A stretch of DNA of 64,000 bases from Butyricimonas sp. Marseille-P3923. GTDB taxonomy: Bacteria > Bacteroidota > Bacteroidia > Bacteroidales > Marinifilaceae. Positions 1 through 64,000 of this stretch are shown piece after piece (position 1 is the first letter of the stretch; every line of letters starts with the position of its first letter). The stretch covers positions 1,240,001 through 1,304,000 of the forward strand of contig NZ_FXXL01000007.1 in NCBI RefSeq assembly GCF_900184685.1. The letters run 5' to 3'. The notes beneath the pieces are model-generated. The model was not told the origin of the DNA. It worked only from the letters and a program-made list of their open reading frames with translations, and searched no databases. The position numbers were made by a program, and so were the translations under genes.

Positions 1-735
1 AATCACCCTCTTGACGTGTTTCCTGGCGTCATGAATATCCTTCAACGGGATATCGTTCAACCATTCTCTCTTTAAAATCCCGTTCACCCTCTCGGCGATA
101 GCGTTATCGTATGGAGAGCCGTCCTGGGTGACGCTGACACGTATCCCGTGCAATTTCAATATCCCCGTGTACAAGGCCGAACAATATTGACCGCCCCTGT
201 CAGAATGATGGATCAAGTCCTTGAAAGAGCCGTGTTCTCCGGTCTCTAGGGCATGGTACAAGGCTTTGACCGGACCAGACGAATCCAGAGTCGGGTGTAC
301 ATCCCAGCCCATGATCCGCCTCGAGTAAGCGTCCGTCACCAGGGAAAGGTAAACAAAACCTTTGCCCGTCGACAGGTAAGTGATATCGCTAACCCATACT
401 TGGTTAGAGCGCTCGACTCGAGAGCCTTTCACCAGGTTCGGGTACTGGTGACGCCACGCGCGGGAATCCGTGGTAATGACGCGATACTTCTTCATTTTTA
501 CCATCAAGTCATGCCGGTGAAGCAAACGGGAAAGCCAATCACGACCAACCATCAAACCGTTACCCGTTAGCATCCGCCACAACTTCAGAACCCCCAAACG
601 AGGCAAATCACGACGGATCTCTTCAACAATGGAAAGAACGTAACGTTCACGTTCTTCCTCGTCGTTACTCGAGCGAAGGCTCTTGTAATAAGCCTGCTTG
701 CTGTAACCTAGCGAGTTGCACAGGTATGCTGTCAT
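1..735 (-). CDS. IS3-family transposase orfB, DDE integrase domain (partial)
   Basis: Leftward frame open from ATG 735 to the window edge (245 codons). It encodes the catalytic half of an IS3 transposase. The start reads MTAYLCNSLGYSKQAYY, typical of IS3 OrfB. An rve-type core follows: the first Asp in VWVSDITYL, the second in HHSDRGGQY, and the Glu in NAIAERVNG. These make up the DDE triad that cuts and joins the element ends. The ATG overlaps the orfA stop as ATGA. The frame is also open upstream through 795, where a slippery site would allow an OrfAB fusion, so the native N-terminus may be the fusion. The C-terminus is missing only because the window ends. Confidence 0.85.
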   Translation of the reverse strand, partial: MTAYLCNSLGYSKQAYYKSLRSSNDEEERERYVLSIVEEIRRDLPRLGVLKLWRMLTGNGLMVGRDWLSRLLHRHDLMVKMKKYRVITTDSRAWRHQYPNLVKGSRVERSNQVWVSDITYLSTGKGFVYLSLVTDAYSRRIMGWDVHPTLDSSGPVKALYHALETGEHGSFKDLIHHSDRGGQYCSALYTGILKLHGIRVSVTQDGSPYDNAIAERVNGILKREWLNDIPLKDIHDARKHVKRVI

Positions 736-1160
736 CGCTTTGCCCTCCCGAGCTTTTTGGCGGTCACTAATCCCGCTAATAACATCTCCTCGTGGTTTTT
801 TTTTACATCCACGTGAAGACGGTCTTTAGCTAACTCAAGCATCAGCTCGTAAGCTTCTACAAGTACCTTTTGTTTCTCTAACTCCTCGCGTAAGTGTTCC
901 AGTTCTTGAACTTCCTTGTCTGTCATTGATAATAAAGTTTTAGGATCATGCACTGGTAAAGATAAGCGTTTATAACTTGCTTCCGACATCACTCGGGGTT
1001 TATATTTAGTCAACCATCCATGGAAGGTAGAAGAACTGACATCATACTTGCTTAAAACCTCCGCGTAATCTAGTTCCTCGATCAAACGATCACGAACTGC
1101 CGACAATTTTACCCGAACGGGGAAATGACGATGTTTGATAATTTTTGCTAATTCTGACAT
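732..1160 (-). CDS. IS3-family transposase orfA (helix-turn-helix)
   Basis: 142-residue protein. Residues 20-60 look like the helix-turn-helix of IS3/IS911 OrfA (YAEVLSKYDVSSSTFHGWL), which would bind the element ends. Residues 78-112 form a heptad-rich, probably coiled-coil segment (EVQELEHLREELEKQ) like the leucine zipper of OrfA proteins. The basic C-terminal end overlaps orfB. Codons near the end contain A AAA AAC in the correct phase for -1 slippage into orfB. It is immediately upstream of orfB and in the same element. No defect is visible. Confidence 0.8.
   Translation of the reverse strand: MSELAKIIKHRHFPVRVKLSAVRDRLIEELDYAEVLSKYDVSSSTFHGWLTKYKPRVMSEASYKRLSLPVHDPKTLLSMTDKEVQELEHLREELEKQKVLVEAYELMLELAKDRLHVDVKKNHEEMLLAGLVTAKKLGRAKR
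795..801 (-). other. Putative -1 ribosomal frameshift heptamer A AAA AAC
   Basis: Within a run of nine A, the heptamer A AAA AAC is phased on orfA codons (Lys then Asn). The -1 frame from this point is open for 20 codons into the orfB ATG and then through orfB, so slippage would yield an OrfAB fusion. Known IS3 elements use the same device. No stimulatory downstream structure was worked out. Confidence 0.55.
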
Positions 1161-1268
1161 TGGTTTACTATGGTTTACAGTAAACTTTTTTCAGGGTAAT
1201 ACAGGGAGAGAAGAGGTAGAGGACAAGACATAGTTCCATTTTATTCTCAAATCACTTTCAATTCAAAA

Positions 1269-1320
1269 ACGTCCGTGAACGTCTTTGAAACGTCTTTGTA
1301 TCGAAGGTGAAACGTCTTTG
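1269..1320 (+). repeat. Helically phased ACGTCTTTG repeats
   Basis: ACGTCTTTG occurs exactly at 1279-1287, 1290-1298 and 1312-1320, and as ACGTCCGTG at 1269-1277. Start-to-start distances are 10, 11 and 22, close to one and two helical turns. The function is unknown. It lies between the IS element and the terminator of the first SusCD locus. Confidence 0.6.
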
Positions 1321-1438
1321 TTCCCTTATTACTCCCTTATCTCTCCGTTATTTCATGGGGTTCTCTTCATCAACACTCCGACAAAAATAGGACTACCGAG
1401 TTCTATCGGCATCACGGGAAATACATGGATATTGTATG

Positions 1439-1472
1439 AAAAAAGACCGGGTTCTATTCAAACCCGATCTTT
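1439..1472 (-). terminator. Intrinsic terminator of first SusCD locus
   Basis: Twelve-base arms 1442-1453 and 1461-1472 (AAAGACCGGGTT / AACCCGATCTTT, one G-U pair on the transcript) close a short loop. On the minus strand the stem is followed by a run of T (1444-1439). It sits 55 bases after the stop of the last gene of the locus. Confidence 0.7.
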
Positions 1473-1526
1473 ACAACACAACTTAGTCATGAACGATATC
1501 ACAACTCCAATACACGTTTTTTGTTA

Positions 1527-2759
1527 TCACTCGACATCTTTGATATATACTAATGCCACGCAACCACTTCCTATCCAAGGATCAAGAGCCTTATTCGTTT
1601 TCGGATCGAAAGGCAGAATACCATCGCTCTCATCCCCAAACATTCCGTATATCAGCCCGGTCGTCGGGTCGTACACCTGATCGACAAAATAATTATCAAT
1701 GGTTGCAATAACCGGATTGTTATAGTCATCGCCATACCACTCGTATTCTTCACCAAATTCATGTACGGTTGTTTTAGCTGTAGCGTCCTCTCCTTCATTG
1801 TTCTTGAATACATAATGATTATCACCTGTTTTCACAAAACGGAAAGATTTCATCATATCCTCTGCTGCAGGATAATCATAATAATCATCAGTCAAATCTG
1901 CAACGATGGATATATGATACGCAACATCCCCCATATCAAGACGCAAACCGGCAAATATATAGCTTTCTCCATATAAGAATGTACCACCCGTGGAATAAAG
2001 ACGTCTGTAAGGCGCTTCCAATTGATCGGTGTAAGTTTGTAAAAGAGTGACATTTCCATCGCATTCAACAGAATACAAGCAAATATCATAGCTATCAGTA
2101 TCATAAGTCAAAGCGTATAATTTTTCACCATCCGTGCTGATAGAGAAACAACGACCGGCATCTGCCCAATCGATCTTTCCGCCTTTACCCGCTTTGATAT
2201 CGTAATAACGCAATTCATAAGTACTCTTGTTATCCACGAATGTGATGGCTTTATAATACACCACGCCATGATTGTCCGCAACAATACCCTCGATGTCACT
2301 ATCCAGTGTAAACAACGCCTTGCCTCTCCTTTGGGTGGCAACGTCGATCGGACACACGGAATTTGTCGTTTCATCGGCAAACACGCCATACAAAGTAGCT
2401 TCAATATCCGGAGCCTCTTCAAAAGTCAGATCACCCAACTCGTATGATTTCCCGCCTTGTAGCAAAATCACTTTACATTTACCGGTCACTTCTGCCGGAG
2501 CCTTAAAGGTTATTCCGGCATCGGTAACTTCGACAATCGCGGCATCGATAGCCTCGGCAGCCCCTTCCGGTTTTACTTGTATCTTGCAATCCTGTGCGAA
2601 TCCCTTACCCGCAATCGTTACATTGTCCCCGACAACGGGATTTACCGTCGGCAGTTGCAAATCAGTAATAGGCATTTTGGGTTCCTCCAGATTATCCTTA
2701 TCATCGGAACAGGCAATAAAACTTGCCAACAAGCAAAATAATAACATTAATCTTTTCAT
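1527..2759 (-). CDS. Lipoprotein with IPT/TIG domain
   Basis: 410 residues. A lipoprotein signal peptide ends at LLASFIAC with Cys17. It is followed by SDDKDN, resembling the acidic surface-export signal of Bacteroidetes lipoproteins. Residues about 35-115 match an IPT/TIG immunoglobulin-like fold (PTVNPVVGDNVTIAGKGF ... GKCKVILLQGG). The remaining 290 residues, rich in Tyr, Asp and Gly with repeated strand-like blocks (YELRYYDIKAGK, KLYALTYDTDSYD), resemble a beta-propeller but are not assigned. It is the last gene of the first sigma/FecR/SusCD locus, 92 bases after the thioredoxin gene and before a terminator. A surface substrate-binding or accessory role is inferred; no catalytic residues are recognised. 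Confidence 0.7.
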   Translation of the reverse strand: MKRLMLLFCLLASFIACSDDKDNLEEPKMPITDLQLPTVNPVVGDNVTIAGKGFAQDCKIQVKPEGAAEAIDAAIVEVTDAGITFKAPAEVTGKCKVILLQGGKSYELGDLTFEEAPDIEATLYGVFADETTNSVCPIDVATQRRGKALFTLDSDIEGIVADNHGVVYYKAITFVDNKSTYELRYYDIKAGKGGKIDWADAGRCFSISTDGEKLYALTYDTDSYDICLYSVECDGNVTLLQTYTDQLEAPYRRLYSTGGTFLYGESYIFAGLRLDMGDVAYHISIVADLTDDYYDYPAAEDMMKSFRFVKTGDNHYVFKNNEGEDATAKTTVHEFGEEYEWYGDDYNNPVIATIDNYFVDQVYDPTTGLIYGMFGDESDGILPFDPKTNKALDPWIGSGCVALVYIKDVE

Positions 2760-2851
2760 GGTCTTTCTTTTTTTTCACCTTGTACCCCAAAAGGTTCTGT
2801 TAGTGTTAATATGGACGAAGAGGTAGGGTATGAATAAACCTCTTCCTGTAA

Positions 2852-4126
2852 TTATTCTTCTAATTTCTTTACATATTCCTGTACCGCCGCCGACAAACCG
2901 GGATTATTGAATTGCAGGGAAATCACGTAAGCCTGATCATAACACTTCTTCGCATCCTCCTTGCTTCCCGAAGCCTTGTAACAATCGCCCAGCATCAGCA
3001 AACAACGCATCTGCATCTCCGGCTGCAACTTGCTTTTCAGAGCTTCGTTCAACCAACTGATTCCCTGACGTGCCACTTCCGGCGTGATCTTTTCCCCCAG
3101 TACTTCATACAGCGACTCCAACGCCCCGATATAATCCTGAGGACGAATACCTTTACCCAAGCCCGCGAAATATTTCTCCATGTACGAACGGTACTTTTCG
3201 ACATCCTTCTTGTTGTACAGGTAATACTCCGCATCAAACAGTAGCTTTAAACCGGAATACGTGTCCATCCCCCCGAAATTCATGATAGAATCATACACGA
3301 CCTTCAAATCTCCCCGCACGCGCTCCAACTCCTCCCGGTAGCTCATATCACCTTTTTTCGCCAACTCTTCCATCCAAGGATAACTCAACATGAACAGGAA
3401 ATTGGAAACCTCGTTCCGATCAATCACTCGCGCGTAATCATCAAAGTGCAACAACACAAATTCAAACACCTCGTCTTTCTTCCCCATCCCCGTGTGGTAT
3501 ATAGAGAAAATCTTCAAGTCATTCGCCGTGATACAATCTTCCAACGGTCTTTGCTTCCGGTAATCGGCGTATAACTTCTCGATCCGGTATTCCCATTTGT
3601 CATGATCCTGACCGGACAAGCGGGCGATATACCCCGGGGCTTCCAACAGAATCTCCTGCATCAGTGTTTGATTCTTCCTGTCCTTCTTCAGTTTCTCGTA
3701 AAGCTGGTCCACGGGCAACACTTCCTTCAATGCCAACCGGGCAAAACGGAGAAAACCGTTCTTGTCGGTAGCCCCCAGTTGCCGCCCCAGCACGTTGCCC
3801 TCCGTGTCCAGAATCAACATATTCGGGTACGCCGTGACGCCGTATCGCTTCACTTCCGGCAGGTACGCCTTGTCCTCGGCATTAATCTGATAATTGATAA
3901 AATGTTCGTTGAAATACTCCCCGACCTCGTCGTCCGGGAATACATTTTTGGACATCAGTTGACAAGGTCCGCACCACGTGGTGTAGAAATCGACAAACAC
4001 CTTCTTGTTCTCTGCTTTCGCCTGCTTCAAGGCATCTTGGAAGGAACCCTTGAAAAAACGGATACCTTCCCCTCTTGCCCCGGCAGCGAAAATACATATC
4101 ATTAATAATAACACGCTCTTTCTCAT
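2852..4126 (-). CDS. Exported thioredoxin-fold protein
   Basis: 424 residues. The N-terminal 19 residues are a signal peptide. Residues 25-140 are a thioredoxin fold: VFVDFYTTWCGPC places the redox pair at Cys52/Cys55, and the cis-Pro region is GVTAYPNMLILD. The long C-terminal half (150-424) is predicted alpha-helical, ending in a tetratricopeptide-like stretch (MLGDCYKASGSKEDAKKCYDQA). The protein would act in the periplasm as a disulphide reductase or isomerase. It follows the small lipoprotein gene by 14 bases in the first SusCD locus. The corresponding position in the second locus is taken by TldD/TldE, so this is a locus-specific accessory. Its partner is unknown. Confidence 0.85.
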   Translation of the reverse strand: MRKSVLLLMICIFAAGARGEGIRFFKGSFQDALKQAKAENKKVFVDFYTTWCGPCQLMSKNVFPDDEVGEYFNEHFINYQINAEDKAYLPEVKRYGVTAYPNMLILDTEGNVLGRQLGATDKNGFLRFARLALKEVLPVDQLYEKLKKDRKNQTLMQEILLEAPGYIARLSGQDHDKWEYRIEKLYADYRKQRPLEDCITANDLKIFSIYHTGMGKKDEVFEFVLLHFDDYARVIDRNEVSNFLFMLSYPWMEELAKKGDMSYREELERVRGDLKVVYDSIMNFGGMDTYSGLKLLFDAEYYLYNKKDVEKYRSYMEKYFAGLGKGIRPQDYIGALESLYEVLGEKITPEVARQGISWLNEALKSKLQPEMQMRCLLMLGDCYKASGSKEDAKKCYDQAYVISLQFNNPGLSAAVQEYVKKLEE

Positions 4127-4140
4127 AACCTTTCATTTTA

Positions 4141-4557
4141 TTATTCCACTATAAAAGTAAACACGTCAGGGATTACCTCGGAATATCCCTCGTTCGACAC
4201 CCTGACGGAAACCACGTAATGCCCCACGGGCACGCTTACTTTCAAGGGAAACTCCATTCTTCCGCCTCCCCGGATATTCAGGAAACTTTTGAACATGGCG
4301 GCATCGCCGTCCTCGGAAGTCACGTCTACGATCTCGAACAGAACGGGAGCCGTACCGTCAACTCCCTGACATTTCGGGGATACCCAAGGAGCATTGTTCA
4401 TCTTCCGGTAAGCATCTTTCAGCGGATCCAACTCCTTGCGAATAATCATCGTGTCGGGTACGTATTGTGCGTTACCCGTTTCAAGGTACCCCGGCGTGGG
4501 GTTGTGACATCCCCACCAAACTAATATCACCCCTATCAAAACCAAATATTTTTTCAT
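4141..4557 (-). CDS. Small lipoprotein, unrecognised family (paralogue at 15805-16230)
   Basis: 138 residues from the chosen ATG at 4557; an in-frame ATG three codons upstream (4566) leaves GGAGAG directly before the chosen start. The lipobox is VILVWWGC. The mature part shares with the second-locus paralogue a conserved YxPDTMI block near the start, a G-rich patch (RGGGRMEFPLK against AGGGVMRYPYK) and the C-terminal pattern PxGxYxVSVRxxxxGYSxVxxDxFTFI. This suggests one beta-sandwich domain. It lies 13 bases after the fasciclin-like gene. Constant presence beside SusD and the fasciclin-like protein suggests an outer-membrane accessory of the SusCD complex. The function is not known. Confidence 0.7.
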   Translation of the reverse strand: MKKYLVLIGVILVWWGCHNPTPGYLETGNAQYVPDTMIIRKELDPLKDAYRKMNNAPWVSPKCQGVDGTAPVLFEIVDVTSEDGDAAMFKSFLNIRGGGRMEFPLKVSVPVGHYVVSVRVSNEGYSEVIPDVFTFIVE

Positions 4558-4570
4558 CTCTCCCATGCTA

Positions 4571-5263
4571 TTAATGATTAACTATTGCCCAATATCTATC
4601 CGTGTACATCTCTCCCAAATTATAACTGTACGGCAACGAATGTACCATCCCGTTCGTCGGTTTCACGCCGATTGTAGCCATACCGATGTCCTTGATTTTC
4701 TTGCCCTCGCCGTCAACCGATGCCATTTCCACGATAACCGGTCCCATCTCGGGAATATTCATGTAAGGTTCCTGTATCGTCCACAACCACACCCGGTTAC
4801 CCCAACGAGTGGTAAAAATATTGCCCCCGCCGTCCATTTTTTGTTCCTCGTTATAGGTAGCCCTCGCGATATCATCGCGGGCGATAATCCCCTCTACCAC
4901 GTGGCTCAACACGATTTTCCGGCATATTTCGACAGGTACCCGTTGGATACTCTTGTAACCGTGAATCACGTATTCCTTGTCCGTGTTTCCCACGCCACCT
5001 ATCTTATCCCAGAAAAACCACTTGCGAATGGTGATATTCGTGGGTCCCAAAAAAGTGAAATCCTCCTTTTCGAACATCTCTCGTAATCCCGCGCGATCAA
5101 TAATCTTCACGATAGAATCCCAATCGTAGTGATTACTCTGCAAGTATTCATACATATTACCCCGGAATTCCTCCTCGCAAACTCCCGTATCGATATAGTC
5201 GTATTTTGTACCGCAAGCCGTAAATACACCCGCCACGACCAGTATAAACAGTATCTTTTTCAT
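4571..5263 (-). CDS. Fasciclin-like (FAS1) lipoprotein
   Basis: 230 residues with lipobox VVAGVFTAC (Cys17). The segment from about 35 to 165 looks like one FAS1 domain: YEYLQSNHYDWDSIVKIIDRA, then the hallmark FTFLGPTNITIR, and a second block VEICRKIVLSHVVEGIIARD. The paralogue at 16248-16931 shares this pattern. FAS1 domains mediate adhesion or protein contact. Here, between SusD and a small lipoprotein, it is probably an extra extracellular lipoprotein of the uptake complex. It starts 3 bases after the SusD stop, so tight co-translation is expected. No catalytic function is implied. Confidence 0.7.
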   Translation of the reverse strand: MKKILFILVVAGVFTACGTKYDYIDTGVCEEEFRGNMYEYLQSNHYDWDSIVKIIDRAGLREMFEKEDFTFLGPTNITIRKWFFWDKIGGVGNTDKEYVIHGYKSIQRVPVEICRKIVLSHVVEGIIARDDIARATYNEEQKMDGGGNIFTTRWGNRVWLWTIQEPYMNIPEMGPVIVEMASVDGEGKKIKDIGMATIGVKPTNGMVHSLPYSYNLGEMYTDRYWAIVNH

Positions 5264-5266
5264 AGC

Positions 5267-6784
5267 TTATTTCATTTTTGACGCCCAAAACGTGTTCTGG
5301 ATCATTAAATCATTTTGTGAAAATGCAGTTTGGGGAACAGGCAGGTAAAGAGCCCCGTCTTTCACGTCCTCAACCGACAAATCGTTAAAACCTCCCTGCA
5401 ACTCCGTTTTCCAATACCCGTTACGAACCACGTCGTAATAACGGTGTCCCTCGTACAACAACTCCTTCTCCCGCTCCTTGAAAATATCGTATTGCAAATC
5501 CCCGCTATCACCTTCGGCAGGCCATAACTTCGCTTCCGCCCGATCGCGGATTACGTTCAGATCGGCTTTCGCTCCCGCCGGGTCATTCATCTTTACCCGG
5601 CACTCCGCGCGCAACAGGTACATATCCGCCAACCGGAAAATAACCCGGTTCACATCCATCCCTTTAAGCCAGACTTCCCCGGCAACCGATGCCCCGTAAC
5701 GGGCATACCGCCACTTATAGAGATAAGCCAATCCCGCTTCCTGCCATTCCGGATCATCCAGATGGTAGAAATAAGCCTCCCGACGTGCATCCCCTGCCGG
5801 GAACAAAGAATTTACTTCTGCTATCGTTATTCCAAAATCCTTATCTTTAATATCCATCTTTTCCTCGGTCTTCACGATCGGGGCGCCAATCATGGAATAA
5901 GCGGGTAAAAAAGCGGAGTAAGTACTGGCATCCTGATAATTAATTTCCAACTCGAAAATACTCTCCGCACTTTTCCTGTGCATCACCTCGGCACAAACCT
6001 CTTCCGGGTTCTCCGCAAGAGTATAGACACCCACTTCGTCGCGATACTTTTCCTCGATCAACTTACTCGCCCATTTCTCCGCCTTCTTCAAATCCTCCTG
6101 ACCACCGACCACGTGAGCCTTCCACGCGTACAGGTGAGCCAACAGGGCTGCAACACTTCCCTTACACCCGTATTGCTTCGAGGTCAACGCTTTGTTATTC
6201 GAGTTTTTCAGACCGCTGAACTTGGGCAACATGTCATACGCCCGTAAGGCGGCATGAATAGCCGTGTCCAAAACGACGGATGCCGGGCTTTTGGCGTATT
6301 TATCAATGTAATTGCTTCCTTTCGTGATAACAGCATCACCCCACATCCGTACCAAGTAAAAATAGCACATGGCTTTCACGAATTCTCCCTGACCACAATA
6401 AAAACGTACCCGTTCGGGAGCCACATCCTTGGCTTTTTTGTAATTATCGAAAAACAAATCCACGATAGCAAGCGTATTGTAGTAAGTTTTCCATTGCTGT
6501 TGATTAGAATGATTCAACAAATAGTCGGTATTCAACCCGCGTATTTTATTTATATCAGATCCCTGCCTCACGACATCCACCCGAAGCCCCATAAATTCAT
6601 GTTGAGTCACCCCGGTCAAAGCTGTTCTCAAATTCCCGTGCATTTGTATTACTACCGCTTCCAAATCCTGTTCCGTCGTGAAATAGTGTTCAAACGTCAC
6701 CCCGTTCTTCGGTTCCAAATCAAGAAGCGAATCACAAGAAGCACACAGCAACACGACCAGTACACTATATAAAAATCTTTTCAT
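5267..6784 (-). CDS. SusD/RagB-family outer-membrane lipoprotein
   Basis: 505 residues. Lipobox LLCASC (Cys17) is followed by DSLLDLEPKNGVTFEHYF, the usual SusD start. Helical TPR-like segments (GEFVKAMCYFYLVRMWGD; GSVAALLAHLYAWKAH) and the C-terminal signature MYLLRAECRVKMNDPAGAKADLN, then EREKELLYEGHRYYDVVRNG, are characteristic. SusD proteins cap the SusC barrel at the cell surface and hold the ligand. It lies 12 bases after susC. It lacks any obvious carbohydrate enzyme partner; neighbours are fasciclin-like, thioredoxin-like and IPT lipoproteins. Confidence 0.93.
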   Translation of the reverse strand: MKRFLYSVLVVLLCASCDSLLDLEPKNGVTFEHYFTTEQDLEAVVIQMHGNLRTALTGVTQHEFMGLRVDVVRQGSDINKIRGLNTDYLLNHSNQQQWKTYYNTLAIVDLFFDNYKKAKDVAPERVRFYCGQGEFVKAMCYFYLVRMWGDAVITKGSNYIDKYAKSPASVVLDTAIHAALRAYDMLPKFSGLKNSNNKALTSKQYGCKGSVAALLAHLYAWKAHVVGGQEDLKKAEKWASKLIEEKYRDEVGVYTLAENPEEVCAEVMHRKSAESIFELEINYQDASTYSAFLPAYSMIGAPIVKTEEKMDIKDKDFGITIAEVNSLFPAGDARREAYFYHLDDPEWQEAGLAYLYKWRYARYGASVAGEVWLKGMDVNRVIFRLADMYLLRAECRVKMNDPAGAKADLNVIRDRAEAKLWPAEGDSGDLQYDIFKEREKELLYEGHRYYDVVRNGYWKTELQGGFNDLSVEDVKDGALYLPVPQTAFSQNDLMIQNTFWASKMK

Positions 6785-6796
6785 AATCTACCTCGT

Positions 6797-9700
6797 TTAA
6801 AAATTTACAGTCAAACCAAAAGTCCATTTCCGCGCCAAGGGATAAGTACGACCGTCGTCGAACCCTGTCCCGATATTCGCCACTTCCGGGTCAAGCCCCG
6901 AATAATTTGACAACAGGAATAGGTCTTCTCCCGTCACGAAAATCCGGATACCGTCCAACCACAACTTCTTCATGATACGCTTCGGAAGATTGTACCCTAT
7001 CGTCAGTTGTTTTAACCTGCAATAATGCACGTTTTCCAGTGAAGCTGTTGTTTGTCCGGTTATATTAATCAACGTGGAATTGCCATACAAACCGAGAGTC
7101 TGGTACTTACTCCCGTCACCGGCATACTGCCAAAAATCGGACAATGACACATCCGCGAAAACGGGATAAACTCCCAATCTTCCCTGAAGGGTACTATACT
7201 TGAACTGATTCACCATCTTACGCCCGAGCGTGTAAGTCAACAAAATATTCACGTCAAAATTCTTCCATTTAATCTCGTTCACAAGCCCGCCGTAAGCCTG
7301 TGGCAAAGTGGTCCCGGAATAAACCAAATCATCTTCCGTGATCTGCCCGTCGCCGTCAATATCCGCGATACGGCGCATTCCCTTCGTGAAAAAATATTCC
7401 TCGTCCCCTTCCGGTGACAACATCTGTTTTTTACCGGACTGATCGAATATATACGGGACATCGGCATCACTCTCGATCATCCCCAAATCCTTGAAAAGAT
7501 AAATCCCGCTCAACGGTTTGCCAATCACCTTGTCATAGAAATCTCTCCCCGAGTAACTCTTCCGGAAACGATTCCAGTTCCGGGATATATTGAAACGCGT
7601 ACGCCATTTCACTTCCGTGTCCCTCAGAATGTCGATTTTGGCGTCCAACTCCAACCCCTCGTTGGAAATAGCCATCGTGTTCCGCCATTGTACCCCGTTG
7701 AACCCGTACATATCGCCGGGCAGCGACTCTTTGTTTATCAAGGCACGTGTGTATTTATAGTAATAATCTATGGTCAGGTTCAAGCGATAATTAAAAAAGT
7801 CCATATCCAACCCGAAATCATATTGATCCGATTCTTCCCATTTCAGTTTCCGGTTTATCACGCCCTCGGGCTGCATCCCCTGTACCCCGTCAAAGATCGT
7901 CCCCGGGGACATCAAGCCTTGTGCCAGATACGGGATCGCGAACTGGCTGCCAGAGCGTCCCCAGCTAGCCCGTATCTTCCCGTAATTCAACCACCACGCC
8001 CATTTCATGAACCGCTCGGTAGAAAAAGCCCCCCCGACCGCCAGGGACGGGAACGTAGCCCAACGCACATCCGCACCGAACACGGAAGACCCGTCCCGCC
8101 TCACCGTGGCTTCCAACAAGTATTTTTTGTCATAATTGTAAGCCAGACGCCCGAAATAACTCACCATCGCTGTTTCCGAAAAATCGGAACCATAATCTTT
8201 TAAAGCACGATAATCGTCCACTCTCGGATCGTATATCAAATCCTGAAAACCACTCCCGACATACTCGATCCGGTCACTCGGTCCCCGCAACCCGTGACCG
8301 CTGTTACTCCATTTCTTGCTACCGTCATACGCCAACCCGAACAACAAATCAAAATTGTGCACCTCGTCGAGCGTGAACACGTAACTCAACAAATTCTCGT
8401 TCGACAACAACATATCCCGGGCAATCTCTCCCGAAGATTTACTTTCATTATTATTGTTAGGATCCAGATAACTGGGAGTAAACTGGTTCTGGTTCGCTTG
8501 GGTATAATCCAACGCCAAAGAAGTCGAAACAGACAATCCCTTCAATATCTCGTACCTCAACTGCAAGTTAGCCCTTAAACGGTAAGAAGTGTTATTTTCC
8601 ACTTGCCCGTTCAGCATCTGCAACATTTTTTCTTCTACCGCCCCACCCTTCAAAAGTAACGAAGAGGTATAATTGGGATCGACCGTGAAGCTCTCGTACT
8701 TGAAAGCATCCCCCGATGTCGCACCCCGGCTTCTGTCCGTGTACGCCAGATAAAAACGGCTGTCCACGGTCAACTTCTTCACGGGATTGAAGGAAAGATT
8801 CGTCAACAAATTCACACGGGAAAAGTCACTTCCCGGCATAATCCCCGTTTCCTTGTAATACCCCGCACCAACCATGTAAGTCATCTTTTCCGTACCGCCG
8901 CTTGTCTGGATATTAGCATTCAGTATCTTTCCCGTCCGAAAGATATACTTGTACCAGTTCGTGGAATTGTTGAAAAAAGGGTTCAAGGAATCCTGAACCA
9001 TTCTAATACTCTTTGTTCCCACCCCTAAACCACTATTCCAAAAAGCATCATATATAGCCTCGTTATTAGCAGCCTCCTCGTATGAAGTCGGGTACTTGTA
9101 ATATCCCTTCCCCTTCACCTCGTAGGCATTTCTTTGCGCCCGCATGACCGCCATATGGTACAGGCGTTCCTCCCGTCCGCCCAACTGTGTCGGGGCTTTC
9201 GGCAACACGGAAGCCGAATAGGACAGGTTCACGGAGAACTTCCCCTCGCCCGCACGTCCCTTTTTCGTGGTAATCAATATCACCCCGTTCGCAGCACGTG
9301 AACCGTAAATAGCGGCAGAGGCGGCATCCTTCAACACCTCCACCGACTCTATCGTCGAGGGATCAATCTCCGCTATCGTGTTCGTTCCCGTCACCGGGGA
9401 AGTAAACGAATGCACGGGCACCCCGTCGATCACGTACAGCGGCGAACCGTCGCCCCCTCCCGCTTCATCCAGCCACAAGGAATTGTACCCGCGTACCGCC
9501 ACGTTCGTTCCCCCGCCACCGGGAGAACCCGACTGGATATTCACCCCAACACCCGCCATACGCCCCTGCAACAAGGTTTCCAGACTGGCAGCGGGAATCT
9601 CTTTTATATCATCCGCCTTGATCGATGCTACGGAAGTGATCAACTCCCGTTTCTTTCTCGACCCGTAGGCGATCACCGTCACCTGATCCAAGTCGGAAAC

Positions 9701-10282
9701 TTCCTCTTCCATCTTCACGACCACCTCCTTGCCGGAAGTCACCGCCACCTTCTTCGCACTAAAACCGATAAAAGAGAATATCAGATTCCCCACCGGCTTA
9801 TCGATCGCCAACGTGAACGTCCCGTCCGCGGCACTTGCCGTCCCGACCGTCGTACTATCCAGACGCACGGTAACACCTACCATCGGTTCCCCTTTCGTAT
9901 CCACAACTTTACCTTTGAGTATATGCTTTTTGGCGGACACGTCGGCAACCTTCGGTCTTATAATCACCATCACCCCGTCCGTTCGGTACGTGAACGGCAA
10001 ATCCTTCAACACGAGATCCAATATCTCCAACACCTTCTTGTCTTTCACCTCCAACGTGACCTTTTTCCCCTTCACGTCGTCATAATTGAACATGAATTTA
10101 TACACGTCCGCCTTTTCCAGCTCCTTCAACACGGAGGATAATTCCTGATCTACAAATTTAAAAGAAACCTTATTTTCCTGAGAGAAACCAAGGAACCCCC
10201 ATAGCATAAAAAACATCCACAATGTCATTTTCCTCCATCCTTGTTCCCGCCTTAAATAAACCGATCTTCGCTTTTTTTCCAT
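6797..10282 (-). CDS. SusC/RagA-family TonB-dependent transducer-transporter with STN domain
   Basis: 1161 residues. A signal-anchor-like N-terminus (MTLWMFFMLWGFLGFSQ) precedes an STN signalling domain at about 40-110 (LSSVLKELEKADVYKFMFNY), a carboxypeptidase-regulatory-like domain at 120-200 (LKGKVVDTKGEPMVGVTV), a TonB-box region DLDQVTVIAYG and a plug with VLKDAASAAIYGSRAANG. The rest is a beta-barrel ending in Phe (FGLTVNF). It imports ligand across the outer membrane with energy from TonB. The STN domain marks it as a transducer that would signal through the FecR encoded just upstream to the ECF sigma factor. The paralogue is at 18522-21998. Confidence 0.94.
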   Translation of the reverse strand: MEKKRRSVYLRREQGWRKMTLWMFFMLWGFLGFSQENKVSFKFVDQELSSVLKELEKADVYKFMFNYDDVKGKKVTLEVKDKKVLEILDLVLKDLPFTYRTDGVMVIIRPKVADVSAKKHILKGKVVDTKGEPMVGVTVRLDSTTVGTASAADGTFTLAIDKPVGNLIFSFIGFSAKKVAVTSGKEVVVKMEEEVSDLDQVTVIAYGSRKKRELITSVASIKADDIKEIPAASLETLLQGRMAGVGVNIQSGSPGGGGTNVAVRGYNSLWLDEAGGGDGSPLYVIDGVPVHSFTSPVTGTNTIAEIDPSTIESVEVLKDAASAAIYGSRAANGVILITTKKGRAGEGKFSVNLSYSASVLPKAPTQLGGREERLYHMAVMRAQRNAYEVKGKGYYKYPTSYEEAANNEAIYDAFWNSGLGVGTKSIRMVQDSLNPFFNNSTNWYKYIFRTGKILNANIQTSGGTEKMTYMVGAGYYKETGIMPGSDFSRVNLLTNLSFNPVKKLTVDSRFYLAYTDRSRGATSGDAFKYESFTVDPNYTSSLLLKGGAVEEKMLQMLNGQVENNTSYRLRANLQLRYEILKGLSVSTSLALDYTQANQNQFTPSYLDPNNNNESKSSGEIARDMLLSNENLLSYVFTLDEVHNFDLLFGLAYDGSKKWSNSGHGLRGPSDRIEYVGSGFQDLIYDPRVDDYRALKDYGSDFSETAMVSYFGRLAYNYDKKYLLEATVRRDGSSVFGADVRWATFPSLAVGGAFSTERFMKWAWWLNYGKIRASWGRSGSQFAIPYLAQGLMSPGTIFDGVQGMQPEGVINRKLKWEESDQYDFGLDMDFFNYRLNLTIDYYYKYTRALINKESLPGDMYGFNGVQWRNTMAISNEGLELDAKIDILRDTEVKWRTRFNISRNWNRFRKSYSGRDFYDKVIGKPLSGIYLFKDLGMIESDADVPYIFDQSGKKQMLSPEGDEEYFFTKGMRRIADIDGDGQITEDDLVYSGTTLPQAYGGLVNEIKWKNFDVNILLTYTLGRKMVNQFKYSTLQGRLGVYPVFADVSLSDFWQYAGDGSKYQTLGLYGNSTLINITGQTTASLENVHYCRLKQLTIGYNLPKRIMKKLWLDGIRIFVTGEDLFLLSNYSGLDPEVANIGTGFDDGRTYPLARKWTFGLTVNF

Positions 10283-10332
10283 AATTCATTTATTTAACAT
10301 TCTAAAATTCAAGACACAACAATCCCCTTTTC

Positions 10333-10350
10333 GAGAGGCTCACGCCTTTC
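10333..10350 (-). promoter_or_regulatory. Hairpin in the fecR-susC spacer
   Basis: Arms 10333-10339 (GAGAGGC) and 10344-10350 (GCCTTTC), one mismatch on the transcript, in the 95-base gap before susC. A similar hairpin occupies the same place in the paralogous locus (22053-22080). No strong T-run follows, so partial attenuation or transcript processing is more likely than full termination. Confidence 0.4.
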
Positions 10351-10377
10351 AAATACTTGATTTCCAATACATCATTT

Positions 10378-11547
10378 CTACTTCTTAAAAACTATAATAC
10401 AATTATCCCGAACCTCTATTTTTAATTTTCCCATTTCATTCAAATATTCCACGACCTTGCTGAAAGTCGCCTTCCGATCTGCCCAAATCTTAAAACGCAA
10501 CTCCTTCAATTCCGGTTCCTCGTATACCACGCTGAAATTATACCAACGTCCCAGTTCCGTCAATATATCTTCCAACCGCTCGTCGTCATAATAGAAATAC
10601 CCTTCTTTCCACGAGGTATACTTCAGTATATCCACCTTCGTCACTTTCAGTTTTCCCTCGCTATACAGGACATTTTCGTGAGGTTTCAACACCACTTCTT
10701 TCCTCCTCCCGGTAGCCTTGACCGCTACACTTCCATTCACGAGCGTGATATTTTCTTTCTCCCTTGAATACGCCTGAACGTTAAATTCCGTTCCCAACAC
10801 ACGGGTACGAACCCCTGCCGTCTTCACTATAAAAGGTCGCGTCTCGTCCCGCCGCACTTGAAAATAAGCCTCTCCCGACAACTCCACCACGCGTTCCTTT
10901 TCCCCGAACACGACCGGATAACGAAATTCCGTCTCCGCATTCAACCACACTTTCGTCCCGTCATCCAAAATCACGAAATACTCTCCACCCCGGGGCACCT
11001 TTAACGTGTGATTCCCTTCCAATTCGGGGAGCGGTTGCCCGGGAGAATAAACCAACCCCTTTAAAGAATCCGCCGTGATAGACCGGATCACTTGGGGCAA
11101 ACGCTGCACCAAAACCTTCCGGTTCTCCCGGTTCAAATCGATCTCCTCCCCGTTATTCAATACAAGTGTAACCCCTTGGGGGGTAAAATCGTCATTCTCA
11201 GGCATCACCATCACGAAAGGCGTTCGCTCCGCGGGCATCGGACTCCTCCACAACCAACTGATTGAAATCACGATACCGATGCAAGCGACAGCCGACGCTA
11301 CCCTGTAAGTCCAAAGCATCCTTTTCCGCAAAATCTTCCGGTTCAACTTCTTCCATTCCCCATCGACATCCGGCTTCTTTTTATCGACAGCCGCCAAACT
11401 CCCTTCCCGGATACGGCGCAATTCTTCCAGCAATTGCCCGTGCTCCTCGTCCCGCAACCATTCTCGCACCAATTCATCGTCCTTCACCAGATGATTGAGC
11501 ACGTCCATGCCAAATTCTATATCCCGATAATTATACTTTTTATCCAT
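10378..11547 (-). CDS. FecR-family anti-sigma/sigma-regulator
   Basis: 389 residues from ATG 11547. This start makes the N-terminus line up with the paralogue at 22113 (DIEF at residues 9-12 in both); an ATG nine codons upstream is possible. The cytoplasmic N-terminus (about 80 residues) should bind the sigma factor. One membrane span follows (VASAVACIGIVISISWLW), then a periplasmic FecR domain: LKVPRGGEYFVILDDGTKVWLNA, LSGEAYFQVRRDE, VLGTEFNVQAY, and a C-terminal domain with FKIWADRKATFSKVVEYLNE that resembles the fold contacting STN domains. It lies 69 bases after the sigma gene and upstream of the STN-carrying SusC. Confidence 0.92.
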   Translation of the reverse strand: MDKKYNYRDIEFGMDVLNHLVKDDELVREWLRDEEHGQLLEELRRIREGSLAAVDKKKPDVDGEWKKLNRKILRKRMLWTYRVASAVACIGIVISISWLWRSPMPAERTPFVMVMPENDDFTPQGVTLVLNNGEEIDLNRENRKVLVQRLPQVIRSITADSLKGLVYSPGQPLPELEGNHTLKVPRGGEYFVILDDGTKVWLNAETEFRYPVVFGEKERVVELSGEAYFQVRRDETRPFIVKTAGVRTRVLGTEFNVQAYSREKENITLVNGSVAVKATGRRKEVVLKPHENVLYSEGKLKVTKVDILKYTSWKEGYFYYDDERLEDILTELGRWYNFSVVYEEPELKELRFKIWADRKATFSKVVEYLNEMGKLKIEVRDNCIIVFKK

Positions 11548-11616
11548 TTTGTCATATTCATCTACCCCATACACGTAGACCCCTGCAAAATGGGTAATGC
11601 CAAAAACGACTTTTTT

Positions 11617-12171
11617 TTATTTTTTTTCGGTAGACTTCCCGAAACACAAGAAAAGCAGTATAAACTCTTCCCCGGAGAATTGTTCCCGCAGTATCCGTAA
11701 CGCTTTCATAACATGGGCTTTTACCGTGTTCACCGTGATACCGAACTCCGCCCCCGCGTCCTGATATTTTTTCCCTTCCAGAAAACATCTTTTGAACACG
11801 TTCCTCGTTTGAGTCGGCAACTGCTCCACGGCACGGTGTATCCGGTCGATCAACAACTCGTATTCCAAATGCTTGCTTTCGTCCACCGCCTCGGGTTCTT
11901 CCCGCATATACGCAGCAAAACGTTGCGCTGTCTTTTCATGCCGCAATTCATCCAGACAGGCATTACGGACAAGTTTATATAAAAAAGGAACTAATGAAGT
12001 TGAAAATTCAAGGCGGTCCCGCCCCTTCCACACGATCTCGAAAACATCACTCACCACATCTTTCGCCCGCTCGTCATCATTCAAAAAACTTAAAGCGTAG
12101 TAATATAGCCGGGAATAACTCTCCCGGAACAATTGTTCAAAATAGCGTTTTTTTTCCAATAATGTAAACAT
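11617..12171 (-). CDS. ECF-type sigma-70 factor
   Basis: 184 residues. Region 2 spans about 10-75 (FEQLFRESYSRLYYYALSFLNDDERAKDVVSDVFEIVWK). Region 4 spans about 115-165 (AVEQLPTQTRNVFKRCFLEGKKYQDAGAEFGITVNTVKAHVMKAL in blocks). The hydrophobic C-terminal tail after residue 165 is shared with the paralogue (23351-23887). It opens the first SusCD locus and would direct RNA polymerase to fecR/susC promoters when released by FecR. A well-formed housekeeping-type promoter lies just upstream (12191-12222), so the sigma gene itself need not be autoregulated. Confidence 0.92.
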   Translation of the reverse strand: MFTLLEKKRYFEQLFRESYSRLYYYALSFLNDDERAKDVVSDVFEIVWKGRDRLEFSTSLVPFLYKLVRNACLDELRHEKTAQRFAAYMREEPEAVDESKHLEYELLIDRIHRAVEQLPTQTRNVFKRCFLEGKKYQDAGAEFGITVNTVKAHVMKALRILREQFSGEEFILLFLCFGKSTEKK

Positions 12172-12190
12172 ACGCTCCCCATTAGTGCCA

Positions 12191-12222
12191 CAAATATAGA
12201 GTTAAAAAACAAAAATGACAAA
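12191..12222 (-). promoter_or_regulatory. Bacteroidetes promoter for the first ECF sigma gene
   Basis: On the minus strand: TTTG (12222-12219), 20-base spacer, TATATTTG (12198-12191). This matches the Bacteroides -33 TTTG / -7 TAnnTTTG pattern with normal spacing and sits 20 bases before the ATG. Confidence 0.7.
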
Positions 12223-12238
12223 CGGGATGTGTTTTTAG

Positions 12239-12345
12239 TCGCCTACGGCGAGTTACAAGTTGCAGGTTACATTTGCCTTCGGCAAGTTATTTCACTCGCA
12301 TTTCGGACTGTATTTCAACTCCTCCTCTGTTTATCGAGAGAGAGC
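12239..12345 (+). repeat. Mini-hairpin repeats and degenerate multi-hairpin element
   Basis: Small hairpins TCGCC-TAC-GGCGA (12239-12251) and TTGCC-TTC-GGCAA (12273-12285) are joined by AGTTACAAGTTGCAGG-type linkers. A worn copy of the dispersed element follows at about 12307-12345 (CTCCTCTGTTTATCGAGAG). It separates the end of the second locus from the promoter of the first. Confidence 0.65.
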
Positions 12346-12414
12346 TGAAAATGCCTGTCATTCCTCAATCATTCCGGGGATAACAGACATTTTTCAATTT
12401 AAAATCACTAAATT

Positions 12415-14067
12415 CTATCTCTCCTGCAAAGGATTCTTCAATGCCGGCAGTTTTCTCTTCGGTACATCCATAACAGATATATCCATGTTATTCAACAAAA
12501 TAGATGAAGGATAAATCATGGATACCAAAGCACCCTTGTCCAGTAGAAGATTGTGTACCTTTTCCTGATTACAGATTTCCCGTATATTCTTCAACTTGGA
12601 CATATTCACGGGGGCAACTTTTCCAAAACGGACTTGCGTTTCTTCGCCCGTCTTCACGTCTACCTTGTACAGGAGTGAAGCGTTGCCCGCCAAACGGCGA
12701 ACGATATAAGCGTAATCCGACTTCGCTTCTTTTGCCGCTTTCAACAAGGCTTTTTTCATCGCCTCCGGCTTTAATCCGCCGTCAGCCTTGACATGAAGCG
12801 TGCCGGGAGCCGTCACGTAAATCACGTCATTACGGGTGGGAATAAAACGGGAACTCCCGGTCGAGTAACGCACCTTATTCGTGGGAACCTGCCCGTTCAA
12901 TACCTTTTTCAGAACCCCTTTCTCCACCAGCACCAACTCTTTTTCCGGAACCACGCCTTCGGCATCCACCTCGTAACTTCCCAGCAAAGGGATATTCATG
13001 TATTCCGTCATGGAACTATAATTCACCACGGACAGGCGGGGATCAAGTAATTTCTTCCCGATCTTATCCTCAAAGGAAGTGGTCGTTTCCTTCACGCCAA
13101 GCGGCATCCGGTAAGTACACAGTCCGCCGTTATTCCCCAACAAATTATCCGTGAGCACTTGACGCACCGCCTCGTTCTCGAAAAGAACCGGTCCGTTATA
13201 CTCCTCGGAAAATACTTCCGCGTTTTTCAGGTCAATCAGCCGCCGGGCAAAGCCCGCCACCACTTGTTTCAAATGCTCCTGTGAAGGCAATGCCTCCAGC
13301 GAAGGGGCTAACAATATATACGAATCCCGAATATATTCCCCGTCTTTCGTGACTACCGTCCCCTCGACGTACAACTCCACGAAATTCAACGGCTGTTTCA
13401 GCGCCACCTGTTCCGTGGTCAATTTGTAAAACGTCATCTCGCTTCCCTGCAATGATACTTTGGAACCGATGATCTCCTTGTAATCTTTAAACACGGCGGA
13501 CAACTCCCGTGCCTTCGCCTCTACCCCGGAAATACCAGAAATATAAGGTTGTTTTCCCTGTATCAGCTTCTCCACGGAAGGGGTCGGTAACAAATCCGGA
13601 AGATTATCGGGAAGTTCATACGGGTTTGCCTCCAAGTATACCTTTTTTGCAGAGTACTCCTGCAAAGCCACCTTGTATCCCTGATCAGAAGCCAGCCAGA
13701 AGCCAAGGCGAATAGCGTTATAATCAATCTCACCTCCTACATCCACCCGCAGGAATTGCCCCACATGACGCAGATCGCTCGTGCGATTGTAGTCGCCGAT
13801 CAAGACTTGCGAGGTACCCATCAAATGAAGGGGCAGATTAACCGAATTCAACACAGACCCCAAGGTTGCCTCCACGGAAAACTGCCGGGAAAGTAGAAGA
13901 GCGTAAGAGACATAAAAAGGCTTACTCATCATAGGAAGAGCCAGCTGCTCCTTCGTTCTCGCCTGTTCGTCCCCCATCGCCGTGAAAATAGTCACGTCCT
14001 CTCGCGTCTGAGCACGCGACAGGCTGACCAGAAATATTAAAAATAACAATATCGTGTATCTCATCAT
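12415..14067 (-). CDS. Exported TldE/PmbA-like protein, non-catalytic partner of TldD
   Basis: 550 residues with a signal peptide ending SLSRA-QT. The body resembles the TldD/PmbA family: FSVEATLGSVLNSVNLPLHLM, FENEAVRQVLTDNLLG and a C-terminal region with RYSTGSSRFIPTRNDVIYVTA. No HExxxH metal-binding motif is present, as in TldE/PmbA, which pairs with catalytic TldD. It lies 23 bases after the tldD-like gene. E. coli TldD/TldE is cytoplasmic and degrades or trims peptides. Both partners here carry signal peptides, so activity would be periplasmic. It is the last gene of the second SusCD locus. A role in processing imported peptides is inferred. Confidence 0.75.
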   Translation of the reverse strand: MMRYTILLFLIFLVSLSRAQTREDVTIFTAMGDEQARTKEQLALPMMSKPFYVSYALLLSRQFSVEATLGSVLNSVNLPLHLMGTSQVLIGDYNRTSDLRHVGQFLRVDVGGEIDYNAIRLGFWLASDQGYKVALQEYSAKKVYLEANPYELPDNLPDLLPTPSVEKLIQGKQPYISGISGVEAKARELSAVFKDYKEIIGSKVSLQGSEMTFYKLTTEQVALKQPLNFVELYVEGTVVTKDGEYIRDSYILLAPSLEALPSQEHLKQVVAGFARRLIDLKNAEVFSEEYNGPVLFENEAVRQVLTDNLLGNNGGLCTYRMPLGVKETTTSFEDKIGKKLLDPRLSVVNYSSMTEYMNIPLLGSYEVDAEGVVPEKELVLVEKGVLKKVLNGQVPTNKVRYSTGSSRFIPTRNDVIYVTAPGTLHVKADGGLKPEAMKKALLKAAKEAKSDYAYIVRRLAGNASLLYKVDVKTGEETQVRFGKVAPVNMSKLKNIREICNQEKVHNLLLDKGALVSMIYPSSILLNNMDISVMDVPKRKLPALKNPLQER

Positions 14068-14090
14068 TTTCCTATTTAATATTCATAACT

Positions 14091-15797
14091 TCATTTTTGC
14101 GGTACATACACCCTCGGGAGAACAGGCGGCAACACGCTGGACTTCGCCGTACGCTGGGTTTCCACCTTGTTCACCAGAATCGTCGGCGAAATAGCAGTAA
14201 CCTGCACTCCCCCGGATTCCGCCCCACAAATACCGACGAAGACACTCGGGTCGTCCCCCGCGCACACGATGTTCGAGAACATAGACAACGGAGTCCCGAT
14301 CAGGATAACTCCCCGTACCAATTCATCCGGTCTGCCGTCCGTGTAGACACGGTAAACCACCAGTGGGGTCACGTTGAACGAATTCGTGCTGCTTGTCCCC
14401 GTGTACGTTAAGCCGCTTGTCACTTCTTTAAAGAAATAACCGTATTCCTTGTTCTGCTTTTTCGCCTCCTCGATCAACATCGCCCGCAACTCCTGTTGTG
14501 TTTTGGGAGCTTTCGTCTCGATACACAGGTTGGATTGCCGGGACACGGGATCGAACCCGTCGCTTGCCCGGGCATGACCGTTCGTCTTCGGGAAGCCGTC
14601 TATCGGCACGCGGGTCATCAGGAAATCCCGTAACTTACCGTCCACCACGACGTTTACCCGTTCGGCACGAATACCTTGATCGTCAAACTTGTAATGACCG
14701 TTCAACTCCTTTCCCGCGTAACTCGTCAACGTCGGATCGTCGGAAACTTGAAAATCAGGAGCCAATACATTTTCTCCCACCATCTGTTTGAAAGTCTGTC
14801 CGTCCTCGTCCGTCTTCATCCTCTGCCCTTCCAGACGATGCCCGAATATCTCGTGAAAAAACACACCGCTCGCGGCACCCGACAACAAGGCGGGACCGGT
14901 ATACGGGTCAGCCACGGGAGCCTCCCGCAAAGCCGCCAAGGTCTTGATCATCTCCCGCGTATCCGCCATCATCTGCTCGTCCGAGGGCAAATCAGCCGGA
15001 TCATATGCGAAATAGGACAGGTACAAGGGAAGCCGCATCCCGTCCAAAGCCATCACGTTTCCTTGGATCATGACGCGGGCATAAGGCAGGTTCTGCACGA
15101 CACTCCGTCCCTCCGTGTCCACGAAATAACGGCGTTCGACATCATACGTCAAGGTGGCATCGCCCTGCATGATATTCATATTCTCGTTAAAAAGAGCGGA
15201 AATCTTCTTCAACCGGGCAATCCATGCCTCTGCGTCCACTTTCAACCGATCGGCTGGAAAAGGAGCCTCGTAATAGGATTCCACCGGCGCGGCAGAAAAA
15301 TAAGGGGCTTTATCTTCATTCTTGACATTCACCTTGGTTTGCGCCTTTGTACGCTCGTAAATATCCACGGCAAAAGCGTAACGGGAAGAAGCCTCCATCC
15401 AGATTTCCTGACGGATAGCATCCTCGTTGTTCCCGTCATCAATCGGCAGGACGGCGGATGAAATACCCGACTCGGTCACTTCCGATCCCATCGGGTAATA
15501 CTTGTAATTATCCAACGTCGTGTCACCCAACCGGATATGGGGAATCATGACGCGGGTATGCCGGCTCTGGTTATCCCTCAACGTCCCGAACGAAGTAATG
15601 ATCGTCGTGCTCCTCGTGTCGATAATCCTGTAATTCATGTAATAGGGGGGAAGTTTCTCCCCCTGCAATTCCCGGTAATGTTTATTCAACTCCCCGGAAA
15701 GGATATTCAACAAATTGTCCCCCGATTGCGCAGACACACCATGAATACCCGTCATCCCGAGAATGCAACAAATACAAATAAACTTTATTCCTTTCAT
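14091..15797 (-). CDS. Exported TldD-like zinc metallopeptidase
   Basis: 568 residues with a signal peptide cleaved near VSA-QS (residue 23/24). The TldD catalytic motif HExxxH is present as HEIFGH at residues 315-320, followed by RLEGQ. Other family blocks are LSGAASGVFFHE, GHARASDGFDPVSRQSN and ICGAESGGVQVTAISP near the C-terminus. It is predicted to hydrolyse peptides in the periplasm as a heterodimer with the product of the next gene. It starts 7 bases after the small lipoprotein gene, deep inside a sigma/FecR/SusCD operon, which ties peptide hydrolysis to that uptake system. The family is usually cytoplasmic and not linked to SusCD, which makes the context notable. Confidence 0.82.
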   Translation of the reverse strand: MKGIKFICICCILGMTGIHGVSAQSGDNLLNILSGELNKHYRELQGEKLPPYYMNYRIIDTRSTTIITSFGTLRDNQSRHTRVMIPHIRLGDTTLDNYKYYPMGSEVTESGISSAVLPIDDGNNEDAIRQEIWMEASSRYAFAVDIYERTKAQTKVNVKNEDKAPYFSAAPVESYYEAPFPADRLKVDAEAWIARLKKISALFNENMNIMQGDATLTYDVERRYFVDTEGRSVVQNLPYARVMIQGNVMALDGMRLPLYLSYFAYDPADLPSDEQMMADTREMIKTLAALREAPVADPYTGPALLSGAASGVFFHEIFGHRLEGQRMKTDEDGQTFKQMVGENVLAPDFQVSDDPTLTSYAGKELNGHYKFDDQGIRAERVNVVVDGKLRDFLMTRVPIDGFPKTNGHARASDGFDPVSRQSNLCIETKAPKTQQELRAMLIEEAKKQNKEYGYFFKEVTSGLTYTGTSSTNSFNVTPLVVYRVYTDGRPDELVRGVILIGTPLSMFSNIVCAGDDPSVFVGICGAESGGVQVTAISPTILVNKVETQRTAKSSVLPPVLPRVYVPQK

Positions 15798-15804
15798 CTG
15801 TCTT

Positions 15805-16230
15805 TCATTTTAAGATAAATGTAAAAGCATCCTTTACCACCTGACTATACCCGGGTCCCGTCAACCGAACCGACACGGTATACCGTCCCGCGGGCGACTT
15901 GCCCTTATACGGATAACGCATCACACCCCCGCCTGCCAATATGGTCAGTTCCTGCATGAAAGTAGCGGCAGCCTCTTCTCCAACTGTTGAAGAGACAGAC
16001 TCCACGGAAAAATCAATTCGTTCGGTTCCCTCGTATCCTTGCATTTTCAAAGATTGCCACGGAGATTCATACTCTATCCGTACCGCATCCAATTCCGGGT
16101 CCGGCGTAAGACGCACGATCATCGTATCCGGGTCGTAAACAGCATTCTCCGTTATCAAATAACCCTCTTTCTCGTCACATGACACAAGCCCGCAGTATAT
16201 AACACTCAATATAAATAATATCCGTTTCAT
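15805..16230 (-). CDS. Small lipoprotein, unrecognised family (paralogue at 4141-4557)
   Basis: 141 residues with lipobox YCGLVSC (Cys19). It aligns with the first-locus protein: VYDPDTMIV near the mature start, AGGGVMRYPYKGKSPAGRYTVSVRL and GPGYSQVVKDAFTFI at the end. A single beta-rich domain is likely. It lies 17 bases after the fasciclin-like gene and 7 bases before tldD, so it belongs to the operon core and not to the variable tail. Its function is unknown; conservation of position suggests it is a structural accessory of the SusCD-fasciclin complex. Confidence 0.7.
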   Translation of the reverse strand: MKRILFILSVIYCGLVSCDEKEGYLITENAVYDPDTMIVRLTPDPELDAVRIEYESPWQSLKMQGYEGTERIDFSVESVSSTVGEEAAATFMQELTILAGGGVMRYPYKGKSPAGRYTVSVRLTGPGYSQVVKDAFTFILK

Positions 16231-16247
16231 AACTTTCTCTTTTATTA

Positions 16248-16931
16248 TTACTCAAAATCTTCCCAATCTTCCGGATCTTCCCAATCTTCCATTTCCCCGA
16301 AATCCCCTAACGTGAAGTTATATGACAAGGAATGCACCACGCAATGATCCGGTTCTATATTGGAAGAGGCGATAGAAAAATCACGGAACGCACTTTGTGA
16401 ATACACGCCCAAGGAAACAGCTCCCACGTCCGGGATTCCCTGTAACGTCTGCTGGTGCGTGTACAACCAAACGGTACTTCCACTCAATGTAGGATAATAC
16501 TTACCGCCCTCTCCCGGCATAGCTTCATCTTCATCATATTTTCCTCTCGGAACATCATCCCGGTATAACTTGCCATCGATGATGCATTGTAATAACAAAT
16601 CCTTGCAAACATCCGGCTCCATATCCGAGATTCGCTCTATGTCATTTTCCAACATATACCTGCGAATAGAGTGATTCGTCGGTCCAAGAAAAGTAATCTC
16701 CGGATGTTCCGTGTCTTTTCCCTCGAACAGACGAACCACATCGGGACCAGCTTGTTCCACCAATCTAGCCGTGGAATCCCAGTCGTAAGAATGCCCCGGG
16801 GCTTTTAAATACTCCAACAAGCTACCGTCAAAACGACCGCTATGCAACCCGGATTTAATAAAATTATCCTGTACACAGCCTCCCATGCCTAAAACCAGAC
16901 ATACAAAGCCTAATATCAATATATGTTTCAT
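16248..16931 (-). CDS. Fasciclin-like (FAS1) lipoprotein
   Basis: 227 residues from ATG 16931, 4 bases after the SusD stop; an upstream in-frame ATG (16964) would overlap susD and spoil the signal peptide. Lipobox LVLGMGGC. FAS1 hallmarks: LLEYLKAPGHSYDWDSTARLVEQA, ITFLGPTNHSIRRYM, VCKDLLLQCIIDGKLYRDDV. The C-terminus is strikingly acidic, with an imperfect repeat EDWEDPEDWEDFE encoded by repeated TCTTCCCAATCTTCC on the plus strand. It is paralogous to 4571-5263 and probably a surface accessory of the neighbouring SusCD pair. Confidence 0.7.
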   Translation of the reverse strand: MKHILILGFVCLVLGMGGCVQDNFIKSGLHSGRFDGSLLEYLKAPGHSYDWDSTARLVEQAGPDVVRLFEGKDTEHPEITFLGPTNHSIRRYMLENDIERISDMEPDVCKDLLLQCIIDGKLYRDDVPRGKYDEDEAMPGEGGKYYPTLSGSTVWLYTHQQTLQGIPDVGAVSLGVYSQSAFRDFSIASSNIEPDHCVVHSLSYNFTLGDFGEMEDWEDPEDWEDFE

Positions 16932-16935
16932 AGCC

Positions 16936-18516
16936 CTATTGTACTTTTGTATTCCAATATACATTTTGCAAAATCAAATCATTATTATTCATGGCAGACG
17001 AGCCCACCGGATAATATAATGCCCCATTCTGGATATCCTTGTCGGACAAACGGCTGAAAGTTTCAGAAAGCTCCCGCCGCACGTATTCCACGCCATTTCG
17101 GATCACGTCGTAATACCGGGTATCCTCGAACAACAACTCCCGCTCCCGTTCCCTGAATATCGCCAACTGTACATCCCCGCCAAAATCATCCGTCAAATCC
17201 GCTCCCGTCAACCCGGCACGCTCCCGAATAGCTATCACGTCCTCCATCGCGTCAGGCAACCCGGCACGACAACGACATTCAGCCCTCAACAACATAATAT
17301 CCGCCAGACGCCAGACTATTTTATACATCTCCATTCCCAAGAAAACTTTCTCTTTATCATTACCCGTGTACGTGTAACTAGGGAAACGAAATACATTTAT
17401 ATACGCCTTCTCTATTTTCGTGTTATCGAAAACTTTTATCACGTCTTCCATTTCCCACGTTTCTGGATTAAATACCTTAACCTTTACATGGAATTCTGTG
17501 GAATCTATCCCGTAGAAATAACTTTTCCTTCTCAAATCATCACCGGGATAAAGTTCGTTAATCGTGGTTTTGTTAAATTCCAATACATCGGGGTACGAGA
17601 AACTCACTTCCATGTCTGTCCTTACCGGCCAACCCGCAAATTGCTCCCCGACATAAGCCAATTCAGTGAATTCCCCGGCAGCAGTGAAAGTCCTGTATAT
17701 TTCCAATATACTTTCCTCGCTTCCACCCTTGAATACCCGGTTACACACGTCCTCCGGGTCGGTTCCCAAACCATACGCGCCGACCTTGTTTTCAATAATC
17801 ATCGTGCAATATTTCTCGGCTTCTTCCCAATACTCTTTTTTGTTCTCAAGACCTGCCCGCCAAGCATAAATATTAGCTAACAAGGCAGCGGCAGCTCCTT
17901 TACTCCCGTATTGTTTCGTGGTTCTCTTGTTGCCCGCGTAATCTTTCAAGTCTTCATACTTCGGCAAATCCATCGCTTTCAACGCCCATTTTGTCGCTTC
18001 TTCCAATACCTCCGTCACGCTGTTTTTCGCTAATTTAATCTCAATAGACTCGCTATCGGGAACAATAGGCACCTCCCCCCACGCCCGGGCAAGCCAGAAA
18101 TAACATAATCCTTTCACGAAATAAGCCTGTAAACGATAAATATCAACAATCTCCTCCGACATGGGAAAACGGTAAGCATTGTCCAACATCACGTCCGCAT
18201 CATTAATGGCAGCGTAATAATTCCTCCAACTTGATTTGAAATAACTTACCGGTGCTAATTGACGTGCCCGATAGATTGGCGTCCCCCGGTAATCACTTAC
18301 TACATTATCCACCTTCAAACCGGCAGCAATATGCAACATATCCGAATTTTCGGCAATACGCACGTTATTCATCATCGAATTGAGCAGAGCTTCTGCATCT
18401 TGCCCGGAACGGAAATAATTATTAAAAGTCGTTGAATTTTCCGGTCTTACGTCCAGATAGCCACTACATGACATGGCTAGAAATCCCACAACAATATATA
18501 TAAGATACTGTTTCAT
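16936..18516 (-). CDS. SusD/RagB-family outer-membrane lipoprotein
   Basis: 526 residues. Lipobox GFLAMSC followed by SGYLDVRPENSTTFNNYF. It has the typical SusD helical core (QAYFVKGLCYFWLARAWGE; GAAAALLANIYAWRAG) and C-terminal signature ADIMLLRAECRCRAGLPDAMED, ERERELLFEDTRYYDVIRNG. It is the ligand-holding lid for the SusC encoded 5 bases upstream and is paralogous to the SusD at 5267-6784. The ligand is not deducible. Absence of glycan-active enzymes and presence of TldD/TldE downstream favour a peptide or protein-derived ligand (inference). Confidence 0.93.
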   Translation of the reverse strand: MKQYLIYIVVGFLAMSCSGYLDVRPENSTTFNNYFRSGQDAEALLNSMMNNVRIAENSDMLHIAAGLKVDNVVSDYRGTPIYRARQLAPVSYFKSSWRNYYAAINDADVMLDNAYRFPMSEEIVDIYRLQAYFVKGLCYFWLARAWGEVPIVPDSESIEIKLAKNSVTEVLEEATKWALKAMDLPKYEDLKDYAGNKRTTKQYGSKGAAAALLANIYAWRAGLENKKEYWEEAEKYCTMIIENKVGAYGLGTDPEDVCNRVFKGGSEESILEIYRTFTAAGEFTELAYVGEQFAGWPVRTDMEVSFSYPDVLEFNKTTINELYPGDDLRRKSYFYGIDSTEFHVKVKVFNPETWEMEDVIKVFDNTKIEKAYINVFRFPSYTYTGNDKEKVFLGMEMYKIVWRLADIMLLRAECRCRAGLPDAMEDVIAIRERAGLTGADLTDDFGGDVQLAIFRERERELLFEDTRYYDVIRNGVEYVRRELSETFSRLSDKDIQNGALYYPVGSSAMNNNDLILQNVYWNTKVQ

Positions 18517-18521
18517 AATTA

Positions 18522-21500
18522 TTAAAAATTAAGAGTTAACCCAAACGTCCATTTTTCCGGTAAAGGATACGCTTTTCCACCATCTATCCCGTAATCCATA
18601 TCCACAACCTCGGGATCTGTGCCGGAATAATTTGACCAAGTCCAAATATTTTCACCCGTAACAAATAAGCGGATTCCACTAAAATAGAATCTCTTAGCCC
18701 ATTTCTCCGGTAAATTATACCCTAAAGTAAGTTGCTTTAATCGAAGCATATTCACTCGTTCCACGTTGGAACGCAACTCCGGGTAAGTTATAGAGGCTCC
18801 CAAACGCGGCAAATCCGTCACGTCACCCTCCTTTTCCCAAAACGTAGTCTTGGGCAAATCACGAAATATCGGACCGTCAATACTAAAAGGTGACGAATAA
18901 CTTACCGCGTTGATCATCTTCCGTCCCAAAGAATAATTGAAAAGAATATTCAAATCAAAATTCTTCCACGAAATTTCATTTGCCCATCCGCCGTACGCTT
19001 TAGGCAAGGCACTACCGATATAAAACATATCATTATCATTTATCACGCCGTCACCATTTACATCCTGAATCTTCCTCTCACCTACCATACCACTGATTTC
19101 ACCTTGAACCCGATTCAAATAAATAGGATAACCTTCGTTATTATAGTAAACCGGGACTTCTTTTTCATTCTGGAAATACCCGTTATCATTGAAAACATAT
19201 ACCCCAAACAACCCTCGTTTCAACACGTTATCAACCATATCCTTACCGTTGTACGTGTCGACCAATTTATTCCAGTTCCGGGAAATATTCAATCGGGTTC
19301 TCCACCTCACTTCACTTTGCCGGAAAATATCCGCCTTCAAATCCAATTCTACTCCTTGGTTGGAAATCTCCCCGGAATTTCTCTTGAAACTATCCAGCAC
19401 ATTCATATCCCCAAAGGGGGGAACATCTGAAATCAACGAGTAGGTCAATTTGTTATAGTAATCAAATTTAACATTCAACCGATACTCGAACAATTCCAGA
19501 TCCAAACCGGCATTATATTGTTTCGTTTTCTCCCAAGTAAGATCGGGAGCAATAGCCTGTAGCGATGTCATTCCCGGTTTACCCTGGAATAATCCGTTTT
19601 TATACATCAACCCGTACGCCATATAGGCTTCTTTAAATATTTGACCGGACTTTCCCCAACTCAAACGTAATTTTCCGCTATTCAACCATGATACATCCTT
19701 TAAAAAAGCCTCATCCGCGAAATTCCAACCGAAGGCTATTGAAGGGAAGTTTGCCCAACGTACATTTGCCCCGAACGTAGACGACCCGTCCCGACGGAAA
19801 GCGAACTCCGCGATATACAACTTCTTGAAATTATAACTCAAACGACCGAAATAACTCAACATCGTCTTTTCTTGGAAATCGGAAGAATAATCCGTTCTGG
19901 ATTCCCAGCGCGGTTCGTAGCCCTCAGGCTGATAATTCGCGACACCCCCAGGACCAGAGTACCAATAGACATTATCATTCGGACCCTCGTAGCCGATGCC
20001 TTTGTTATCAAAGCTCTGTTCTTTAGAAATATTAAAACCTAACAAAGCCTCCACCGTGTGTTTCCGCGCAATCTCTACCCTATATTTCAACAATTCTTCA
20101 TTCATTAATGAAATACTCCGGGAAATTTGTCCCGCCGAAGAATTACGATGAAGCGCTCCATCCAAAATACTCGGTCTAAATTCATTTACATTGAACTGCG
20201 CGTAATCTATCGCACCGACACCCGAGAGTGTTAACCCTTTCCACAGTTGAAATTCCAAGTTCAAACTACTGATTAAACGATAATTATCATTGCGGGACAC
20301 CGTATGGTTGATCTTTGCCAGAAATTCGTCGTTGATCTTACCGTGCCCGGGAAATAAAGTAGTCTGTGAAGCGGGATCTACCGTCATTCCCTCAATATTA
20401 CGCCGTCCCCCTCCACTATTCAAATTCCGGCTTTTATCCATATATGCCATGTAAACTTGTGCCGCAGCCGTCATAATCGGTGCCGGCTTGGCACTTAAAT
20501 TCACCATCAAATTCGCCCGGGAATAATCGCTGCTCAACATGATACCTTTTTCATTATAATACCCTGCTCCTATCATGTATTGTATCTTATCGGATCCTCC
20601 GGAAGCCTGAATATTGGCATTAAGAACCTTGCCCGTCTGGAAACTATACTTGTACCAATTCGTCTGGTTATTATAAAATGGATTCAAGCTATCTTGAAGA
20701 ATAGTATGATCCATTGCCGATCCGGAATAACCGTTTCCCCACCAAGCATCATATCCGCCATCTCCCTGTCTGTAAGCATCTTCATAAGAAGTGGGATATC
20801 TGTTCAACTGCGTGTAATCATCGTATATCGCATCTAGGCTATGCCGTAAATTATATATCTTGGTCATTCTCTCCAAACGTCCTCCTGTCTGCTCGGGCGT
20901 AACCGGCAAAAAAGAGGCGGTATAAGAAAGGTTAACAGAAAACTTTGCCTTTCCGGCTTGTCCTTTTTTCGTCGTAATCAAAATCACCCCGTTCCCGGCA
21001 CGCGAACCGTAAATTGCCGCTGCTGCCGCATCTTTCAACACTTCCACGGAAGCAATCATCGAGGGATCCAAATCCGATAATGTATTTGTACCTGTAGTCG
21101 GGGAATTAAACGAAAACATCGGAACTCCGTCCACCACGTACAAGGGTTGCCCGTCCGTGGCACCTTCTTGCATCAGGGAATTATATCCCCGCACGGCTAC
21201 CCGGTTACCTCCCGCACCCGGAGCTCCCGACTGGTTCACGATATCCACACCTGCCATACGCCCTTGCAACATACTCAATATACTATGCGAGGGAAGTTCC
21301 TTCATCTCGTCCGCCTTGATAGAAGTAATTGAACTCACCACCTCTTTCTTGTTCTGGGTTCCGTAAGCACGGATCACCACCTCGTCCAAATCCGTCACCT
21401 CTTCTTCCATTTTCACGACAACAGGTTTTCCCGCTTCGTAAGCCACTTTCTGGTTTTTGTACCCGATGAATGACAACAACAGCGTCCCTTTCTCCTTCGT

Positions 21501-21998
21501 CAGAAGAATTTTAAACTTCCCGTCTGAATCGGTAGCCGTACCGATCGTCGTTCCTTCCTGCAACACGGTAACCCCGGGTAACGGATTCGCTTTCCCATCA
21601 ATCACTCTCCCTTCCACGATAAATCGTTTACCCTCCGGTTCCTTGTACCGGATCATAATATAAATACCTTCCGTCTTGTAAGAAAAAGGTTTCTCCTTTA
21701 ACACCGAATCCAGTATCTCCAACACGTTCTTCCCTTCCACGTCCAGAGTCACCTTGTAAAGTTTTGTGTCCTCGTAGTTAAACACGAACTTGTAGACATC
21801 CGCCTTTTCCAGCGCATTGAATACATCTGACAAAGGCACGTCTTTCCATTTAAAACTCAATTTCTTTTGCTGACCGAACACGACTGACGTCATGCAAAAC
21901 AAACTTAAAAAAAGAACCAAGTGGACATACATCATGTGTTTCACCCGATTACTCGTTTTTCGCCCTCTGGTATGAGGTGAAATCGATTTTTTTTCCAT
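18522..21998 (-). CDS. SusC/RagA-family TonB-dependent transducer-transporter with STN domain
   Basis: 1158 residues from ATG 21998, chosen because it gives the same MEKK start as the paralogue; ATGs up to 22028 are in frame. A late hydrophobic signal (MMYVHLVLFLSLFCMTSVVFG) precedes an STN domain (LSDVFNALEKADVYKFVFNY), a carboxypeptidase-regulatory-like domain (VEGRVIDGKANPLPGVTV), the DLDEVVIRAYG TonB-box region, and a plug with VLKDAAAAAIYGSRAGNG. The barrel ends in FGLTLNF. It would both import ligand and signal to the FecR encoded upstream. Domain order is identical to the SusC at 6797-10282, indicating duplication of the whole locus core. Confidence 0.93.
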   Translation of the reverse strand: MEKKSISPHTRGRKTSNRVKHMMYVHLVLFLSLFCMTSVVFGQQKKLSFKWKDVPLSDVFNALEKADVYKFVFNYEDTKLYKVTLDVEGKNVLEILDSVLKEKPFSYKTEGIYIMIRYKEPEGKRFIVEGRVIDGKANPLPGVTVLQEGTTIGTATDSDGKFKILLTKEKGTLLLSFIGYKNQKVAYEAGKPVVVKMEEEVTDLDEVVIRAYGTQNKKEVVSSITSIKADEMKELPSHSILSMLQGRMAGVDIVNQSGAPGAGGNRVAVRGYNSLMQEGATDGQPLYVVDGVPMFSFNSPTTGTNTLSDLDPSMIASVEVLKDAAAAAIYGSRAGNGVILITTKKGQAGKAKFSVNLSYTASFLPVTPEQTGGRLERMTKIYNLRHSLDAIYDDYTQLNRYPTSYEDAYRQGDGGYDAWWGNGYSGSAMDHTILQDSLNPFYNNQTNWYKYSFQTGKVLNANIQASGGSDKIQYMIGAGYYNEKGIMLSSDYSRANLMVNLSAKPAPIMTAAAQVYMAYMDKSRNLNSGGGRRNIEGMTVDPASQTTLFPGHGKINDEFLAKINHTVSRNDNYRLISSLNLEFQLWKGLTLSGVGAIDYAQFNVNEFRPSILDGALHRNSSAGQISRSISLMNEELLKYRVEIARKHTVEALLGFNISKEQSFDNKGIGYEGPNDNVYWYSGPGGVANYQPEGYEPRWESRTDYSSDFQEKTMLSYFGRLSYNFKKLYIAEFAFRRDGSSTFGANVRWANFPSIAFGWNFADEAFLKDVSWLNSGKLRLSWGKSGQIFKEAYMAYGLMYKNGLFQGKPGMTSLQAIAPDLTWEKTKQYNAGLDLELFEYRLNVKFDYYNKLTYSLISDVPPFGDMNVLDSFKRNSGEISNQGVELDLKADIFRQSEVRWRTRLNISRNWNKLVDTYNGKDMVDNVLKRGLFGVYVFNDNGYFQNEKEVPVYYNNEGYPIYLNRVQGEISGMVGERKIQDVNGDGVINDNDMFYIGSALPKAYGGWANEISWKNFDLNILFNYSLGRKMINAVSYSSPFSIDGPIFRDLPKTTFWEKEGDVTDLPRLGASITYPELRSNVERVNMLRLKQLTLGYNLPEKWAKRFYFSGIRLFVTGENIWTWSNYSGTDPEVVDMDYGIDGGKAYPLPEKWTFGLTLNF

Positions 21999-22052
21999 AC
22001 ATTTGTAGTTAAAATTAAACATGTTCATCTTTCCGATGAACTGAATTATTAC

Positions 22053-22080
22053 AAAGGGGATAGGTTACGACTATCCCTTT
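22053..22080 (-). promoter_or_regulatory. Hairpin in the fecR-susC spacer
   Basis: Arms 22053-22063 (AAAGGGGATAG) and 22071-22080 (CTATCCCTTT) with one bulged base, in the 114-base gap between fecR and susC. A hairpin occupies the equivalent position at 10333-10350. It could attenuate or stabilise the susC transcript. Confidence 0.45.
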
Positions 22081-22112
22081 TATATTAGAATCAGTCCTCG
22101 TCTATTTATCTA

Positions 22113-23276
22113 TTACAAGGAAACGGTTACCGTTTTCCCTCTTACTTCAATTTGCAATTTCCCCGTTTCATTCAGACGCTCCAGTACCTGTTCCACCGTA
22201 TCTTTCCGATTAGCCCAAAATTTAAACCGGTAATCCTTCACTTCGGGATTCTGATAGAAAACGGTAAAATCAAACCACCGTCCCAACTCACTCAAAATAT
22301 CTTCCAACCGCACATTATTATAATAGAAAAAACCCTCTTTCCACGACACGTATTTCAACACATCCACGCTTTCCACGTAAAGGCTGTCCCCGTTGTATGA
22401 AGCGTTTTCACCCGGTTTCAAGATCACTCCCGCGCCATTCCCGTTTTTATTCACCGCAACACGACCTTCAACTAAAGTAATATTCACCTCCCGCCTCTCG
22501 TAAGACTGCACGTTAAACTCCGTTCCCAACACACGAGTACACAACTCGCTTGTTTCTACCACGAAAGGATGTTTTTCATCGCGTTTCACCTCGAAATAAG
22601 CCTCTCCCTTCAAATAAACTTTCCTTACTGAATCACGAAACGCCACCGGGTACCGTAATTCCGATTCGGAATTGATCCACACCCGGGTACCGTCATCCAG
22701 TACCAATATATACTCTCCGCCGCGGGGAACCTGTATCGTGTGAAACTCCTCCGGACGGATAGTATCGTGTAATATCCTCATGTATTTCAATCCTCCCACG
22801 GAATCAATAACAATACCTTGGGACCCCAAAGTATCGCTATCGTTCAGCGTCGAAGAAGCCAAAATATATTCTTCCCCTTTGCCGGTAATCAGTTTCACCA
22901 CATCTGTTCCCGCTCTTAGAGCCAATTGAGGTATTTCCCCGGAAGTATTTTCCTTTTGTTGATAATAAATGATTACACTCGCAACTATCAATATAGTTAT
23001 TGCGGCAGCAACTCCCGTTACTATATGCCGGATATGATTCTTTCTTTTCCGTGCCACCATTCTCCGCTCCAACAACCGCCATTGGTAATTCTCGTCCACG
23101 TTCAGACTTTCCGCTTCCCGCATACCCGCTTCCCGAAAACGTCGTAATTCTTCTAATAGCTCACGGTGATCTTTCTCCTCCAACCAAGCTTTTACCTCCC
23201 TATCATCATGACATTCTACATGCTGTAACACGTGCAACGCAAATTCTATATCTTTATCTTTAAAGCCGTCCTGCAT
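22113..23276 (-). CDS. FecR-family anti-sigma/sigma-regulator
   Basis: 387 residues. The N-terminal cytoplasmic part has DIEFALHVLQHV at residues 9-20, matching the paralogue. The membrane span is about residues 85-105 (IVTGVAAAITILIVASVIIYY). Periplasmic FecR domain: IQVPRGGEYILVLDDGTRVWIN, LKGEAYFEVKRDEKHPFVVET, VLGTEFNVQSY. The C-terminal domain has LSELGRWFDFTVFYQNPE and FKFWANRKDTVEQVLERL. It lies 74 bases after the sigma gene. It is expected to hold the sigma factor until the SusC STN domain reports ligand. Confidence 0.92.
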   Translation of the reverse strand: MQDGFKDKDIEFALHVLQHVECHDDREVKAWLEEKDHRELLEELRRFREAGMREAESLNVDENYQWRLLERRMVARKRKNHIRHIVTGVAAAITILIVASVIIYYQQKENTSGEIPQLALRAGTDVVKLITGKGEEYILASSTLNDSDTLGSQGIVIDSVGGLKYMRILHDTIRPEEFHTIQVPRGGEYILVLDDGTRVWINSESELRYPVAFRDSVRKVYLKGEAYFEVKRDEKHPFVVETSELCTRVLGTEFNVQSYERREVNITLVEGRVAVNKNGNGAGVILKPGENASYNGDSLYVESVDVLKYVSWKEGFFYYNNVRLEDILSELGRWFDFTVFYQNPEVKDYRFKFWANRKDTVEQVLERLNETGKLQIEVRGKTVTVSL

Positions 23277-23350
23277 ACTTCTAGTGTATTATTTTATACT
23301 AACACGCTCAACGACTAAAAACGGGTGATGTCAATGACTACTTTTTTTAT

Positions 23351-23887
23351 TTATTTTTTGGAAGAAAGTATAACCAGCAGCAAAGAATAATCGGAATACT
23401 CTTCTCGAAGAATCCGTAAAGCTTTGTTTATATGTGTTTTGACCGTATTAATAGAAATCGCTAACGCATCTGCTGTCTCCTGATACTTTTTCCCGTCAAG
23501 GAAACACATTCTGAACACGACCTTCGTTTGACCGGGTAGTTTCTCCACAGACTGCCGCAAACGCTCGATCAGAAGTTCATATTCCATATATCCCTCATCC
23601 GTCGCTTCATCCTTCAATCGCAACTCTTGATTAAAACGCTCCCTCACTTTCTTATGCCGGAGCAAACTCACGCAATGATTACGTACCAATGTATATAGTA
23701 ACGGAAGAACAGATTGGGTACGTTCTATCTTCTCGAAATTAACCCACACTTTTTCAAACACATCATTAACAGCATCTTTTGCAGCCTCCTCATCATTCAA
23801 AAAACTATAGGCATGATAACACAGGCGAATATAATTCTCCCGAAATAACTGTTCGAAAATCCCTTTATAATCAACCGATCTTATCAT
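23351..23887 (-). CDS. ECF-type sigma-70 factor
   Basis: 178 residues. Region 2 is FEQLFRENYIRLCYHAYSF... VNDVFEKVWVN and region 4 is VEKLPGQTKVVFRMCFLDG ... ALAISINTVKTHINKALRIL. A hydrophobic C-terminal tail (YSLLLVILSSKK) parallels that of the first sigma factor. It heads the second SusCD locus. A TATATTTG -7 box lies 21 bases upstream. Pairwise similarity with 11617-12171 runs the whole length, consistent with locus duplication; specificity between the two sigma/FecR pairs cannot be judged from sequence. Confidence 0.92.
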   Translation of the reverse strand: MIRSVDYKGIFEQLFRENYIRLCYHAYSFLNDEEAAKDAVNDVFEKVWVNFEKIERTQSVLPLLYTLVRNHCVSLLRHKKVRERFNQELRLKDEATDEGYMEYELLIERLRQSVEKLPGQTKVVFRMCFLDGKKYQETADALAISINTVKTHINKALRILREEYSDYSLLLVILSSKK

Positions 23888-23907
23888 GCATTCTCACATA
23901 TACGACA

Positions 23908-23915
23908 CAAATATA
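23908..23915 (-). promoter_or_regulatory. -7 box TATATTTG for the second ECF sigma gene
   Basis: Exact TAnnTTTG match on the minus strand, 21 bases before the ATG. The -33 position reads TTTT and not TTTG. The same -7 octamer serves the first sigma gene. Confidence 0.5.
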
Positions 23916-24117
23916 TAAATATAAAATAAACTGAAAAAACTTTTTTCTTTATCACTGTCAAATTGACATCATAAATTCACCAACTTGACACCACTTCCTT
24001 GTTTGGCATATCTTTTGTCTGTCTTTGCCCGTGAATAGAACAGCTATTTTCAAATAACCGATTTCTACTCATTATAAATTTATTGTTTTAATTATTAAAT
24101 TATCAGGAGGATTTATT

Positions 24118-24234
24118 ATGGGTGCCGCAGGTAACAAAAAACCGAAAAAAAGCAAAGACAAAAAACATGTACCATCTTACGTGGCAGAAGAAGCCACGCA
24201 CGAAACACCGCTGAAAAACAGAAAAAGCAAATAG
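24118..24234 (+). CDS. 38-residue basic small protein, unrecognised
   Basis: A short frame, ATG 24118 to TAG 24234, preceded at 7 bases by AGGAGG (24106-24111), a perfect Shine-Dalgarno sequence that is rare in this phylum. It is followed 12 bases later by a strong terminator (24247-24289). The product starts MGAAGNKKPKKSKDKKH, continues with a short acidic middle (VAEEATHE) and ends KNRKSK; about a third of its residues are Lys or Arg and there is no hydrophobic segment. Promoter-like TTTG words occur around 24002-24030. Isolated own-unit arrangement supports a real, probably well-expressed microprotein, perhaps nucleic-acid-binding. No function is claimed. Confidence 0.65.
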   Translation: MGAAGNKKPKKSKDKKHVPSYVAEEATHETPLKNRKSK

Positions 24235-24235
24235 G

Positions 24236-24544
24236 TGCGTGAATCATAAAAAAAGGTGTGGCGAATAGATTTTTGCCACACCTTTTTTTACTATCTTACG
24301 ATATCTATATCCCCCGTCCACACGTGAAATATCGTTCACGGACAACCATAAAATCACAGAATCCATAAATTATTAAACTTTTTTTAAAGCGAGAAATTGA
24401 ACCCTCTCGCTCTTATTGCCGTATATGCCATAGAATTTTGATACTCTATCACTCATTCTTTCATCAGACTAGCGGAAAAGAGGGGGTTGGGAATACGAGA
24501 AATTCACAAACTAAACTAATTAAACAAAATAAAAAAGAGACGCT
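24236..24544. other. Spacer between the microprotein gene and DUF4251 gene
   Basis: Holds the terminator at 24247-24289 and, at about 24391-24418, a weaker hairpin (GCGAGA / TCTCGC arms). No further gene or clear promoter box was recognised. Confidence 0.5.
24247..24289 (+). terminator. Strong intrinsic terminator after the 38-residue ORF
   Basis: Perfect arms GGTGTGGC (24255-24262) and GCCACACC (24275-24282), extended by A-run/T-run pairing, and followed by seven T. It is the cleanest terminator in the window. Confidence 0.85.
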
Positions 24545-25135
24545 ATGAAAAAAGTTATTTTTTTATTGGCAATGACTACATTCCTTTTCAGTGACTTTGC
24601 CATGCAGGCACAAACCAAAAAAGAAATAAGGGAAAAGAGAAAAGCACACAGGGCATGTATGCGTATGCACCGGAAAATAGTACGCGAACAACAAAATATG
24701 ATCGCTTATCAGGACGCAGTAAAAGCCCTCAAGAACAACAGTTGGGTATTACAAGCCAATACCCTATTCAACAACTTCGGGGCAGCAATACCTGTTACCA
24801 ACAACACGAACTTCGTGGCCATGGACAACAATCAGGTATCCGTACAGTTGGCATTCAACGGGTTTAATCCCGGACCGAACGGATTGGGCGGAATCACGCT
24901 GACCGGCTGGCCTTCCAGCATCAACCAAAGAGTGGACAAAAACGGTAACATCACCTACACGTTCAACGTCATGGGAGCCGCTTTATTCGCGCAAGTAACC
25001 GTACGCATGAGTTATGGAAGTAACTACGCTACCGCAACCGTAACCTCGAACACGAACGGTCGTGAACTGACCTTCTCCGGTAACTTGGTTCCGTACAGCC
25101 AATCGAATATATTCCAGAGCGGATTTAGTTTCTAA
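24545..25135 (+). CDS. DUF4251-family exported protein
   Basis: 196 residues with a signal peptide ending in FAMQA-QT. A basic segment (KKEIREKRKAHRACMRMHRK) follows, then the DUF4251 body from about residue 60: WVLQANTLFNNFGAAIPV, NTNFVAMDNNQVSVQLAFN, GPNGLGGITLTGWPSS, KNGNITYTFNVMG, and a final LTFSGNLVPYSQSNIFQSG. The family is common in Bacteroidetes, beta-rich and of unknown function. It is monocistronic: no coding neighbour within 300 bases upstream on its strand, and a clean terminator downstream (25189-25216). The length is normal for the family. Confidence 0.8.
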   Translation: MKKVIFLLAMTTFLFSDFAMQAQTKKEIREKRKAHRACMRMHRKIVREQQNMIAYQDAVKALKNNSWVLQANTLFNNFGAAIPVTNNTNFVAMDNNQVSVQLAFNGFNPGPNGLGGITLTGWPSSINQRVDKNGNITYTFNVMGAALFAQVTVRMSYGSNYATATVTSNTNGRELTFSGNLVPYSQSNIFQSGFSF

Positions 25136-25541
25136 ACAACTATATAAAATACTCTCGTTTAATATTCAATTACTCAATTTCACACGTGAAGAGGGCGTTT
25201 TTCGAACGCCCTCTTTGGTTTATAAAGTTTGTAAGGTTCATAAAGTTTATAAAGTAACGGAGTCTTTCGTGCAAAATCCCATGGTAAATCAATGGTAATA
25301 CTACCCCTCCGCCAGAGCGCAAACAGAACACAAACATAACAACCATACAGGGGAATATAGTTGCTACGTTTGAGCTCTGACAAAGCCACGAAGAAGATAG
25401 AGCATTACCCTATAATCAGGTTAGCAATATGTATAATTTAAAACATATGTAACCGACAACAGCCAAACACACCCCGGATCGAGTTCTCCCCGAAACTCAA
25501 TCTAAAATCCAAAATCATTAAATCCAAAATCCGCAACCTCC
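25136..25541. other. Spacer with terminator and GTTTATAA-type repeats
   Basis: After the terminator, 25216-25262 carries GTTTATAAAGTTTGTAAGG-like words ending in TTTATAAAGTAACGG. The same string occurs, inverted, between atpA and atpG (59620-59650). At about 25498-25535 AATCTAAAATCC-type words appear. A 69-codon leftward frame over the repeats is not believed. Confidence 0.6.
25189..25216 (+). terminator. Intrinsic terminator after DUF4251 gene
   Basis: Perfect 11-base arms AAGAGGGCGTT (25189-25199) and AACGCCCTCTT (25205-25215) around TTTCG, with a short T-run. Confidence 0.8.
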
Positions 25542-26015
25542 TTATTGCCGTAAATCTTCGGTGGTAATATTTGAAGGCAGGAATTTAGTCGCGTCTCCGC
25601 CATTCATGAATATATCCCGAACGATCGTGGAACTGATAAAAGTATGTTCGGGCGACGTCAGCAAGAATACGGTCTCCACATTGGAATCCATCGCCTTGTT
25701 AATCTGTCCCACGGCACGCTCGTACTCGAAGTCGGCAGCCGTGCGCAGTCCCCGGATGATAAAACCGGCATTTTGCTGCTCGCAAAAATCAACAGTCAAC
25801 CCGGAATAACTCATCACGCTTACTTCTTTCACGTCTTTGAAGACTTTCTCAATAATAGCGATACGTGTATCGACATCCAAGAACTCCTGCTTTACAGCGT
25901 TAATACCGACAGCAACAATGATTTTATCGAAAATTTTCAACCCTCTTCTCACGATCTCCTCGTGACCAACCGTAAACGGATCAAAGGATCCCGGAAACAC
26001 AGCAATTTTTTCCAT
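25542..26015 (-). CDS. coaD: Phosphopantetheine adenylyltransferase
   Basis: 157 residues, full length for CoaD. It transfers AMP from ATP to 4'-phosphopantetheine, giving dephospho-CoA, in coenzyme A synthesis in the cytoplasm. The nucleotidyltransferase motif is FPGSFDPFTVGHEEIVRRG (TxGH as TVGH at residues 15-18). The second signature is ISSTIVRD near residue 129, and GFIIRGLRTAADFEYE matches the substrate-binding region. It stands alone, divergent from the biotin-dependent carboxyltransferase gene, with about 205 bases between them. Confidence 0.95.
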   Translation of the reverse strand: MEKIAVFPGSFDPFTVGHEEIVRRGLKIFDKIIVAVGINAVKQEFLDVDTRIAIIEKVFKDVKEVSVMSYSGLTVDFCEQQNAGFIIRGLRTAADFEYERAVGQINKAMDSNVETVFLLTSPEHTFISSTIVRDIFMNGGDATKFLPSNITTEDLRQ

Positions 26016-26165
26016 GACGTATTATTTATAATTCTTCCGATGTTTAGAAGTAAAACATCCGATCTCAAGTTACAAATTAAAATCATCTTTGTCAATTATC
26101 CAAAAATTTGTTAGTTTTTCTTTGATTTTTCATGAGTATTATTAGGAAAACTCTTTTTTTTTGAA

Positions 26166-26173
26166 TAGATTTG
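26166..26173 (+). promoter_or_regulatory. -7 box TAGATTTG for the carboxyltransferase gene
   Basis: Exact TAnnTTTG match 48 bases before ATG 26221. A TTTTTTTTTG run lies just upstream, not at ideal -33 spacing. Confidence 0.45.
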
Positions 26174-26220
26174 AAGCATTAAAATAGAATAAACACATAA
26201 CAATTAAATTCTTATAAAAC

Positions 26221-28065
26221 ATGGCACGAAAATTACTCATTAGAGATTTGACATTGAGAGACGGTCAACAATCTTCATTCGCGACTAGAATGAATCAAAA
26301 CCAAGTAGACCGCGTGTTACCTTTCTACAAAGACGCAAAATTCTATGCGATGGAAGTATGGGGTGGTGCAGTACCCGACTCCGTGATGCGTTATTTGAAC
26401 GAGAACCCGTGGGATCGTCTGGAAAAAATCAAAGCCGTTGTAGGTGATGTTTCTAAACTGACCGCCTTGTCAAGAGGTCGTAACCTGTTCGGTTACGCTC
26501 CCTATACCGACGAAATTATCGAAGGCTTCTGTAAAAACGCCATCGAGTCCGGTTTAGGAATCATGCGTATTTTCGATGCTTTGAACGACGTGAACAACGT
26601 GAAATCGACCATCAAATACGTGAAGAAATACGGTGGTATGGCTGATTGCGCGGTTTGTTACACGATTGACCCGAAATACCCGAAACTTAGCCTGATGGAT
26701 AAGTTGAAAGGTAAAAAGAACCCGGAACCCGTGTTCACGGACGAGTACTTCTTGAATAAAGCAAAAGAAATGGAAGCTCTCGGGGCTGACATGATCACGA
26801 TCAAGGATATGAGTGGTCTGATTAACCCGGCACGTATCGCCGAATTACTTCCGCTTTTCAAGAAAAACCTGAAAATCCCGGTAGACTTCCATACCCACTG
26901 TACTCCCGGCTACGGACTTGGAGCCGTACTTTCCGCTATCGTGCACGGGGTAGATATCGTGGATACCAATATCTGGAACTTCGCGGGTGGTCCTGCCGCT
27001 CCGGCTATCGAGTTGATTTATATCTTCTGCCAGAAATTAGGCATAGAAATGGATGTAAACATGGAAGCCGTTGCCAAAATCAATAAAGAGTTGTACAACA
27101 TCCGGAAAGAGTTGGAAGCGTTCGACGCCGTTAAACAATTCCCGAATCCGTTCAACCCGCTCACGGACACGCTTCCTGCTAACATAGACAAGCTATTCGA
27201 CGACGCTATCGCCGCTGCCAAGAACAACAACGAAGAAGCATTGTTACAAGCTTGCCACGCTATCGAGGCATACTTCAACTTCCCGAAACCGAACGAGCTC
27301 GTGAAAAAAGCCGAGGTTCCCGGTGGTATGTACACCAACATGGTAGCCCAATTGAAACAATTGAATTCTATGGATATCCTCGAGGATGCCATGAAGTTGA
27401 TACCGACTGTTCGTTTAGCAGCAGGTCTTCCTCCTCTGGTAACCCCGACCAGCCAGATCGTGGGTGCTCAAGCCGTGAACTGTGCTTTGGACGTGAAGAA
27501 CGGAAAACCGATGTATTCCAACACGTCTAATCAATTCGTCGCGTTAGTGAAAGGGGAATACGGAAAAACTCCCGTTCCGGTAGATCCGGAATTCCGTCTG
27601 AAAATTGCCGGAACTCGCGAGGAAATCCCGTATGACACTTCCAAATATCAAATGCAGGAAAATCCCGTGTTGACAGAATTTGGTGGCGTAAAACTTGCCG
27701 AGAACGAGAAAGAAGTTCTTTTGTTGGAACTTTTCCCCGCTGTAGCTAAAACCTTCTTGACGAAACAGAAAGAAGCCCGCTACCAAGCAACCCATAAAGA
27801 AGGACAAGCACAACAAAAAGAAGATGTTCAAAAAGACGAGCCTATTACCGGAAAAGTAGTAGAAGCACCTATGCCGGGAAATATTTTCAAGATTCTGGTA
27901 AAACCCGGAGATACCGTATCCAAAGGTCAGAACGTACTTGTACTCGAAGCCATGAAGATGGAAAACAACATAACATCCGATTATAACGGTAGAGTAAAAC
28001 GTATTCTTACCCAAGAAGGTAAATCGGTTAGCGCCGGAGCTAAATTGATCGAAATCGAAATTTGA
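26221..28065 (+). CDS. Biotin-dependent carboxyltransferase (oxaloacetate decarboxylase alpha / pyruvate carboxylase B type)
   Basis: 614 residues. The N-terminal HMGL-like TIM barrel (1-270) starts LLIRDLTLRDGQQSSFATR and has the metal-binding VDFHTHCTPGYG. A conserved carboxylase domain follows (LNSMDILEDAMKLIPTVRLAAG). A Lys/Gln-rich linker (QQKEDVQKDE) leads to a biotinyl domain with EAMKMEN; the biotinylated residue would be Lys579. It moves a carboxyl group between biotin and pyruvate/oxaloacetate. No biotin carboxylase or OadB/OadG gene lies next to it, so decarboxylase against carboxylase subunit cannot be settled here. It has its own promoter box and a terminator at 28085-28112. Confidence 0.88.
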   Translation: MARKLLIRDLTLRDGQQSSFATRMNQNQVDRVLPFYKDAKFYAMEVWGGAVPDSVMRYLNENPWDRLEKIKAVVGDVSKLTALSRGRNLFGYAPYTDEIIEGFCKNAIESGLGIMRIFDALNDVNNVKSTIKYVKKYGGMADCAVCYTIDPKYPKLSLMDKLKGKKNPEPVFTDEYFLNKAKEMEALGADMITIKDMSGLINPARIAELLPLFKKNLKIPVDFHTHCTPGYGLGAVLSAIVHGVDIVDTNIWNFAGGPAAPAIELIYIFCQKLGIEMDVNMEAVAKINKELYNIRKELEAFDAVKQFPNPFNPLTDTLPANIDKLFDDAIAAAKNNNEEALLQACHAIEAYFNFPKPNELVKKAEVPGGMYTNMVAQLKQLNSMDILEDAMKLIPTVRLAAGLPPLVTPTSQIVGAQAVNCALDVKNGKPMYSNTSNQFVALVKGEYGKTPVPVDPEFRLKIAGTREEIPYDTSKYQMQENPVLTEFGGVKLAENEKEVLLLELFPAVAKTFLTKQKEARYQATHKEGQAQQKEDVQKDEPITGKVVEAPMPGNIFKILVKPGDTVSKGQNVLVLEAMKMENNITSDYNGRVKRILTQEGKSVSAGAKLIEIEI

Positions 28066-28084
28066 TTAAAGATTCAAATACTGG

Positions 28085-28112
28085 AAAAGGAGCTGCAATA
28101 GCTCCTTTTTTT
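28085..28112 (+). terminator. Intrinsic terminator after carboxyltransferase gene
   Basis: Perfect 10-base arms AAAAGGAGCT (28085-28094) and AGCTCCTTTT (28100-28109) with loop GCAAT and a T-run. Confidence 0.8.
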
Positions 28113-28220
28113 GTTTAATACCCTCCCCCCTTGAAGAACGTTCATCTCACTTCAAATAAATAAAATAAAACAAGATATTAATTTTATTCATTTATACATT
28201 CATAATATTGATTATTTAAT

Positions 28221-28228
28221 TACCTTTG
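28221..28228 (+). promoter_or_regulatory. -7 box TACCTTTG for DUF2089 operon
   Basis: Exact TAnnTTTG match 21 bases before ATG 28250. It overlaps an alternative TTG start at 28226, which argues for the ATG as the true start. Confidence 0.5.
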
Positions 28229-28249
28229 TTGCAAATAATAATCCGTATT

Positions 28250-28528
28250 ATGAATACATCAAAGAAACGATTACCCCTAAGATGTCCGGCATGCGACTCC
28301 ACGCTAAAGGTCGGACGACTCTTTTGTGAAGAATGTGACACGGAAGTGTGCGGTTCATTCGAGCTACCGGTATTAGCCAGACTGACGGAAAACGAACAAC
28401 AATTTGCCATTGCTTTCATAAAGTCCAGCGGCAGCTTGAAAGACATGGCAAAAAACATGGGAGTCAGTTACCCCACGGTGCGCAACGTACTGGATGATCT
28501 GATTGACAAACTAAATAAAATGGAATAG
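28250..28528 (+). CDS. DUF2089-family zinc-ribbon/HTH protein
   Basis: 92 residues from ATG 28250. Residues 9-35 hold two Cys pairs (LRCPACD ... LFCEECDTEVCG), a zinc ribbon. The C-terminal half is a helix-turn-helix (LKDMAKNMGVSYPTVRNVLDDLIDKL). This is the DUF2089 arrangement, thought to be a small transcription regulator. It sits 2 bases before the membrane-protein gene, so the two are co-transcribed; it may regulate that unit. A TTG start eight codons upstream is in frame but falls inside the -7 box. Confidence 0.8.
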   Translation: MNTSKKRLPLRCPACDSTLKVGRLFCEECDTEVCGSFELPVLARLTENEQQFAIAFIKSSGSLKDMAKNMGVSYPTVRNVLDDLIDKLNKME

Positions 28529-28530
28529 CT

Positions 28531-29127
28531 ATGAAAAAACAACGACTCAATTTATTGTTCAATCCTTTCGCACGAATAGCCGGCTACTCGGCATTAGGAT
28601 GGGGTTTCCTCGGTATTGTGCTTGCCACCTTACTCTCCTATTCCACCGGATTACATTATCACGGGCTATTACACTTTGGTTGGGCACCCAATCCGGCATG
28701 GTGGTGTTTCGCCGTCGAACATCTGGTGATATGGCTTATTCCTGCCATTCTGTTTTACCTCGAGGGATTATTACTTTCTCGCTCCCGCATCCGTATTGTC
28801 GATGTCTTGGGAACTGTGGCATTCGCTCAATTGCCTTTTATTATCATGAACCTTTTCTACTTTATACCTTCGCTCCGGTTTATGACACAACTCAACCCGA
28901 ACGCTCTATCCATACAGGAATTACTTGCACAACCGGAATTTATAAAAGGCGTATGGTTCTCTTTATTTTCCCTGATTTTCTTTGTTTGGGTACTGATATG
29001 GATGTTTCACGCGCTACGGGTGTCGTGCAACTTGAAAGGCTATCGTCTGGGAATACTCTACGCTATCGCTATTATAGGGGGTGATTTGATCTGCCGGGTG
29101 TTAATCAACTTATGCTATAATTCGTAA
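28531..29127 (+). CDS. Yip1-like multi-pass membrane protein
   Basis: 198 residues with about five membrane spans (YSALGWGFLGIVLATLLSY; FAVEHLVIWLIPAILFYL; VLGTVAFAQLPFIIMNLFYF; GVWFSLFSLIFFVWVLIWMF; LGILYAIAIIGGDLICRV). The N-terminal LLFNPFARIAG and the GTVAFAQLPF block suit the Yip1/YIP1-domain group found with DUF2089 genes. It is directly downstream of the DUF2089 gene, an arrangement suggesting a small membrane-stress or export-related unit. The function is unknown. Confidence 0.65.
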   Translation: MKKQRLNLLFNPFARIAGYSALGWGFLGIVLATLLSYSTGLHYHGLLHFGWAPNPAWWCFAVEHLVIWLIPAILFYLEGLLLSRSRIRIVDVLGTVAFAQLPFIIMNLFYFIPSLRFMTQLNPNALSIQELLAQPEFIKGVWFSLFSLIFFVWVLIWMFHALRVSCNLKGYRLGILYAIAIIGGDLICRVLINLCYNS

Positions 29128-29190
29128 TCACACCTTAGTTTATCTTATTATTACGGTTTCGATGAGGGAGGCAAAAGTCATTTTTTCTAA

Positions 29191-29243
29191 AAACTCCTCC
29201 GTCAGCTTCGCTGCCACCTCCTCTATAAACAGAGGAGGAGCTG
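29191..29243 (-). repeat. Short copy S1 of the dispersed multi-hairpin repeat
   Basis: Read on the minus strand it keeps hairpin H1 (CTCCTCT-GTTTAT-AGAGGAG) and the terminal GACGGAGGAGTTT, but lacks the central part. It lies 24 bases from the oppositely oriented long copy L1, giving an inverted pair. Confidence 0.75.
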
Positions 29244-29267
29244 GTGACTCATCCCGAAGACGGTGAG

Positions 29268-29406
29268 TAATTCAGCTCTCCCTCTGTTTATAGAGGGAAA
29301 CTGGCGAGTAAGAGAGAAATGACAGAGAGCTTGCTCGTTGTCTGTCGAACGAGAGCCAGTTCGAGTCCGTTTCGGACTCAATACCCCGGAGGGGGGAGGG
29401 AGTTTA
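29268..29406 (+). repeat. Long copy L1 of the dispersed multi-hairpin repeat (subtype B)
   Basis: Order: CAGCTC, H1 CCCTCT-GTTTAT-AGAGGG, AACTGGC (pairs with GCCAGTT further on), H2 with GAGC-TT-GCTC, H3 GAGTCCG-TTT-CGGACTC (perfect), CCCC-GGA-GGGG, end GGAGGGAGTTTA. The stop codon of the acidic protein gene (29404-29406) lies inside its last bases. Confidence 0.8.
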
Positions 29407-29817
29407 ATACCGGGGAAAACCTATTTCCTCTCCGTCCTCGGCAATATACTCATCCAAGTCTTGACAATCGGTATCCTCGTCTTCCTCAAATTGTATAGAA
29501 AGATTGTTTACACGAGCGAATTGGTGACAACTTTTGAAATCGGCATAGCGTTCGTCAATCTCATCCTCGAATAATTTCCCACGATCTTCCACGGATAAAT
29601 TTTCCAATTCTTCCTCGTGTTCCTGCAATATATCCAGTATAAATTCAGCTGCCCAACTACCCAATTCCCGTTCCAGAGTCCAATCGGAATTTTGTCGATC
29701 CAGAATTTGAAATATCTCTTGTAAATAGGGCGTTTCGCCCCATTCCTCGTACAATTGGATCACATCGTCCTCTTCCCCGTATTCGGTCTTTAATCTTTCA
29801 AGCAACTCATTATTCAT
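29404..29817 (-). CDS. Acidic hypothetical protein
   Basis: 137 residues, no family recognised. It is strongly acidic (runs such as FEEDEDTDCQDLDEY and EHEEELENLSVEDRG) and probably all-helical, without signal peptide or membrane span, so cytoplasmic. It lies downstream of the third SusC/SusD pair but behind a strong hairpin terminator (29861-29896), so it probably has its own expression. Its last codon and stop fall in the end of repeat L1, which may have trimmed or replaced the original C-terminus. Composition resembles immunity or antirestriction-like DNA mimics, but that is only a resemblance. Confidence 0.6.
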   Translation of the reverse strand: MNNELLERLKTEYGEEDDVIQLYEEWGETPYLQEIFQILDRQNSDWTLERELGSWAAEFILDILQEHEEELENLSVEDRGKLFEDEIDERYADFKSCHQFARVNNLSIQFEEDEDTDCQDLDEYIAEDGEEIGFPRY

Positions 29818-29860
29818 GATTACATCTTTTTTCTTTTATTTCAATGCGCTAAAGTATGAA

Positions 29861-29896
29861 AATAGGTCGAAAGTTCAAAAGAACTTCCGACCTATT
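29861..29896 (-). terminator. Hairpin terminator of third SusCD operon
   Basis: Arms AATAGGTCG (29861-29869) + AAGTTC (29871-29876) and GAACTT (29881-29886) + CGACCTATT (29888-29896), one mismatch, loop AAAA. It sits 25 bases after the SusD stop. The following T-run is modest (TATTTTC). Confidence 0.7.
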
Positions 29897-29920
29897 CGTC
29901 AAAGGCAGAACCTTTTTCTA

Positions 29921-31417
29921 TTACATCGGCCAACCCGGATTAGGTTCAACAAGCGGTTCAAGACTCAACACACTGTTGGGAATAGGGAAATAAAGCAAAT
30001 CCGGATTGTCACGTCCCACGAGAGAGGGTACCAATTCGAAGGCTTTATCGAAACGTACCAAATCCCACCAACGCTTACATTCAAAAGCAAATTCCAACAA
30101 CCGTTCCTGCAAAATGGCAGCATCGTTTTCCGCGGGAGTACCGTTCACGAACGCGTGGTCGGCGTACTTCTCGCCGTAGGCACGTTCCCGGACTTCTTTC
30201 ATCTCGTCGGTCGGGTCTTCGCCCAACCCGTTCTTCGCCTCCGCTTTCATCAGTAACACATCGGCATAACGGTAAAGGATAATATCGTCCACGAAATAGC
30301 GGACTCCCGAAACCACCGTCCCTCGTCCTTTCATAGCCATGGTCCCGTAATACTTCCGCTCACCCTCTACCGTCTTGTATATTTCAAGAAAAGTAGCGTC
30401 TTTCCGGCTATCGTCCGGTGCATACTGTTCCCGCAAATGTTTGGACGGTGATTGTTCCATCAATCCGCCCCCGGCACCGATAATTTCCAGTATCTCCGGT
30501 TCAATATCAGGAGAAATAGTAGCCGGAGAAATATGCATCATGTCAAAATAATTATTATCCGCCTCGTTCAACTTGTAATTGACAGCCATCAAGATTTCGT
30601 CATTCCCTTTATTCTCGTAAGCGAACACGTCTTTAAACTCCGGCAGAAGACGGATTCCGGCGATTTTCTGCACTTCCTCGCAGGCTCCCAAGGCCGTGCG
30701 GTAATCGGTTTCGCCACCGTTCTTACGGCGTGCCGTCCAAAGATAAACATCCGCTTTCAACGCGTAAGTTGCCGCTTTAGACCAATGGTTTCTGCCTGTT
30801 TCGAAAGCCGTCGAGGGAAATAATCCCAAAGCATCTTCAATATCATCCTTGATAAAGGTAAACAACTCCTCCTCGGTTGCCCTTGCTTTCTGCACTTTCG
30901 CGGGATCGTATCCCTCCATTGCTTCCGTCCGCAGGGGCACTCCGCCCCATATCTTCACCATGGTGAAATACACGAATGCCCGCATGGCATGCGCTTGCGC
31001 CAGTATCAGGTTACGTTTGGACTCGTCAGTGAAAGGAATTTCCGGTACCTTTGTCAGAAGCAAATTTGCCGCGTTCACCGTGGCATAGAATTTTTCCCAC
31101 GTGGGTCCGAAACTTGCACTCAAGTCATTATCCCTGTATTTCTTGTAATTATCCCCCACGATAGCCTCCGATTCCAGCGTTTCGCTTCGCATCTCTCCCC
31201 AGATAAACATATTATCCGTCGTATTATCCCGCAGGAACACGTACATTCCCGCCAATCCGCCCTCCGCGTCCGATTCGGTTTTCCAGAAAGAGTCAGCCGT
31301 GATAACACTCGTGGGATCAACATCCAGTATGTCACACGCCCCCATGGCAAGTCCCATACTCACTCCCATGGCTATATGAATTATTTGTCTTTTCAATTTA
31401 CACATGGCTCGATTCAT
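29921..31417 (-). CDS. SusD/RagB-family outer-membrane lipoprotein
   Basis: 498 residues. The lipobox GLAMGAC precedes DILDVDPTSVITADSFW, a standard SusD start. A second ATG four codons in (31405) would also give a good signal peptide. SusD core: AHAMRAFVYFTMVKIWGGVPL, then VLLMKAEAKNGLGEDP and RLLEFAFECKRWWDLVRFDKAF, ending in FPIPNSVLSLEPLVEPNPGW. The gene begins on the base next to the SusC stop, so translation is coupled. Unlike the other two SusDs here it has no fasciclin-like or small lipoprotein companions. Confidence 0.93.
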   Translation of the reverse strand: MNRAMCKLKRQIIHIAMGVSMGLAMGACDILDVDPTSVITADSFWKTESDAEGGLAGMYVFLRDNTTDNMFIWGEMRSETLESEAIVGDNYKKYRDNDLSASFGPTWEKFYATVNAANLLLTKVPEIPFTDESKRNLILAQAHAMRAFVYFTMVKIWGGVPLRTEAMEGYDPAKVQKARATEEELFTFIKDDIEDALGLFPSTAFETGRNHWSKAATYALKADVYLWTARRKNGGETDYRTALGACEEVQKIAGIRLLPEFKDVFAYENKGNDEILMAVNYKLNEADNNYFDMMHISPATISPDIEPEILEIIGAGGGLMEQSPSKHLREQYAPDDSRKDATFLEIYKTVEGERKYYGTMAMKGRGTVVSGVRYFVDDIILYRYADVLLMKAEAKNGLGEDPTDEMKEVRERAYGEKYADHAFVNGTPAENDAAILQERLLEFAFECKRWWDLVRFDKAFELVPSLVGRDNPDLLYFPIPNSVLSLEPLVEPNPGWPM

Positions 31418-34400
31418 TTAAAATGTGATAGATACTCCTGTAATAATGTTTTTCGGAATAGGATAACGCCCGTTATCTTGTCCGCCCTCTTCCGGGTTCA
31501 ATCCCGAATAATTCGTGAAATAGTGAAGGTTATTCCCCGTCACGTGCATACGTACTCCGGCAAGTCCCACTTTCCGCAGCCACCTTCTCGGGAACTCGTA
31601 ACTCAAAGATATCTCGCGCAAACAAAGGAAATCCCCCTTCTCCACGTAAATATTAGCTCTCTCCGGGTGATTATAAGCACTATTCCAGATATAACAAGGC
31701 ATTGAAGCATCGTCCCCTTGTTCTTTCCATGAATTTACCGCCATGTTTTTCGTGAGATTCCCGTCGCCTTGCGAGTTATTGTTCATAAAGCGGGCTGCAT
31801 AATTATATATCTTGTGTCCCAGCGTGTAGTCGAAACGGAACGAGAAGGTAAATCTACGGAACGAGAGTTTGCTAGAGAATCCTCCCGTCCACTTGGGATA
31901 GTAGTTTCCCAAATATACTTTATCCTTGGAATCAATCTGTCCGTCACCGTCCACATCCCGGAATATGGAGTAACCGCCGTATTTAGTCTTGTCATTACCC
32001 GGAATCATGGTATTCACGGTCGGATCTGCCTGAGCCTCCGCGTCAGTAGCGTACACACCTTCAATCACGTGACCGTAAATATCACCGACACGTCCGCCTT
32101 CCTGCAAACCGCCTACCCAAGCGTATTCACCCCGGGAAGGTACCCACACGTATTCCCCGCCGATACGGTTATTCTCGGCCCCATTCTCCGGCAACTTCAA
32201 TATCTTGTGTTTCGTGTTCGTGACCGTGGCTGCCATAGTCCATTGCACGGCACTCCATCCCGGAAGGATATTAGCGTTCACTTCCAACTCGAATCCCTTG
32301 TTTTCCAAGCGTCCCAAGTTCGTGTAAATATTGGCAAACCCGGTAGAAGGCGGCAATGAAAGTTGAGTGATCAAGTTATCCGTCACCCGGCGATAGTAAT
32401 CAAACAGTATCCCCACCCGTTGGTTGAACAGCCCGATATCGGCACCGACGTCAAAAGTCTTGGACTGTTCCCATTTCAGTTCCGAGTTCGGGATGACCGT
32501 GTTCTGGATGGCAGAAGTTCCATCGTAGATTTTTCCCACGGCATACGTACCCCGTGCCTGAAAATCATCCAGTCCGCTGATATTTCCCGTCACCCCGTAA
32601 CTACCTCTTAATTTCAACTGGATAAAACTCAACGGCTCCCAGAATTTCTCGTTATGCACGTTCCAACCGACGGATACACCGGGGAAAAATCCCCACTTGT
32701 GGTCGTCACCCAAGTTGGACGCTCCATCGAAACGGGCACTCAGCGAAATCAGGTACCTGTCCTTGTAATCGTAATTCACGCGGGCAAAGAATCCGGCTAT
32801 CGCCTGCGTGCTTTCATCCCCTTTCACGCTTTTTGCCGAAGCGGAAGCGTTCAACGTGGGAATCAAATCGGTCGCCGCTCCTTGCCCCTCGGCATTCAAC
32901 GTCGATTTCTCCCTCCCGAAATAGGAGAACCCGGCTTTCACGTCCACGTTATGCGCGTCGGCAAACAGCTTATTATACCCTAACACCAAATCCATTTGTC
33001 CCTGCAACGTTTTCGTGTAATATCCTTTCGCTTCCCGTGAATCGTTAAATGTCATGGAACCGTTCCAATAAGACGGGATGAAGGAATAACCGTCCGTGGT
33101 GTACTTGTACATGGACAACTGGGGGGTAAACCTGAAACCGGGGAGAAATTCCCAGTCCGCGGCAAGTGAAAGAGAAAGGTTATCCTTACTGTTCTTTCGC
33201 TTGTCATTGTTCAAATGGTAAACGGGATTACCGATACTGCGATTTTGTCCCGGTGCCAGCGTTCCGTCCTCGTACGTGTATTTCGCAGTATGGGGCAAAG
33301 ATGCCGCCCGGTAAAAAATCTGCTCGAGATTATATACCTCGTTATTACTTGAAGTGGTGTACATCATCCGCCCCGACACGTTCAGATTGTCCCGCAATTT
33401 AAGACTGCCGTTCAAGCTGAAAGAAAGACGGCGGTACTTGGTCGTGATCACCGTTCCCTCGCTATCCATGTACCCTAACCCGGCATAAAACGTAGCTTTA
33501 TCGCTTCCACCCGAAACGGTCAGGTTATGCGAGTACGTGTAAGCCGTACGGTAAATCAAATCCTGAAAATCCGTATCCTTGAATATAATCGTCTTCGAGG
33601 GATCAATCGGGTCCGGCATACTCTCCCACCCCTCGTTCAACTTGTGTTTATTGGCTTCCGTCAAGTATTGCGTCGTGTAAGCCGTGTTATTCGTCAAATC
33701 GTTTCCCGTACCGAAACCGAGAGCCGAATTAAGACGGTCCAAAGCACTGGCGTTGTAGCGGGAAGCGTACTGCATACTTTTCCGGTTCATCTCGATATAC
33801 TCCCGCCCGGAAGCCAGATCATATTTTTCCCCGGGTTCGGAAACTGTCAACCCGAACGAATAATTAGCCTGTATCTTGCCCGGCTTTCCGCTTTTCGTGG
33901 TGACGATCACCACACCGTTGGAAGCTCTTGCCCCATAGATAGCGGTGGAAGCGGCATCCTTCAATACTTGAAGCGACTCGATATCATTACTGTTCAAGTC
34001 GGCAAGATCGGTACGAATGATCCCGTCCACGATATAAATAGGTGCCGCCCCGTTCATGTTATTGATCGAAGTACCACCCCGGACAATCACCCTCGGCGCC
34101 GCGCCGGGTTGCCCGGACGTACTCTGCACCTGTACCCCGGAAACGTTGCCTTGCAATGCCGAAGCGAGATTGGTATAAGGCACGTTCTCCAAAGCCGAAG
34201 GGGGCAGTTTAGTGATAGCGGAGGTTACTTTTTCCCGTGCCTGTGTCCCGAACCCGACGACCACGATTTCGTCCATCCGTATCCGGGTAGGACGCAACGT
34301 CACGTTCACCGTCTTCTGGGAAGAGGACAATTTTATTGTCCTTGTTTCATATCCCAAGAAACTGAATTCAAGCAAACTATCCTGTTGCATCAGATTCAAG

Positions 34401-34621
34401 GTGTACTGCCCTTCGTCATCCGTGGCGGAACCTCTTGTAGTTCCTTTAATCAAAACGAGCACTCCTGCCATGGGTTCCCTGTTCTCGTCAAGAACCCGTC
34501 CTTTTATGGTACGTTGCGATTCCTTGGCCTTATCGTCTTGGGCACATAAGGTCAAAGGCAAAGCCGAGAAAAGAAAGATCCATAAAAACGAATTGGCTAA
34601 TGTAAATTTAACTTTTTCCAT
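31418..34621 (-). CDS. SusC/RagA-family TonB-dependent transporter without STN domain
   Basis: 1067 residues. Signal peptide (FLFSALPLTLCAQ), a carboxypeptidase-regulatory-like domain at about 38-115 (IKGRVLDENREPMAGVLVL), a TonB box (MDEIVVVGFG), a plug with VLKDAASTAIYGARASNG and a C-terminal barrel ending ITGVSITF. It lacks the N-terminal STN signalling domain of the two other SusCs, and no sigma/FecR pair is adjacent, so its control must be different, probably by a distant regulator or constitutive. It forms a two-gene operon with SusD; no hydrolase is near, so the ligand cannot be inferred. Confidence 0.94.
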   Translation of the reverse strand: MEKVKFTLANSFLWIFLFSALPLTLCAQDDKAKESQRTIKGRVLDENREPMAGVLVLIKGTTRGSATDDEGQYTLNLMQQDSLLEFSFLGYETRTIKLSSSQKTVNVTLRPTRIRMDEIVVVGFGTQAREKVTSAITKLPPSALENVPYTNLASALQGNVSGVQVQSTSGQPGAAPRVIVRGGTSINNMNGAAPIYIVDGIIRTDLADLNSNDIESLQVLKDAASTAIYGARASNGVVIVTTKSGKPGKIQANYSFGLTVSEPGEKYDLASGREYIEMNRKSMQYASRYNASALDRLNSALGFGTGNDLTNNTAYTTQYLTEANKHKLNEGWESMPDPIDPSKTIIFKDTDFQDLIYRTAYTYSHNLTVSGGSDKATFYAGLGYMDSEGTVITTKYRRLSFSLNGSLKLRDNLNVSGRMMYTTSSNNEVYNLEQIFYRAASLPHTAKYTYEDGTLAPGQNRSIGNPVYHLNNDKRKNSKDNLSLSLAADWEFLPGFRFTPQLSMYKYTTDGYSFIPSYWNGSMTFNDSREAKGYYTKTLQGQMDLVLGYNKLFADAHNVDVKAGFSYFGREKSTLNAEGQGAATDLIPTLNASASAKSVKGDESTQAIAGFFARVNYDYKDRYLISLSARFDGASNLGDDHKWGFFPGVSVGWNVHNEKFWEPLSFIQLKLRGSYGVTGNISGLDDFQARGTYAVGKIYDGTSAIQNTVIPNSELKWEQSKTFDVGADIGLFNQRVGILFDYYRRVTDNLITQLSLPPSTGFANIYTNLGRLENKGFELEVNANILPGWSAVQWTMAATVTNTKHKILKLPENGAENNRIGGEYVWVPSRGEYAWVGGLQEGGRVGDIYGHVIEGVYATDAEAQADPTVNTMIPGNDKTKYGGYSIFRDVDGDGQIDSKDKVYLGNYYPKWTGGFSSKLSFRRFTFSFRFDYTLGHKIYNYAARFMNNNSQGDGNLTKNMAVNSWKEQGDDASMPCYIWNSAYNHPERANIYVEKGDFLCLREISLSYEFPRRWLRKVGLAGVRMHVTGNNLHYFTNYSGLNPEEGGQDNGRYPIPKNIITGVSITF

Positions 34622-34880
34622 ACGATCTTCAATATTCTATTTATCAATTATTCCATAAATTCATTGTTCCTCCTTTTCCGTCAATCCAACTACTTCTCCC
34701 GACTTTATTAACCTTCATGCACACGGAAAACAGTAACCATACCTGAATATTTTTCAAAGAATATACCGAAAACAACAAAAAGCAACAATCGACTTTACCT
34801 CAACAACATACCCGAACGGACAAACGTGGAAAATGAGGAATCCCCGTCCGCACTTTGTGGAAAAATACCACACTTCGGTT

Positions 34881-34970
34881 TTCGCCTTCGGCGAGTTGCA
34901 GGTTATATTCGCCTTCGGCGAGTTGCAGGTTGCAGGTTGCATTTGCCGCAAGCGGCAAGTTACAAGTTGC
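34881..34970 (+). repeat. Mini-hairpin repeat cluster
   Basis: TCGCC-TTC-GGCGA twice (34882-34894, 34909-34921 approximately), then TTGCCGC-AA-GCGGCAA, joined by GTTGCAGGTT/GTTACAAGTTGC linkers. Stems change sequence while staying paired. Confidence 0.75.
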
Positions 34971-34985
34971 TTTTCTAGCGTTAAA

Positions 34986-35131
34986 GACTGTATTCCAGCT
35001 CTCCCTCTGTTTATAGAGGGAAACTGGCGAGTAAGAGAGAACAGACAGAGAGCTTGCTCGTTGTCTGTCGAACGAGAGCCAGTTCGAGACCGGTTTCCGG
35101 GCTCAATACCCCGAAGGGGGGAGGGAGTTTA
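34986..35131 (+). repeat. Long copy L2 of the dispersed multi-hairpin repeat (subtype B)
   Basis: CTGTATTCCAGCTC, H1 CCCTCT-GTTTAT-AGAGGG, AACTGGC ... GCCAGTT pairing, H2 with GACA/TGTC and GAGC-TT-GCTC, H3 GAGACCGG-TTT-CCGGGCTC, CCCC-GAA-GGGG, end GGAGGGAGTTTA. It is close to L1 except in H3 and flanking words. Confidence 0.8.
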
Positions 35132-35229
35132 TTAATTGTAGATTTAGCGATTTTACATTGAATGATTCCGGTCGCACGAGCGACGCTTCGTTAATCATTG
35201 AATCGACAATCATTGAATCACTTAATCAA

Positions 35230-35280
35230 TAAACTCCTCCGGCACTCCGTGCCACCTCCTCTATAAACAGAGGAGGAGCT
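35230..35280 (-). repeat. Short copy S2 of the dispersed multi-hairpin repeat
   Basis: Inverted relative to L2. It retains H1 and the GGAGGAGTTT end, with a GGCAC-TCC-GTGCC hairpin replacing the GCAGCGAAGCTGAC of S1. This L-S inverted pair parallels L1/S1. Confidence 0.75.
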
Positions 35281-35384
35281 CGAATACCGCCTTGCTTCGG
35301 GAATCTTTTCAATCTTCAATCTAAAATCTTAAATCATAAATCTTAAATATTCCCTTTCTCCCGCCGGAATACAAAATATTTCTT

Positions 35385-35392
35385 TAACTTTG
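35385..35392 (+). promoter_or_regulatory. -7 box TAACTTTG for the DUF4468 fusion gene
   Basis: Exact TAnnTTTG match 77 bases before the start codon, just after the repeats end. Confidence 0.5.
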
Positions 35393-35468
35393 AGAGCGGC
35401 TTCTATTGTTTTCCCCCGATTTGACGGGGCAATACCCGTACTGAAATATTTATTAAATCTGACATACT

Positions 35469-36629
35469 ATGATGAAGCGTCTTTTACTTATTTTTTGCCT
35501 CTTACCCGCGTTCGCTTTCGCGCAGGAAGAAGTTGACAGCAAATACATGATCGGCGCCGTTCCCGTGGTGGACGGTAAAGTGATGTTCAAGAAAGAAATC
35601 AAAGCCCCTAATTTGTCCAAAGATCAAATCTTCGATGCCGTGTCGGCATGGGCAAATTCCCGGTTTAAAACGGATAAAGGTAACTGGGGACAAGTCGCGT
35701 ACTCGAACAAGGAAGAAGGGCAAATCGCTTGCTACGGCAGCGAATATCTCGTGTTCGCCGACAAAACGTTCTCTCTCGACCGGGCAAAAACCAACTATCG
35801 GGTGAACTTCGTTTGCTCTCCCGGCAAATGCGTCATGGAAATCACGAACATCCATTATCTCTACCCGGAAGACAGCAAAGACCGTCTGGCGGCGGAAGAT
35901 TGGATCACCGATGAGCAAGCCATGAACAAGGACCGGACAAAACTGATCAAACGAATTGCCAAATTCCGTATCAAAACTGTCGATCTCGCGGAAAACTTGT
36001 TCGAGGGTGCGGAAAAGAGCCTCGGCGTGCAACCCGCGGCAGCACAAAACGTACCCACGCCCCCGGCAGTAGCCCCTCCCGCCCAAGCGGTGGAGAACAT
36101 CGCTCCCGTGTCGGGTGAAGCCCTGCAAGGTTACAAGCGGATCGCTCCCGACAAGATTCCCGGAAACATCATCAAAATGCTTTCCGAAGACTGGATGCTG
36201 ATCACGGGCGGGAACAACGAGAAATTCAACCCCATGACGGCAAGCTGGGGCGGACTGGGATACTTGTACAACAAACCCGTGGCTTTCTGTTTCATCTCCC
36301 CGGCACGCTACACGTATGACCTGATGGATAACGGCGACACCTACACGCTCACGTTCTACACCGAAACGTACCGCGAAGCGCTGAACTATTGCGGGCACAA
36401 CTCCGGCAAGGATGCCGATAAAGTAAAGGGAGCCGGACTAACCCCTGTCACCACCCCTTCCGGCAGCAAAGCGTTCTCGGAAGCATGGATGATTATCGAG
36501 TGTCGCAAAATGATTTCCCAGACCATCAACATCGACGGCATCTCCGATCCCGAACTCAAAAAACAATGGTCGGGTAAAGCCATGCACAAGATGTTTATCG
36601 GCGAGATCTTGAATGTATGGGTGAAATGA
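35469..36629 (+). CDS. Exported DUF4468 - flavin reductase-like fusion protein
   Basis: 386 residues. A signal peptide (LLLIFCLLPAFAFA-QE) is followed by a DUF4468-type domain at about 30-180 (MFKKEIKAPNLSKDQIFDAVSAWANSRF; YRVNFVCSPGKCVMEITNIHY). A Pro/Ala-rich linker (about 190-212) leads to a C-terminal domain resembling the FMN-binding flavin reductase/flavoredoxin fold: IPGNIIKMLSEDWMLITGG, FNPMTASWGGLGYLYNKPVAF, RYTYDLMDNGDTYTLTFYT, GKDADKVKGAGLTPV. Free-standing versions of the second domain are cytoplasmic. Here it would be exported and linked to a DUF4468 domain. It is a single-gene unit with its own promoter box; hairpins and a terminator follow. The flavin-binding function is inferred. 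Confidence 0.75.
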   Translation: MMKRLLLIFCLLPAFAFAQEEVDSKYMIGAVPVVDGKVMFKKEIKAPNLSKDQIFDAVSAWANSRFKTDKGNWGQVAYSNKEEGQIACYGSEYLVFADKTFSLDRAKTNYRVNFVCSPGKCVMEITNIHYLYPEDSKDRLAAEDWITDEQAMNKDRTKLIKRIAKFRIKTVDLAENLFEGAEKSLGVQPAAAQNVPTPPAVAPPAQAVENIAPVSGEALQGYKRIAPDKIPGNIIKMLSEDWMLITGGNNEKFNPMTASWGGLGYLYNKPVAFCFISPARYTYDLMDNGDTYTLTFYTETYREALNYCGHNSGKDADKVKGAGLTPVTTPSGSKAFSEAWMIIECRKMISQTINIDGISDPELKKQWSGKAMHKMFIGEILNVWVK

Positions 36630-36676
36630 AACTTGCCAAAGGCAAGTTTCAGGTTGTATTTGCCGCGAGCGGCAAG
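36628..36676 (+). repeat. Mini-hairpins directly after the DUF4468 fusion gene
   Basis: GAAACTTGCC-AAA-GGCAAGTTTC would exceed a simple stem and starts inside the stop codon (36628-36650). A second stem TTGCCGC-GA-GCGGCAA lies at 36660-36675. Both are stem variants of the mini-hairpin family. Confidence 0.7.
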
Positions 36677-36718
36677 TTAATTGAAAATTGAAAATGAAAG
36701 TGCTACTGAAGCGGGAAA

Positions 36719-36759
36719 GCCGGGATACCGCCACCTTCGGCAGTATCCCGGCTTCTTTT
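36719..36759 (+). terminator. Long intrinsic terminator
   Basis: Fourteen-base arms GCCGGGATACCGCC (36719-36732) and GGCAGTATCCCGGC (36739-36752) with one mismatch, loop ACCTTC, then TTCTTTT. It serves the gene ending at 36629. Confidence 0.8.
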
Positions 36760-36778
36760 CCGGTTTGTTTTAGATTCA

Positions 36779-36842
36779 ACAACTTGCAACTCGCCGAAGG
36801 CGAACAAATCATTTTCAATTTTCAACTTTCAATTTTCAATTG
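36779..36842 (-). repeat. Mini-hairpin plus ATTTTCA-type AT-rich repeat
   Basis: TCGCC-TTC-GGCGA stem (minus strand) followed by iterations of ATTTTCA/ACTTTCA ending AATTG. An apparently identical AT-rich string lies at 44679-44712 and a similar one, inverted, at 61245-61278. It provides the stop of the frameshifted tail of the DUF6266-like gene. Confidence 0.7.
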
Positions 36843-37014
36843 TCTCGTTGCCGCCTCCAATCCCGCCAGTTTTATCTCGAAAGCTGACTTTTTCGCTTTC
36901 ACCGCTTCCTTCTCGGCGGCGGCGGTTGCTTTCTTCACGCCCGCTTTCGCCCGCGTGATAGCCTCGCGCTCCTCGGGCGTGGCGGTCACCTCGCGGACTG
37001 TCTCTTCTACACCT
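36822..37014 (-). pseudogene. Out-of-frame C-terminal tail of the DUF6266-like gene
   Basis: Directly after the stop at 37015 a +1 frame reads coding-like: SRGVEETVREVTATPEE, then Ala/Lys-rich helical sequence (AITRAKAGVKKATAAAEKE) and AFEIKLAGLEAATRQ, before stopping in the AT-rich repeat. Codons have the same high third-position G+C as the upstream gene. This looks like a coiled-coil tail cut off by a one-base change. Upstream of 37015 the frame becomes arginine-rich shadow sequence. Confidence 0.45.
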
Positions 37015-37755
37015 CTAGATTGCCGCCTCGTACGCCTCCACCGCCTCGGCGAGCGTGAGCTCCTCCGCCGTGGGGGGCGGGTACAGCCGCGTCGAGGGCG
37101 ACGAGTACTTGCCATCGGCGGACACGGCGTAAGCGTAGATGAACAGCGCCGCCTTGTTCCAGCCCGCCGGGATCAGTGCCGATGTCGAGCCCGCCTCGCC
37201 GCGGTCACGCAAATCCACTCGCAGGCTGCGCATCGACTTGTGATCCTCCGCGCCCGCCGTGAACATGCAGGCGTACACCCGGTCGTTCTCCCGCGCCAAC
37301 CCGCCGGGGATCACCTCGTCCACCTGCACGAAAGCCACCTTGTTCGTGTCCATGTCCACCGTCGCCGTCACGTTCGCCGTGTCCAGAGAGCCGTCACTCA
37401 CCTGCATCCCGCCGAAATCGTACTCCAGCACGATTTTCTTCGTCAACGCGTCGCGGGACGCCGTGCAGAGCGTCTTCACGTTCGCCTGCATGAAAGCGTT
37501 CATCGGCGATTCCCGCTTCTTGCGCTCGCGAAAGCTCACCCGCAACGTTTCCAGCAACGGGCGGGTAAGTTTCCCGCAACCGCCGTAACCCGCTATACGC
37601 AAGTCACGTGCCTCCTGCTTCTCCTTGCTCGAGTAAACAGGGTTCTTTTTACCTTTCATCGCCGAGATTATCTCGCCGTCCCAACTCGTGGTGAAACGGT
37701 GTTGACCGATACTCTGGCGCAATTCCCAAAACAGGGTTGATTTACCTTTTGCCAT
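37015..37755 (-). CDS. DUF6266-like protein, probably frameshifted near the 3' end
   Basis: 246 residues, no signal peptide. The N-terminus (MAKGKSTLFWELRQSIGQ), the EARDLRIAGYGGCGKLTRPLL block, and the later FIYAYAVSADGKYSSPSTRLY block resemble the Bacteroidetes DUF6266 group, an assignment made with reserve. It ends abruptly in VEAYEAAI at a TAG, while a +1 frame continues as a plausible helical tail (36822-37014). It follows a 55-codon ORF by 3 bases. G+C is much higher than in the SusCD loci. Its function is unknown. Confidence 0.55.
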   Translation of the reverse strand: MAKGKSTLFWELRQSIGQHRFTTSWDGEIISAMKGKKNPVYSSKEKQEARDLRIAGYGGCGKLTRPLLETLRVSFRERKKRESPMNAFMQANVKTLCTASRDALTKKIVLEYDFGGMQVSDGSLDTANVTATVDMDTNKVAFVQVDEVIPGGLARENDRVYACMFTAGAEDHKSMRSLRVDLRDRGEAGSTSALIPAGWNKAALFIYAYAVSADGKYSSPSTRLYPPPTAEELTLAEAVEAYEAAI

Positions 37756-37758
37756 AAT

Positions 37759-37926
37759 TCAATTCTTTTTAGTTCGTAATTCTTTTTTCGCCTTCGGCGA
37801 GTTGCAGGTCGCGTTTGCCTTCGACAGGTTCCACTTCCCGATACTGCCGTCCGGGAGCCTGATCCACACGCCGTTGCCGGAACAAGGGATGTTCTTCAAG
37901 CAAGGAAACAATTTCTTCATATACAT
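37759..37926 (-). CDS. 55-residue hypothetical protein upstream of the DUF6266-like gene
   Basis: ATG 37926 to TGA 37759, ending 3 bases before the next ATG (a second in-frame ATG lies two codons in). The first 34 residues read MYMKKLFPCLKNIPCSGNG and VWIRLPDGSIGKWNLS, with two Cys. The rest (ANATCNSPKAKK) is translated mini-hairpin repeat (TCGCC-TTC-GGCGA at 37788-37800), so a repeat has invaded or forms the 3' end of the frame. Tight spacing supports a two-gene unit with the DUF6266-like gene. The function is unknown and the call is tentative. Confidence 0.45.
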   Translation of the reverse strand: MYMKKLFPCLKNIPCSGNGVWIRLPDGSIGKWNLSKANATCNSPKAKKELRTKKN

Positions 37927-38233
37927 ACTTTCTCTTTTTTATAATGAAACGTCGTGTTAGTTCTACCGGTCACACCCGATCCCCGGGGTGCCTCGTTGGG
38001 GTCTTCCTTCTTTTTTCAAACGATATCGTAATGCAATATTAAAACAATTAGATTACAAAACAAAGAAAATATTCATTTGTTTTTAAATTATTTTTATAAT
38101 ACTTATTTAATTTTAATCCAATATTACCTAAAATAAATACAAATCACACCATTCTGTTTTATAATCACTTACACCTTTTTTTCCGTTTTACCCTCCCGAA
38201 ACCCGCGCCACCAAAGGGCTAGGAACCTTCATA

Positions 38234-38283
38234 ACCTGCCCATCACCTGCTCAAAACCTGCTCATAACCTGCTATAGGCAGGT
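38234..38283 (+). repeat. ACCTGC array with 11-base period plus inverted copy
   Basis: ACCTGC starts at 38234, 38245, 38256 and 38267, exactly 11 bases apart. The last copy forms an inverted repeat ATAACCTGC-TATAG-GCAGGTTAT with the reverse unit ending at 38283-38286. It resembles an operator or iteron cluster read on one face of the helix. Confidence 0.7.
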
Positions 38284-38375
38284 TATAATAACGACATAAC
38301 GACAATATATTTAGTTAATCCGATAGCTCGGCAGTTAAATGTTTGCCGGAGGGATATAGTCTAATATTAGATTAT

Positions 38376-38440
38376 TCACCTTCGGCGAGTTGCAGGTTGC
38401 AAGTTGCATTTGCCTTCGGCAAGTTACAAGTTATTTTTCT
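38376..38440 (+). repeat. Mini-hairpin repeats before L3
   Basis: TCACC-TTC-GGCGA (one worn position) and TTGCC-TTC-GGCAA at 38410-38422, joined by GTTGCAGGTTGCAAGTTGCA. Confidence 0.7.
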
Positions 38441-38448
38441 AGCGTTCA

Positions 38449-38595
38449 TGACTGTATTCCAGCTCATCCTCTGTTTATAGAGGAAACCCGCGAGTAAGCG
38501 AGGGCAATAGGGAAGCTTGCTTCCTGATTGCCGAGCGTGAGCTGGTTCGAGACCGGCTTCCGGGCTCACTTGGACGCGAAGCAGACGGAGGAGTT
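38449..38595 (+). repeat. Long copy L3 of the dispersed multi-hairpin repeat (subtype A)
   Basis: CTGTATTCCAGCTC (CCAGCTC pairs with GAGCTGG at about 38539-38545), H1 CCTCT-GTTTAT-AGAGG, H2 with GGCAAT/ATTGCC and GGAAGC-TT-GCTTCC, H3 GAGACCGG-CTT-CCGGGCTC, end GACGGAGGAGTT. It lies between the ACCTGC array and the AraC-type gene. Confidence 0.8.
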
Positions 38596-38623
38596 CGATC
38601 TAAAATCTAAAATCATAAATCAC

Positions 38624-39727
38624 TTAATTAACAAGCCTCTCCTCCTCCTTCACCCGCAGATAACTCCTGTAATTACTGAATCCCGCCATAATCACCAGTT
38701 CCATTTTACTCTTGCCCGCGTTGTCGGGGGAAAAGCGGAGGCGTTCGAGATGCGCGAGGCGATAGCGGTTGATCAAACGGCAAAAGTTCATGCCGAACTC
38801 CTTGTTTATAAACGCCGAGAGATAACTGCGGTTCGTGTGCATTCCGGCGGCGAGGTCGGTAATACGCAACTTGGGATTAAGATAAGGCTTTTTCTCCCGC
38901 ATGTAACGCGTGAAACGCGCTCGGCCGGGAGGTATCGATTTGTCGGGCGGGTACTCCTCTTCCCCGGCATCCTGCCTGATAATAACGTAATTATCATCGA
39001 GCAGGTTATAGCACAATATCAAGTAAAACACGAAGGTCGGCAGCGCACCCAGCCACACGAAATAATTGGTGGCGAAAACCGGAACGCGAAATAACAATCC
39101 CGCCAACGGCACCGGAACGCAAACCAGTATCAACGCCTGCATCAGCGCCAGCCAACCGAGCGACGACCGACGTGCGTCTGACGAGTAATTCACGACACAT
39201 CGCTTGTAACGGCGTATATTCCTCAAGCTCAACGCGGGATAAACGGTATTGTAAACGACGAACACGAGCGTTGTCACGGCATACATCACCCGGAACCACG
39301 TCCCCGACGCGTCGTCGCCGTAGACCACCGCCGCCTGCAGGCTAACGGGTACGGCGAAGTCAAAAATCACCGAAACCGCCACAATGCCGAGCGGTATCGT
39401 CAGATGCAGGCGGCCGAACCGCCGGTACTCTCCCGTGCCCGTGAGAATGGCGACGAAACGGTAGAACAGCACTTGGTCCAGCATCAGCGTCAGCAGGAAC
39501 ACCGAGTGATAATAGATGAAGACACGGGGATAAATCGTGTAAAACACCAACCCCATCCACCCCAGCGAGGTAACGAAATACGCCAGCGCCAGAAACAGGC
39601 GCAATTGGCGGTCTTCCCGGCTTCGCCCCCGTGTCCGCGCGTCCAGCAGCACCATCACCATGCACACCAGCGCGCACACGACGGGCGCCGTGAAAGCGAA
39701 CGCCTCGACAAGCTCCCGCCCGATCAT
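38624..39727 (-). CDS. Membrane-embedded AraC-type transcription regulator
   Basis: 367 residues. About seven membrane spans fill residues 8-245 (AFAFTAPVVCALVCMVMVLL; YHSVFLLTLMLDQVLFYRF; LHLTIPLGIVAVSVIFDFAV; FVWLGALPTFVFYLILCYNL). A cytoplasmic AraC helix-turn-helix domain follows at about 278-365: KPYLNPKLRITDLAAGMHTNRSYLSAFINKEFGMNF in blocks, then LVIMAGFSNYRSYLRV. It binds DNA while in the inner membrane, probably sensing an envelope signal. Its ATG overlaps the stop of the paralogous gene upstream by ATGA, so the two are translationally coupled. Probable targets: themselves and the divergent DUF3575 operon. Confidence 0.85.
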   Translation of the reverse strand: MIGRELVEAFAFTAPVVCALVCMVMVLLDARTRGRSREDRQLRLFLALAYFVTSLGWMGLVFYTIYPRVFIYYHSVFLLTLMLDQVLFYRFVAILTGTGEYRRFGRLHLTIPLGIVAVSVIFDFAVPVSLQAAVVYGDDASGTWFRVMYAVTTLVFVVYNTVYPALSLRNIRRYKRCVVNYSSDARRSSLGWLALMQALILVCVPVPLAGLLFRVPVFATNYFVWLGALPTFVFYLILCYNLLDDNYVIIRQDAGEEEYPPDKSIPPGRARFTRYMREKKPYLNPKLRITDLAAGMHTNRSYLSAFINKEFGMNFCRLINRYRLAHLERLRFSPDNAGKSKMELVIMAGFSNYRSYLRVKEEERLVN

Positions 39728-40869
39728 GGCTCCCCTCCTTCCCGCCCGGCGACAAGGGCGCGGGTGTACTGCCTGTACTCGCCGAATCCCGCTTGTTTGA
39801 CCAACGCGCTCTCGCTCTTGCCCTCGTTGCCGGGCAGCGAGCGGAGCCGTTCCACCTCCCGCAACCGCCAGTGGTTCAGGTAGCGGTTGAAATTCATCCC
39901 GTACTCGCGGTTGATAAACGCCGATATTACCGTCCGGTTCACGTCCAGCGCCTCCACCAGATCCGTTATCTTGTAACCCGGGTTCAGGTAAGGTTTCTCC
40001 TTCACGAAATACGTTTCCAGCCTCAACCGCGACATACTGCCGGAATGTTGCCTGCGCGGCGTCTTTTCAGCCGCGTCCCCCGGCACTTTTCCCTCCGGTT
40101 CGGGCACGGCGTAAAGCACGTACTCGCGCCGTATCACGTGGTAGGTCAGCAACACGTGTTGCGCGGCGATGCTCAACGTCACCACGCTCGTCCAGATGGA
40201 ATAAAGTATTTTACCGCGCGGCATAAAGGTAGGCAACAGCGACGAGAGCAACGACGCCACGGAGATCGCCACGAGGAAAATCACCCACCGTGCCGGCGCA
40301 CGCGCCAGCGTGTCCCGCTCGCTCATCTTTTTATAATAACGTACCAGTACCCCGATCGTCAATGCGTAATACACCAACCCGAAAATCACCCGCGCCAAGG
40401 GCTTTATCGTGAAAAAGCGGGTGTACGCCCCGTATCCCGGCGGCGTCACCAGCGCCTTGCCCGTGACGATTTCCAGCTGCACCTCGCCGGGCACGAACAG
40501 CGACCACCCCAGCATCACCCCCGCCAACACCCCGGGCGCAAGGTAATGCCACGGCGGGAAACGCTCCGGCAACCCCAGTCGCGTAAGGTAACGGATCACG
40601 CGGTAAAAGAATATCGACGGGAGCACGAAGCCCAAAAGGCAAACCGTGTTCAGCAGGACAAACAGTCCCGGCTGGAACTCGTAACAAAAAAACGTGTACC
40701 AACCGAGTGCCGACAGGGAAAGATAGACCAGAAGCACCCGTTTCAACTTTTTCTCCCCCGGCGTCAAACTGTCCGGCAGGGAAAAAAGAGCGAGTATCCC
40801 GCAGGACACCGCCGAGAAAACGGGCACGAGCACCGTCATGGCTATCGGGTAGGCAGCAGACACATCCAT
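39724..40869 (-). CDS. Membrane-embedded AraC-type transcription regulator (paralogue)
   Basis: 381 residues with the same design as its neighbour: hydrophobic spans from about 10 to 240 (IAMTVLVPVFSAVSCGILALF; VLLNTVCLLGFVLPSIFFYRV; VIFGLVYYALTIGVLVRYY), then an AraC domain at about 290-375 (RLETYFVKEKPYLNPGYKI, LVEALDVNRTVISAFINREYGMNFNRYL in blocks, LVKQAGFGEYRQYTRA). A TATATTTG box ends only 5 bases before the ATG, so the transcript may be nearly leaderless, or Met11 (40839) may be the start. The two AraC-like proteins may work as a heterodimer. The region is G+C-rich. Confidence 0.85.
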   Translation of the reverse strand: MDVSAAYPIAMTVLVPVFSAVSCGILALFSLPDSLTPGEKKLKRVLLVYLSLSALGWYTFFCYEFQPGLFVLLNTVCLLGFVLPSIFFYRVIRYLTRLGLPERFPPWHYLAPGVLAGVMLGWSLFVPGEVQLEIVTGKALVTPPGYGAYTRFFTIKPLARVIFGLVYYALTIGVLVRYYKKMSERDTLARAPARWVIFLVAISVASLLSSLLPTFMPRGKILYSIWTSVVTLSIAAQHVLLTYHVIRREYVLYAVPEPEGKVPGDAAEKTPRRQHSGSMSRLRLETYFVKEKPYLNPGYKITDLVEALDVNRTVISAFINREYGMNFNRYLNHWRLREVERLRSLPGNEGKSESALVKQAGFGEYRQYTRALVAGREGGEP

Positions 40870-40873
40870 GCTT

Positions 40874-40881
40874 CAAATATA
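40874..40881 (-). promoter_or_regulatory. -7 box TATATTTG for the AraC-type pair
   Basis: Exact TAnnTTTG match immediately before the ATG at 40869. If used, transcription would start at or next to the ATG. Confidence 0.4.
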
Positions 40882-40947
40882 TCGCGTTTTTGTCAAAAAA
40901 CGACTATCATAGCCCGAAATAGTACGTTTTTTACCTTTTTGCACGGA

Positions 40948-40995
40948 ATTACGATTTGGCAAGTGAAAAAAATACCCCTATTACGATTTGGCAAG
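40948..40995 (+). promoter_or_regulatory. Direct-repeat operator candidate ATTACGATTTGGCAAG
   Basis: Two exact 16-base copies at 40948-40963 and 40980-40995, 32 bases apart (about three helical turns), in the 248-base region between the divergent AraC-type pair and the DUF3575 gene. AraC-family dimers commonly bind such direct repeats. Confidence 0.65.
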
Positions 40996-41117
40996 CAATA
41001 TTTTGTTGAATTGTCTCCCGGCGGATTTCATTTTTACCTAGTTTTACATTCACGAATCACCGCACGCGGTGCCATTCCGGTAAATCGACAAAATACTTAT
41101 ATATAAATAACAGCTTT

Positions 41118-42236
41118 ATGAAACTTTCTCGACTAACTAAGATCCTACTCTTTTTGATAGCGGGCATGCCGGTTTCCGGTACACCGCCCGCCCGGGGGGC
41201 GGACAGAGTGGCGGCAGATTCCGTCGTCACTTTCCGCTTCCTGCCGGGCAACGATATGTTTTTCCTCCGGGGCAACGAGGCGGAACTCCGCCGCCTGCTC
41301 TCGCTCGTGGACGAATACCGCGTGCGGATAGCCGACGGCAGCATGCCTCTCGCCGTGGACAGCTACTGTGCCTCCCTCCCCTCCGAACGGGAAAACCTCG
41401 ACATGGCACGCGTCCGCGCCAACCGCGTGAAGTCGGAACTCATCACGCGCCGGGGACTCAAGGAAGAGAACTTCATAACCACTAACCGCGCCGTCGCCCG
41501 CGACGGCAACCGGGACGCGGTAATCATGACCCTCTGCGTCCCGGCAAAAGCGGTAACCCCGCCCGCCGCGGAGAAACCCAAGGAAGAGGCTCCACCCGCC
41601 GCCGCGGAGAAAAAACCGACAGAAAAGAAAACGGTGACGGTCGAAGAAACGATAACAGAAAACGCACCCGCGAAGGCAGTTGCACCCGCGCCACCAGCGG
41701 AACCGGAATCCCCGGCACGCCTGTACCGCTTCGCCATACGGACGAACCTGCTGCACGACGCCCTGCTGCTTCCCGCACTGGGAGCGGAGTGGCGCGTGAA
41801 CCGCCATGTCGGCATACGGCTCGACGGCAGCCTCGCGCGGTGGAACGGCGACCGCGGCAAGGTGCAGAAGGTATGGCTGCTCAACCCCGAAGCAAGGTGG
41901 TACCTGCTCGACGGCAAACGCTTCTACGCGGGAGTATCGGGCAGCTACGGCGAGTACAATATATACAAGTACCCGATAGGCAGCTTCCTGTCGAAAGACA
42001 CCGGCTACCAAGGCACGACGTGGAGCGCGGGCGTGACAACGGGCTACCAGCTCTATCTCTCGCGCTGCTTCTCCATCGACTTCAATCTCGGACTGGGCTA
42101 CACGCGCTTCGACCACGACACGTTCGACGCAGTTGAAGGAACACGACGGTACAAGGAAAGAGGGAAAACAAAGAATTTCTGGGGACCGACACAAGCAGGA
42201 ATCAGCCTCGTGTGGACTACCGGAAGGAACAAGTAG
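41118..42236 (+). CDS. DUF3575-family outer-membrane protein with N-terminal OmpA-like segment
   Basis: 372 residues. Signal peptide (ILLFLIAGMPVSGTPPARGA). Residues 35-140 resemble an OmpA-C/peptidoglycan-type fold (FLRGNEAELRRLLSLVDEYR; MARVRANRVKSELITRRGLKEEN). A Pro/Ala/Lys-rich linker spans about 145-195. The DUF3575 beta-barrel-like domain follows at 200-370 (YRFAIRTNLLHDALLLPALGAEW; YLLDGKRFYAGVSGSYGEYN; LGLGYTRFDHDTF). DUF3575 genes often accompany fimbrial or surface-assembly clusters in Bacteroidetes. It is divergent from the membrane AraC pair, across the ATTACGATTTGGCAAG repeats, and in operon with the DUF4270-like gene 13 bases downstream. Very G+C-rich. Confidence 0.8.
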   Translation: MKLSRLTKILLFLIAGMPVSGTPPARGADRVAADSVVTFRFLPGNDMFFLRGNEAELRRLLSLVDEYRVRIADGSMPLAVDSYCASLPSERENLDMARVRANRVKSELITRRGLKEENFITTNRAVARDGNRDAVIMTLCVPAKAVTPPAAEKPKEEAPPAAAEKKPTEKKTVTVEETITENAPAKAVAPAPPAEPESPARLYRFAIRTNLLHDALLLPALGAEWRVNRHVGIRLDGSLARWNGDRGKVQKVWLLNPEARWYLLDGKRFYAGVSGSYGEYNIYKYPIGSFLSKDTGYQGTTWSAGVTTGYQLYLSRCFSIDFNLGLGYTRFDHDTFDAVEGTRRYKERGKTKNFWGPTQAGISLVWTTGRNK

Positions 42237-42249
42237 AACAAATACACGA

Positions 42250-43620
42250 ATGAAAGATATGAAAATTACGATTACATCACTTCTCGTCCCGGCGGCAATC
42301 CTGTTGCTCGCCGCTTGCGACGTGAAAGACCCGATTCACGACCCGGAGCCTCCCGTGAAGGTCACCGTCGTGACGGAGGAACTTCCGGCACTGACCGTAA
42401 AGCGCGACTCCTTCGCGACCTCTTCCCCCCGGATGCTGCTGTTGGGACGGACGGACGATATCACGGGGGTGACGCTCGCGACACCCTATTTCACCCTCTC
42501 GCCTCCTTCCGGCGGGGAGGTGCGGGCAGACCACGTGTACGATTCGATCACCTTTTTCGCCCGCCACGGCGGGACGGTGTGGGGAGATACGACCTATATG
42601 CAGCAAATCCACCTCTACCGCCTGCGGGAACTTCCCCCGTCCGCCCCGGTCTTCAATAACGCCACTGTCCCGCACGAGGCTGAACCTTTGGGTTCGTTCA
42701 CGTTTTGGCCCGGAGCGGGGAGAGTGCCGCCCGTTCTGCGTTTCCGGCTCAACAACGCCGACGCCCTCGGGCGGGAGATGCTCGCCATGCTCGCTGCCGG
42801 GAGCAGCGTGATGGGGGATGCCGCCAAGTTCCGGGAATATTTGAAAGGGCTGGTCGTGATGGCCGACCCGTCGAACACCTGTATCTCCACCCTCGACCCG
42901 TCGGCAGGCGGCATGGGCATCACCCTCCACTGGCACGATGGCGGCGGCACTGCCCGGAGCTGCTCCTTTGTCACGGGCGCGGCGGAGGATGCCCCGTATA
43001 TGTTTATGAGCACGGTCAACGACCCGGCGGGGACGCTTTATAGCGTACTCCAACAGCAGACGGACGCCCTGCCGTTTGCCGATGCCGCCCGACAGGGATA
43101 CCCCGACGGGCAGGCAGTGGTGTGCGGCACGGGCGGGTACATGGTGCGGATGGAATTGCCGGACGCGCTTCCGGGACAAACGGAGGGACGCACACCGGCG
43201 AAGGTGGAAATCCGGTGGCATGTCCGGCAGCCGGGATGGTACACGACACCGCCCGTGGAAGGGGAAGAGGAAGAGGAAGTCAAAGAGGAGATGACCAATA
43301 CGCCTTACCCGCTGCCTGCCGCCGTGCGCCTCTACGAAACGGATGGCGACAACCGCGTGAAGGCCGCGGTGACCGACGCGGAGGGGAAACCGGTGGACGC
43401 CATCCTGACGGATGCCTCCCCGACGTATGCCAAGGACGGAATATACACCGCCGACATCACGCACTACTACCTCTCGCGGCTGAGCCGCGCCGCCGGGCAA
43501 GGCATGGTGGCACTGCTGGCGGGGGTTCCGGTGGATGAGCTGACCGCCTCGGCGGGGCTGATGGTGATGGACTCCCTCCCCGAAATCCGAGTGCATTGGC
43601 ACGAACCCGTGGAGGAATAA
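42250..43620 (+). CDS. DUF4270-like lipoprotein
   Basis: 456 residues from ATG 42250 (lipobox LLLAAC; another ATG three codons later). Blocks suggestive of DUF4270: the opening ALTVKRDSFATSSPRMLLLGR, VYDSITFFARHGGTVWGDTT, IHLYRLRELP, REYLKGLVVMADPS, GMGITLHWHDGG and the late GQAVVCGTGGYMVRMELP. An acidic insert (EGEEEEEVKEE) precedes the last 100 residues. The family is a Bacteroidetes surface lipoprotein group of unknown role. It follows the DUF3575 gene, with which it should form an AraC-controlled surface operon. The whole gene has strong G+C bias at third positions. Confidence 0.65.
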   Translation: MKDMKITITSLLVPAAILLLAACDVKDPIHDPEPPVKVTVVTEELPALTVKRDSFATSSPRMLLLGRTDDITGVTLATPYFTLSPPSGGEVRADHVYDSITFFARHGGTVWGDTTYMQQIHLYRLRELPPSAPVFNNATVPHEAEPLGSFTFWPGAGRVPPVLRFRLNNADALGREMLAMLAAGSSVMGDAAKFREYLKGLVVMADPSNTCISTLDPSAGGMGITLHWHDGGGTARSCSFVTGAAEDAPYMFMSTVNDPAGTLYSVLQQQTDALPFADAARQGYPDGQAVVCGTGGYMVRMELPDALPGQTEGRTPAKVEIRWHVRQPGWYTTPPVEGEEEEEVKEEMTNTPYPLPAAVRLYETDGDNRVKAAVTDAEGKPVDAILTDASPTYAKDGIYTADITHYYLSRLSRAAGQGMVALLAGVPVDELTASAGLMVMDSLPEIRVHWHEPVEE

Positions 43621-43701
43621 AGCAACAAGGTACACGACTACCGGACAAATCCGGCACAGGCTGAAACCAATCTCGAGTTAGTAACAAATAAACCACACAC
43701 C

Positions 43702-44407
43702 ATGAAAACGATCTTTGACTTTTTCTCCATCCGGCGGGTAAACTTACGCAACATCATCGGTTTCAAACGACTGGGCAACTGGGTACTCCGACCGAAGCAC
43801 AACCGGAAGCATACCGGACCCAAGCATCCCGAGCAGGAACGCACGAACGAGGTTTTCGGCAAGGCAAGGAAGTTCGGCGCCGCTTTCGCCCGGACGATGG
43901 CGGACTACCCGGCATGGGCAACCGCCGCCACCCTCTACTGGGCAGGACGCACGGGCGACAACCTCATGTTCCACATGAACCACGACAAGTTGATAGGACG
44001 CGTCGTGGCGTGTTTCCACCTCTTCCGTTTCAGCTTCGGGCCGAGAAGCCTGCCGTGGAACCTCGAGGCTCGCGCCGACGGCAACACCATCACCATCACG
44101 TGGCAGGACAACCGCCGCTCCCCCCATTGCTCTCCCCACGACCCGCCACTCCCGCCGCTCCCCCCATTGCTCTCCCCACGACCCGCTACTCGTCGGCGTC
44201 CTCTTCGACAACAAACCCGGCAAACCCATGCTCGTCGCCGACAGCGGCGTCACCCGCGCCAGTTGCGGCATCTCCATCGTCCTCAACGACAAGCAACCCC
44301 GGAAAATCCACCTCTACCCCTTCTTCTGCAACCCCGAGAGAACGGAATTTTCGGAAAGCCAACATTTGGAAGTAACGACCGATTCGATGAGCCTGACGAT
44401 TCGGTGA
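43702..44407 (+). pseudogene. Gene of unknown function frameshifted by a 40-bp tandem duplication
   Basis: From ATG 43702 the frame reads MKTIFDFFSIRRVNLRN ... LGNWVLRPKHN ... ADYPAWATAATLYWAGRTGD ... ITITWQDNRR, then enters a 40-base tandem duplication (44112-44191) and loses frame, continuing as Arg/Pro-rich nonsense to 44421. Removing one copy restores a frame reading DPLLVGVLFDNKPGKPMLV, GISIVLNDKQPRKIHLYPFF, FSESQHLEVTTDSMSL and stopping at 44405-44407, giving a 221-residue protein. The duplication copies differ by one base. No family is recognised with confidence; general layout recalls the DUF6266-like protein nearby. It lies 81 bases after the DUF4270-like gene. Confidence 0.75.
44112..44191 (+). 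repeat. 40-bp tandem duplication inside a gene
   Basis: Copies 44112-44151 and 44152-44191 match except C/T near the end (CCCGCCACTC against CCCGCTACTC). Forty is not a multiple of three, so copy number sets the reading frame. Confidence 0.9.
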
Positions 44408-44450
44408 TTTATGATTTATGATTTATGATTTTAGATTTTAGATTTTAGAT

Positions 44451-44600
44451 TAAACTCCTCCGTCAACTTTGCGTCCAAGTGAGCCCGGAAGCCGGTCTCG
44501 AACAAGCTCATGCTCGGCAATAGGGAAGCAAGCTTCCCTATTGCCCTCGCTTACTCGCCGGTTTCCTCTATAAACAGAGGAGGAGCTGGAATACAAACTA
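44451..44600 (-). repeat. Long copy L4 of the dispersed multi-hairpin repeat (subtype A)
   Basis: Same order as L3, inverted. H2 is a perfect 13-base-arm palindrome here (44517-44544; GCAATAGGGAAGC arms). H3 is GAGACCGG/CCGGGCTC, H1 is TCCTCT-GTTTAT-AGAGGA. Confidence 0.8.
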
Positions 44601-44613
44601 GAACGCGAGAAAA

Positions 44614-44832
44614 GTAACTTGCAACCTGCCGAAGGCAAATACAACTTGCAACCTGCAACTCGCCGAAGGCGAATAGAACATTTTCAATTTTCAACTTTCA
44701 ATTTTCAATTGTTATCCCTACCTTTGTGATAACGAATAAAACAAATTGAACTTGTAACCTGCCGAAGGCAAATGTAACTTGCAACCTGTAACTCGCCGAA
44801 GGCGAATATAACCTGCAACTTGCCGAAGGTAA
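44614..44832 (-). repeat. Mini-hairpin repeats and ATTTTCA words upstream of the ATPase gene
   Basis: Hairpins TTGCC-TTC-GGCA and TCGCC-TTC-GGCGA (minus strand) occur around 44627, 44660, 44760 and 44795, separated by GTTGCAAGTTAC-type linkers. The AT-rich string at 44679-44712 matches 36810-36842. Confidence 0.7.
44719..44726 (+). promoter_or_regulatory. -7 box TACCTTTG for the ATPase/nuclease gene
   Basis: Exact TAnnTTTG match, giving a leader of about 110 bases composed largely of mini-hairpin repeats. Confidence 0.5.
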
Positions 44833-44843
44833 AAAAAAAGACC

Positions 44844-46409
44844 ATGAACCAAACGTTATCCCATCTCCGGAAGATGCCTATCGGCATACAGAGTTTCGAG
44901 AAACTCCGCCGGGAAGGTTTCGTGTACGTGGACAAGACGGAACTGGTGTACCGCCTTGCCAGTACGCCAACCCCCTATTTCCTGAGCCGCCCGCGGCGCT
45001 TCGGGAAGAGTCTTTTGCTCTCGACGCTGGAAGCGTACTTCCTAGGCAAGCGCGAGCTTTTCGAGGGGCTTGCCGTCGAGCGGCTGGAGACGGAATGGGC
45101 GACTCACGCCGTGCTGCATCTCGACCTGAACGCAGGGCAATACCAGACCGTGGAGGAACTCGACAAGATGCTGGAATACCGCCTCGGGGAATGGGAACGG
45201 GAGTACGGGGTCAGTATACCGGGACCGACGCGTTCCATTCGTTTCTTGGAGGTAATCAAGGCGGCACACGCCCGGACGGGGCGGGGGGTAGTGGTGCTCA
45301 TAGACGAGTACGACAAGCCGCTGCTCAACAGCTTCGATAACCCTGAGTTGCAGGAACAATACCGCTCGATACTGACGGCATTTTATTCAGTGTTAAAAAC
45401 CGCCGACCCGTGGTTGCGTTTCATCTTCATCACGGGGGTGACGAAGTTCGCGCAGATGGGGATATTCAGCAATCTCAACCAACTCTCCGATATCAGCCTC
45501 GACTTGGATTATGCCACGCTTTGCGGGTTGACACTCTCCGAGATAGAGGCGAACTTCGCGCCGGAAATAGACCGGTTGGTGGCATACCACGGGGGGACAC
45601 GCGAGGAGATGATAGAGGAATTAACCCGCCGCTATGACGGCTATCATTTCAGTAGCGGTGACGTGCCGAACGTGTTCAACCCGTTCAGCCTGTTGAGCGT
45701 GATGGAGAAACGTTTGTTCCAGAACTACTGGTTCGCAACGGGTACGCCGACGTTTCTGGCACGCATGCTGCAGCAGACGGATTTCGACTTGCAGGAACTG
45801 GACGGCATCGAGGTAACCGCCTCGTCGCTCACCGACGACCGTGCCGACGTGAAGAATCCCGTGCCGATGATCTACCAGAGCGGTTACCTGACGATAAAGG
45901 GATATGACAAGCGTTTCCAGACGTACACTCTCGGGTTCCCCAACGAGGAGGTGAAGTACGGGTTCCTGAATTTTGTCGCCCCGTTTTACTCCGCCATACC
46001 GGGAAGCGAAACGGATTTTTATATCGGCAAATTCGTGCAGGAACTGGAAAAAGGGGATGTCAACGCCTTCATGACACGACTGCGGGCGTTCTTCGCCGAT
46101 TTTCCTTACGAGTTAAACGCCAAGACGGAACGGCATTATCAAGTGGTGTTCTACCTTGTATTCAAGTTAATGGGACAATTCACCGACGCCGAGGTACGCA
46201 GTGCCCGAGGACGGGCGGACGCCGTGGTGAAAACCTCGCTATACATATATGTCTTCGAGTTCAAACTCGACGGCTCCGCCGAGGAAGCCCTCGCCCAAAT
46301 CGACGATCGGGGATACCTCATCCCCTACTCCGCCGACAGCCGGAAAACCGTCAAGGTGGGCGTGGAATTCAACGCGGAAGAACGTAATATCGGGAAGTGG
46401 ACTTGTTGA
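44844..46409 (+). CDS. AAA-ATPase_like / PD-(D/E)XK nuclease family protein
   Basis: 521 residues from ATG 44844 (an in-frame TTG at 44820 lies in repeat sequence). N-terminal AAA-ATPase_like domain: MPIGIQSFEKLRREGFVYVDKT, P-loop-like SRPRRFGKSLLLSTL, Walker B VVVLIDEYDKPLL, sensor-like FIFITGVTKFAQMG. C-terminal PDDEXK_9-type nuclease fold: GRADAVVKTSLYIYVFEFKL with the D...EFK triad. The family is massively multiplied in Bacteroidales and of uncertain biological role. It is flanked on both sides, in the same orientation, by long repeats L4 and L5 and by mini-hairpins. No toxin or methylase partner is adjacent. The gene is intact. Confidence 0.88.
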   Translation: MNQTLSHLRKMPIGIQSFEKLRREGFVYVDKTELVYRLASTPTPYFLSRPRRFGKSLLLSTLEAYFLGKRELFEGLAVERLETEWATHAVLHLDLNAGQYQTVEELDKMLEYRLGEWEREYGVSIPGPTRSIRFLEVIKAAHARTGRGVVVLIDEYDKPLLNSFDNPELQEQYRSILTAFYSVLKTADPWLRFIFITGVTKFAQMGIFSNLNQLSDISLDLDYATLCGLTLSEIEANFAPEIDRLVAYHGGTREEMIEELTRRYDGYHFSSGDVPNVFNPFSLLSVMEKRLFQNYWFATGTPTFLARMLQQTDFDLQELDGIEVTASSLTDDRADVKNPVPMIYQSGYLTIKGYDKRFQTYTLGFPNEEVKYGFLNFVAPFYSAIPGSETDFYIGKFVQELEKGDVNAFMTRLRAFFADFPYELNAKTERHYQVVFYLVFKLMGQFTDAEVRSARGRADAVVKTSLYIYVFEFKLDGSAEEALAQIDDRGYLIPYSADSRKTVKVGVEFNAEERNIGKWTC

Positions 46410-46464
46410 TTCAGTAATCTTATTGATTTGGTGATTTACGATTGCTTGATTGATGATTTTAGAT

Positions 46465-46610
46465 TAAACTCCTCCGTTCGCTTCGCGTCCAAGTGAGCCC
46501 GGAAGCCGGTCTCGAACCAGCTCACGCTCGGCAATCAGGAAGCAAGCTTCCCTATTGCCCTCGCTTACTCGCCGGTTTCCTCTATAAACAGAGGAGGAGC
46601 TGGAATACAA
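46465..46610 (-). repeat. Long copy L5 of the dispersed multi-hairpin repeat (subtype A)
   Basis: Same orientation as L4 and nearly identical over about 150 bases plus flanks (GATTTTAGATTAAACTCCTC on one side, GGAATACAAACTAGAAC on the other). H2 is GGCAATAGGGAAGC paired with GCTTCCTGATTGCC. Confidence 0.8.
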
Positions 46611-46627
46611 ACTAGAACTCTAGAAAA

Positions 46628-46695
46628 GTAACTTGTAACTTGCCGCTTGTGGCAAATGCAACTTGCAACCTGTAACTCGCCGAAGGCGAATAGAA
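46628..46695 (-). repeat. Mini-hairpin repeats after L5
   Basis: TTGCC-ACA... variant TTGCCACAAGCGGCAA (minus strand) and TCGCC-TTC-GGCGA, with GTTACAGGTTGCAAGTTGC linker. Confidence 0.65.
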
Positions 46696-46727
46696 CCTGT
46701 CGCTTCGGGTTTATGAACTTTATAAAC

Positions 46728-47450
46728 TTATTCCGGAATCTCGATCTTCTCTCCTAAATGGCGGGGTTGCTTGTTCGTGAAGAAATCGACATACACCTTT
46801 ACCCGGGCAAACAATTCGCGTACTTGTGTCTTGAAACCTTCTTGGGTTCCGACATCTTCGGCATTGTACCCGATCGCTTCCATTTCATAATGATGAGCCA
46901 GAAATATAGCCCGTTCGTTATGAAATTGCTGGGAAATCACGGTGATACTATCCTGCCCGAATATCTCCTTGGAACGCACCACGGAATCGAGCGTACGCAG
47001 TCCCGCGAAATCCAACACAAGCACCTCTTTCGGAACACCTCTTCTCAACAGCGAATCTTTCATGGCTTGAGGTTCATTGTAGTTGTGCCGGCGGTTATCC
47101 CCACTGATCAGTATATATTTTACCTTTCCCGCGTTATATAACGCCACTGCCGCGTTGATGCGGTTGTCGAAATACGGGTTACTCCGCCCACCCTTTAACC
47201 GGGGGGAAGTCCCAAGCAATAATCCCACCTTGTTACAAGGGATTGATGCCGTGTCCGTGAATACCCGACCTTTGGCATAACACGTTATCCGGTAATTACA
47301 AAAGAGTATCCCCATACAACAAAGCGAAAGTGGCAAAACGATACCATACACGAAAACCCGTTTCACGATTTTTCTCCATTTCCGTGACCCCAATTTCCGC
47401 TTCACGCTTCCGTCCGAAACTGTTAAATCTTTTCTCCCCTTAGGTGTCAT
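46728..47450 (-). CDS. SanA/YdcF-like (DUF218) envelope protein
   Basis: 240 residues. A basic cytoplasmic N-terminus is followed by one membrane span (VFVYGIVLPLSLCCMGILFC) and a periplasmic DUF218 domain: VGLLLGTSPRLKGGRSNPYFDNRI, YILISGDNRRHNYNEPQAMKDSLL, VLDFAGLRTLDSVVRSKEIFG, ITVISQQFHNERAIFLA. This is the SanA layout (vancomycin exclusion / envelope barrier function in enterobacteria). A TATCTTTG box lies 20 bases upstream, so it is probably transcribed separately from the LytTR gene. It is a single gene ending against AT-rich repeats. Confidence 0.85.
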   Translation of the reverse strand: MTPKGRKDLTVSDGSVKRKLGSRKWRKIVKRVFVYGIVLPLSLCCMGILFCNYRITCYAKGRVFTDTASIPCNKVGLLLGTSPRLKGGRSNPYFDNRINAAVALYNAGKVKYILISGDNRRHNYNEPQAMKDSLLRRGVPKEVLVLDFAGLRTLDSVVRSKEIFGQDSITVISQQFHNERAIFLAHHYEMEAIGYNAEDVGTQEGFKTQVRELFARVKVYVDFFTNKQPRHLGEKIEIPE

Positions 47451-47469
47451 AATCTTAACTTCTCCTCTA

Positions 47470-47477
47470 CAAAGATA
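47470..47477 (-). promoter_or_regulatory. -7 box TATCTTTG for the SanA-like gene
   Basis: Exact TAnnTTTG match on the minus strand, 19 bases before the ATG at 47450. Confidence 0.5.
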
Positions 47478-47492
47478 CGACTTTCCAACGAA

Positions 47493-48341
47493 TTATGATG
47501 AATAACACATGAACCAATGTGTCACTTTCTCGCTATACGTTTTAGAAATCGGGATATCGGGTACTTTCTCGACGCCAAATTCCAGATAAATACCGTCTTT
47601 CTCCCTGCGAATCACTTTCACCTGCTCGAAATTGACCATGTAAGAACGATGGCAACGCAGGATATTCGTTCCCTCGAAAGTTTCTTCCATGGCTTTCAAC
47701 GTGTTCCGTAGCATGAAACTCGTGACAACACCCTTGTTCAAATACCAGACACGCACGTAATTATCCGCAGACTCGATATACAATAAATTTCCGCGTTTCA
47801 CGGACAAACGCAACTCTCCGTTCGCGTCAAGAAACGAGATCACCGCGGAAGTTCCTCCCGTGTCGTTTTTATCATTCTCTATCATCCGCAACTTTTGTAC
47901 CTTGTCCCGCCACGAGAAATAAAGCATCAACATAGCGTAAGGCAAAAGCAAAACAAGAAAAGTGTTCTCGGTCGATTCCGCGAATATTTCCATCACCTCG
48001 CGCTCCGGTCGCAGATACATGGAATAGGTAGTATAAAAAAGCGACATGAAAAAGACCTCGGCTGCAATCCAACCGGCATATTGCAGGTAATTGAGCGCGT
48101 GACGTTTCGTGTAATAATACATGATAAGACGACTCACCGCGACCACCAATACCCCCGTGAGAATGACAAGACTGGAGAAAAGAAAAAACTTGAACTCCGA
48201 CACGGGATACCACGTCAGGGAACTAAACGGCTTATAGAGATTGATAAAAATCAAGTCAAATACAGCCGTGAATAACACTAAACGTAGCAAGTTCGATTTC
48301 TCGTAATGAAACGTGGGTATTTTACGTGTCAACGCGTTCAT
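47493..48341 (-). CDS. LytTR-type DNA-binding protein with four membrane spans
   Basis: 282 residues. Membrane spans at about 20-40, 50-72, 85-108 and 125-145 (LVLFTAVFDLIFINLYKPF; FFLFSSLVILTGVLVVAVSRL; FLVLLLPYAMLMLYFSW). A C-terminal LytTR domain covers about 180-278 (LSVKRGNLLYIESADNYVRVWYLNKG; LRNTLKAMEETFEGTNILRCHRSYMVNFEQV in blocks; ISKTYSEKVTHWF). It is a one-component membrane regulator without a response-regulator receiver. It is divergent from the DUF6051-like hydrolase gene and could control that promoter. A TATCTTTG box lies 26 bases upstream. Confidence 0.85.
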   Translation of the reverse strand: MNALTRKIPTFHYEKSNLLRLVLFTAVFDLIFINLYKPFSSLTWYPVSEFKFFLFSSLVILTGVLVVAVSRLIMYYYTKRHALNYLQYAGWIAAEVFFMSLFYTTYSMYLRPEREVMEIFAESTENTFLVLLLPYAMLMLYFSWRDKVQKLRMIENDKNDTGGTSAVISFLDANGELRLSVKRGNLLYIESADNYVRVWYLNKGVVTSFMLRNTLKAMEETFEGTNILRCHRSYMVNFEQVKVIRREKDGIYLEFGVEKVPDIPISKTYSEKVTHWFMCYSS

Positions 48342-48367
48342 CTCTCTCTTTTTTTGTAAATTTCAAA

Positions 48368-48375
48368 CAAAGATA
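48368..48375 (-). promoter_or_regulatory. -7 box TATCTTTG for the LytTR gene
   Basis: Exact TAnnTTTG match on the minus strand, 26 bases before ATG 48341. Confidence 0.5.
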
Positions 48376-48458
48376 CACTTTTCCCGTCATAAAATTTACC
48401 CCTCATACCTGAATTTTATCCCTGAATATCGTTTTTCGTCCCTTTCCCCCGGGGTACA

Positions 48459-48466
48459 TACCTTTG
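48459..48466 (+). promoter_or_regulatory. -7 box TACCTTTG for the hydrolase gene
   Basis: Exact TAnnTTTG match 56 bases before ATG 48523. It faces away from the LytTR promoter 84 bases to the left. Confidence 0.5.
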
Positions 48467-48522
48467 ATTTTGAAAACCCGGAATTGTGTCGTTTTTTTGC
48501 ATTAAGCTATAAACACAACACC

Positions 48523-49683
48523 ATGGAAATCATCACCAGAACCAAACAATTAAAAGCTATTTTCTCTTACGATAAAAAGGTAGAAATAGACGACAGACCG
48601 TTGGAAATACGCCCGTATCATTTCATCCAGAACACCGGGGTGAAGGAGATCGAGCAATTCCAGCAATTGATACCCCCCTGTGAATTTTGTCCCGTTCCGG
48701 ACAATAACATCCAAGAGAATAAAAGTTTCTCGTACACAGTCTTCACCCCTCGCGGGACAAAGAAAATTGACAAAGCCATCCTGCTGCTGCACGGGCTGAA
48801 CGAACGGAACTGGGACAAGTACCTGACGTGGGCGGAATACCTTGCACTCGCCACGGGTAAAGCCGTCATTCTTTTCCCTATCGCTTTTCACATGAACCGC
48901 ACGCCGGGCACATGGTATAACCCGCGGGCACTGATGTCGTGGGTAACACGACGGAAGCAAGAAGTGGAACATCTCGACAACTCTACGTTCGTGAACGTCG
49001 CGCTGAGTTACCGCCTGTCGGATGCCCCGCTCCGTTTCTTTATCTCGGGTAAGGAATCCATGTTCAACCTATGGCAATTGCTCACGGAGATCAAGACGGG
49101 ACAGCACCCCCTGTTCAAGCGGGATACCCCGGTAAACATTTTTGCTTACTCGATCGGTGCTTTCCTCTCGCAAATACTGATGTTAGCCAATCCCGACCGA
49201 CTGCTGGACGACTGCCGCCTGTTCCTGTTTTGCGGCGGTTCGATATTCAGCCGAATGGACGGAAGCGCACGGGATATCATGGATCGGGAAGCATACAGAA
49301 AGGTGAAAGATTATTTTATGAATGATTTTCTCGTACCGGGCGAAGCACACCGTATGTTACCCGTGCTTTACGAGGAAGATTTCATGGAAAAAGCGTTCAA
49401 AGCCATGATTCGCCCCGAAATCATGCAGGATTACCGGGAATCATTCTTTGAACAGGCTCAAAACCGTATCCGGATTATCAGCCTCGCGAAAGATACCGTT
49501 ATGCCTACGCGGGGTGTAGTGGAAGCCCTCGGCGCGAAAAACGCCGGAAAGATTCTGGAACAACTGGATTTCCCCTACGAGTACTCGCACCAGAACCCCT
49601 TCCCGACAAACACGGGAGCCACGCCGGAAATGTTGCACCAAGCCTTTGAAGGAGTTTTCAGTCGAGCGGCGAACTTCCTTTAA
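48523..49683 (+). CDS. Alpha/beta-hydrolase-like protein (DUF6051-like)
   Basis: 386 residues from ATG 48523, chosen because it follows the -7 box; the frame is open further upstream. Alpha/beta hydrolase signs: AILLLHGLNERNWDKYLTW (oxyanion-hole HG), VNIFAYSIGAFLSQILM (nucleophile elbow with Ser in AYSIG), a later acidic IISLAKDTVMPTRGVVEA loop and a possible catalytic His in EYSHQNPFP. No signal peptide, so cytoplasmic. The overall make-up fits the Bacteroidetes DUF6051 group. The substrate is unknown. It converges with the antiporter gene, their stop codons sharing TTAA at 49680-49683. Confidence 0.7.
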   Translation: MEIITRTKQLKAIFSYDKKVEIDDRPLEIRPYHFIQNTGVKEIEQFQQLIPPCEFCPVPDNNIQENKSFSYTVFTPRGTKKIDKAILLLHGLNERNWDKYLTWAEYLALATGKAVILFPIAFHMNRTPGTWYNPRALMSWVTRRKQEVEHLDNSTFVNVALSYRLSDAPLRFFISGKESMFNLWQLLTEIKTGQHPLFKRDTPVNIFAYSIGAFLSQILMLANPDRLLDDCRLFLFCGGSIFSRMDGSARDIMDREAYRKVKDYFMNDFLVPGEAHRMLPVLYEEDFMEKAFKAMIRPEIMQDYRESFFEQAQNRIRIISLAKDTVMPTRGVVEALGAKNAGKILEQLDFPYEYSHQNPFPTNTGATPEMLHQAFEGVFSRAANFL

Positions 49684-51944
49684 CTCTCTTTCCCCGCTAT
49701 CATATCCCGGATATTGTCGCGTTCACCGACAACCCACACGAGATCACCTTCCTTGAAGATCGTGTGACCGTTCGGGTTCATGATGGCATTATCGTCCCGT
49801 TCGACTCCCACGATCACGCAGTTGTAGCGATTGCCGACGTGTGATTCCGCCAGAGTCTGCTCAAGAAAAGGAAAATCGGGTTCCACGGTGAAGGATTGCA
49901 AGGTGACCTCTTCCTCGTGAATACCGTCACGGTTTTCCTCCTGCATTCGTTCCACCTCCGCGGAAAAACGTTGGATTTGCTCGTCGCTTCCCACGACAAC
50001 GAGGCGATCTTGCGGGTAAACACGTTCCGTGTTATCGGGGATATTGATCTTGTGGTCGCCCCGAATAATTTCCACCACGCTGACACCGAAAGTCTTTCGG
50101 AAAGAGATTTCCCCGAGGGAAAGTCCGGCATAGGGGGAATTGGGCGACACGGTAATAGCAGTGAGGTGAATATCTTTGTCACTCAATTTCCGCTTGAAAC
50201 TTGCACGTAGGGGATTACGACGGCGAGCCGCTTCCTCCCGCTGGTTCAGATTCAACAGAAAACGTTTCTCCAATCTGGCATACTGATTCAAGTCACGCCG
50301 AAAAACAAGGAATAACGCCAGTATCCCAAGGGCAATGATAATCACGATACCGTACTGGATATGGAAATACCTGATCAACACGAGTGACACGAAAAACGTC
50401 GCCACGAATACCCGGAAAAGCACCATCGACACCAGCCGTCCCCGGTTGTATTTACTATCATTCCAAAGACTCATGAATAATTCGCGCGAATTGTACTTGT
50501 TTGACACGAGCGCGATAAGAAACGGCGCCATCAGTACCAGTGTCAACACGACGGTAACCACGTTGTCGAGCACGGGCGAGTCGGGGAATTGATCTGTCAT
50601 CAACGGGTATATCCCGTGTGTAGAAAGCAAGAAGACAGCGGTCAGTAATATACTGAATATCGAGAGGCGCCCAAGAAAGCTTTTCAACAGTTTTTTCCAA
50701 TCGCTCTCGTGATTGATTGTCTTCGCACCGGAAGAATAGCGATCGAGGAAGTTGCAGGTACGATCGGGCAACACCCGGTACAACCAGTCAGCAAAAGGAT
50801 CCGCGAGCCGGATAAAATAAGGCGTCGTGAAAGTCGTGATCACGGAAACGGCAACAATGATCGGGTAAACGTAATCGTCGAGAACTTTCAGCGACACGCC
50901 CAACGAGGCGATGATAAAGGCAAATTCCCCGATCTGCGCAAGGCTGAACCCGGATTTAACGGAAGTCTTCAGCGTTTGTCCCGACAAGAGGACGCCGAAC
51001 GTCGAGAAGCAAGCTTTACCGACAATGGTCACCAGCGTGATGATCGCTACCGGCCACGCGTATTCCACGAGTATCGCCGGATCGACCAACATTCCCACGG
51101 AAACGAAAAAGATAGCCCCGAACAAGTCTTTCACCGGTTTGATAATATGCTCGATACGCTCCGCCTCCACCGTTTCCGCCAGTATGGAACCCATGATAAA
51201 AGCCCCGAGAGCGGCAGAGAATCCCGTTTCCGTTGCCAGCACCACCATACCGAGGCACAGACCGAGAGCGACGACCAATAATGTCTCGTCGTTCATCAAC
51301 TTCTTGACTTTTTTCAATATCAAAGGAATGATAAATATCCCGATCAGGAACCAGAGGACAAGGAAGAAGATTACTTTAAAGACGCTCATGATGAGTTCCT
51401 CTCCCGCGAATTGCTGGCTGACCGCCATGGTGGAAAGCAACACCATCATCAATATTGCCACCAGATCTTCGACGACGAGCGTCCCGAACACAATCCCCGT
51501 GAATCGCTGGCTACGTAAACCCAGATCGTCAAATGCCTTGATGATAATCGTCGTGGAAGACATTGATAACATCCCCCCGAGGAAAATGCTGTTCATCGTT
51601 GACCACCCCAGCATATAGCCCACGAGATAACCGATAATCAGCATCGTGACCACCTCCGTGATCGCCGTGATAAACGCTGTCGAACCCACGTTCACCAACT
51701 TCTTGAAACTAAACTCCAGTCCTAGCGCGAAAAGCAGGAATACTACCCCGATTTCCGCCCAGATATTAATATTCTCGATATCCCCCACCGTGGGAAAAAC
51801 ATGCACGTAAGGGCCCGCGAGAAGTCCCGCCACGATATACCCCAACACAAGGGGTTGTTTGAGCCATTTAAACAAAAGGGTAATAATCCCCGCCGATACA
51901 AGAATGAGCGCGAGGTCGGTTATCAAAGTCGGTAAATGAGACAT
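49680..51944 (-). CDS. KefB-type cation:proton antiporter (CPA2) with two TrkA-C domains
   Basis: 754 residues. The N-terminal Na+/H+ exchanger domain has about 12 spans over 1-390 (VLGYIVAGLLAGPYVHVFP; IGVVFLLFALGLEFSFKKL; FGTLVVEDLVAILMMVLL). A second hydrophobic block lies at 425-560. Two RCK_C (TrkA-C) modules follow at about 590-665 (IHLTAITVSPNSPYAGLSLG) and 675-750 (FPFLEQTLAESHVGN ... FKEGDLVWVVGERDNI). There is no nucleotide-binding TrkA-N domain. It likely exchanges K+ or Na+ for H+ with gating by a ligand of the RCK_C domains. Single gene with a -7 box at 51980-51987. Confidence 0.9.
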   Translation of the reverse strand: MSHLPTLITDLALILVSAGIITLLFKWLKQPLVLGYIVAGLLAGPYVHVFPTVGDIENINIWAEIGVVFLLFALGLEFSFKKLVNVGSTAFITAITEVVTMLIIGYLVGYMLGWSTMNSIFLGGMLSMSSTTIIIKAFDDLGLRSQRFTGIVFGTLVVEDLVAILMMVLLSTMAVSQQFAGEELIMSVFKVIFFLVLWFLIGIFIIPLILKKVKKLMNDETLLVVALGLCLGMVVLATETGFSAALGAFIMGSILAETVEAERIEHIIKPVKDLFGAIFFVSVGMLVDPAILVEYAWPVAIITLVTIVGKACFSTFGVLLSGQTLKTSVKSGFSLAQIGEFAFIIASLGVSLKVLDDYVYPIIVAVSVITTFTTPYFIRLADPFADWLYRVLPDRTCNFLDRYSSGAKTINHESDWKKLLKSFLGRLSIFSILLTAVFLLSTHGIYPLMTDQFPDSPVLDNVVTVVLTLVLMAPFLIALVSNKYNSRELFMSLWNDSKYNRGRLVSMVLFRVFVATFFVSLVLIRYFHIQYGIVIIIALGILALFLVFRRDLNQYARLEKRFLLNLNQREEAARRRNPLRASFKRKLSDKDIHLTAITVSPNSPYAGLSLGEISFRKTFGVSVVEIIRGDHKINIPDNTERVYPQDRLVVVGSDEQIQRFSAEVERMQEENRDGIHEEEVTLQSFTVEPDFPFLEQTLAESHVGNRYNCVIVGVERDDNAIMNPNGHTIFKEGDLVWVVGERDNIRDMIAGKES

Positions 51945-51979
51945 TATTTACTATTTAATGGTTAAATTGATGAAGAATA

Positions 51980-51987
51980 CAAATATA
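51980..51987 (-). promoter_or_regulatory. -7 box TATATTTG for the antiporter gene
   Basis: Exact TAnnTTTG match on the minus strand, 35 bases before ATG 51944. No exact -33 TTTG at ideal spacing. Confidence 0.5.
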
Positions 51988-52137
51988 TTCATAAAATTAA
52001 TACGATGAAAGAGGAAAAGACGTTTCAAAATAATGGAGAATTGAAAATGAAGGTATTCGTTATTTTTTAATAAAACTGAAACTGTGTTGGAAAGTATATC
52101 GTATACTCCAATAGATATAAACTCAAAACACTCGGAT

Positions 52138-52404
52138 ATGGAAATCAAGCACAATGAACAGATGCATCTGTTCGAAATTCAAGATAACGGCAAAACGGCC
52201 GTTGTGGAATACAAACCCTTTGACGGGGGGATCAACATAGTACATACATTCGTCCCGAAGCCCTTGCAAAGCAAAGGTTACGGCTCGGCGCTGGTAAAGC
52301 AGGCGCTGGATTATGCCAGAGAAAAGAAGTTGAAAGTAATTATCACGTGTCCTTTCGCTCGCGCTTACGTGGCACGACACAAGGAATACGAGGATTTGCT
52401 CTAA
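52138..52404 (+). CDS. Small GNAT-like N-acetyltransferase (YjdJ type)
   Basis: 88 residues from ATG 52138. The core is AVVEYKPFDGGINIVHTFVP, then the acetyl-CoA motif KPLQSKGYGSALVKQALDYAREKKLKV and ITCPFARAYVARHKEY. This is the compact Gcn5-related fold that lacks the N-terminal half of ordinary GNATs. It presumably acetylates a small molecule or protein with acetyl-CoA; the target is unknown. Divergent from the antiporter gene. An earlier in-frame start (52084) is less likely since the added residues do not fit the family. Confidence 0.8.
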   Translation: MEIKHNEQMHLFEIQDNGKTAVVEYKPFDGGINIVHTFVPKPLQSKGYGSALVKQALDYAREKKLKVIITCPFARAYVARHKEYEDLL

Positions 52405-52605
52405 AATTCGTCTGGTAACAATACTTATCCCGGCTTGGTTTCTATACAGGATCAAGGTGATTATCAATATGCCAATTCGAAAATCAAGCTACCAAGGGAC
52501 TGTTTCACGGAAACGATTTTCTTAAAAAGATAGAAATTTTAAATCTATACTTTGGAACATCGGTAAATTATAACAAACTTTGTGGTGAATTTAGAAGCGT
52601 GTAGT

Positions 52606-53868
52606 ATGAATAGTTGTATTATCATTACAATATTAAGCGGCGTTATTTTATTACTCTTCTGCTTGTACATGAGAGCAAGGACGATGAGCAGTAAAAGAGG
52701 GCAAGAGATCGAGGCATCGGGAGCGTTATTTGATTTTATCCTGCAACATATTAAAGCGTATATCCTAGTTATCGACAAGGATTTTATCGTGGAGAAAACA
52801 AATTATTACACCGTGACTGATACACGGGACGATAACCGAAAAAAAAGAGTAGGTGAATTACTCCAGTGTGTCAACTCTTTCGAGAAAGGATGCGGGAACG
52901 GGGAACTTTGTCAGACCTGCCCCATCCGGCAAGCGATCACGGAAGCATTCCGCATGAGGAAGGACTTCTCGAATTTAGAAGCCGTTGTCAGCCTGCGCGT
53001 ATCGGAGAAGAAGTCAATAAAGTGCAATGTTTCCGTGTCAGGATCGTACATGGATATGAACTGTCGCCCGGAAATGTTGATCACTATTCATGATATCACG
53101 GAACTGAAACAAGCCCAGATCAGATTGCAGGATGCGCTGGACAAGACGGGACGTATAGAGAAATCGAAATTCTCGTTTCTGGAGAAACTGGGTAACGATA
53201 TTAACGATCAGTTGAATTGTATATTGGGGTGGGCAAATCTGGTCAGCACCGACAAGACGCTGACCGAGAACCAGCGCAACGAGTACATGAATCTTATCTA
53301 CGAACATTCCGACCAGTTGTCGCATATGGCAAACGACGTGTTGCGACTGGCAAGAATCGATGCGCACAAGATAGAGCTTCAAATGACCACGTTCTGCCTG
53401 CACGAATTTTGTCAAGATATTCTGTTAATGCGCATGAACAACACGCACCCGAACGTGGAGTTATATTTGGAAGGTGACACCCCGAACCTGCTCGTCTACA
53501 CCGACCAGCAGAAGTTGTACCAAGTGATCGTAAACCTTTTATCGAATGCCCAGAAGTTCACGAATAGGGGACATATCCGCCTGAGTTATTCCCTCAACAA
53601 GGAGCAAAACACGATCGACTTCGTGGTAGAGGATACCGGAAAAGGGATGCCCTCGAAGATTCATGCCAATCTTTTCGAGAGGTTCTACAAAGCGAATACC
53701 TTCACGGAAGGTACGGGACTTGGATTATCAATCTGTAAAGCATACATCGAGGCTATGGGCGGAACGATACAGTTCACCTCATCCGAGGGACGGGGAACAC
53801 GTTTCCACTTTTCCATCAAGCGGGACCCGATTCCCGCCGGAGACGCAGCTCTTGACTTGTGCAAATAA
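52606..53868 (+). CDS. PAS-domain histidine-kinase-like protein with Asn in place of the phospho-acceptor His
   Basis: 420 residues from ATG 52606 (an upstream GTG is possible). One N-terminal membrane span (4-22). PAS-like domain at about 40-170 with a Cys cluster Cys88, Cys96, Cys102 and Cys105 (FEKGCGNGELCQTCPIRQA). The dimerisation helix FLEKLGNDINDQLNCILGW aligns with the usual SHEIRTPLNAI box, placing Asn197 where the phosphorylated His belongs and Gln for Pro. The ATPase domain is intact: N box VIVNLLSNAQKF, G1 VEDTGKGMP, F box LFERFY, G2 GTGLGLSICKAY. No response regulator is adjacent. It could be a pseudokinase, a scaffold or an ATP-binding sensor. AAC at 53194-53196 encodes the Asn. 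Confidence 0.85.
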   Translation: MNSCIIITILSGVILLLFCLYMRARTMSSKRGQEIEASGALFDFILQHIKAYILVIDKDFIVEKTNYYTVTDTRDDNRKKRVGELLQCVNSFEKGCGNGELCQTCPIRQAITEAFRMRKDFSNLEAVVSLRVSEKKSIKCNVSVSGSYMDMNCRPEMLITIHDITELKQAQIRLQDALDKTGRIEKSKFSFLEKLGNDINDQLNCILGWANLVSTDKTLTENQRNEYMNLIYEHSDQLSHMANDVLRLARIDAHKIELQMTTFCLHEFCQDILLMRMNNTHPNVELYLEGDTPNLLVYTDQQKLYQVIVNLLSNAQKFTNRGHIRLSYSLNKEQNTIDFVVEDTGKGMPSKIHANLFERFYKANTFTEGTGLGLSICKAYIEAMGGTIQFTSSEGRGTRFHFSIKRDPIPAGDAALDLCK

Positions 53869-53933
53869 TTTATAAACCTTTGTCTTGTAACTTTCTTCTT
53901 CCGGTTTCCGTTTATTTCGGAAAATAAAAAAGA

Positions 53934-54872
53934 ATGGAAACAACCGGTAAGCCAAAAGAGATCATAGGGCATCTTATGGTCTTGTCTACAATCATCATAT
54001 ACAGTTTCAACACGAACTTCATGAAGATCCTTATGCCCTCGTGGATAGGACCCCACGGGCTCGTGTTACTCCGCTGTACCATGATGGCCGCAGGATTCTG
54101 GCTGATCTCGTTGTTTCTTCCGACAAAAGGACAAGCGAAACCGACAAGAAAAGATATTCTAATGATGATGCTCGGGGGTGTACTCGGCATCGGTGGGAAT
54201 TTATTACTTTATATCAACGGATTGAACATGACCGGTCCAGTGGATGCTTTCGTGATCCGTACCACCCAGCCGATCATCGTGATCGGTCTTGCCGTGCTTC
54301 TGTTACATGCCTCTTTTAACTGGTATAAGGCAATCGGTATCATACTCGGTCTTGCCGGGACAGTGTATGTATCCATAACTCCCCATGCCGGAGCGGTCAA
54401 GGATTCGGTCACGGGTGACGTTCTTATCTTCGTATCTTCCGTGTTTAACGCCTTGTACCTGATTTTAATAAAACCTTATACACAAAAGTTCAATTCCGTC
54501 ATCGTTATGCGGTGGATGAGTCTGGCCGCCATGATTATCACGTTTCCGTTCGGTATTCATCAAGTCTTGAACGCCCCAATATTCACGTCCGTCGCACCGA
54601 CACACATCTGGTTGGAACTGGGATTCACGCTCGTGTTCTCCACGATGCTCGCTTACTTCCTGAGCCTAAAAGCCTTGGTGTACATTACTCCATTCGTGGA
54701 AAGCGCATATATATATTTACTCCCTATCACGGGGGCTATCGTTTCTATCGCTATCGGCTTACAGAAATTCTCTTGGCACGACCCGATCGCCCTCGTACTG
54801 ATCGTCATTGGATTTATTCTTATTAACAAGAAAACGAAGAAGCAAGTAAAAGAGCTTAGAGTTCAAAGTTAA
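53934..54872 (+). CDS. EamA/DMT-family transporter
   Basis: 312 residues with about ten membrane spans in two EamA repeats: LMVLSTIIIYSFNTNFMKILMP, LLRCTMMAAGFWLISLFL, MLGGVLGIGGNLLLYINGL, and in the second half VLIFVSSVFNALYLILIKPY, WLELGFTLVFSTMLAYFLSL, and YIYLLPITGAIVSIAIGLQKF. The TPFVESAYIYLLP motif is typical. It is a drug/metabolite transporter of the inner membrane, substrate unknown. It lies 65 bases after the kinase-like gene on the same strand and may be co-transcribed. The C-terminus is basic (NKKTKKQVKEL), cytoplasmic. Confidence 0.9.
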   Translation: METTGKPKEIIGHLMVLSTIIIYSFNTNFMKILMPSWIGPHGLVLLRCTMMAAGFWLISLFLPTKGQAKPTRKDILMMMLGGVLGIGGNLLLYINGLNMTGPVDAFVIRTTQPIIVIGLAVLLLHASFNWYKAIGIILGLAGTVYVSITPHAGAVKDSVTGDVLIFVSSVFNALYLILIKPYTQKFNSVIVMRWMSLAAMIITFPFGIHQVLNAPIFTSVAPTHIWLELGFTLVFSTMLAYFLSLKALVYITPFVESAYIYLLPITGAIVSIAIGLQKFSWHDPIALVLIVIGFILINKKTKKQVKELRVQS

Positions 54873-54883
54873 AACTCTAAATG

Positions 54884-55153
54884 TCACAATTTCTTCACCT
54901 TCTTTTCAAGTTCGCCCATTTTCTCGCGATGCGCCTCAAGCGCCTCGTGCATTTTCCGTCGGGAGTCAGCGTTAGTCACGATCTCCGGGTACTCTACCAT
55001 CAAGGACACAAGATTAGTTAATGCCTTGGCTTCCTCCACACTCTTCACCAAGATATCCACGTACAATTTTCTTTTTTCCTCGTTCGGGAATATAGCCTTT
55101 GCTTCTTCTTCCAAACCTTCTCTGTCAATTTCCGGGATTTCCACTTCTTCCAT
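54884..55153 (-). CDS. Small helical hypothetical protein
   Basis: 89 residues from ATG 55153 (an upstream start at 55195 is possible). Predicted all-helical and charged: EGLEEEAKAIFPNEEKRKLYV, then ILVKSVEEAKALTNLVSLM and a C-terminal EKMGELEKKVKKL that could form a coiled coil. No signal peptide, no recognised family. It overlaps the 3' end of the DUF2007 gene by 29 bases, so the two are probably translated from one message. It converges with the EamA gene, whose stop is 11 bases away. The function is unknown. Confidence 0.6.
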   Translation of the reverse strand: MEEVEIPEIDREGLEEEAKAIFPNEEKRKLYVDILVKSVEEAKALTNLVSLMVEYPEIVTNADSRRKMHEALEAHREKMGELEKKVKKL

Positions 55154-55604
55154 GATTTCTTTTCTTTTTAAATTTCCACACCTTATCACAATCAAAGCAT
55201 TTATTCACCGACTTGAATATCGGGAACAACGCCGACAACAAGAAGTATATCACAATCATGATCACGTCGGGAGATTTCTTTACACCAATATTAGAAGAGC
55301 CACAAAAGGGACAACACGTCCTATCCGTGGTTTTATCCGCTTCAACAATCCATACCTCATCTTCTTGCACCAAATCGACCGAAGTAATATATCCCCCCTC
55401 TTGCAACAACTTCACCCCTTCCGACAAATGTTCGTCCCGCACCCACAACTTCACACCACCAATCGCATTAGAATAGAAATTATTTACTTGAGCTGTCAGC
55501 TCGTCCTGCAATAATGTATCTACTCCTGCCGACTCTAGGTATGCCTTTGCCATATAAGCATCTTGTGGATAAACGAAAGTCTTTATTATAGTCCAATTAT
55601 TCAT
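55125..55604 (-). CDS. DUF2007-domain protein with membrane span and zinc ribbon
   Basis: 159 residues. Residues 5-70 fit DUF2007 (IKTFVYPQDAYMAKAYLESAGV; NAIGGVKLWVRDEHLSEGVKLL), a ferredoxin-like domain related to putative signal-transducing PII-like folds. Cys pairs (CCPFCGSS and later CFDC) on both sides of a membrane span (VIMIVIYFLLSALFPIF) form a possible split zinc ribbon. It overlaps the small helical gene downstream. It may be a membrane-associated sensor; no partner is evident. Confidence 0.75.
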   Translation of the reverse strand: MNNWTIIKTFVYPQDAYMAKAYLESAGVDTLLQDELTAQVNNFYSNAIGGVKLWVRDEHLSEGVKLLQEGGYITSVDLVQEDEVWIVEADKTTDRTCCPFCGSSNIGVKKSPDVIMIVIYFLLSALFPIFKSVNKCFDCDKVWKFKKKRNHGRSGNPGN

Positions 55605-55689
55605 GATATCATGTATTTATCGCTGATTCGCGATATTATGATTGCAATTTATTATAATTTTAGGAGAATTCCAAACCTTTCACTAATTA

Positions 55690-56601
55690 TCATCGTTCGT
55701 CTTTCACGCCACCCGCTGTATTTCTCTTACGATATAACTGAAAAGCATTAATACTATTTTGCCACAGAACATACGCCGCCGGACCTATGGAAGAGAGAGG
55801 CGACAGGTACACCTGTGCCATCCAGATAGCGAGAATCGTGTTTTTTTGCCCGAGTCCTTGTCCTCCCGCGATCCTTTCACCATATTTTTTCCCGATCCGA
55901 CGCCCGAGAGCGAATTGCGCGATGCAAAGCACCAGAGCAGCGATAGCCATCAGAATCTCCGCCCCGTAGTCCTTACTATCCTGCTGCATGATAAAAAACA
56001 CCGTTCTCCCCGTCACGATCGTCAGACTCAAACTCCACAGGTAAAACGAAATACTCTGGCGGGCACGCAATATTTTGTGCACGGAAGGAACAAAATACTC
56101 CAACACCCAAGCCCCGGCAAGAGGTAAAAGCAACAAAGGTCCCACCTGAGTGCAAATATACCAAACCGACTGACCGAACGACACCCCGTCCCGCACCCCA
56201 ACCAACGAGAACATGACCGGAGCCACGATTGCCACGCAAAGATTGCTTGCCAGCGTGTAGGTTGCCAGACAAGGCACGCTTCCACCAAGCATCCCCGTGA
56301 TCACCGCCGCCGCAACCGCCGTGGGAGCCAACACGCATATCATCATCGCCTCCGCCAACACCCGATCGAAATAGCATAGGACACCATACACGATCACGCT
56401 GCCGAAAACTTGTACCATCAACATCCATGCATGCAAACGGGTAAACCGCATCTCCCGTATCGACAAGCGACAACAAGTGATCAGCAACATCACGGAAATC
56501 AAATAAGGTGTCAGAAAAGCAAACAAATTAAAGAAGGAGTAAAATATACCCCCACCCAACATAGCCAACGGCAACATCCATGATCTTAATCGTTCCAGCA
56601 C
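55690..56601 (-). CDS. Bile acid:sodium symporter-like (BASS) transporter
   Basis: 303 residues with eight to ten membrane spans (LRSWMLPLAMLGGGIFYSFF; FLTPYLISVMLLITCCRLSI; AMMICVLAPTAVAAAVITGMLG; ATYTLASNLCVAIVAPVMFSL; VGPLLLLPLAGAWVLEYFV; NTILAIWMAQVYLSPLSSIGPA). The APTAVAAAVITGMLGG and GQKNTILAIWMA blocks match the two crossover regions of the BASS fold. It is an inner-membrane transporter of an organic anion, substrate unresolved despite the family name. It is a single gene about 85 bases after the DUF2007 start region; upstream lies the SLC13-type gene 82 bases away. Confidence 0.8.
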   Translation of the reverse strand: MLERLRSWMLPLAMLGGGIFYSFFNLFAFLTPYLISVMLLITCCRLSIREMRFTRLHAWMLMVQVFGSVIVYGVLCYFDRVLAEAMMICVLAPTAVAAAVITGMLGGSVPCLATYTLASNLCVAIVAPVMFSLVGVRDGVSFGQSVWYICTQVGPLLLLPLAGAWVLEYFVPSVHKILRARQSISFYLWSLSLTIVTGRTVFFIMQQDSKDYGAEILMAIAALVLCIAQFALGRRIGKKYGERIAGGQGLGQKNTILAIWMAQVYLSPLSSIGPAAYVLWQNSINAFQLYRKRNTAGGVKDER

Positions 56602-56683
56602 GTCTATCGGTTTTTACCCTGCAAAGGAACAATGAATTTAGCAATTATCAATCAAAAAATCATAAATTTCTACCCCTTTCACA

Positions 56684-58549
56684 CTAAAATGGAAATAACA
56701 AAGGCAATATGAATATCATGACGATTCCCATGATAATCTGAAGCGGTAATCCCACTTTCACGTAATCCATAAACGTGTATTTCCCGGCAGACATCACCAA
56801 AGCATTAGGCGGCGTGGAGAACGGGGAAGCAAAACACATGCTCGCGGCAACCGTGACGGCAAAGAGGAACGGATAAGGGCTCACCCCCGTGTTTATGGCT
56901 GCCTGCATGGCAATAGGGGCTAAAAGCACTGCCGTTGCCGTGTTACTGATAAACATGGTCAACAATGATGTGGTGAAATAAATACCCGCCAAAAGGATAA
57001 CAGGACCGAAACCACCTAAAGAATTCACTAATCCGGAAGAAATCACGGACGAAGCCCCCGTCTTCTCCAAGGCAAGCGACATGGGCAACATGGCTGCTAT
57101 CAACACGATACTCTCCCAGTTTATCGTTTTATAGGCATCCTCCACGTTACGAAGACATCCGGTCAATACCATTAACAAGGCTGCCACGATTACCGCCGCC
57201 ACGGGTGGAATCGGGATAGAATCGAAAACCATAGCCACAATCATCAGAAGCATGATTGCCGCCGCGACAGGTGCTTTGTGGTCCAGCGTAACCTTGGCAG
57301 CTTCTGCCAGCGGCTGACCCACCACCACCCACTCGGACTGCATCTCGTTCAAACGAGCAATATCCTGCCACGTACCTTGAACCAGCAAGGCATCACCGGA
57401 GTGCATTTTCTCGTCTTTCAAATCCTGTAATATGTATTTCCCGCCCCGTTGGATACCCAAGACATTGACACGGTATTTCTCCCGGAAACCGGAATCTTTG
57501 ACAGCCCGGTTTATCAACTGCGAATTCGGCATCAATAACACCTCGGCAATCCCCATCTCCCCGAAGTTCACATCTTGTTTGACATGTTTATCGGAAACTT
57601 CGGCGGTATGCGTATCCAACAAATCCAAATGATTCTCCCCGACCAATACTTCCACTTGCGCGAATTGTCCCAGCACATAGAGGACATCCCCCTCCTGCAA
57701 CGCCGTATCCGGACCCGCCAATCTCTGGTCTATGGTTTTCATGAAAGGATTTTGCGTGTTGGATTCTCGCCGTATTTCCAGAATAGTCAAGTTATATTTT
57801 CCCGTGATATTCAATTCGACCAACGTCTTGCCACAAAACAAAGAGTTTTTCTTCACCCCTACCCGAAACAGGTTTTGCGCGATCTGATACTCGTAAGCTA
57901 AATCTTTAACCGATTTATTTCTCGCTTTTTTCTCTATCTTTTTCTCATCTTTCTTTACAAGAAATATCTTACTTAACGGAATCAACACGATAATACCCAC
58001 GAATACGCAAATAATACCCACGGGGGTAAAAGAGAAAAAGGATAACCCCTCGTATCCGGCTCCTAATAAGGCGTTTTGAATCACCAAGTTCGGCGGTGTA
58101 CCAATCAAGGTTGCCATACCTCCCATGCTACTGGCAAACGCCAACGGCATCAAATAACGACTGGGACTCACTTTGGCACTTACCGCCATACTCACGACGA
58201 TAGGAAGCATGAGCGCCACGGTTCCGGTATTACTCACGAAAGCACCGATAGCGGCAGTCACCAGCATAATGAGGATAAAAAGTTTTAACTCGCTATCCCC
58301 CGCGAGTTTCAATATCTTACTACTGATCATCTTAGCCAATCCGGTCTGAAATATCGCACCCCCGACGACAAATAACCCGATCATCATGATCACGATTGAA
58401 TTGGAGAAACCGGAAAGAGCCTCTTCCGGTGTCAATATATTGAACAGAATCAAAAGAACTAAAGCACAAAGCGCAACGACATCAGATCTTATCTTACCAT
58501 TTACAAAAAAGAACGCGGATAAAGCTAAAATAATCAGGGTTACAGTCAT
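56684..58549 (-). CDS. SLC13/DASS-type permease with two TrkA-C domains
   Basis: 621 residues. Two halves of a DASS transporter (1-190: GFSNSIVIMMIGLFVVGGAIFQTGL, FVSNTGTVALMLPIVVSMA, MGGMATLIGTPPNLVIQ; 420-621: MFISNTATAVLLAPIAMQAA, ASPFSTPPNALVMSAGKYTF) surround two RCK_C modules at about 220-300 and 325-400. The SNT motifs (SNTGT, SNTAT) bind substrate carboxylate and Na+. It probably carries dicarboxylates or sulphate under control of the RCK_C domains. It follows atpG by 49 bases on the same strand with no evident promoter between, so read-through from the atp operon is possible. Confidence 0.9.
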   Translation of the reverse strand: MTVTLIILALSAFFFVNGKIRSDVVALCALVLLILFNILTPEEALSGFSNSIVIMMIGLFVVGGAIFQTGLAKMISSKILKLAGDSELKLFILIMLVTAAIGAFVSNTGTVALMLPIVVSMAVSAKVSPSRYLMPLAFASSMGGMATLIGTPPNLVIQNALLGAGYEGLSFFSFTPVGIICVFVGIIVLIPLSKIFLVKKDEKKIEKKARNKSVKDLAYEYQIAQNLFRVGVKKNSLFCGKTLVELNITGKYNLTILEIRRESNTQNPFMKTIDQRLAGPDTALQEGDVLYVLGQFAQVEVLVGENHLDLLDTHTAEVSDKHVKQDVNFGEMGIAEVLLMPNSQLINRAVKDSGFREKYRVNVLGIQRGGKYILQDLKDEKMHSGDALLVQGTWQDIARLNEMQSEWVVVGQPLAEAAKVTLDHKAPVAAAIMLLMIVAMVFDSIPIPPVAAVIVAALLMVLTGCLRNVEDAYKTINWESIVLIAAMLPMSLALEKTGASSVISSGLVNSLGGFGPVILLAGIYFTTSLLTMFISNTATAVLLAPIAMQAAINTGVSPYPFLFAVTVAASMCFASPFSTPPNALVMSAGKYTFMDYVKVGLPLQIIMGIVMIFILPLLFPF

Positions 58550-58598
58550 GTTTTATCAAGTTTGTATCATTATGTTTCTTTAATATTAATATTTAAAA

Positions 58599-59471
58599 TT
58601 ACTCTAGCGAGCCTCCCACTATGTCCATTAATTCTGCCGTGATGTTCTGTTGCCGGAGTTTATTATATTCCAGTTGCAGACCTTTCAACAGCTTGATAGC
58701 ATTATCATTTGCCATTTGCATGGAGAGTATCCGGGATGCCTGTTCCGAAGTTTGGTTTTCCAACAAATAGCGATACATGATGGAATGAATTACCAAAGGG
58801 TACACCGTTTCCAGAATCTCTTCACAATTAGGCTCGTAGATATAAACTGTGTTCTGTTCCTTTCCGGAGAGAACATTTGTTTCCCGCGGCACCCACGGGA
58901 GCAACTGCACGCGGGTGACGATCTGCGTGCCCATACTCTTGTAATGAGAGTATATCACGTCTACCCGATCAATTTCTTTTGCCATAAAACGTCGGATCAA
59001 CTCGTCCGCCAAGGCCGTACACCCGTCAGCATACTGTTTTGCCTCGAAGAACTCGGGTATTTCCATCGTTTCCACCCCTGCCGTCCGCTTCACCTCGTTC
59101 ACGATCTTTCTACCTATGGGATACACCTGTATCGGCGATTTCACTTGAGTACTATACTCGTTCAGGGTTTCCAACAACTTCTTGTACTGTGTCAGGTTAA
59201 AAGCCCCGCATAATCCCTCGTTAGCGGCAAAAATGACAACAGCCACCCGTTGCACCGTTCTCTCTTGGCTTAACGGGGACTGATAGTCACATGTCTGCGC
59301 CGCGATATGATCCAATATATTCTGTAACTGTTCCATGTAAGGTCGGGCGTTATTCAACGCATTTTCGGACTTTCTCAACCTTGCCGATGAAATCATCTTC
59401 ATCGCCCCGGTAATCTTCTGAGAAGAGTGTACCGAACTAATCCTTCCTTTCAATTCACGTGTAGATGCCAT
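58599..59471 (-). CDS. atpG: ATP synthase F1 gamma subunit
   Basis: 290 residues, normal for gamma. The N-terminal helix ASTRELKGRISSVHSSQKITGAMKMIS and the C-terminal helix (EQASRILSMQMANDNAIKLL) form the central shaft. FAANEGLCGAFN matches the conserved SDRGLCG region, with Asn-Glu replacing Asp-Arg. It couples c-ring rotation to catalysis in the beta subunits. It is the last atp gene here, separated from atpA by a 184-base repeat-filled gap (59474-59657) instead of the usual few bases. Confidence 0.95.
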   Translation of the reverse strand: MASTRELKGRISSVHSSQKITGAMKMISSARLRKSENALNNARPYMEQLQNILDHIAAQTCDYQSPLSQERTVQRVAVVIFAANEGLCGAFNLTQYKKLLETLNEYSTQVKSPIQVYPIGRKIVNEVKRTAGVETMEIPEFFEAKQYADGCTALADELIRRFMAKEIDRVDVIYSHYKSMGTQIVTRVQLLPWVPRETNVLSGKEQNTVYIYEPNCEEILETVYPLVIHSIMYRYLLENQTSEQASRILSMQMANDNAIKLLKGLQLEYNKLRQQNITAELMDIVGGSLE

Positions 59472-59473
59472 AG

Positions 59474-59657
59474 TCAGTTTATAAGGTTTATAAGGTTTAT
59501 AAGGTTTATAAAGTTCATAAGGTTTGTAAGGTTGTAAAGTTCATAAGATTTTGGAACCCGCAGGCTTTGTTTACGGCAGTTCACGCTGCCATTAAATCTT
59601 GTCCGAAGGACACCCGTTACTTTATAAACTTTATGAACTTTACAAACTTTATGAACT
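59474..59657. repeat. Inverted AT-rich word repeats between atpA and atpG
   Basis: Left arm 59478-59548 iterates GGTTTATAA/GTTCATAA words. The right arm at about 59620-59657 is its inverted form (CTTTATAAACTTTATGAAC). The middle holds GGCAG-TTCAC-GCTGCC. Arms can pair, giving a long cruciform or RNA stem inside the operon. The string TTTATAAAGTAACGG recurs at 25245-25262. Confidence 0.75.
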
Positions 59658-61235
59658 CTAATCATTAAACGTTTGTGCCACATCCCCGGCAACTTCTTCC
59701 AGTAGCTTGGAAATATTTTCATCCAGCATACCCTTACTCAACGGTTCAAGAATCTCCTTTTGGTATCTGGAACGCAAGATTTCCAAAAACATTTTTTCAA
59801 ATTCGGCAATATGTTTTATTGCCACATTCCGTAACAATCCTTGGGTACCGCAATATATAACAGCAATTTCTTCCTCCACGGGCATCGGGGAATGTTGGGG
59901 TTGTATCAATAATTGTGCGTTCTTACGCCCTTTGTCTATCACCATTTCCGTCACGGAATCCATATCACCGCCGAATTTGGAGAACGATTCCAGTTCCCGG
60001 TATTGTGCCTGATCGATCTTCAGCGTTCCGGCTATCTTTTTCATGGCCTTTAACTGGGCGTTACCACCGACACGGGATACCGAAATACCCACGTTAATTG
60101 CCGGACGCATACCCTCGTTAAACAAACTGGCTTCAAGAAATATCTGACCGTCCGTGATAGAGATCACGTTCGTGGGAATATATGCCGATACGTCGCCCGC
60201 CTGTGTCTCGATAATCGGTAAGGCTGTCAACGAACCGCCCCCTTTCACCATCGGTTTCAAGTTTTCCGGCAGATCATTCATCGTCAGTGCCATCTCATCG
60301 CTGGAAATAATACGCGCAGCTCTTTCCAATAAACGGGAATGCAGGTAGAAAATATCACCCGGATAAGCCTCACGACCTGACGGACGACGCAAAATCAAAG
60401 ATATCTCCCGGTAAGCTACCGCCTGCTTGGAAAGATCGTCATATATCACAAGTGCATTACGTCCGCTATCCCGGAAATACTCGCCAATAGTTGCCCCGGC
60501 AAACGGTGCGTAATACCGCATGGCTGCCGAATCAGAGGCGTTTGCCGCCACCACGACCGTGTATTCCATGGCACCCCGCTCCTGCAACGTGTTCACGAGC
60601 ATAGCCACAGAGGATGCTTTTTGCCCGATAGCCACGTAAATACAATAAACCGGATCACCTTTGTCAAAATACCTTTTTTGGTTCAATATCGTATCCACCG
60701 CGATAGAGGTCTTCCCCGTCTGTCGATCACCGATAATTAGCTCCCGCTGCCCGCGTCCGATAGGCACCATAGAGTCGATAGCCTTGATACCTGTCTGCAA
60801 AGGTTCTTTCACCGGTTGACGATAGATTACACCCGGAGCCTTACGTTCCAACGGCAACTGCATTAAATCACCCTGAATCGCACCAACCCCGTCGATCGGA
60901 TCACCCAAAGTATTAATCACCCGCCCGAGCAAACCTTCTCCCACCTTGATGGAAGCGATGTTCCCGGTACGCTTCACCGTGTAATTCTCTTTCACGCGGT
61001 CGCCGGCATTCATCAGAATCACACCCACGTTGTCCTCCTCCAAGTTCATAGCGACTCCCCGAACCCCGTTCTCAAATTCGAGCAACTCGTTTGCCCGAAC
61101 ATTATCCAACCCGAAGACATGGGCAACCCCGTCACCTACTTCCATCACTCTACCCACTTCTTCAAAAACCATTCGAGTATCCACCTCCTTGAGCTGCATC
61201 TCTAATATATCCGATATTTCATTCGCTTTCAACAT
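59658..61235 (-). CDS. atpA: ATP synthase F1 alpha subunit
   Basis: 525 residues from ATG 61235; the frame continues upstream but only through ATTTTCA repeat sequence, so the [11 protein letters not shown] start is preferred. P-loop [13 protein letters not shown], beta-barrel N-terminus ([21 protein letters not shown]), the [23 protein letters not shown] and signature region [18 protein letters not shown] with the [10 protein letters not shown] block typical of alpha. It provides the regulatory, non-catalytic nucleotide sites of F1. It lies between atpH and the repeat-filled gap before atpG. Confidence 0.97.
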
Positions 61236-61244
61236 AAATTTATA

Positions 61245-61278
61245 CAATTGAAAATTGAAAATTGAAAATTGAAAATGA
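61245..61278 (-). repeat. ATTTTCA-type AT-rich repeat before atpA
   Basis: Four to five iterations of AATTGAA/AATTTTC between atpH and atpA, the same family as 36810-36842 and 44679-44712. ATTGAATC-type words follow at 61298-61325. Confidence 0.7.
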
Positions 61279-61336
61279 CTTTCCAAATTTCTTATAATCG
61301 CTGAATCGTCAATTATTGAATCACGGAATTACCGAG

Positions 61337-61888
61337 TCAATAATTCTCTTCCAGTCCTAACCCTACTCCTATCTCCTTCAGTTCCTTCATCAACGAGGCA
61401 TCTAATTGCTCCGTACCGATCTGTAACACGAAACCACCGATAATCGTCGAATCAACTTTATGGACAAATTCTATCTTTTTCGAGGCATAGCGACGTTTCA
61501 CGTAATCCTCTATTTGTTCCAGAGCCTCCTTCGACAATTCCACCGCGGTGGTAATCTTCACCCGGATGATGCCGTAAGCCTCCCGGTAGAGTTTTTGGAA
61601 CATCAGACAGATTTGTCTTACATACATCTCCCGGTGATTCTTTATCAACAAACGAATCCCCTTGATATACGCTTCTCCCGGCTCGATTCCGATAGCCGTG
61701 GAAAGAAGCATCTCCTTATCCCCGGGTGACAACAACGGATTCAACAAAGCCTTTTGCAAATCGGGGTGAGCGATATAGTTTATCTCGAATAATTTCATCT
61801 TCTCGTAAACCAAATCGGCAGCACCCAGTTCTTGCGAGTATCGAAGCAGAGCCTTCGCGTATCTACGAGCAATCAATCCTTCGTCCAT
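61337..61888 (-). CDS. atpH: ATP synthase F1 delta subunit
   Basis: 183 residues, usual for delta (OSCP). N-terminal helical domain MDEGLIARRYAKALLRYSQELG, then HPDLQKALLNPLLSPGDKEMLL, and the conserved C-terminal KVDSTIIGGFVLQIGTEQLDASL. It links the peripheral stalk to the top of F1. It follows atpF by 11 bases. Downstream is a 101-base gap with AT-rich repeats before atpA. Confidence 0.93.
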   Translation of the reverse strand: MDEGLIARRYAKALLRYSQELGAADLVYEKMKLFEINYIAHPDLQKALLNPLLSPGDKEMLLSTAIGIEPGEAYIKGIRLLIKNHREMYVRQICLMFQKLYREAYGIIRVKITTAVELSKEALEQIEDYVKRRYASKKIEFVHKVDSTIIGGFVLQIGTEQLDASLMKELKEIGVGLGLEENY

Positions 61889-61899
61889 ACCTTCCTCCT

Positions 61900-62397
61900 T
61901 TACTCTTTATTTTCAAGCTCGTCCAACAGCTTACCGATAATCTCCATTTGAGCCTTATCGGAAGACAGATCTTTCCGCATCACCTTCTCTGCTATCTGCA
62001 AAGACAAAGATGCCACTTGTACCCGTAATTGCCGTTCCGCTTCTCTTTTCGCCTGCTCTATTGATAAGTTGGCAGCTTCTCTCACCCGTTGCGCCTCGTT
62101 CTCCGCTGCCTTGCGTGCATCCGCTATCATCTCCCGTTTCAGTCGTTCCGTCTGCTGCAGCACGTCCAATTGTTGCTTGTGCGCTTCCGCCAGCAACGTC
62201 TTGACATCTGCCTGTGCCTTCTCCCGGTCTTCCTTCGCTTCTTGAGCATAAACCACGCCTTTATCGATAAAATCCGCCCGTTCGTCCAACATACGGACAA
62301 TGGCAGGCCAAGCGTATTTTGCCAAGATGCCGAAAAGAATCAAGAAGACAACTAGCATCCAAAACACTAATCCGAATTCCGGTGTAAACAATGACAT
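61900..62397 (-). CDS. atpF: ATP synthase F0 b subunit
   Basis: 165 residues. One N-terminal membrane span (LVFWMLVVFLILFGILAKYAW) and a long charged helix (EAKEDREKAQADVKTLLAEAHK ... AANLSIEQAKREAERQLRVQV) that forms the peripheral stalk dimer. PEFGLVFWMLVVF is the standard start. It lies 9 bases after atpE and 11 before atpH. Confidence 0.94.
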   Translation of the reverse strand: MSLFTPEFGLVFWMLVVFLILFGILAKYAWPAIVRMLDERADFIDKGVVYAQEAKEDREKAQADVKTLLAEAHKQQLDVLQQTERLKREMIADARKAAENEAQRVREAANLSIEQAKREAERQLRVQVASLSLQIAEKVMRKDLSSDKAQMEIIGKLLDELENKE

Positions 62398-62406
62398 AGC
62401 TTCTTT

Positions 62407-62691
<285 letters not shown>

Positions 62692-62704
62692 TCAAATTAT
62701 TCTA

Positions 62705-63829
62705 TTATAAATCACTCAATCGCTTCACTCTCGCTAACCCGATAAATATCGTCGACAGTAACATAAACACGTACGCTTGGATAAATCCGATCAACACGTG
62801 TATCAAGTTCATAAACACCGCAAACAGTACCGAGAATATCGTTGTCACCCCGACAACCACCTGCCCCATCACGCCGAACATGAATATCAACGAAATCAAT
62901 ACCAGTACTATCAAGTGTCCTCCCAGCATATTCGCGAAAAGACGAATCATAAGAGCGATAGGTTTCGTGAATACCCCGAAAATCTCGATTATCGGCAACA
63001 AGGGCACCGGACATTTCAACGCGAACGGTACATCCGGCCAGAAAATCTCTTTCCAGTATTCCTTCGTTCCCGACACGTTCACCACGACAAAGGTACAAAC
63101 TGCCAGTACAAGCGTGATAGACATATTTCCCATTACATTTGCTCCCCCGGGGAAGAACGCAACCAATCCCATCAAGTTAGAGATGAATATAAAGAAAAAC
63201 AATGTCAGTAGATAAGGCGCGTATTTTCTCGCCTCTTTTCCCAACACGCTCACGATAACCTCTTTGTACAACATCTCCACGACCATCTCGATTGAACCGA
63301 CACCCTTTCTAGGGGCTTTGTATTTGTTTTTCCGGTAATAACGCACCAACGAAAAGGCGATTAACATGGTAATCAAAGCGCTTATCATGATAGAAAACGC
63401 GTTTTTCGTGATAGAGAAATCATACGGACGATACACGTTTCCCGTCGCGTCCGTGGCGACAATCTTCCCCTCGTGAGTTCCCTCGCGGGCGATATAAAAT
63501 CCCTCGTATTCCTTCCCGTTCTCCAGACGCGTGGAACTGAACACGTGCCAACTTCCGTCTATTCCCCTAACAATCACGGGCAATGGAAGAGTCACACGCC
63601 CCACGATATTCCAACCGTATTCATCACCAAGGTGCTCGAAAATGGTTTCTTTCGGGTTAAACGCTTTCGCTTCTTCCTCGACTTCCTGCCCCAGCGAATC
63701 CACCCGAGCAACAATTTCATCTTCCGTTGTCAGTGTATCATTCACGGCAACAACCTCCCGTGCGGACACGTTCAAAGCCACCGTCAGCGAAAAGAATACC
63801 GTCAATATATGTCTTGCATAACCTTTCAT
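62705..63829 (-). CDS. atpB: ATP synthase F0 a subunit with N-terminal exported extension
   Basis: 374 residues, about 100-130 longer than the E. coli protein. The N-terminus is a signal-peptide-like stretch (LTVFFSLTVALNVSA) and a 120-residue hydrophilic segment (EVEEEAKAFNPKETIFEHLGDEYGW) typical of Bacteroidetes AtpB. The membrane core includes the essential Arg in PIALMIRLFANMLGGHL and the final IGFIQAYVFMLLSTIFIGLA. It forms the proton half-channels next to the c ring. It begins 7 bases after the atpC stop; no atpI-like gene lies between. Confidence 0.93.
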   Translation of the reverse strand: MKGYARHILTVFFSLTVALNVSAREVVAVNDTLTTEDEIVARVDSLGQEVEEEAKAFNPKETIFEHLGDEYGWNIVGRVTLPLPVIVRGIDGSWHVFSSTRLENGKEYEGFYIAREGTHEGKIVATDATGNVYRPYDFSITKNAFSIMISALITMLIAFSLVRYYRKNKYKAPRKGVGSIEMVVEMLYKEVIVSVLGKEARKYAPYLLTLFFFIFISNLMGLVAFFPGGANVMGNMSITLVLAVCTFVVVNVSGTKEYWKEIFWPDVPFALKCPVPLLPIIEIFGVFTKPIALMIRLFANMLGGHLIVLVLISLIFMFGVMGQVVVGVTTIFSVLFAVFMNLIHVLIGFIQAYVFMLLSTIFIGLARVKRLSDL

Positions 63830-63836
63830 TCGTTTA

Positions 63837-64000
63837 TCAATTTATACATACCACCACGTTGTTATCCCGCACCTCCACGACTCCTCCTTTTATATCAATT
63901 CCCTTCTCCCCGCTCGCCCCCCGGTAAACCAGCTTTCCCGCTGTCAACGTGGACACTAACGGGGCGTGATGCTCCAATACCGTGAACTGTCCCACCGTAC
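63837..64000 (-). CDS. atpC: ATP synthase F1 epsilon subunit (partial, cut by window edge)
   Basis: 54 codons of the C-terminal part are visible, reading GQFTVLEHHAPLVSTLTAG, KLVYRG and GGVVEVRDNNVVVCIN, then TGA. This is the beta-sandwich domain of epsilon. It ends where the E. coli protein would continue into the two-helix inhibitory domain, so that domain is missing, as in other short Bacteroidetes epsilon subunits. The N-terminus and atpD lie outside the window. Confidence 0.88.
   Translation of the reverse strand, partial: TVGQFTVLEHHAPLVSTLTAGKLVYRGASGEKGIDIKGGVVEVRDNNVVVCIN

Follow-up and report, generated by a model that had tools for sequence, protein, structure and literature searches.

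A REP/BIME-like family of paired hairpin units between genes of Butyricimonas and related genomes

We analysed a window of 64,000 nucleotides from Butyricimonas sp. Marseille-P3923 (contig NZ_FXXL01000007.1, positions 1,240,001 to 1,304,000), which contains seven copies of an intergenic repeat and one worn copy. Three of the copies (L3, L4 and L5) are located inside a 10-kb segment, which is missing at that place in four related genomes; a gene for an AAA-ATPase/PD-(D/E)XK protein lies between L4 and L5. The features are the following, with E-values from a long-form and a short-form model unless stated otherwise:

12306-12338 (contig 1252306-1252338), plus strand: worn A-like copy, the rest of the unit being absent; blastn, E 1e-4
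29191-29249, minus strand: S1, short A unit (first hairpin, mini-hairpin and GGAGGAGTTT tail), head-to-head partner of L1 (type A with B, H1-to-H1 distance 61); short-form model, E 8.8e-20
29250-29266, no strand: linker between S1 and L1, the middle of the head-to-head spacer
29267-29405, plus strand: L1, long B unit; long-form model, E 3e-38
about 29299-29381: module M of L1, read from the sequence
34990-35130, plus strand: L2, long B unit; long-form model, E 1.5e-44
about 35022-35106: module M of L2, read from the sequence
35231-35287, minus strand: S2, short A unit, tail-to-tail partner of L2; short-form model, E 6.1e-21
38454-38596, plus strand: L3, long A unit, unpaired, within the 10-kb island; long-form model, E 1.6e-40
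44452-44594, minus strand: L4, long A unit, unpaired; long-form model, E 2.7e-40
46466-46608, minus strand: L5, long A unit, unpaired, close to the right edge of the 10-kb island; long-form model, E 6.6e-42

Both models were built from copies of this genome, and the E-values of the seven window copies are not independent because these copies were used for building; the same seven are visible without any model as direct and inverted repeats. All five long and two short copies, which had been described in an earlier note, were recovered. Their description had to be changed in several respects. The short copies were thought to consist of the first hairpin and the end only; S1 and S2 also retain the mini-hairpin next to the tail, and the sole part they lack relative to the long copies is an internal module of about 85 nt. 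Among the terminal words of the long copies, the exact CTGTATTCCAGCTC is missing from L1, which reads GTGAGTAATTCAGCTC in its place. The worn copy, placed at 12307-12345, is a weak match (E 0.15 with the short-form and 0.11 with the long-form model, 1e-4 with blastn). The proposed subtypes A and B exist, not as two sets of long copies: each occurs long and short, and A pairs with B.

Each copy represents one of these two partner units and is composed of a hairpin, a mini-hairpin and a tail, the internal module (long form) being optional. In this genome, the first hairpin reads CCTCTGTTTATAGAGG; the sequence ahead of the unit hairpins is GTATTCCAGCTC or AAACTCCTCCGTC. In the tail, the sequence of the first hairpin's 3' arm occurs a second time; the 5' arm thus has two possible partners. 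CTCCGTC precedes the mini-hairpin of A units, where GTC can pair with GAC in many copies, and is absent from the B units found here. An inspection of the 23 neighbouring pairs in this genome showed 21 inverted A+B pairs, one A+B pair on the same strand and one untyped pair. The typed inverted pairs are arranged head-to-head in 10 and tail-to-tail in 11 cases. For head-to-head pairs the H1-to-H1 distance is 61 in 10 of 11 and 60 in the remaining one; the tail-to-tail distance is variable (86 to 257). What moves is probably the A+B heterodimer.

With respect to genes, all 51 clusters considered (from the window and from 800 kb per genome of two relatives) fall outside the ORFs called by a simple gene finder written for this analysis, which agrees with the claim that copies occur only between genes. 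Together with the inverted pairs and the conserved head-to-head spacer, this supports the REP/BIME-like character proposed in the earlier note. The two relatives, G008 and G009, belong to the same genus; their 45 clusters are flanked by co-directional genes in 31, by convergent genes in 13 and by divergent genes in one case, the divergent spacers overall numbering 63 of 385 (G008) and 65 of 387 (G009). Two of six window clusters were assigned to divergent genes by the gene finder, and L2/S2 is truly divergent.

At E ≤ 0.01, the genome gave 73 matches, more than the roughly ten copies that the earlier note had required; G008 and G009 each gave at least 100. The family had been assumed to be specific to its lineage, which is wrong: the core of the A unit was found with 5-74 copies in 17 of 21 genomes of several phyla, and the reversed pattern, as a control, with none. 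Note that the 21 genomes were picked because a cross-phylum contig scan (at least 109 matching stretches, not a census) had found a match in them, so that information comes from the copy numbers and the reversed control alone, and that three of them (G074-G076) seem to be relatives which already appear in the count as G044, G010 and G011. The four genomes outside the 17 (Methylophilaceae, Margulisbacteria, Bacteroides sp. 519 and one Bacteroidaceae record) hold a single match, which may be due to chance or to contamination of a metagenome-assembled genome (MAG). Module M gave only four matches in 80 loci (L151-L230) taken from the at least 109 stretches, three in an Odoribacter MAG and a weak one in a Bacteroidaceae MAG. 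In viral contigs, searched as possible carriers, the core pattern had no match. The family was not found in the literature by name or by sequence words, nor was a "palindromic variable repeat" of gut Firmicutes found there under that name.

G008 and G009, whose long matches are mostly 95-97% identical, allowed us to compare occupied and unoccupied sites. Over HSPs totalling 359 kb, they differ by 59 structural events, and in 12 of these the first hairpin lies in the differing stretch. For ten composites present in one species only, our reading of the sequences found a different hairpin opposite in six; at the remaining four sites, the other allele has no visible hairpin. In a second sorting, which covered 30 clusters in the first 400 kb, ten were shared, seven were empty in the other species and 13 could not be placed. 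To judge from these alignments, composites have come and gone between the two species. One slot is occupied by a composite in G008 and by a common, plain terminator-like hairpin in G006, G007 and G009; another slot contains six different sequences in six genomes. Since hairpins in such slots turn over anyway, being replaced in this way is perhaps no peculiarity of this family.

The folding of the units was assessed for four copies on both strands: three of the eight folds beat all of 200 shuffles, and five were matched by one or two. RNAalifold gave two-sided changes for 11 of 37 pairs in the long and 3 of 11 pairs in the short alignment, which is support rather than proof because the copies are related. 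On the tail strand, G-U pairs are more frequent than A-C mismatches. The mini-hairpin loop follows a rule: among copies with a recognised tail, C-GNA-G was found in 26 of 29 in this genome, 41 of 44 in G008 and 36 of 38 in G009. In L4, where the sequence reads GCAAAGT, the loop no longer has the GNA form. Among other triloop hairpins, which served as a control, C-GNA-G was counted 0 times in 21 and twice in 26. As the scan pattern fixes a GAA loop, the 66 of 86 A-like units in fetched loci that overlap it have to be distinguished from the other 20, of which 15 have C-GNA-G, two AAA and three another hairpin. The 27 B-like units of other genomes (26 from Clostridia), none of which overlaps the pattern, have C-GNA-G in 19 and C-GNNA-G in six cases; GNNA also occurs in other hairpins (4 of 36 and 2 of 30). 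In two Clostridia genomes, single changes from the GAA loop fall on the middle base in 32 cases and on an outer base in five. Because the copies share descent, the numbers given for loops and pairs do not represent independent events. GNA and GNNA loops with G-C pairs are described, in the relevant part of PMC4686876, as extraordinarily stable DNA mini-hairpins, and the C-GNA-G rule of these sequences points to single-stranded DNA.

The folds are also what would be expected at the level of RNA, if the units were bidirectional terminators or stabilisers of mRNA 3' ends, kept by selection and copied by recombination without transposition. The position at gene 3' ends, the near absence between divergent genes in the two relatives, the occupation of slots that hold terminator-like hairpins in relatives and the strong folds on both strands agree with this explanation; the excess of G-U over A-C fits a folded single strand of either RNA or DNA. 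However, the third base is a non-purine in four of the six GNNA loops, which contradicts the GNRA rule of RNA, the GNA triloops match the DNA motif (PMC4686876, in the part concerned), and recombination alone does not readily account for the occurrence in several phyla or for two species with at least 100 matches apiece. We regard an origin purely at the RNA level as rather unlikely. On the opposite strand, B loops of the CCCCGAAGGGG type admit a reading as the RNA tetraloop UUCG. A tRNA-like reading of the GGTTCGAGACC stretch was dropped, as ARAGORN predicted no tRNA in the window. An Rfam match, which the earlier note had named as evidence against the family, was not found in the window at gathering score, and up to E=1 the stretch 29000-47000 gave nothing convincing, only a weak match to mir-128.

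Among known systems, the BIMEs and REPINs of E. coli and Pseudomonas, which occur with a RAYT, are similar in their inverted partners, conserved spacer, high copy number and mostly extragenic position, as far as the sections of PMC3116915 and PMC2817692 on these elements go; here, too, units lie in inverted pairs whose head-to-head distance is conserved (60-61 in all 11). This resemblance would be explained if the units belonged to a RAYT (TnpA-REP), a Y1 transposase that moved them and has since been lost or has diverged too far to be recognised, and three carriers of the family do have Y1 genes: G006 (42 family matches), G044 (72) and G005 (1). In contrast, the Y1 family PF01797 has no match in this genome and none in 8 of 11 carriers, whereas it is present in 28 of 45 non-carriers; no unit was found in the stretches searched around the G006 gene, the G044 gene and one of the eight G005 genes; and GTAG or GTGG, which in RAYT-type REPs stands 0-2 nt 5' of the hairpin (according to the pertinent part of PMC6006769), is absent from the foot of these hairpins. 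We consider a Y1 enzyme improbable as mobiliser. The search for enzymes covered two families, PF01797 and PF09820, the latter representing the ATPase/nuclease gene between L4 and L5; this candidate was rejected, as only two of its 17 matches genome-wide are within 1 kb of family matches.

Outer inverted repeats of the type GGG-TGTC-AAAAGTC surround many composites of G008 and G009, being clear (score ≥22) in 17 of 34. Reading of the sequences had suggested that the two arms match copy by copy, which scoring did not bear out: the best partner was the composite's own right arm in no more than 2 of 17 and 5 of 17 cases. CTAG stands on both sides of one site and AATTC direct repeats flank another; elsewhere, no target-site duplication is clear. 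With up to two mismatches, the commonest outer arm has no match in the Butyricimonas genome studied here or in G006, and in G008 and G009 it forms 15 inverted pairs, 146-246 bp apart and not flanking a gene. In four genomes neither a gene-sized pair of this arm nor an autonomous element sharing the terminal inverted repeats was seen, and in G006 a terminator-like hairpin with a similar stem occurs without a composite. Although the outer repeats and the CTAG site would suit a MITE (a kind of element that the earlier note had considered) of a classical DDE insertion sequence, their patchy occurrence and the short, gene-free arm pairs make this very improbable.

The family is best read, from its sequences, as REP/BIME-like, non-autonomous and palindromic. 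It resembles the CGTC-REPs, which, in the sections of PMC3733652 (Di Nocera et al. 2013) that describe them, are extragenic palindromes of several phyla, mostly head-to-head dimers and often heterodimers, with spacers conserved as a rule, located between unidirectional or convergent genes and in some cases inside larger palindromes; a dedicated transposase is not assigned to them there. Their stem has 8-9 bp, beginning with A-T pairs, and their loop 4-5 nt. In contrast, the units described here have two hairpins, of which the CGTC-adjacent one has a short, G-C-rich stem and, in nearly all copies, a 3-nt loop, the first hairpin having a longer stem without CGTC tag; the family thus stands outside that definition of stem and loop. 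It differs further in that tail-to-tail pairs are, in this genome, as common as typed head-to-head pairs and that a module may be present. BOX elements of Streptococcus pneumoniae resemble the family in being modular, with an optional internal module.

We favour, with a probability of about 0.6, a non-autonomous REP/BIME-like family that would be moved by folding of single-stranded DNA and a trans-acting enzyme at the hairpins, its composites being placed at gene 3' ends. We infer a single-stranded intermediate, a mobilising enzyme and a terminator function, which would act together as follows. Most likely, the strand ending in GGAGTTT would fold as single-stranded DNA, e.g. during replication; an enzyme supplied in trans, which would not be an IS200-type Y1, would cut and join at the hairpins; and composites would be set down at 3' ends of genes, often replacing a terminator hairpin. 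The element could persist because it would be able to act as terminator in both directions. A broader proposal, namely a further REP super-family of several phyla, whose signal would be the single-stranded C-GNA-G mini-hairpin and whose hairpins an undescribed enzyme would exchange at terminators, is tentative and, in our view, possible rather than probable.

The 2013 report (PMC3733652) did not resolve the question of REPs lacking a dedicated transposase. The family offers a tractable case, as it combines a close species pair with turnover of composites, a loop rule indicative of single-stranded DNA, and, for the search for a common enzyme, genomes in which 100 or more matches were counted. 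Mobile hairpins of this kind would supply or replace transcription terminators, which suggests that terminator and repeat annotation should be read together.

The earlier note had placed seven copies of a hairpin repeat family in the window, two short (S1, S2) and five long (L1-L5), and their positions were borne out: all seven were recovered by a short-form model of 57 positions, built from 19 copies of the Marseille-P3923 genome, and a long-form model of 141 positions, built from 12. Since these copies were part of the model-building set, their recovery is not independent; the seven repeats are visible in the window also without any model. For the long-form alignment, RNAalifold gave 37 pairs, 11 of them with two-sided changes. 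Three of eight single folds were better than all 200 shuffles, and the other five were equalled by 1 or 2 of 200; due to the kinship of the copies, neither the pair-change nor the shuffle counts are independent.

Read from the sequence of the same genome, every unit follows one order: AGCTC plus a first hairpin, a mini-hairpin, and a tail. The tail is GGAGGAGTTT in type A and GGGAGGGAGTTT in type B; the first hairpin varies in its arms accordingly. The long form, which occurs in both types, is marked by a module, M, that spans about 85 nt and separates first hairpin and mini-hairpin. A composite (A+B pair) common to the two close species G008 and G009 differs by this module alone, which indicates that M is acquired or lost as a whole. 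Of 65 units read in stretches of the Marseille-P3923 genome, 46 make up 23 neighbour pairs and 19 stand single (17 of these are type A). Inverted A+B arrangements account for 21 of the 23 pairs, 10 head-to-head and 11 tail-to-tail, among them S1-L1 and L2-S2 of the window; the remaining two are an A+B pair with both units on the same strand and an untyped head-to-head pair. Ten of the 11 head-to-head pairs have a distance of 61 and the last one has 60; tail-to-tail distances range from 86 to 257.

The short model gave 73 matches in this genome at E<=0.01 and 87 at E<=1 with laxer filters. Matches were found in 11 of 56 family genomes, including all six of the genus.

Short-model matches in the other carrier genomes
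G006, same genus: 42
G007, same genus: 9
G008, same genus: at least 100
G009, same genus: at least 100
G010, same genus: 20
G011, outside the genus: 68
G044, outside the genus: 72
G012, outside the genus: 4
G005, outside the genus: 1
G055, outside the genus: 1

The position relative to genes was determined with our own simple gene finder in G008 and G009, with 800 kb covered in each. None of the 45 clusters lay within a called ORF; 31 were in co-directional spacers, 13 in convergent and one in a divergent spacer, the two sets overlapping as some clusters are orthologous. Among all spacers of at least 30 bp, 63 of 385 (G008) and 65 of 387 (G009) were divergent. The six clusters of the window comprise two co-directional, two convergent and two divergent cases. 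Of the latter, L4 owes its divergent score to a single short predicted ORF; L2/S2, between divergent genes, is a real exception to the trend. Other repeats often lie beside units: AACTTGCAACCTG with CGCCGAAGGCG, runs of TTTTAGATT, and ATTTTCAATTTTC (window 34874-34985, 38373-38445, 44616-44839).

Comparison of G008 with G009, whose long matches are mostly 95-97% identical, revealed 59 structural events. For 12 of these the stretch that differs contains the first hairpin: 10 are composites confined to one of the two species, one is a partial replacement, and one is a composite rearranged though present in both. The module M difference adds a thirteenth event. By eye, the place of six of the 10 one-species composites is occupied in the other species by a different hairpin, two being ordinary hairpins of about 30 bp between A and T runs and four being single or composite hairpins of another family, the CTCCCCCTTACACAGGGGGAG type; in the other four no hairpin was visible. 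At one slot, G006, G007 and G009 have a plain terminator-like hairpin in common, and the composite in G008 is thus the newer state; G010 and the Marseille-P3923 genome have other sequences there. Another slot contains six different sequences in six genomes, mostly hairpins by eye, which suggests that turnover of such slots is general. One terminator-like hairpin, plain in G008, carries a composite of the CTCCCCCTTACACAGGGGGAG family in its loop in G009. At shared G008/G009 sites (stretches L111-L150 and L260-L279), this family forms composites in one species where the other has solo hairpins. Separately, a tRNA-gene-like segment of about 220 bp is inverted between G007 (stretch L335) and G008 (stretch L122), and a repeat of about 150 nt at L122:3219-3370 of G008 has many matches in the Marseille-P3923 genome, e.g. 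on its contig C1 (626926-627070).

A 10-kb segment (window 36630-46732) between two convergent genes contains L3, L4 and L5, and in addition genes for a DUF3575 protein and an AAA-ATPase/PD-(D/E)XK protein and one gene whose HTH_18 match is sub-threshold. In G010 this place measures 61 bp and includes a terminator-like hairpin, in G008 and G009 it measures 215-220 bp, and G007 has a 1.6-kb insert of its own. L4 and L5 belong to direct repeats of 198 nt, 92% identical, which flank the AAA-ATPase/PD-(D/E)XK gene (window 44434-46645); a genome-wide link between this gene family and the repeats was not found in the Marseille-P3923 genome.

The mini-hairpin loops, read on the tail strand of copies with a recognised tail, follow a rule: C-GNA-G occurs in 26 of 29 copies of the Marseille-P3923 genome, 41 of 44 in G008 and 36 of 38 in G009 (800 kb each of the latter two). 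Among other hairpins of G008 and G009 with stems of at least 7 bp, C-GNA-G made up 0 of 21 and 2 of 26 triloops, and C-GNNA-G 4 of 36 and 2 of 30 tetraloops, respectively. DNA mini-hairpins with a GNA or GNNA loop and a G-C closing pair are described in PMC4686876 as extraordinarily stable. Judged from sequence, the loop rule would fit single-stranded DNA better than RNA.

Among genome contigs, at least 109 stretches match CTCCGTCNGCTTCGCNGNCACCTCCYCT, a pattern combining A tail, mini-hairpin and start of the first hairpin, the chance expectation being about 0.001 by a simple arithmetic estimate; viral contigs searched with the core pattern gave no match. Copies were counted with a shorter form, allowing up to 2 mismatches, in 21 genomes drawn from those with matches: 17 contained 5 to 74 copies and four a single one; the reversed pattern, used as a control, had no match in any of the 21. 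By record title, the multi-copy genomes include five Clostridia (Faecalibacterium, Eubacterium and Ca. Avispirillum among them), six Alphaproteobacteria (Sphingomonas, Parvularcula, two Caulobacter, a Rhodospirillales and Oceanicaulis), another 'Proteobacteria' MAG, one MAG of Planctomycetota, and Bacteroidota. Little weight is given to the single matches, which come from a Margulisbacterium, a Methylophilaceae, Bacteroides sp. 519 and a Bacteroidaceae. The A-linker-B plan recurs in several clostridial copies. The loops of 27 B-like units from genome-contig loci, none overlapping the search pattern, were C-GNA-G in 19 (GCA 7, GAA 7, GTA 5) and C-GNNA-G in six; one unit had an ATA loop and one had no loop found. 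All except the loopless one are in records of Clostridia. In two clostridial genomes, Lapin-008__bin90 and Ca. Avispirillum faecium, 32 single changes from GAA fell on the middle base and five on the outer bases.

A Y1 transposase (PF01797) was not found in eight of the 11 carriers, the Marseille-P3923 genome among them; 28 of the 45 non-carriers have one. Family matches and Y1 genes occur together in G006, G044 and G005, and no unit was found near the Y1 gene of either G006 or G044, nor near one of the eight in G005. Four genomes were searched for gene-sized elements bearing the common outer arm, and none was seen.

The closest known group are the CGTC-tagged REPs, as characterised in PMC3733652. 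On that description, both have heterodimers, conserved head-to-head spacers, a 3' position and nesting in palindromes; CGTC-REPs have no dedicated transposase, and the hairpin family may resemble them in this too, given the Y1 results. The stem and loop rules given there for CGTC-REPs are not those of the hairpin family. Due to these common traits and differing rules, we place the family within the REP/BIME kind, as a group that works like CGTC-REPs and is at most a candidate member of them.
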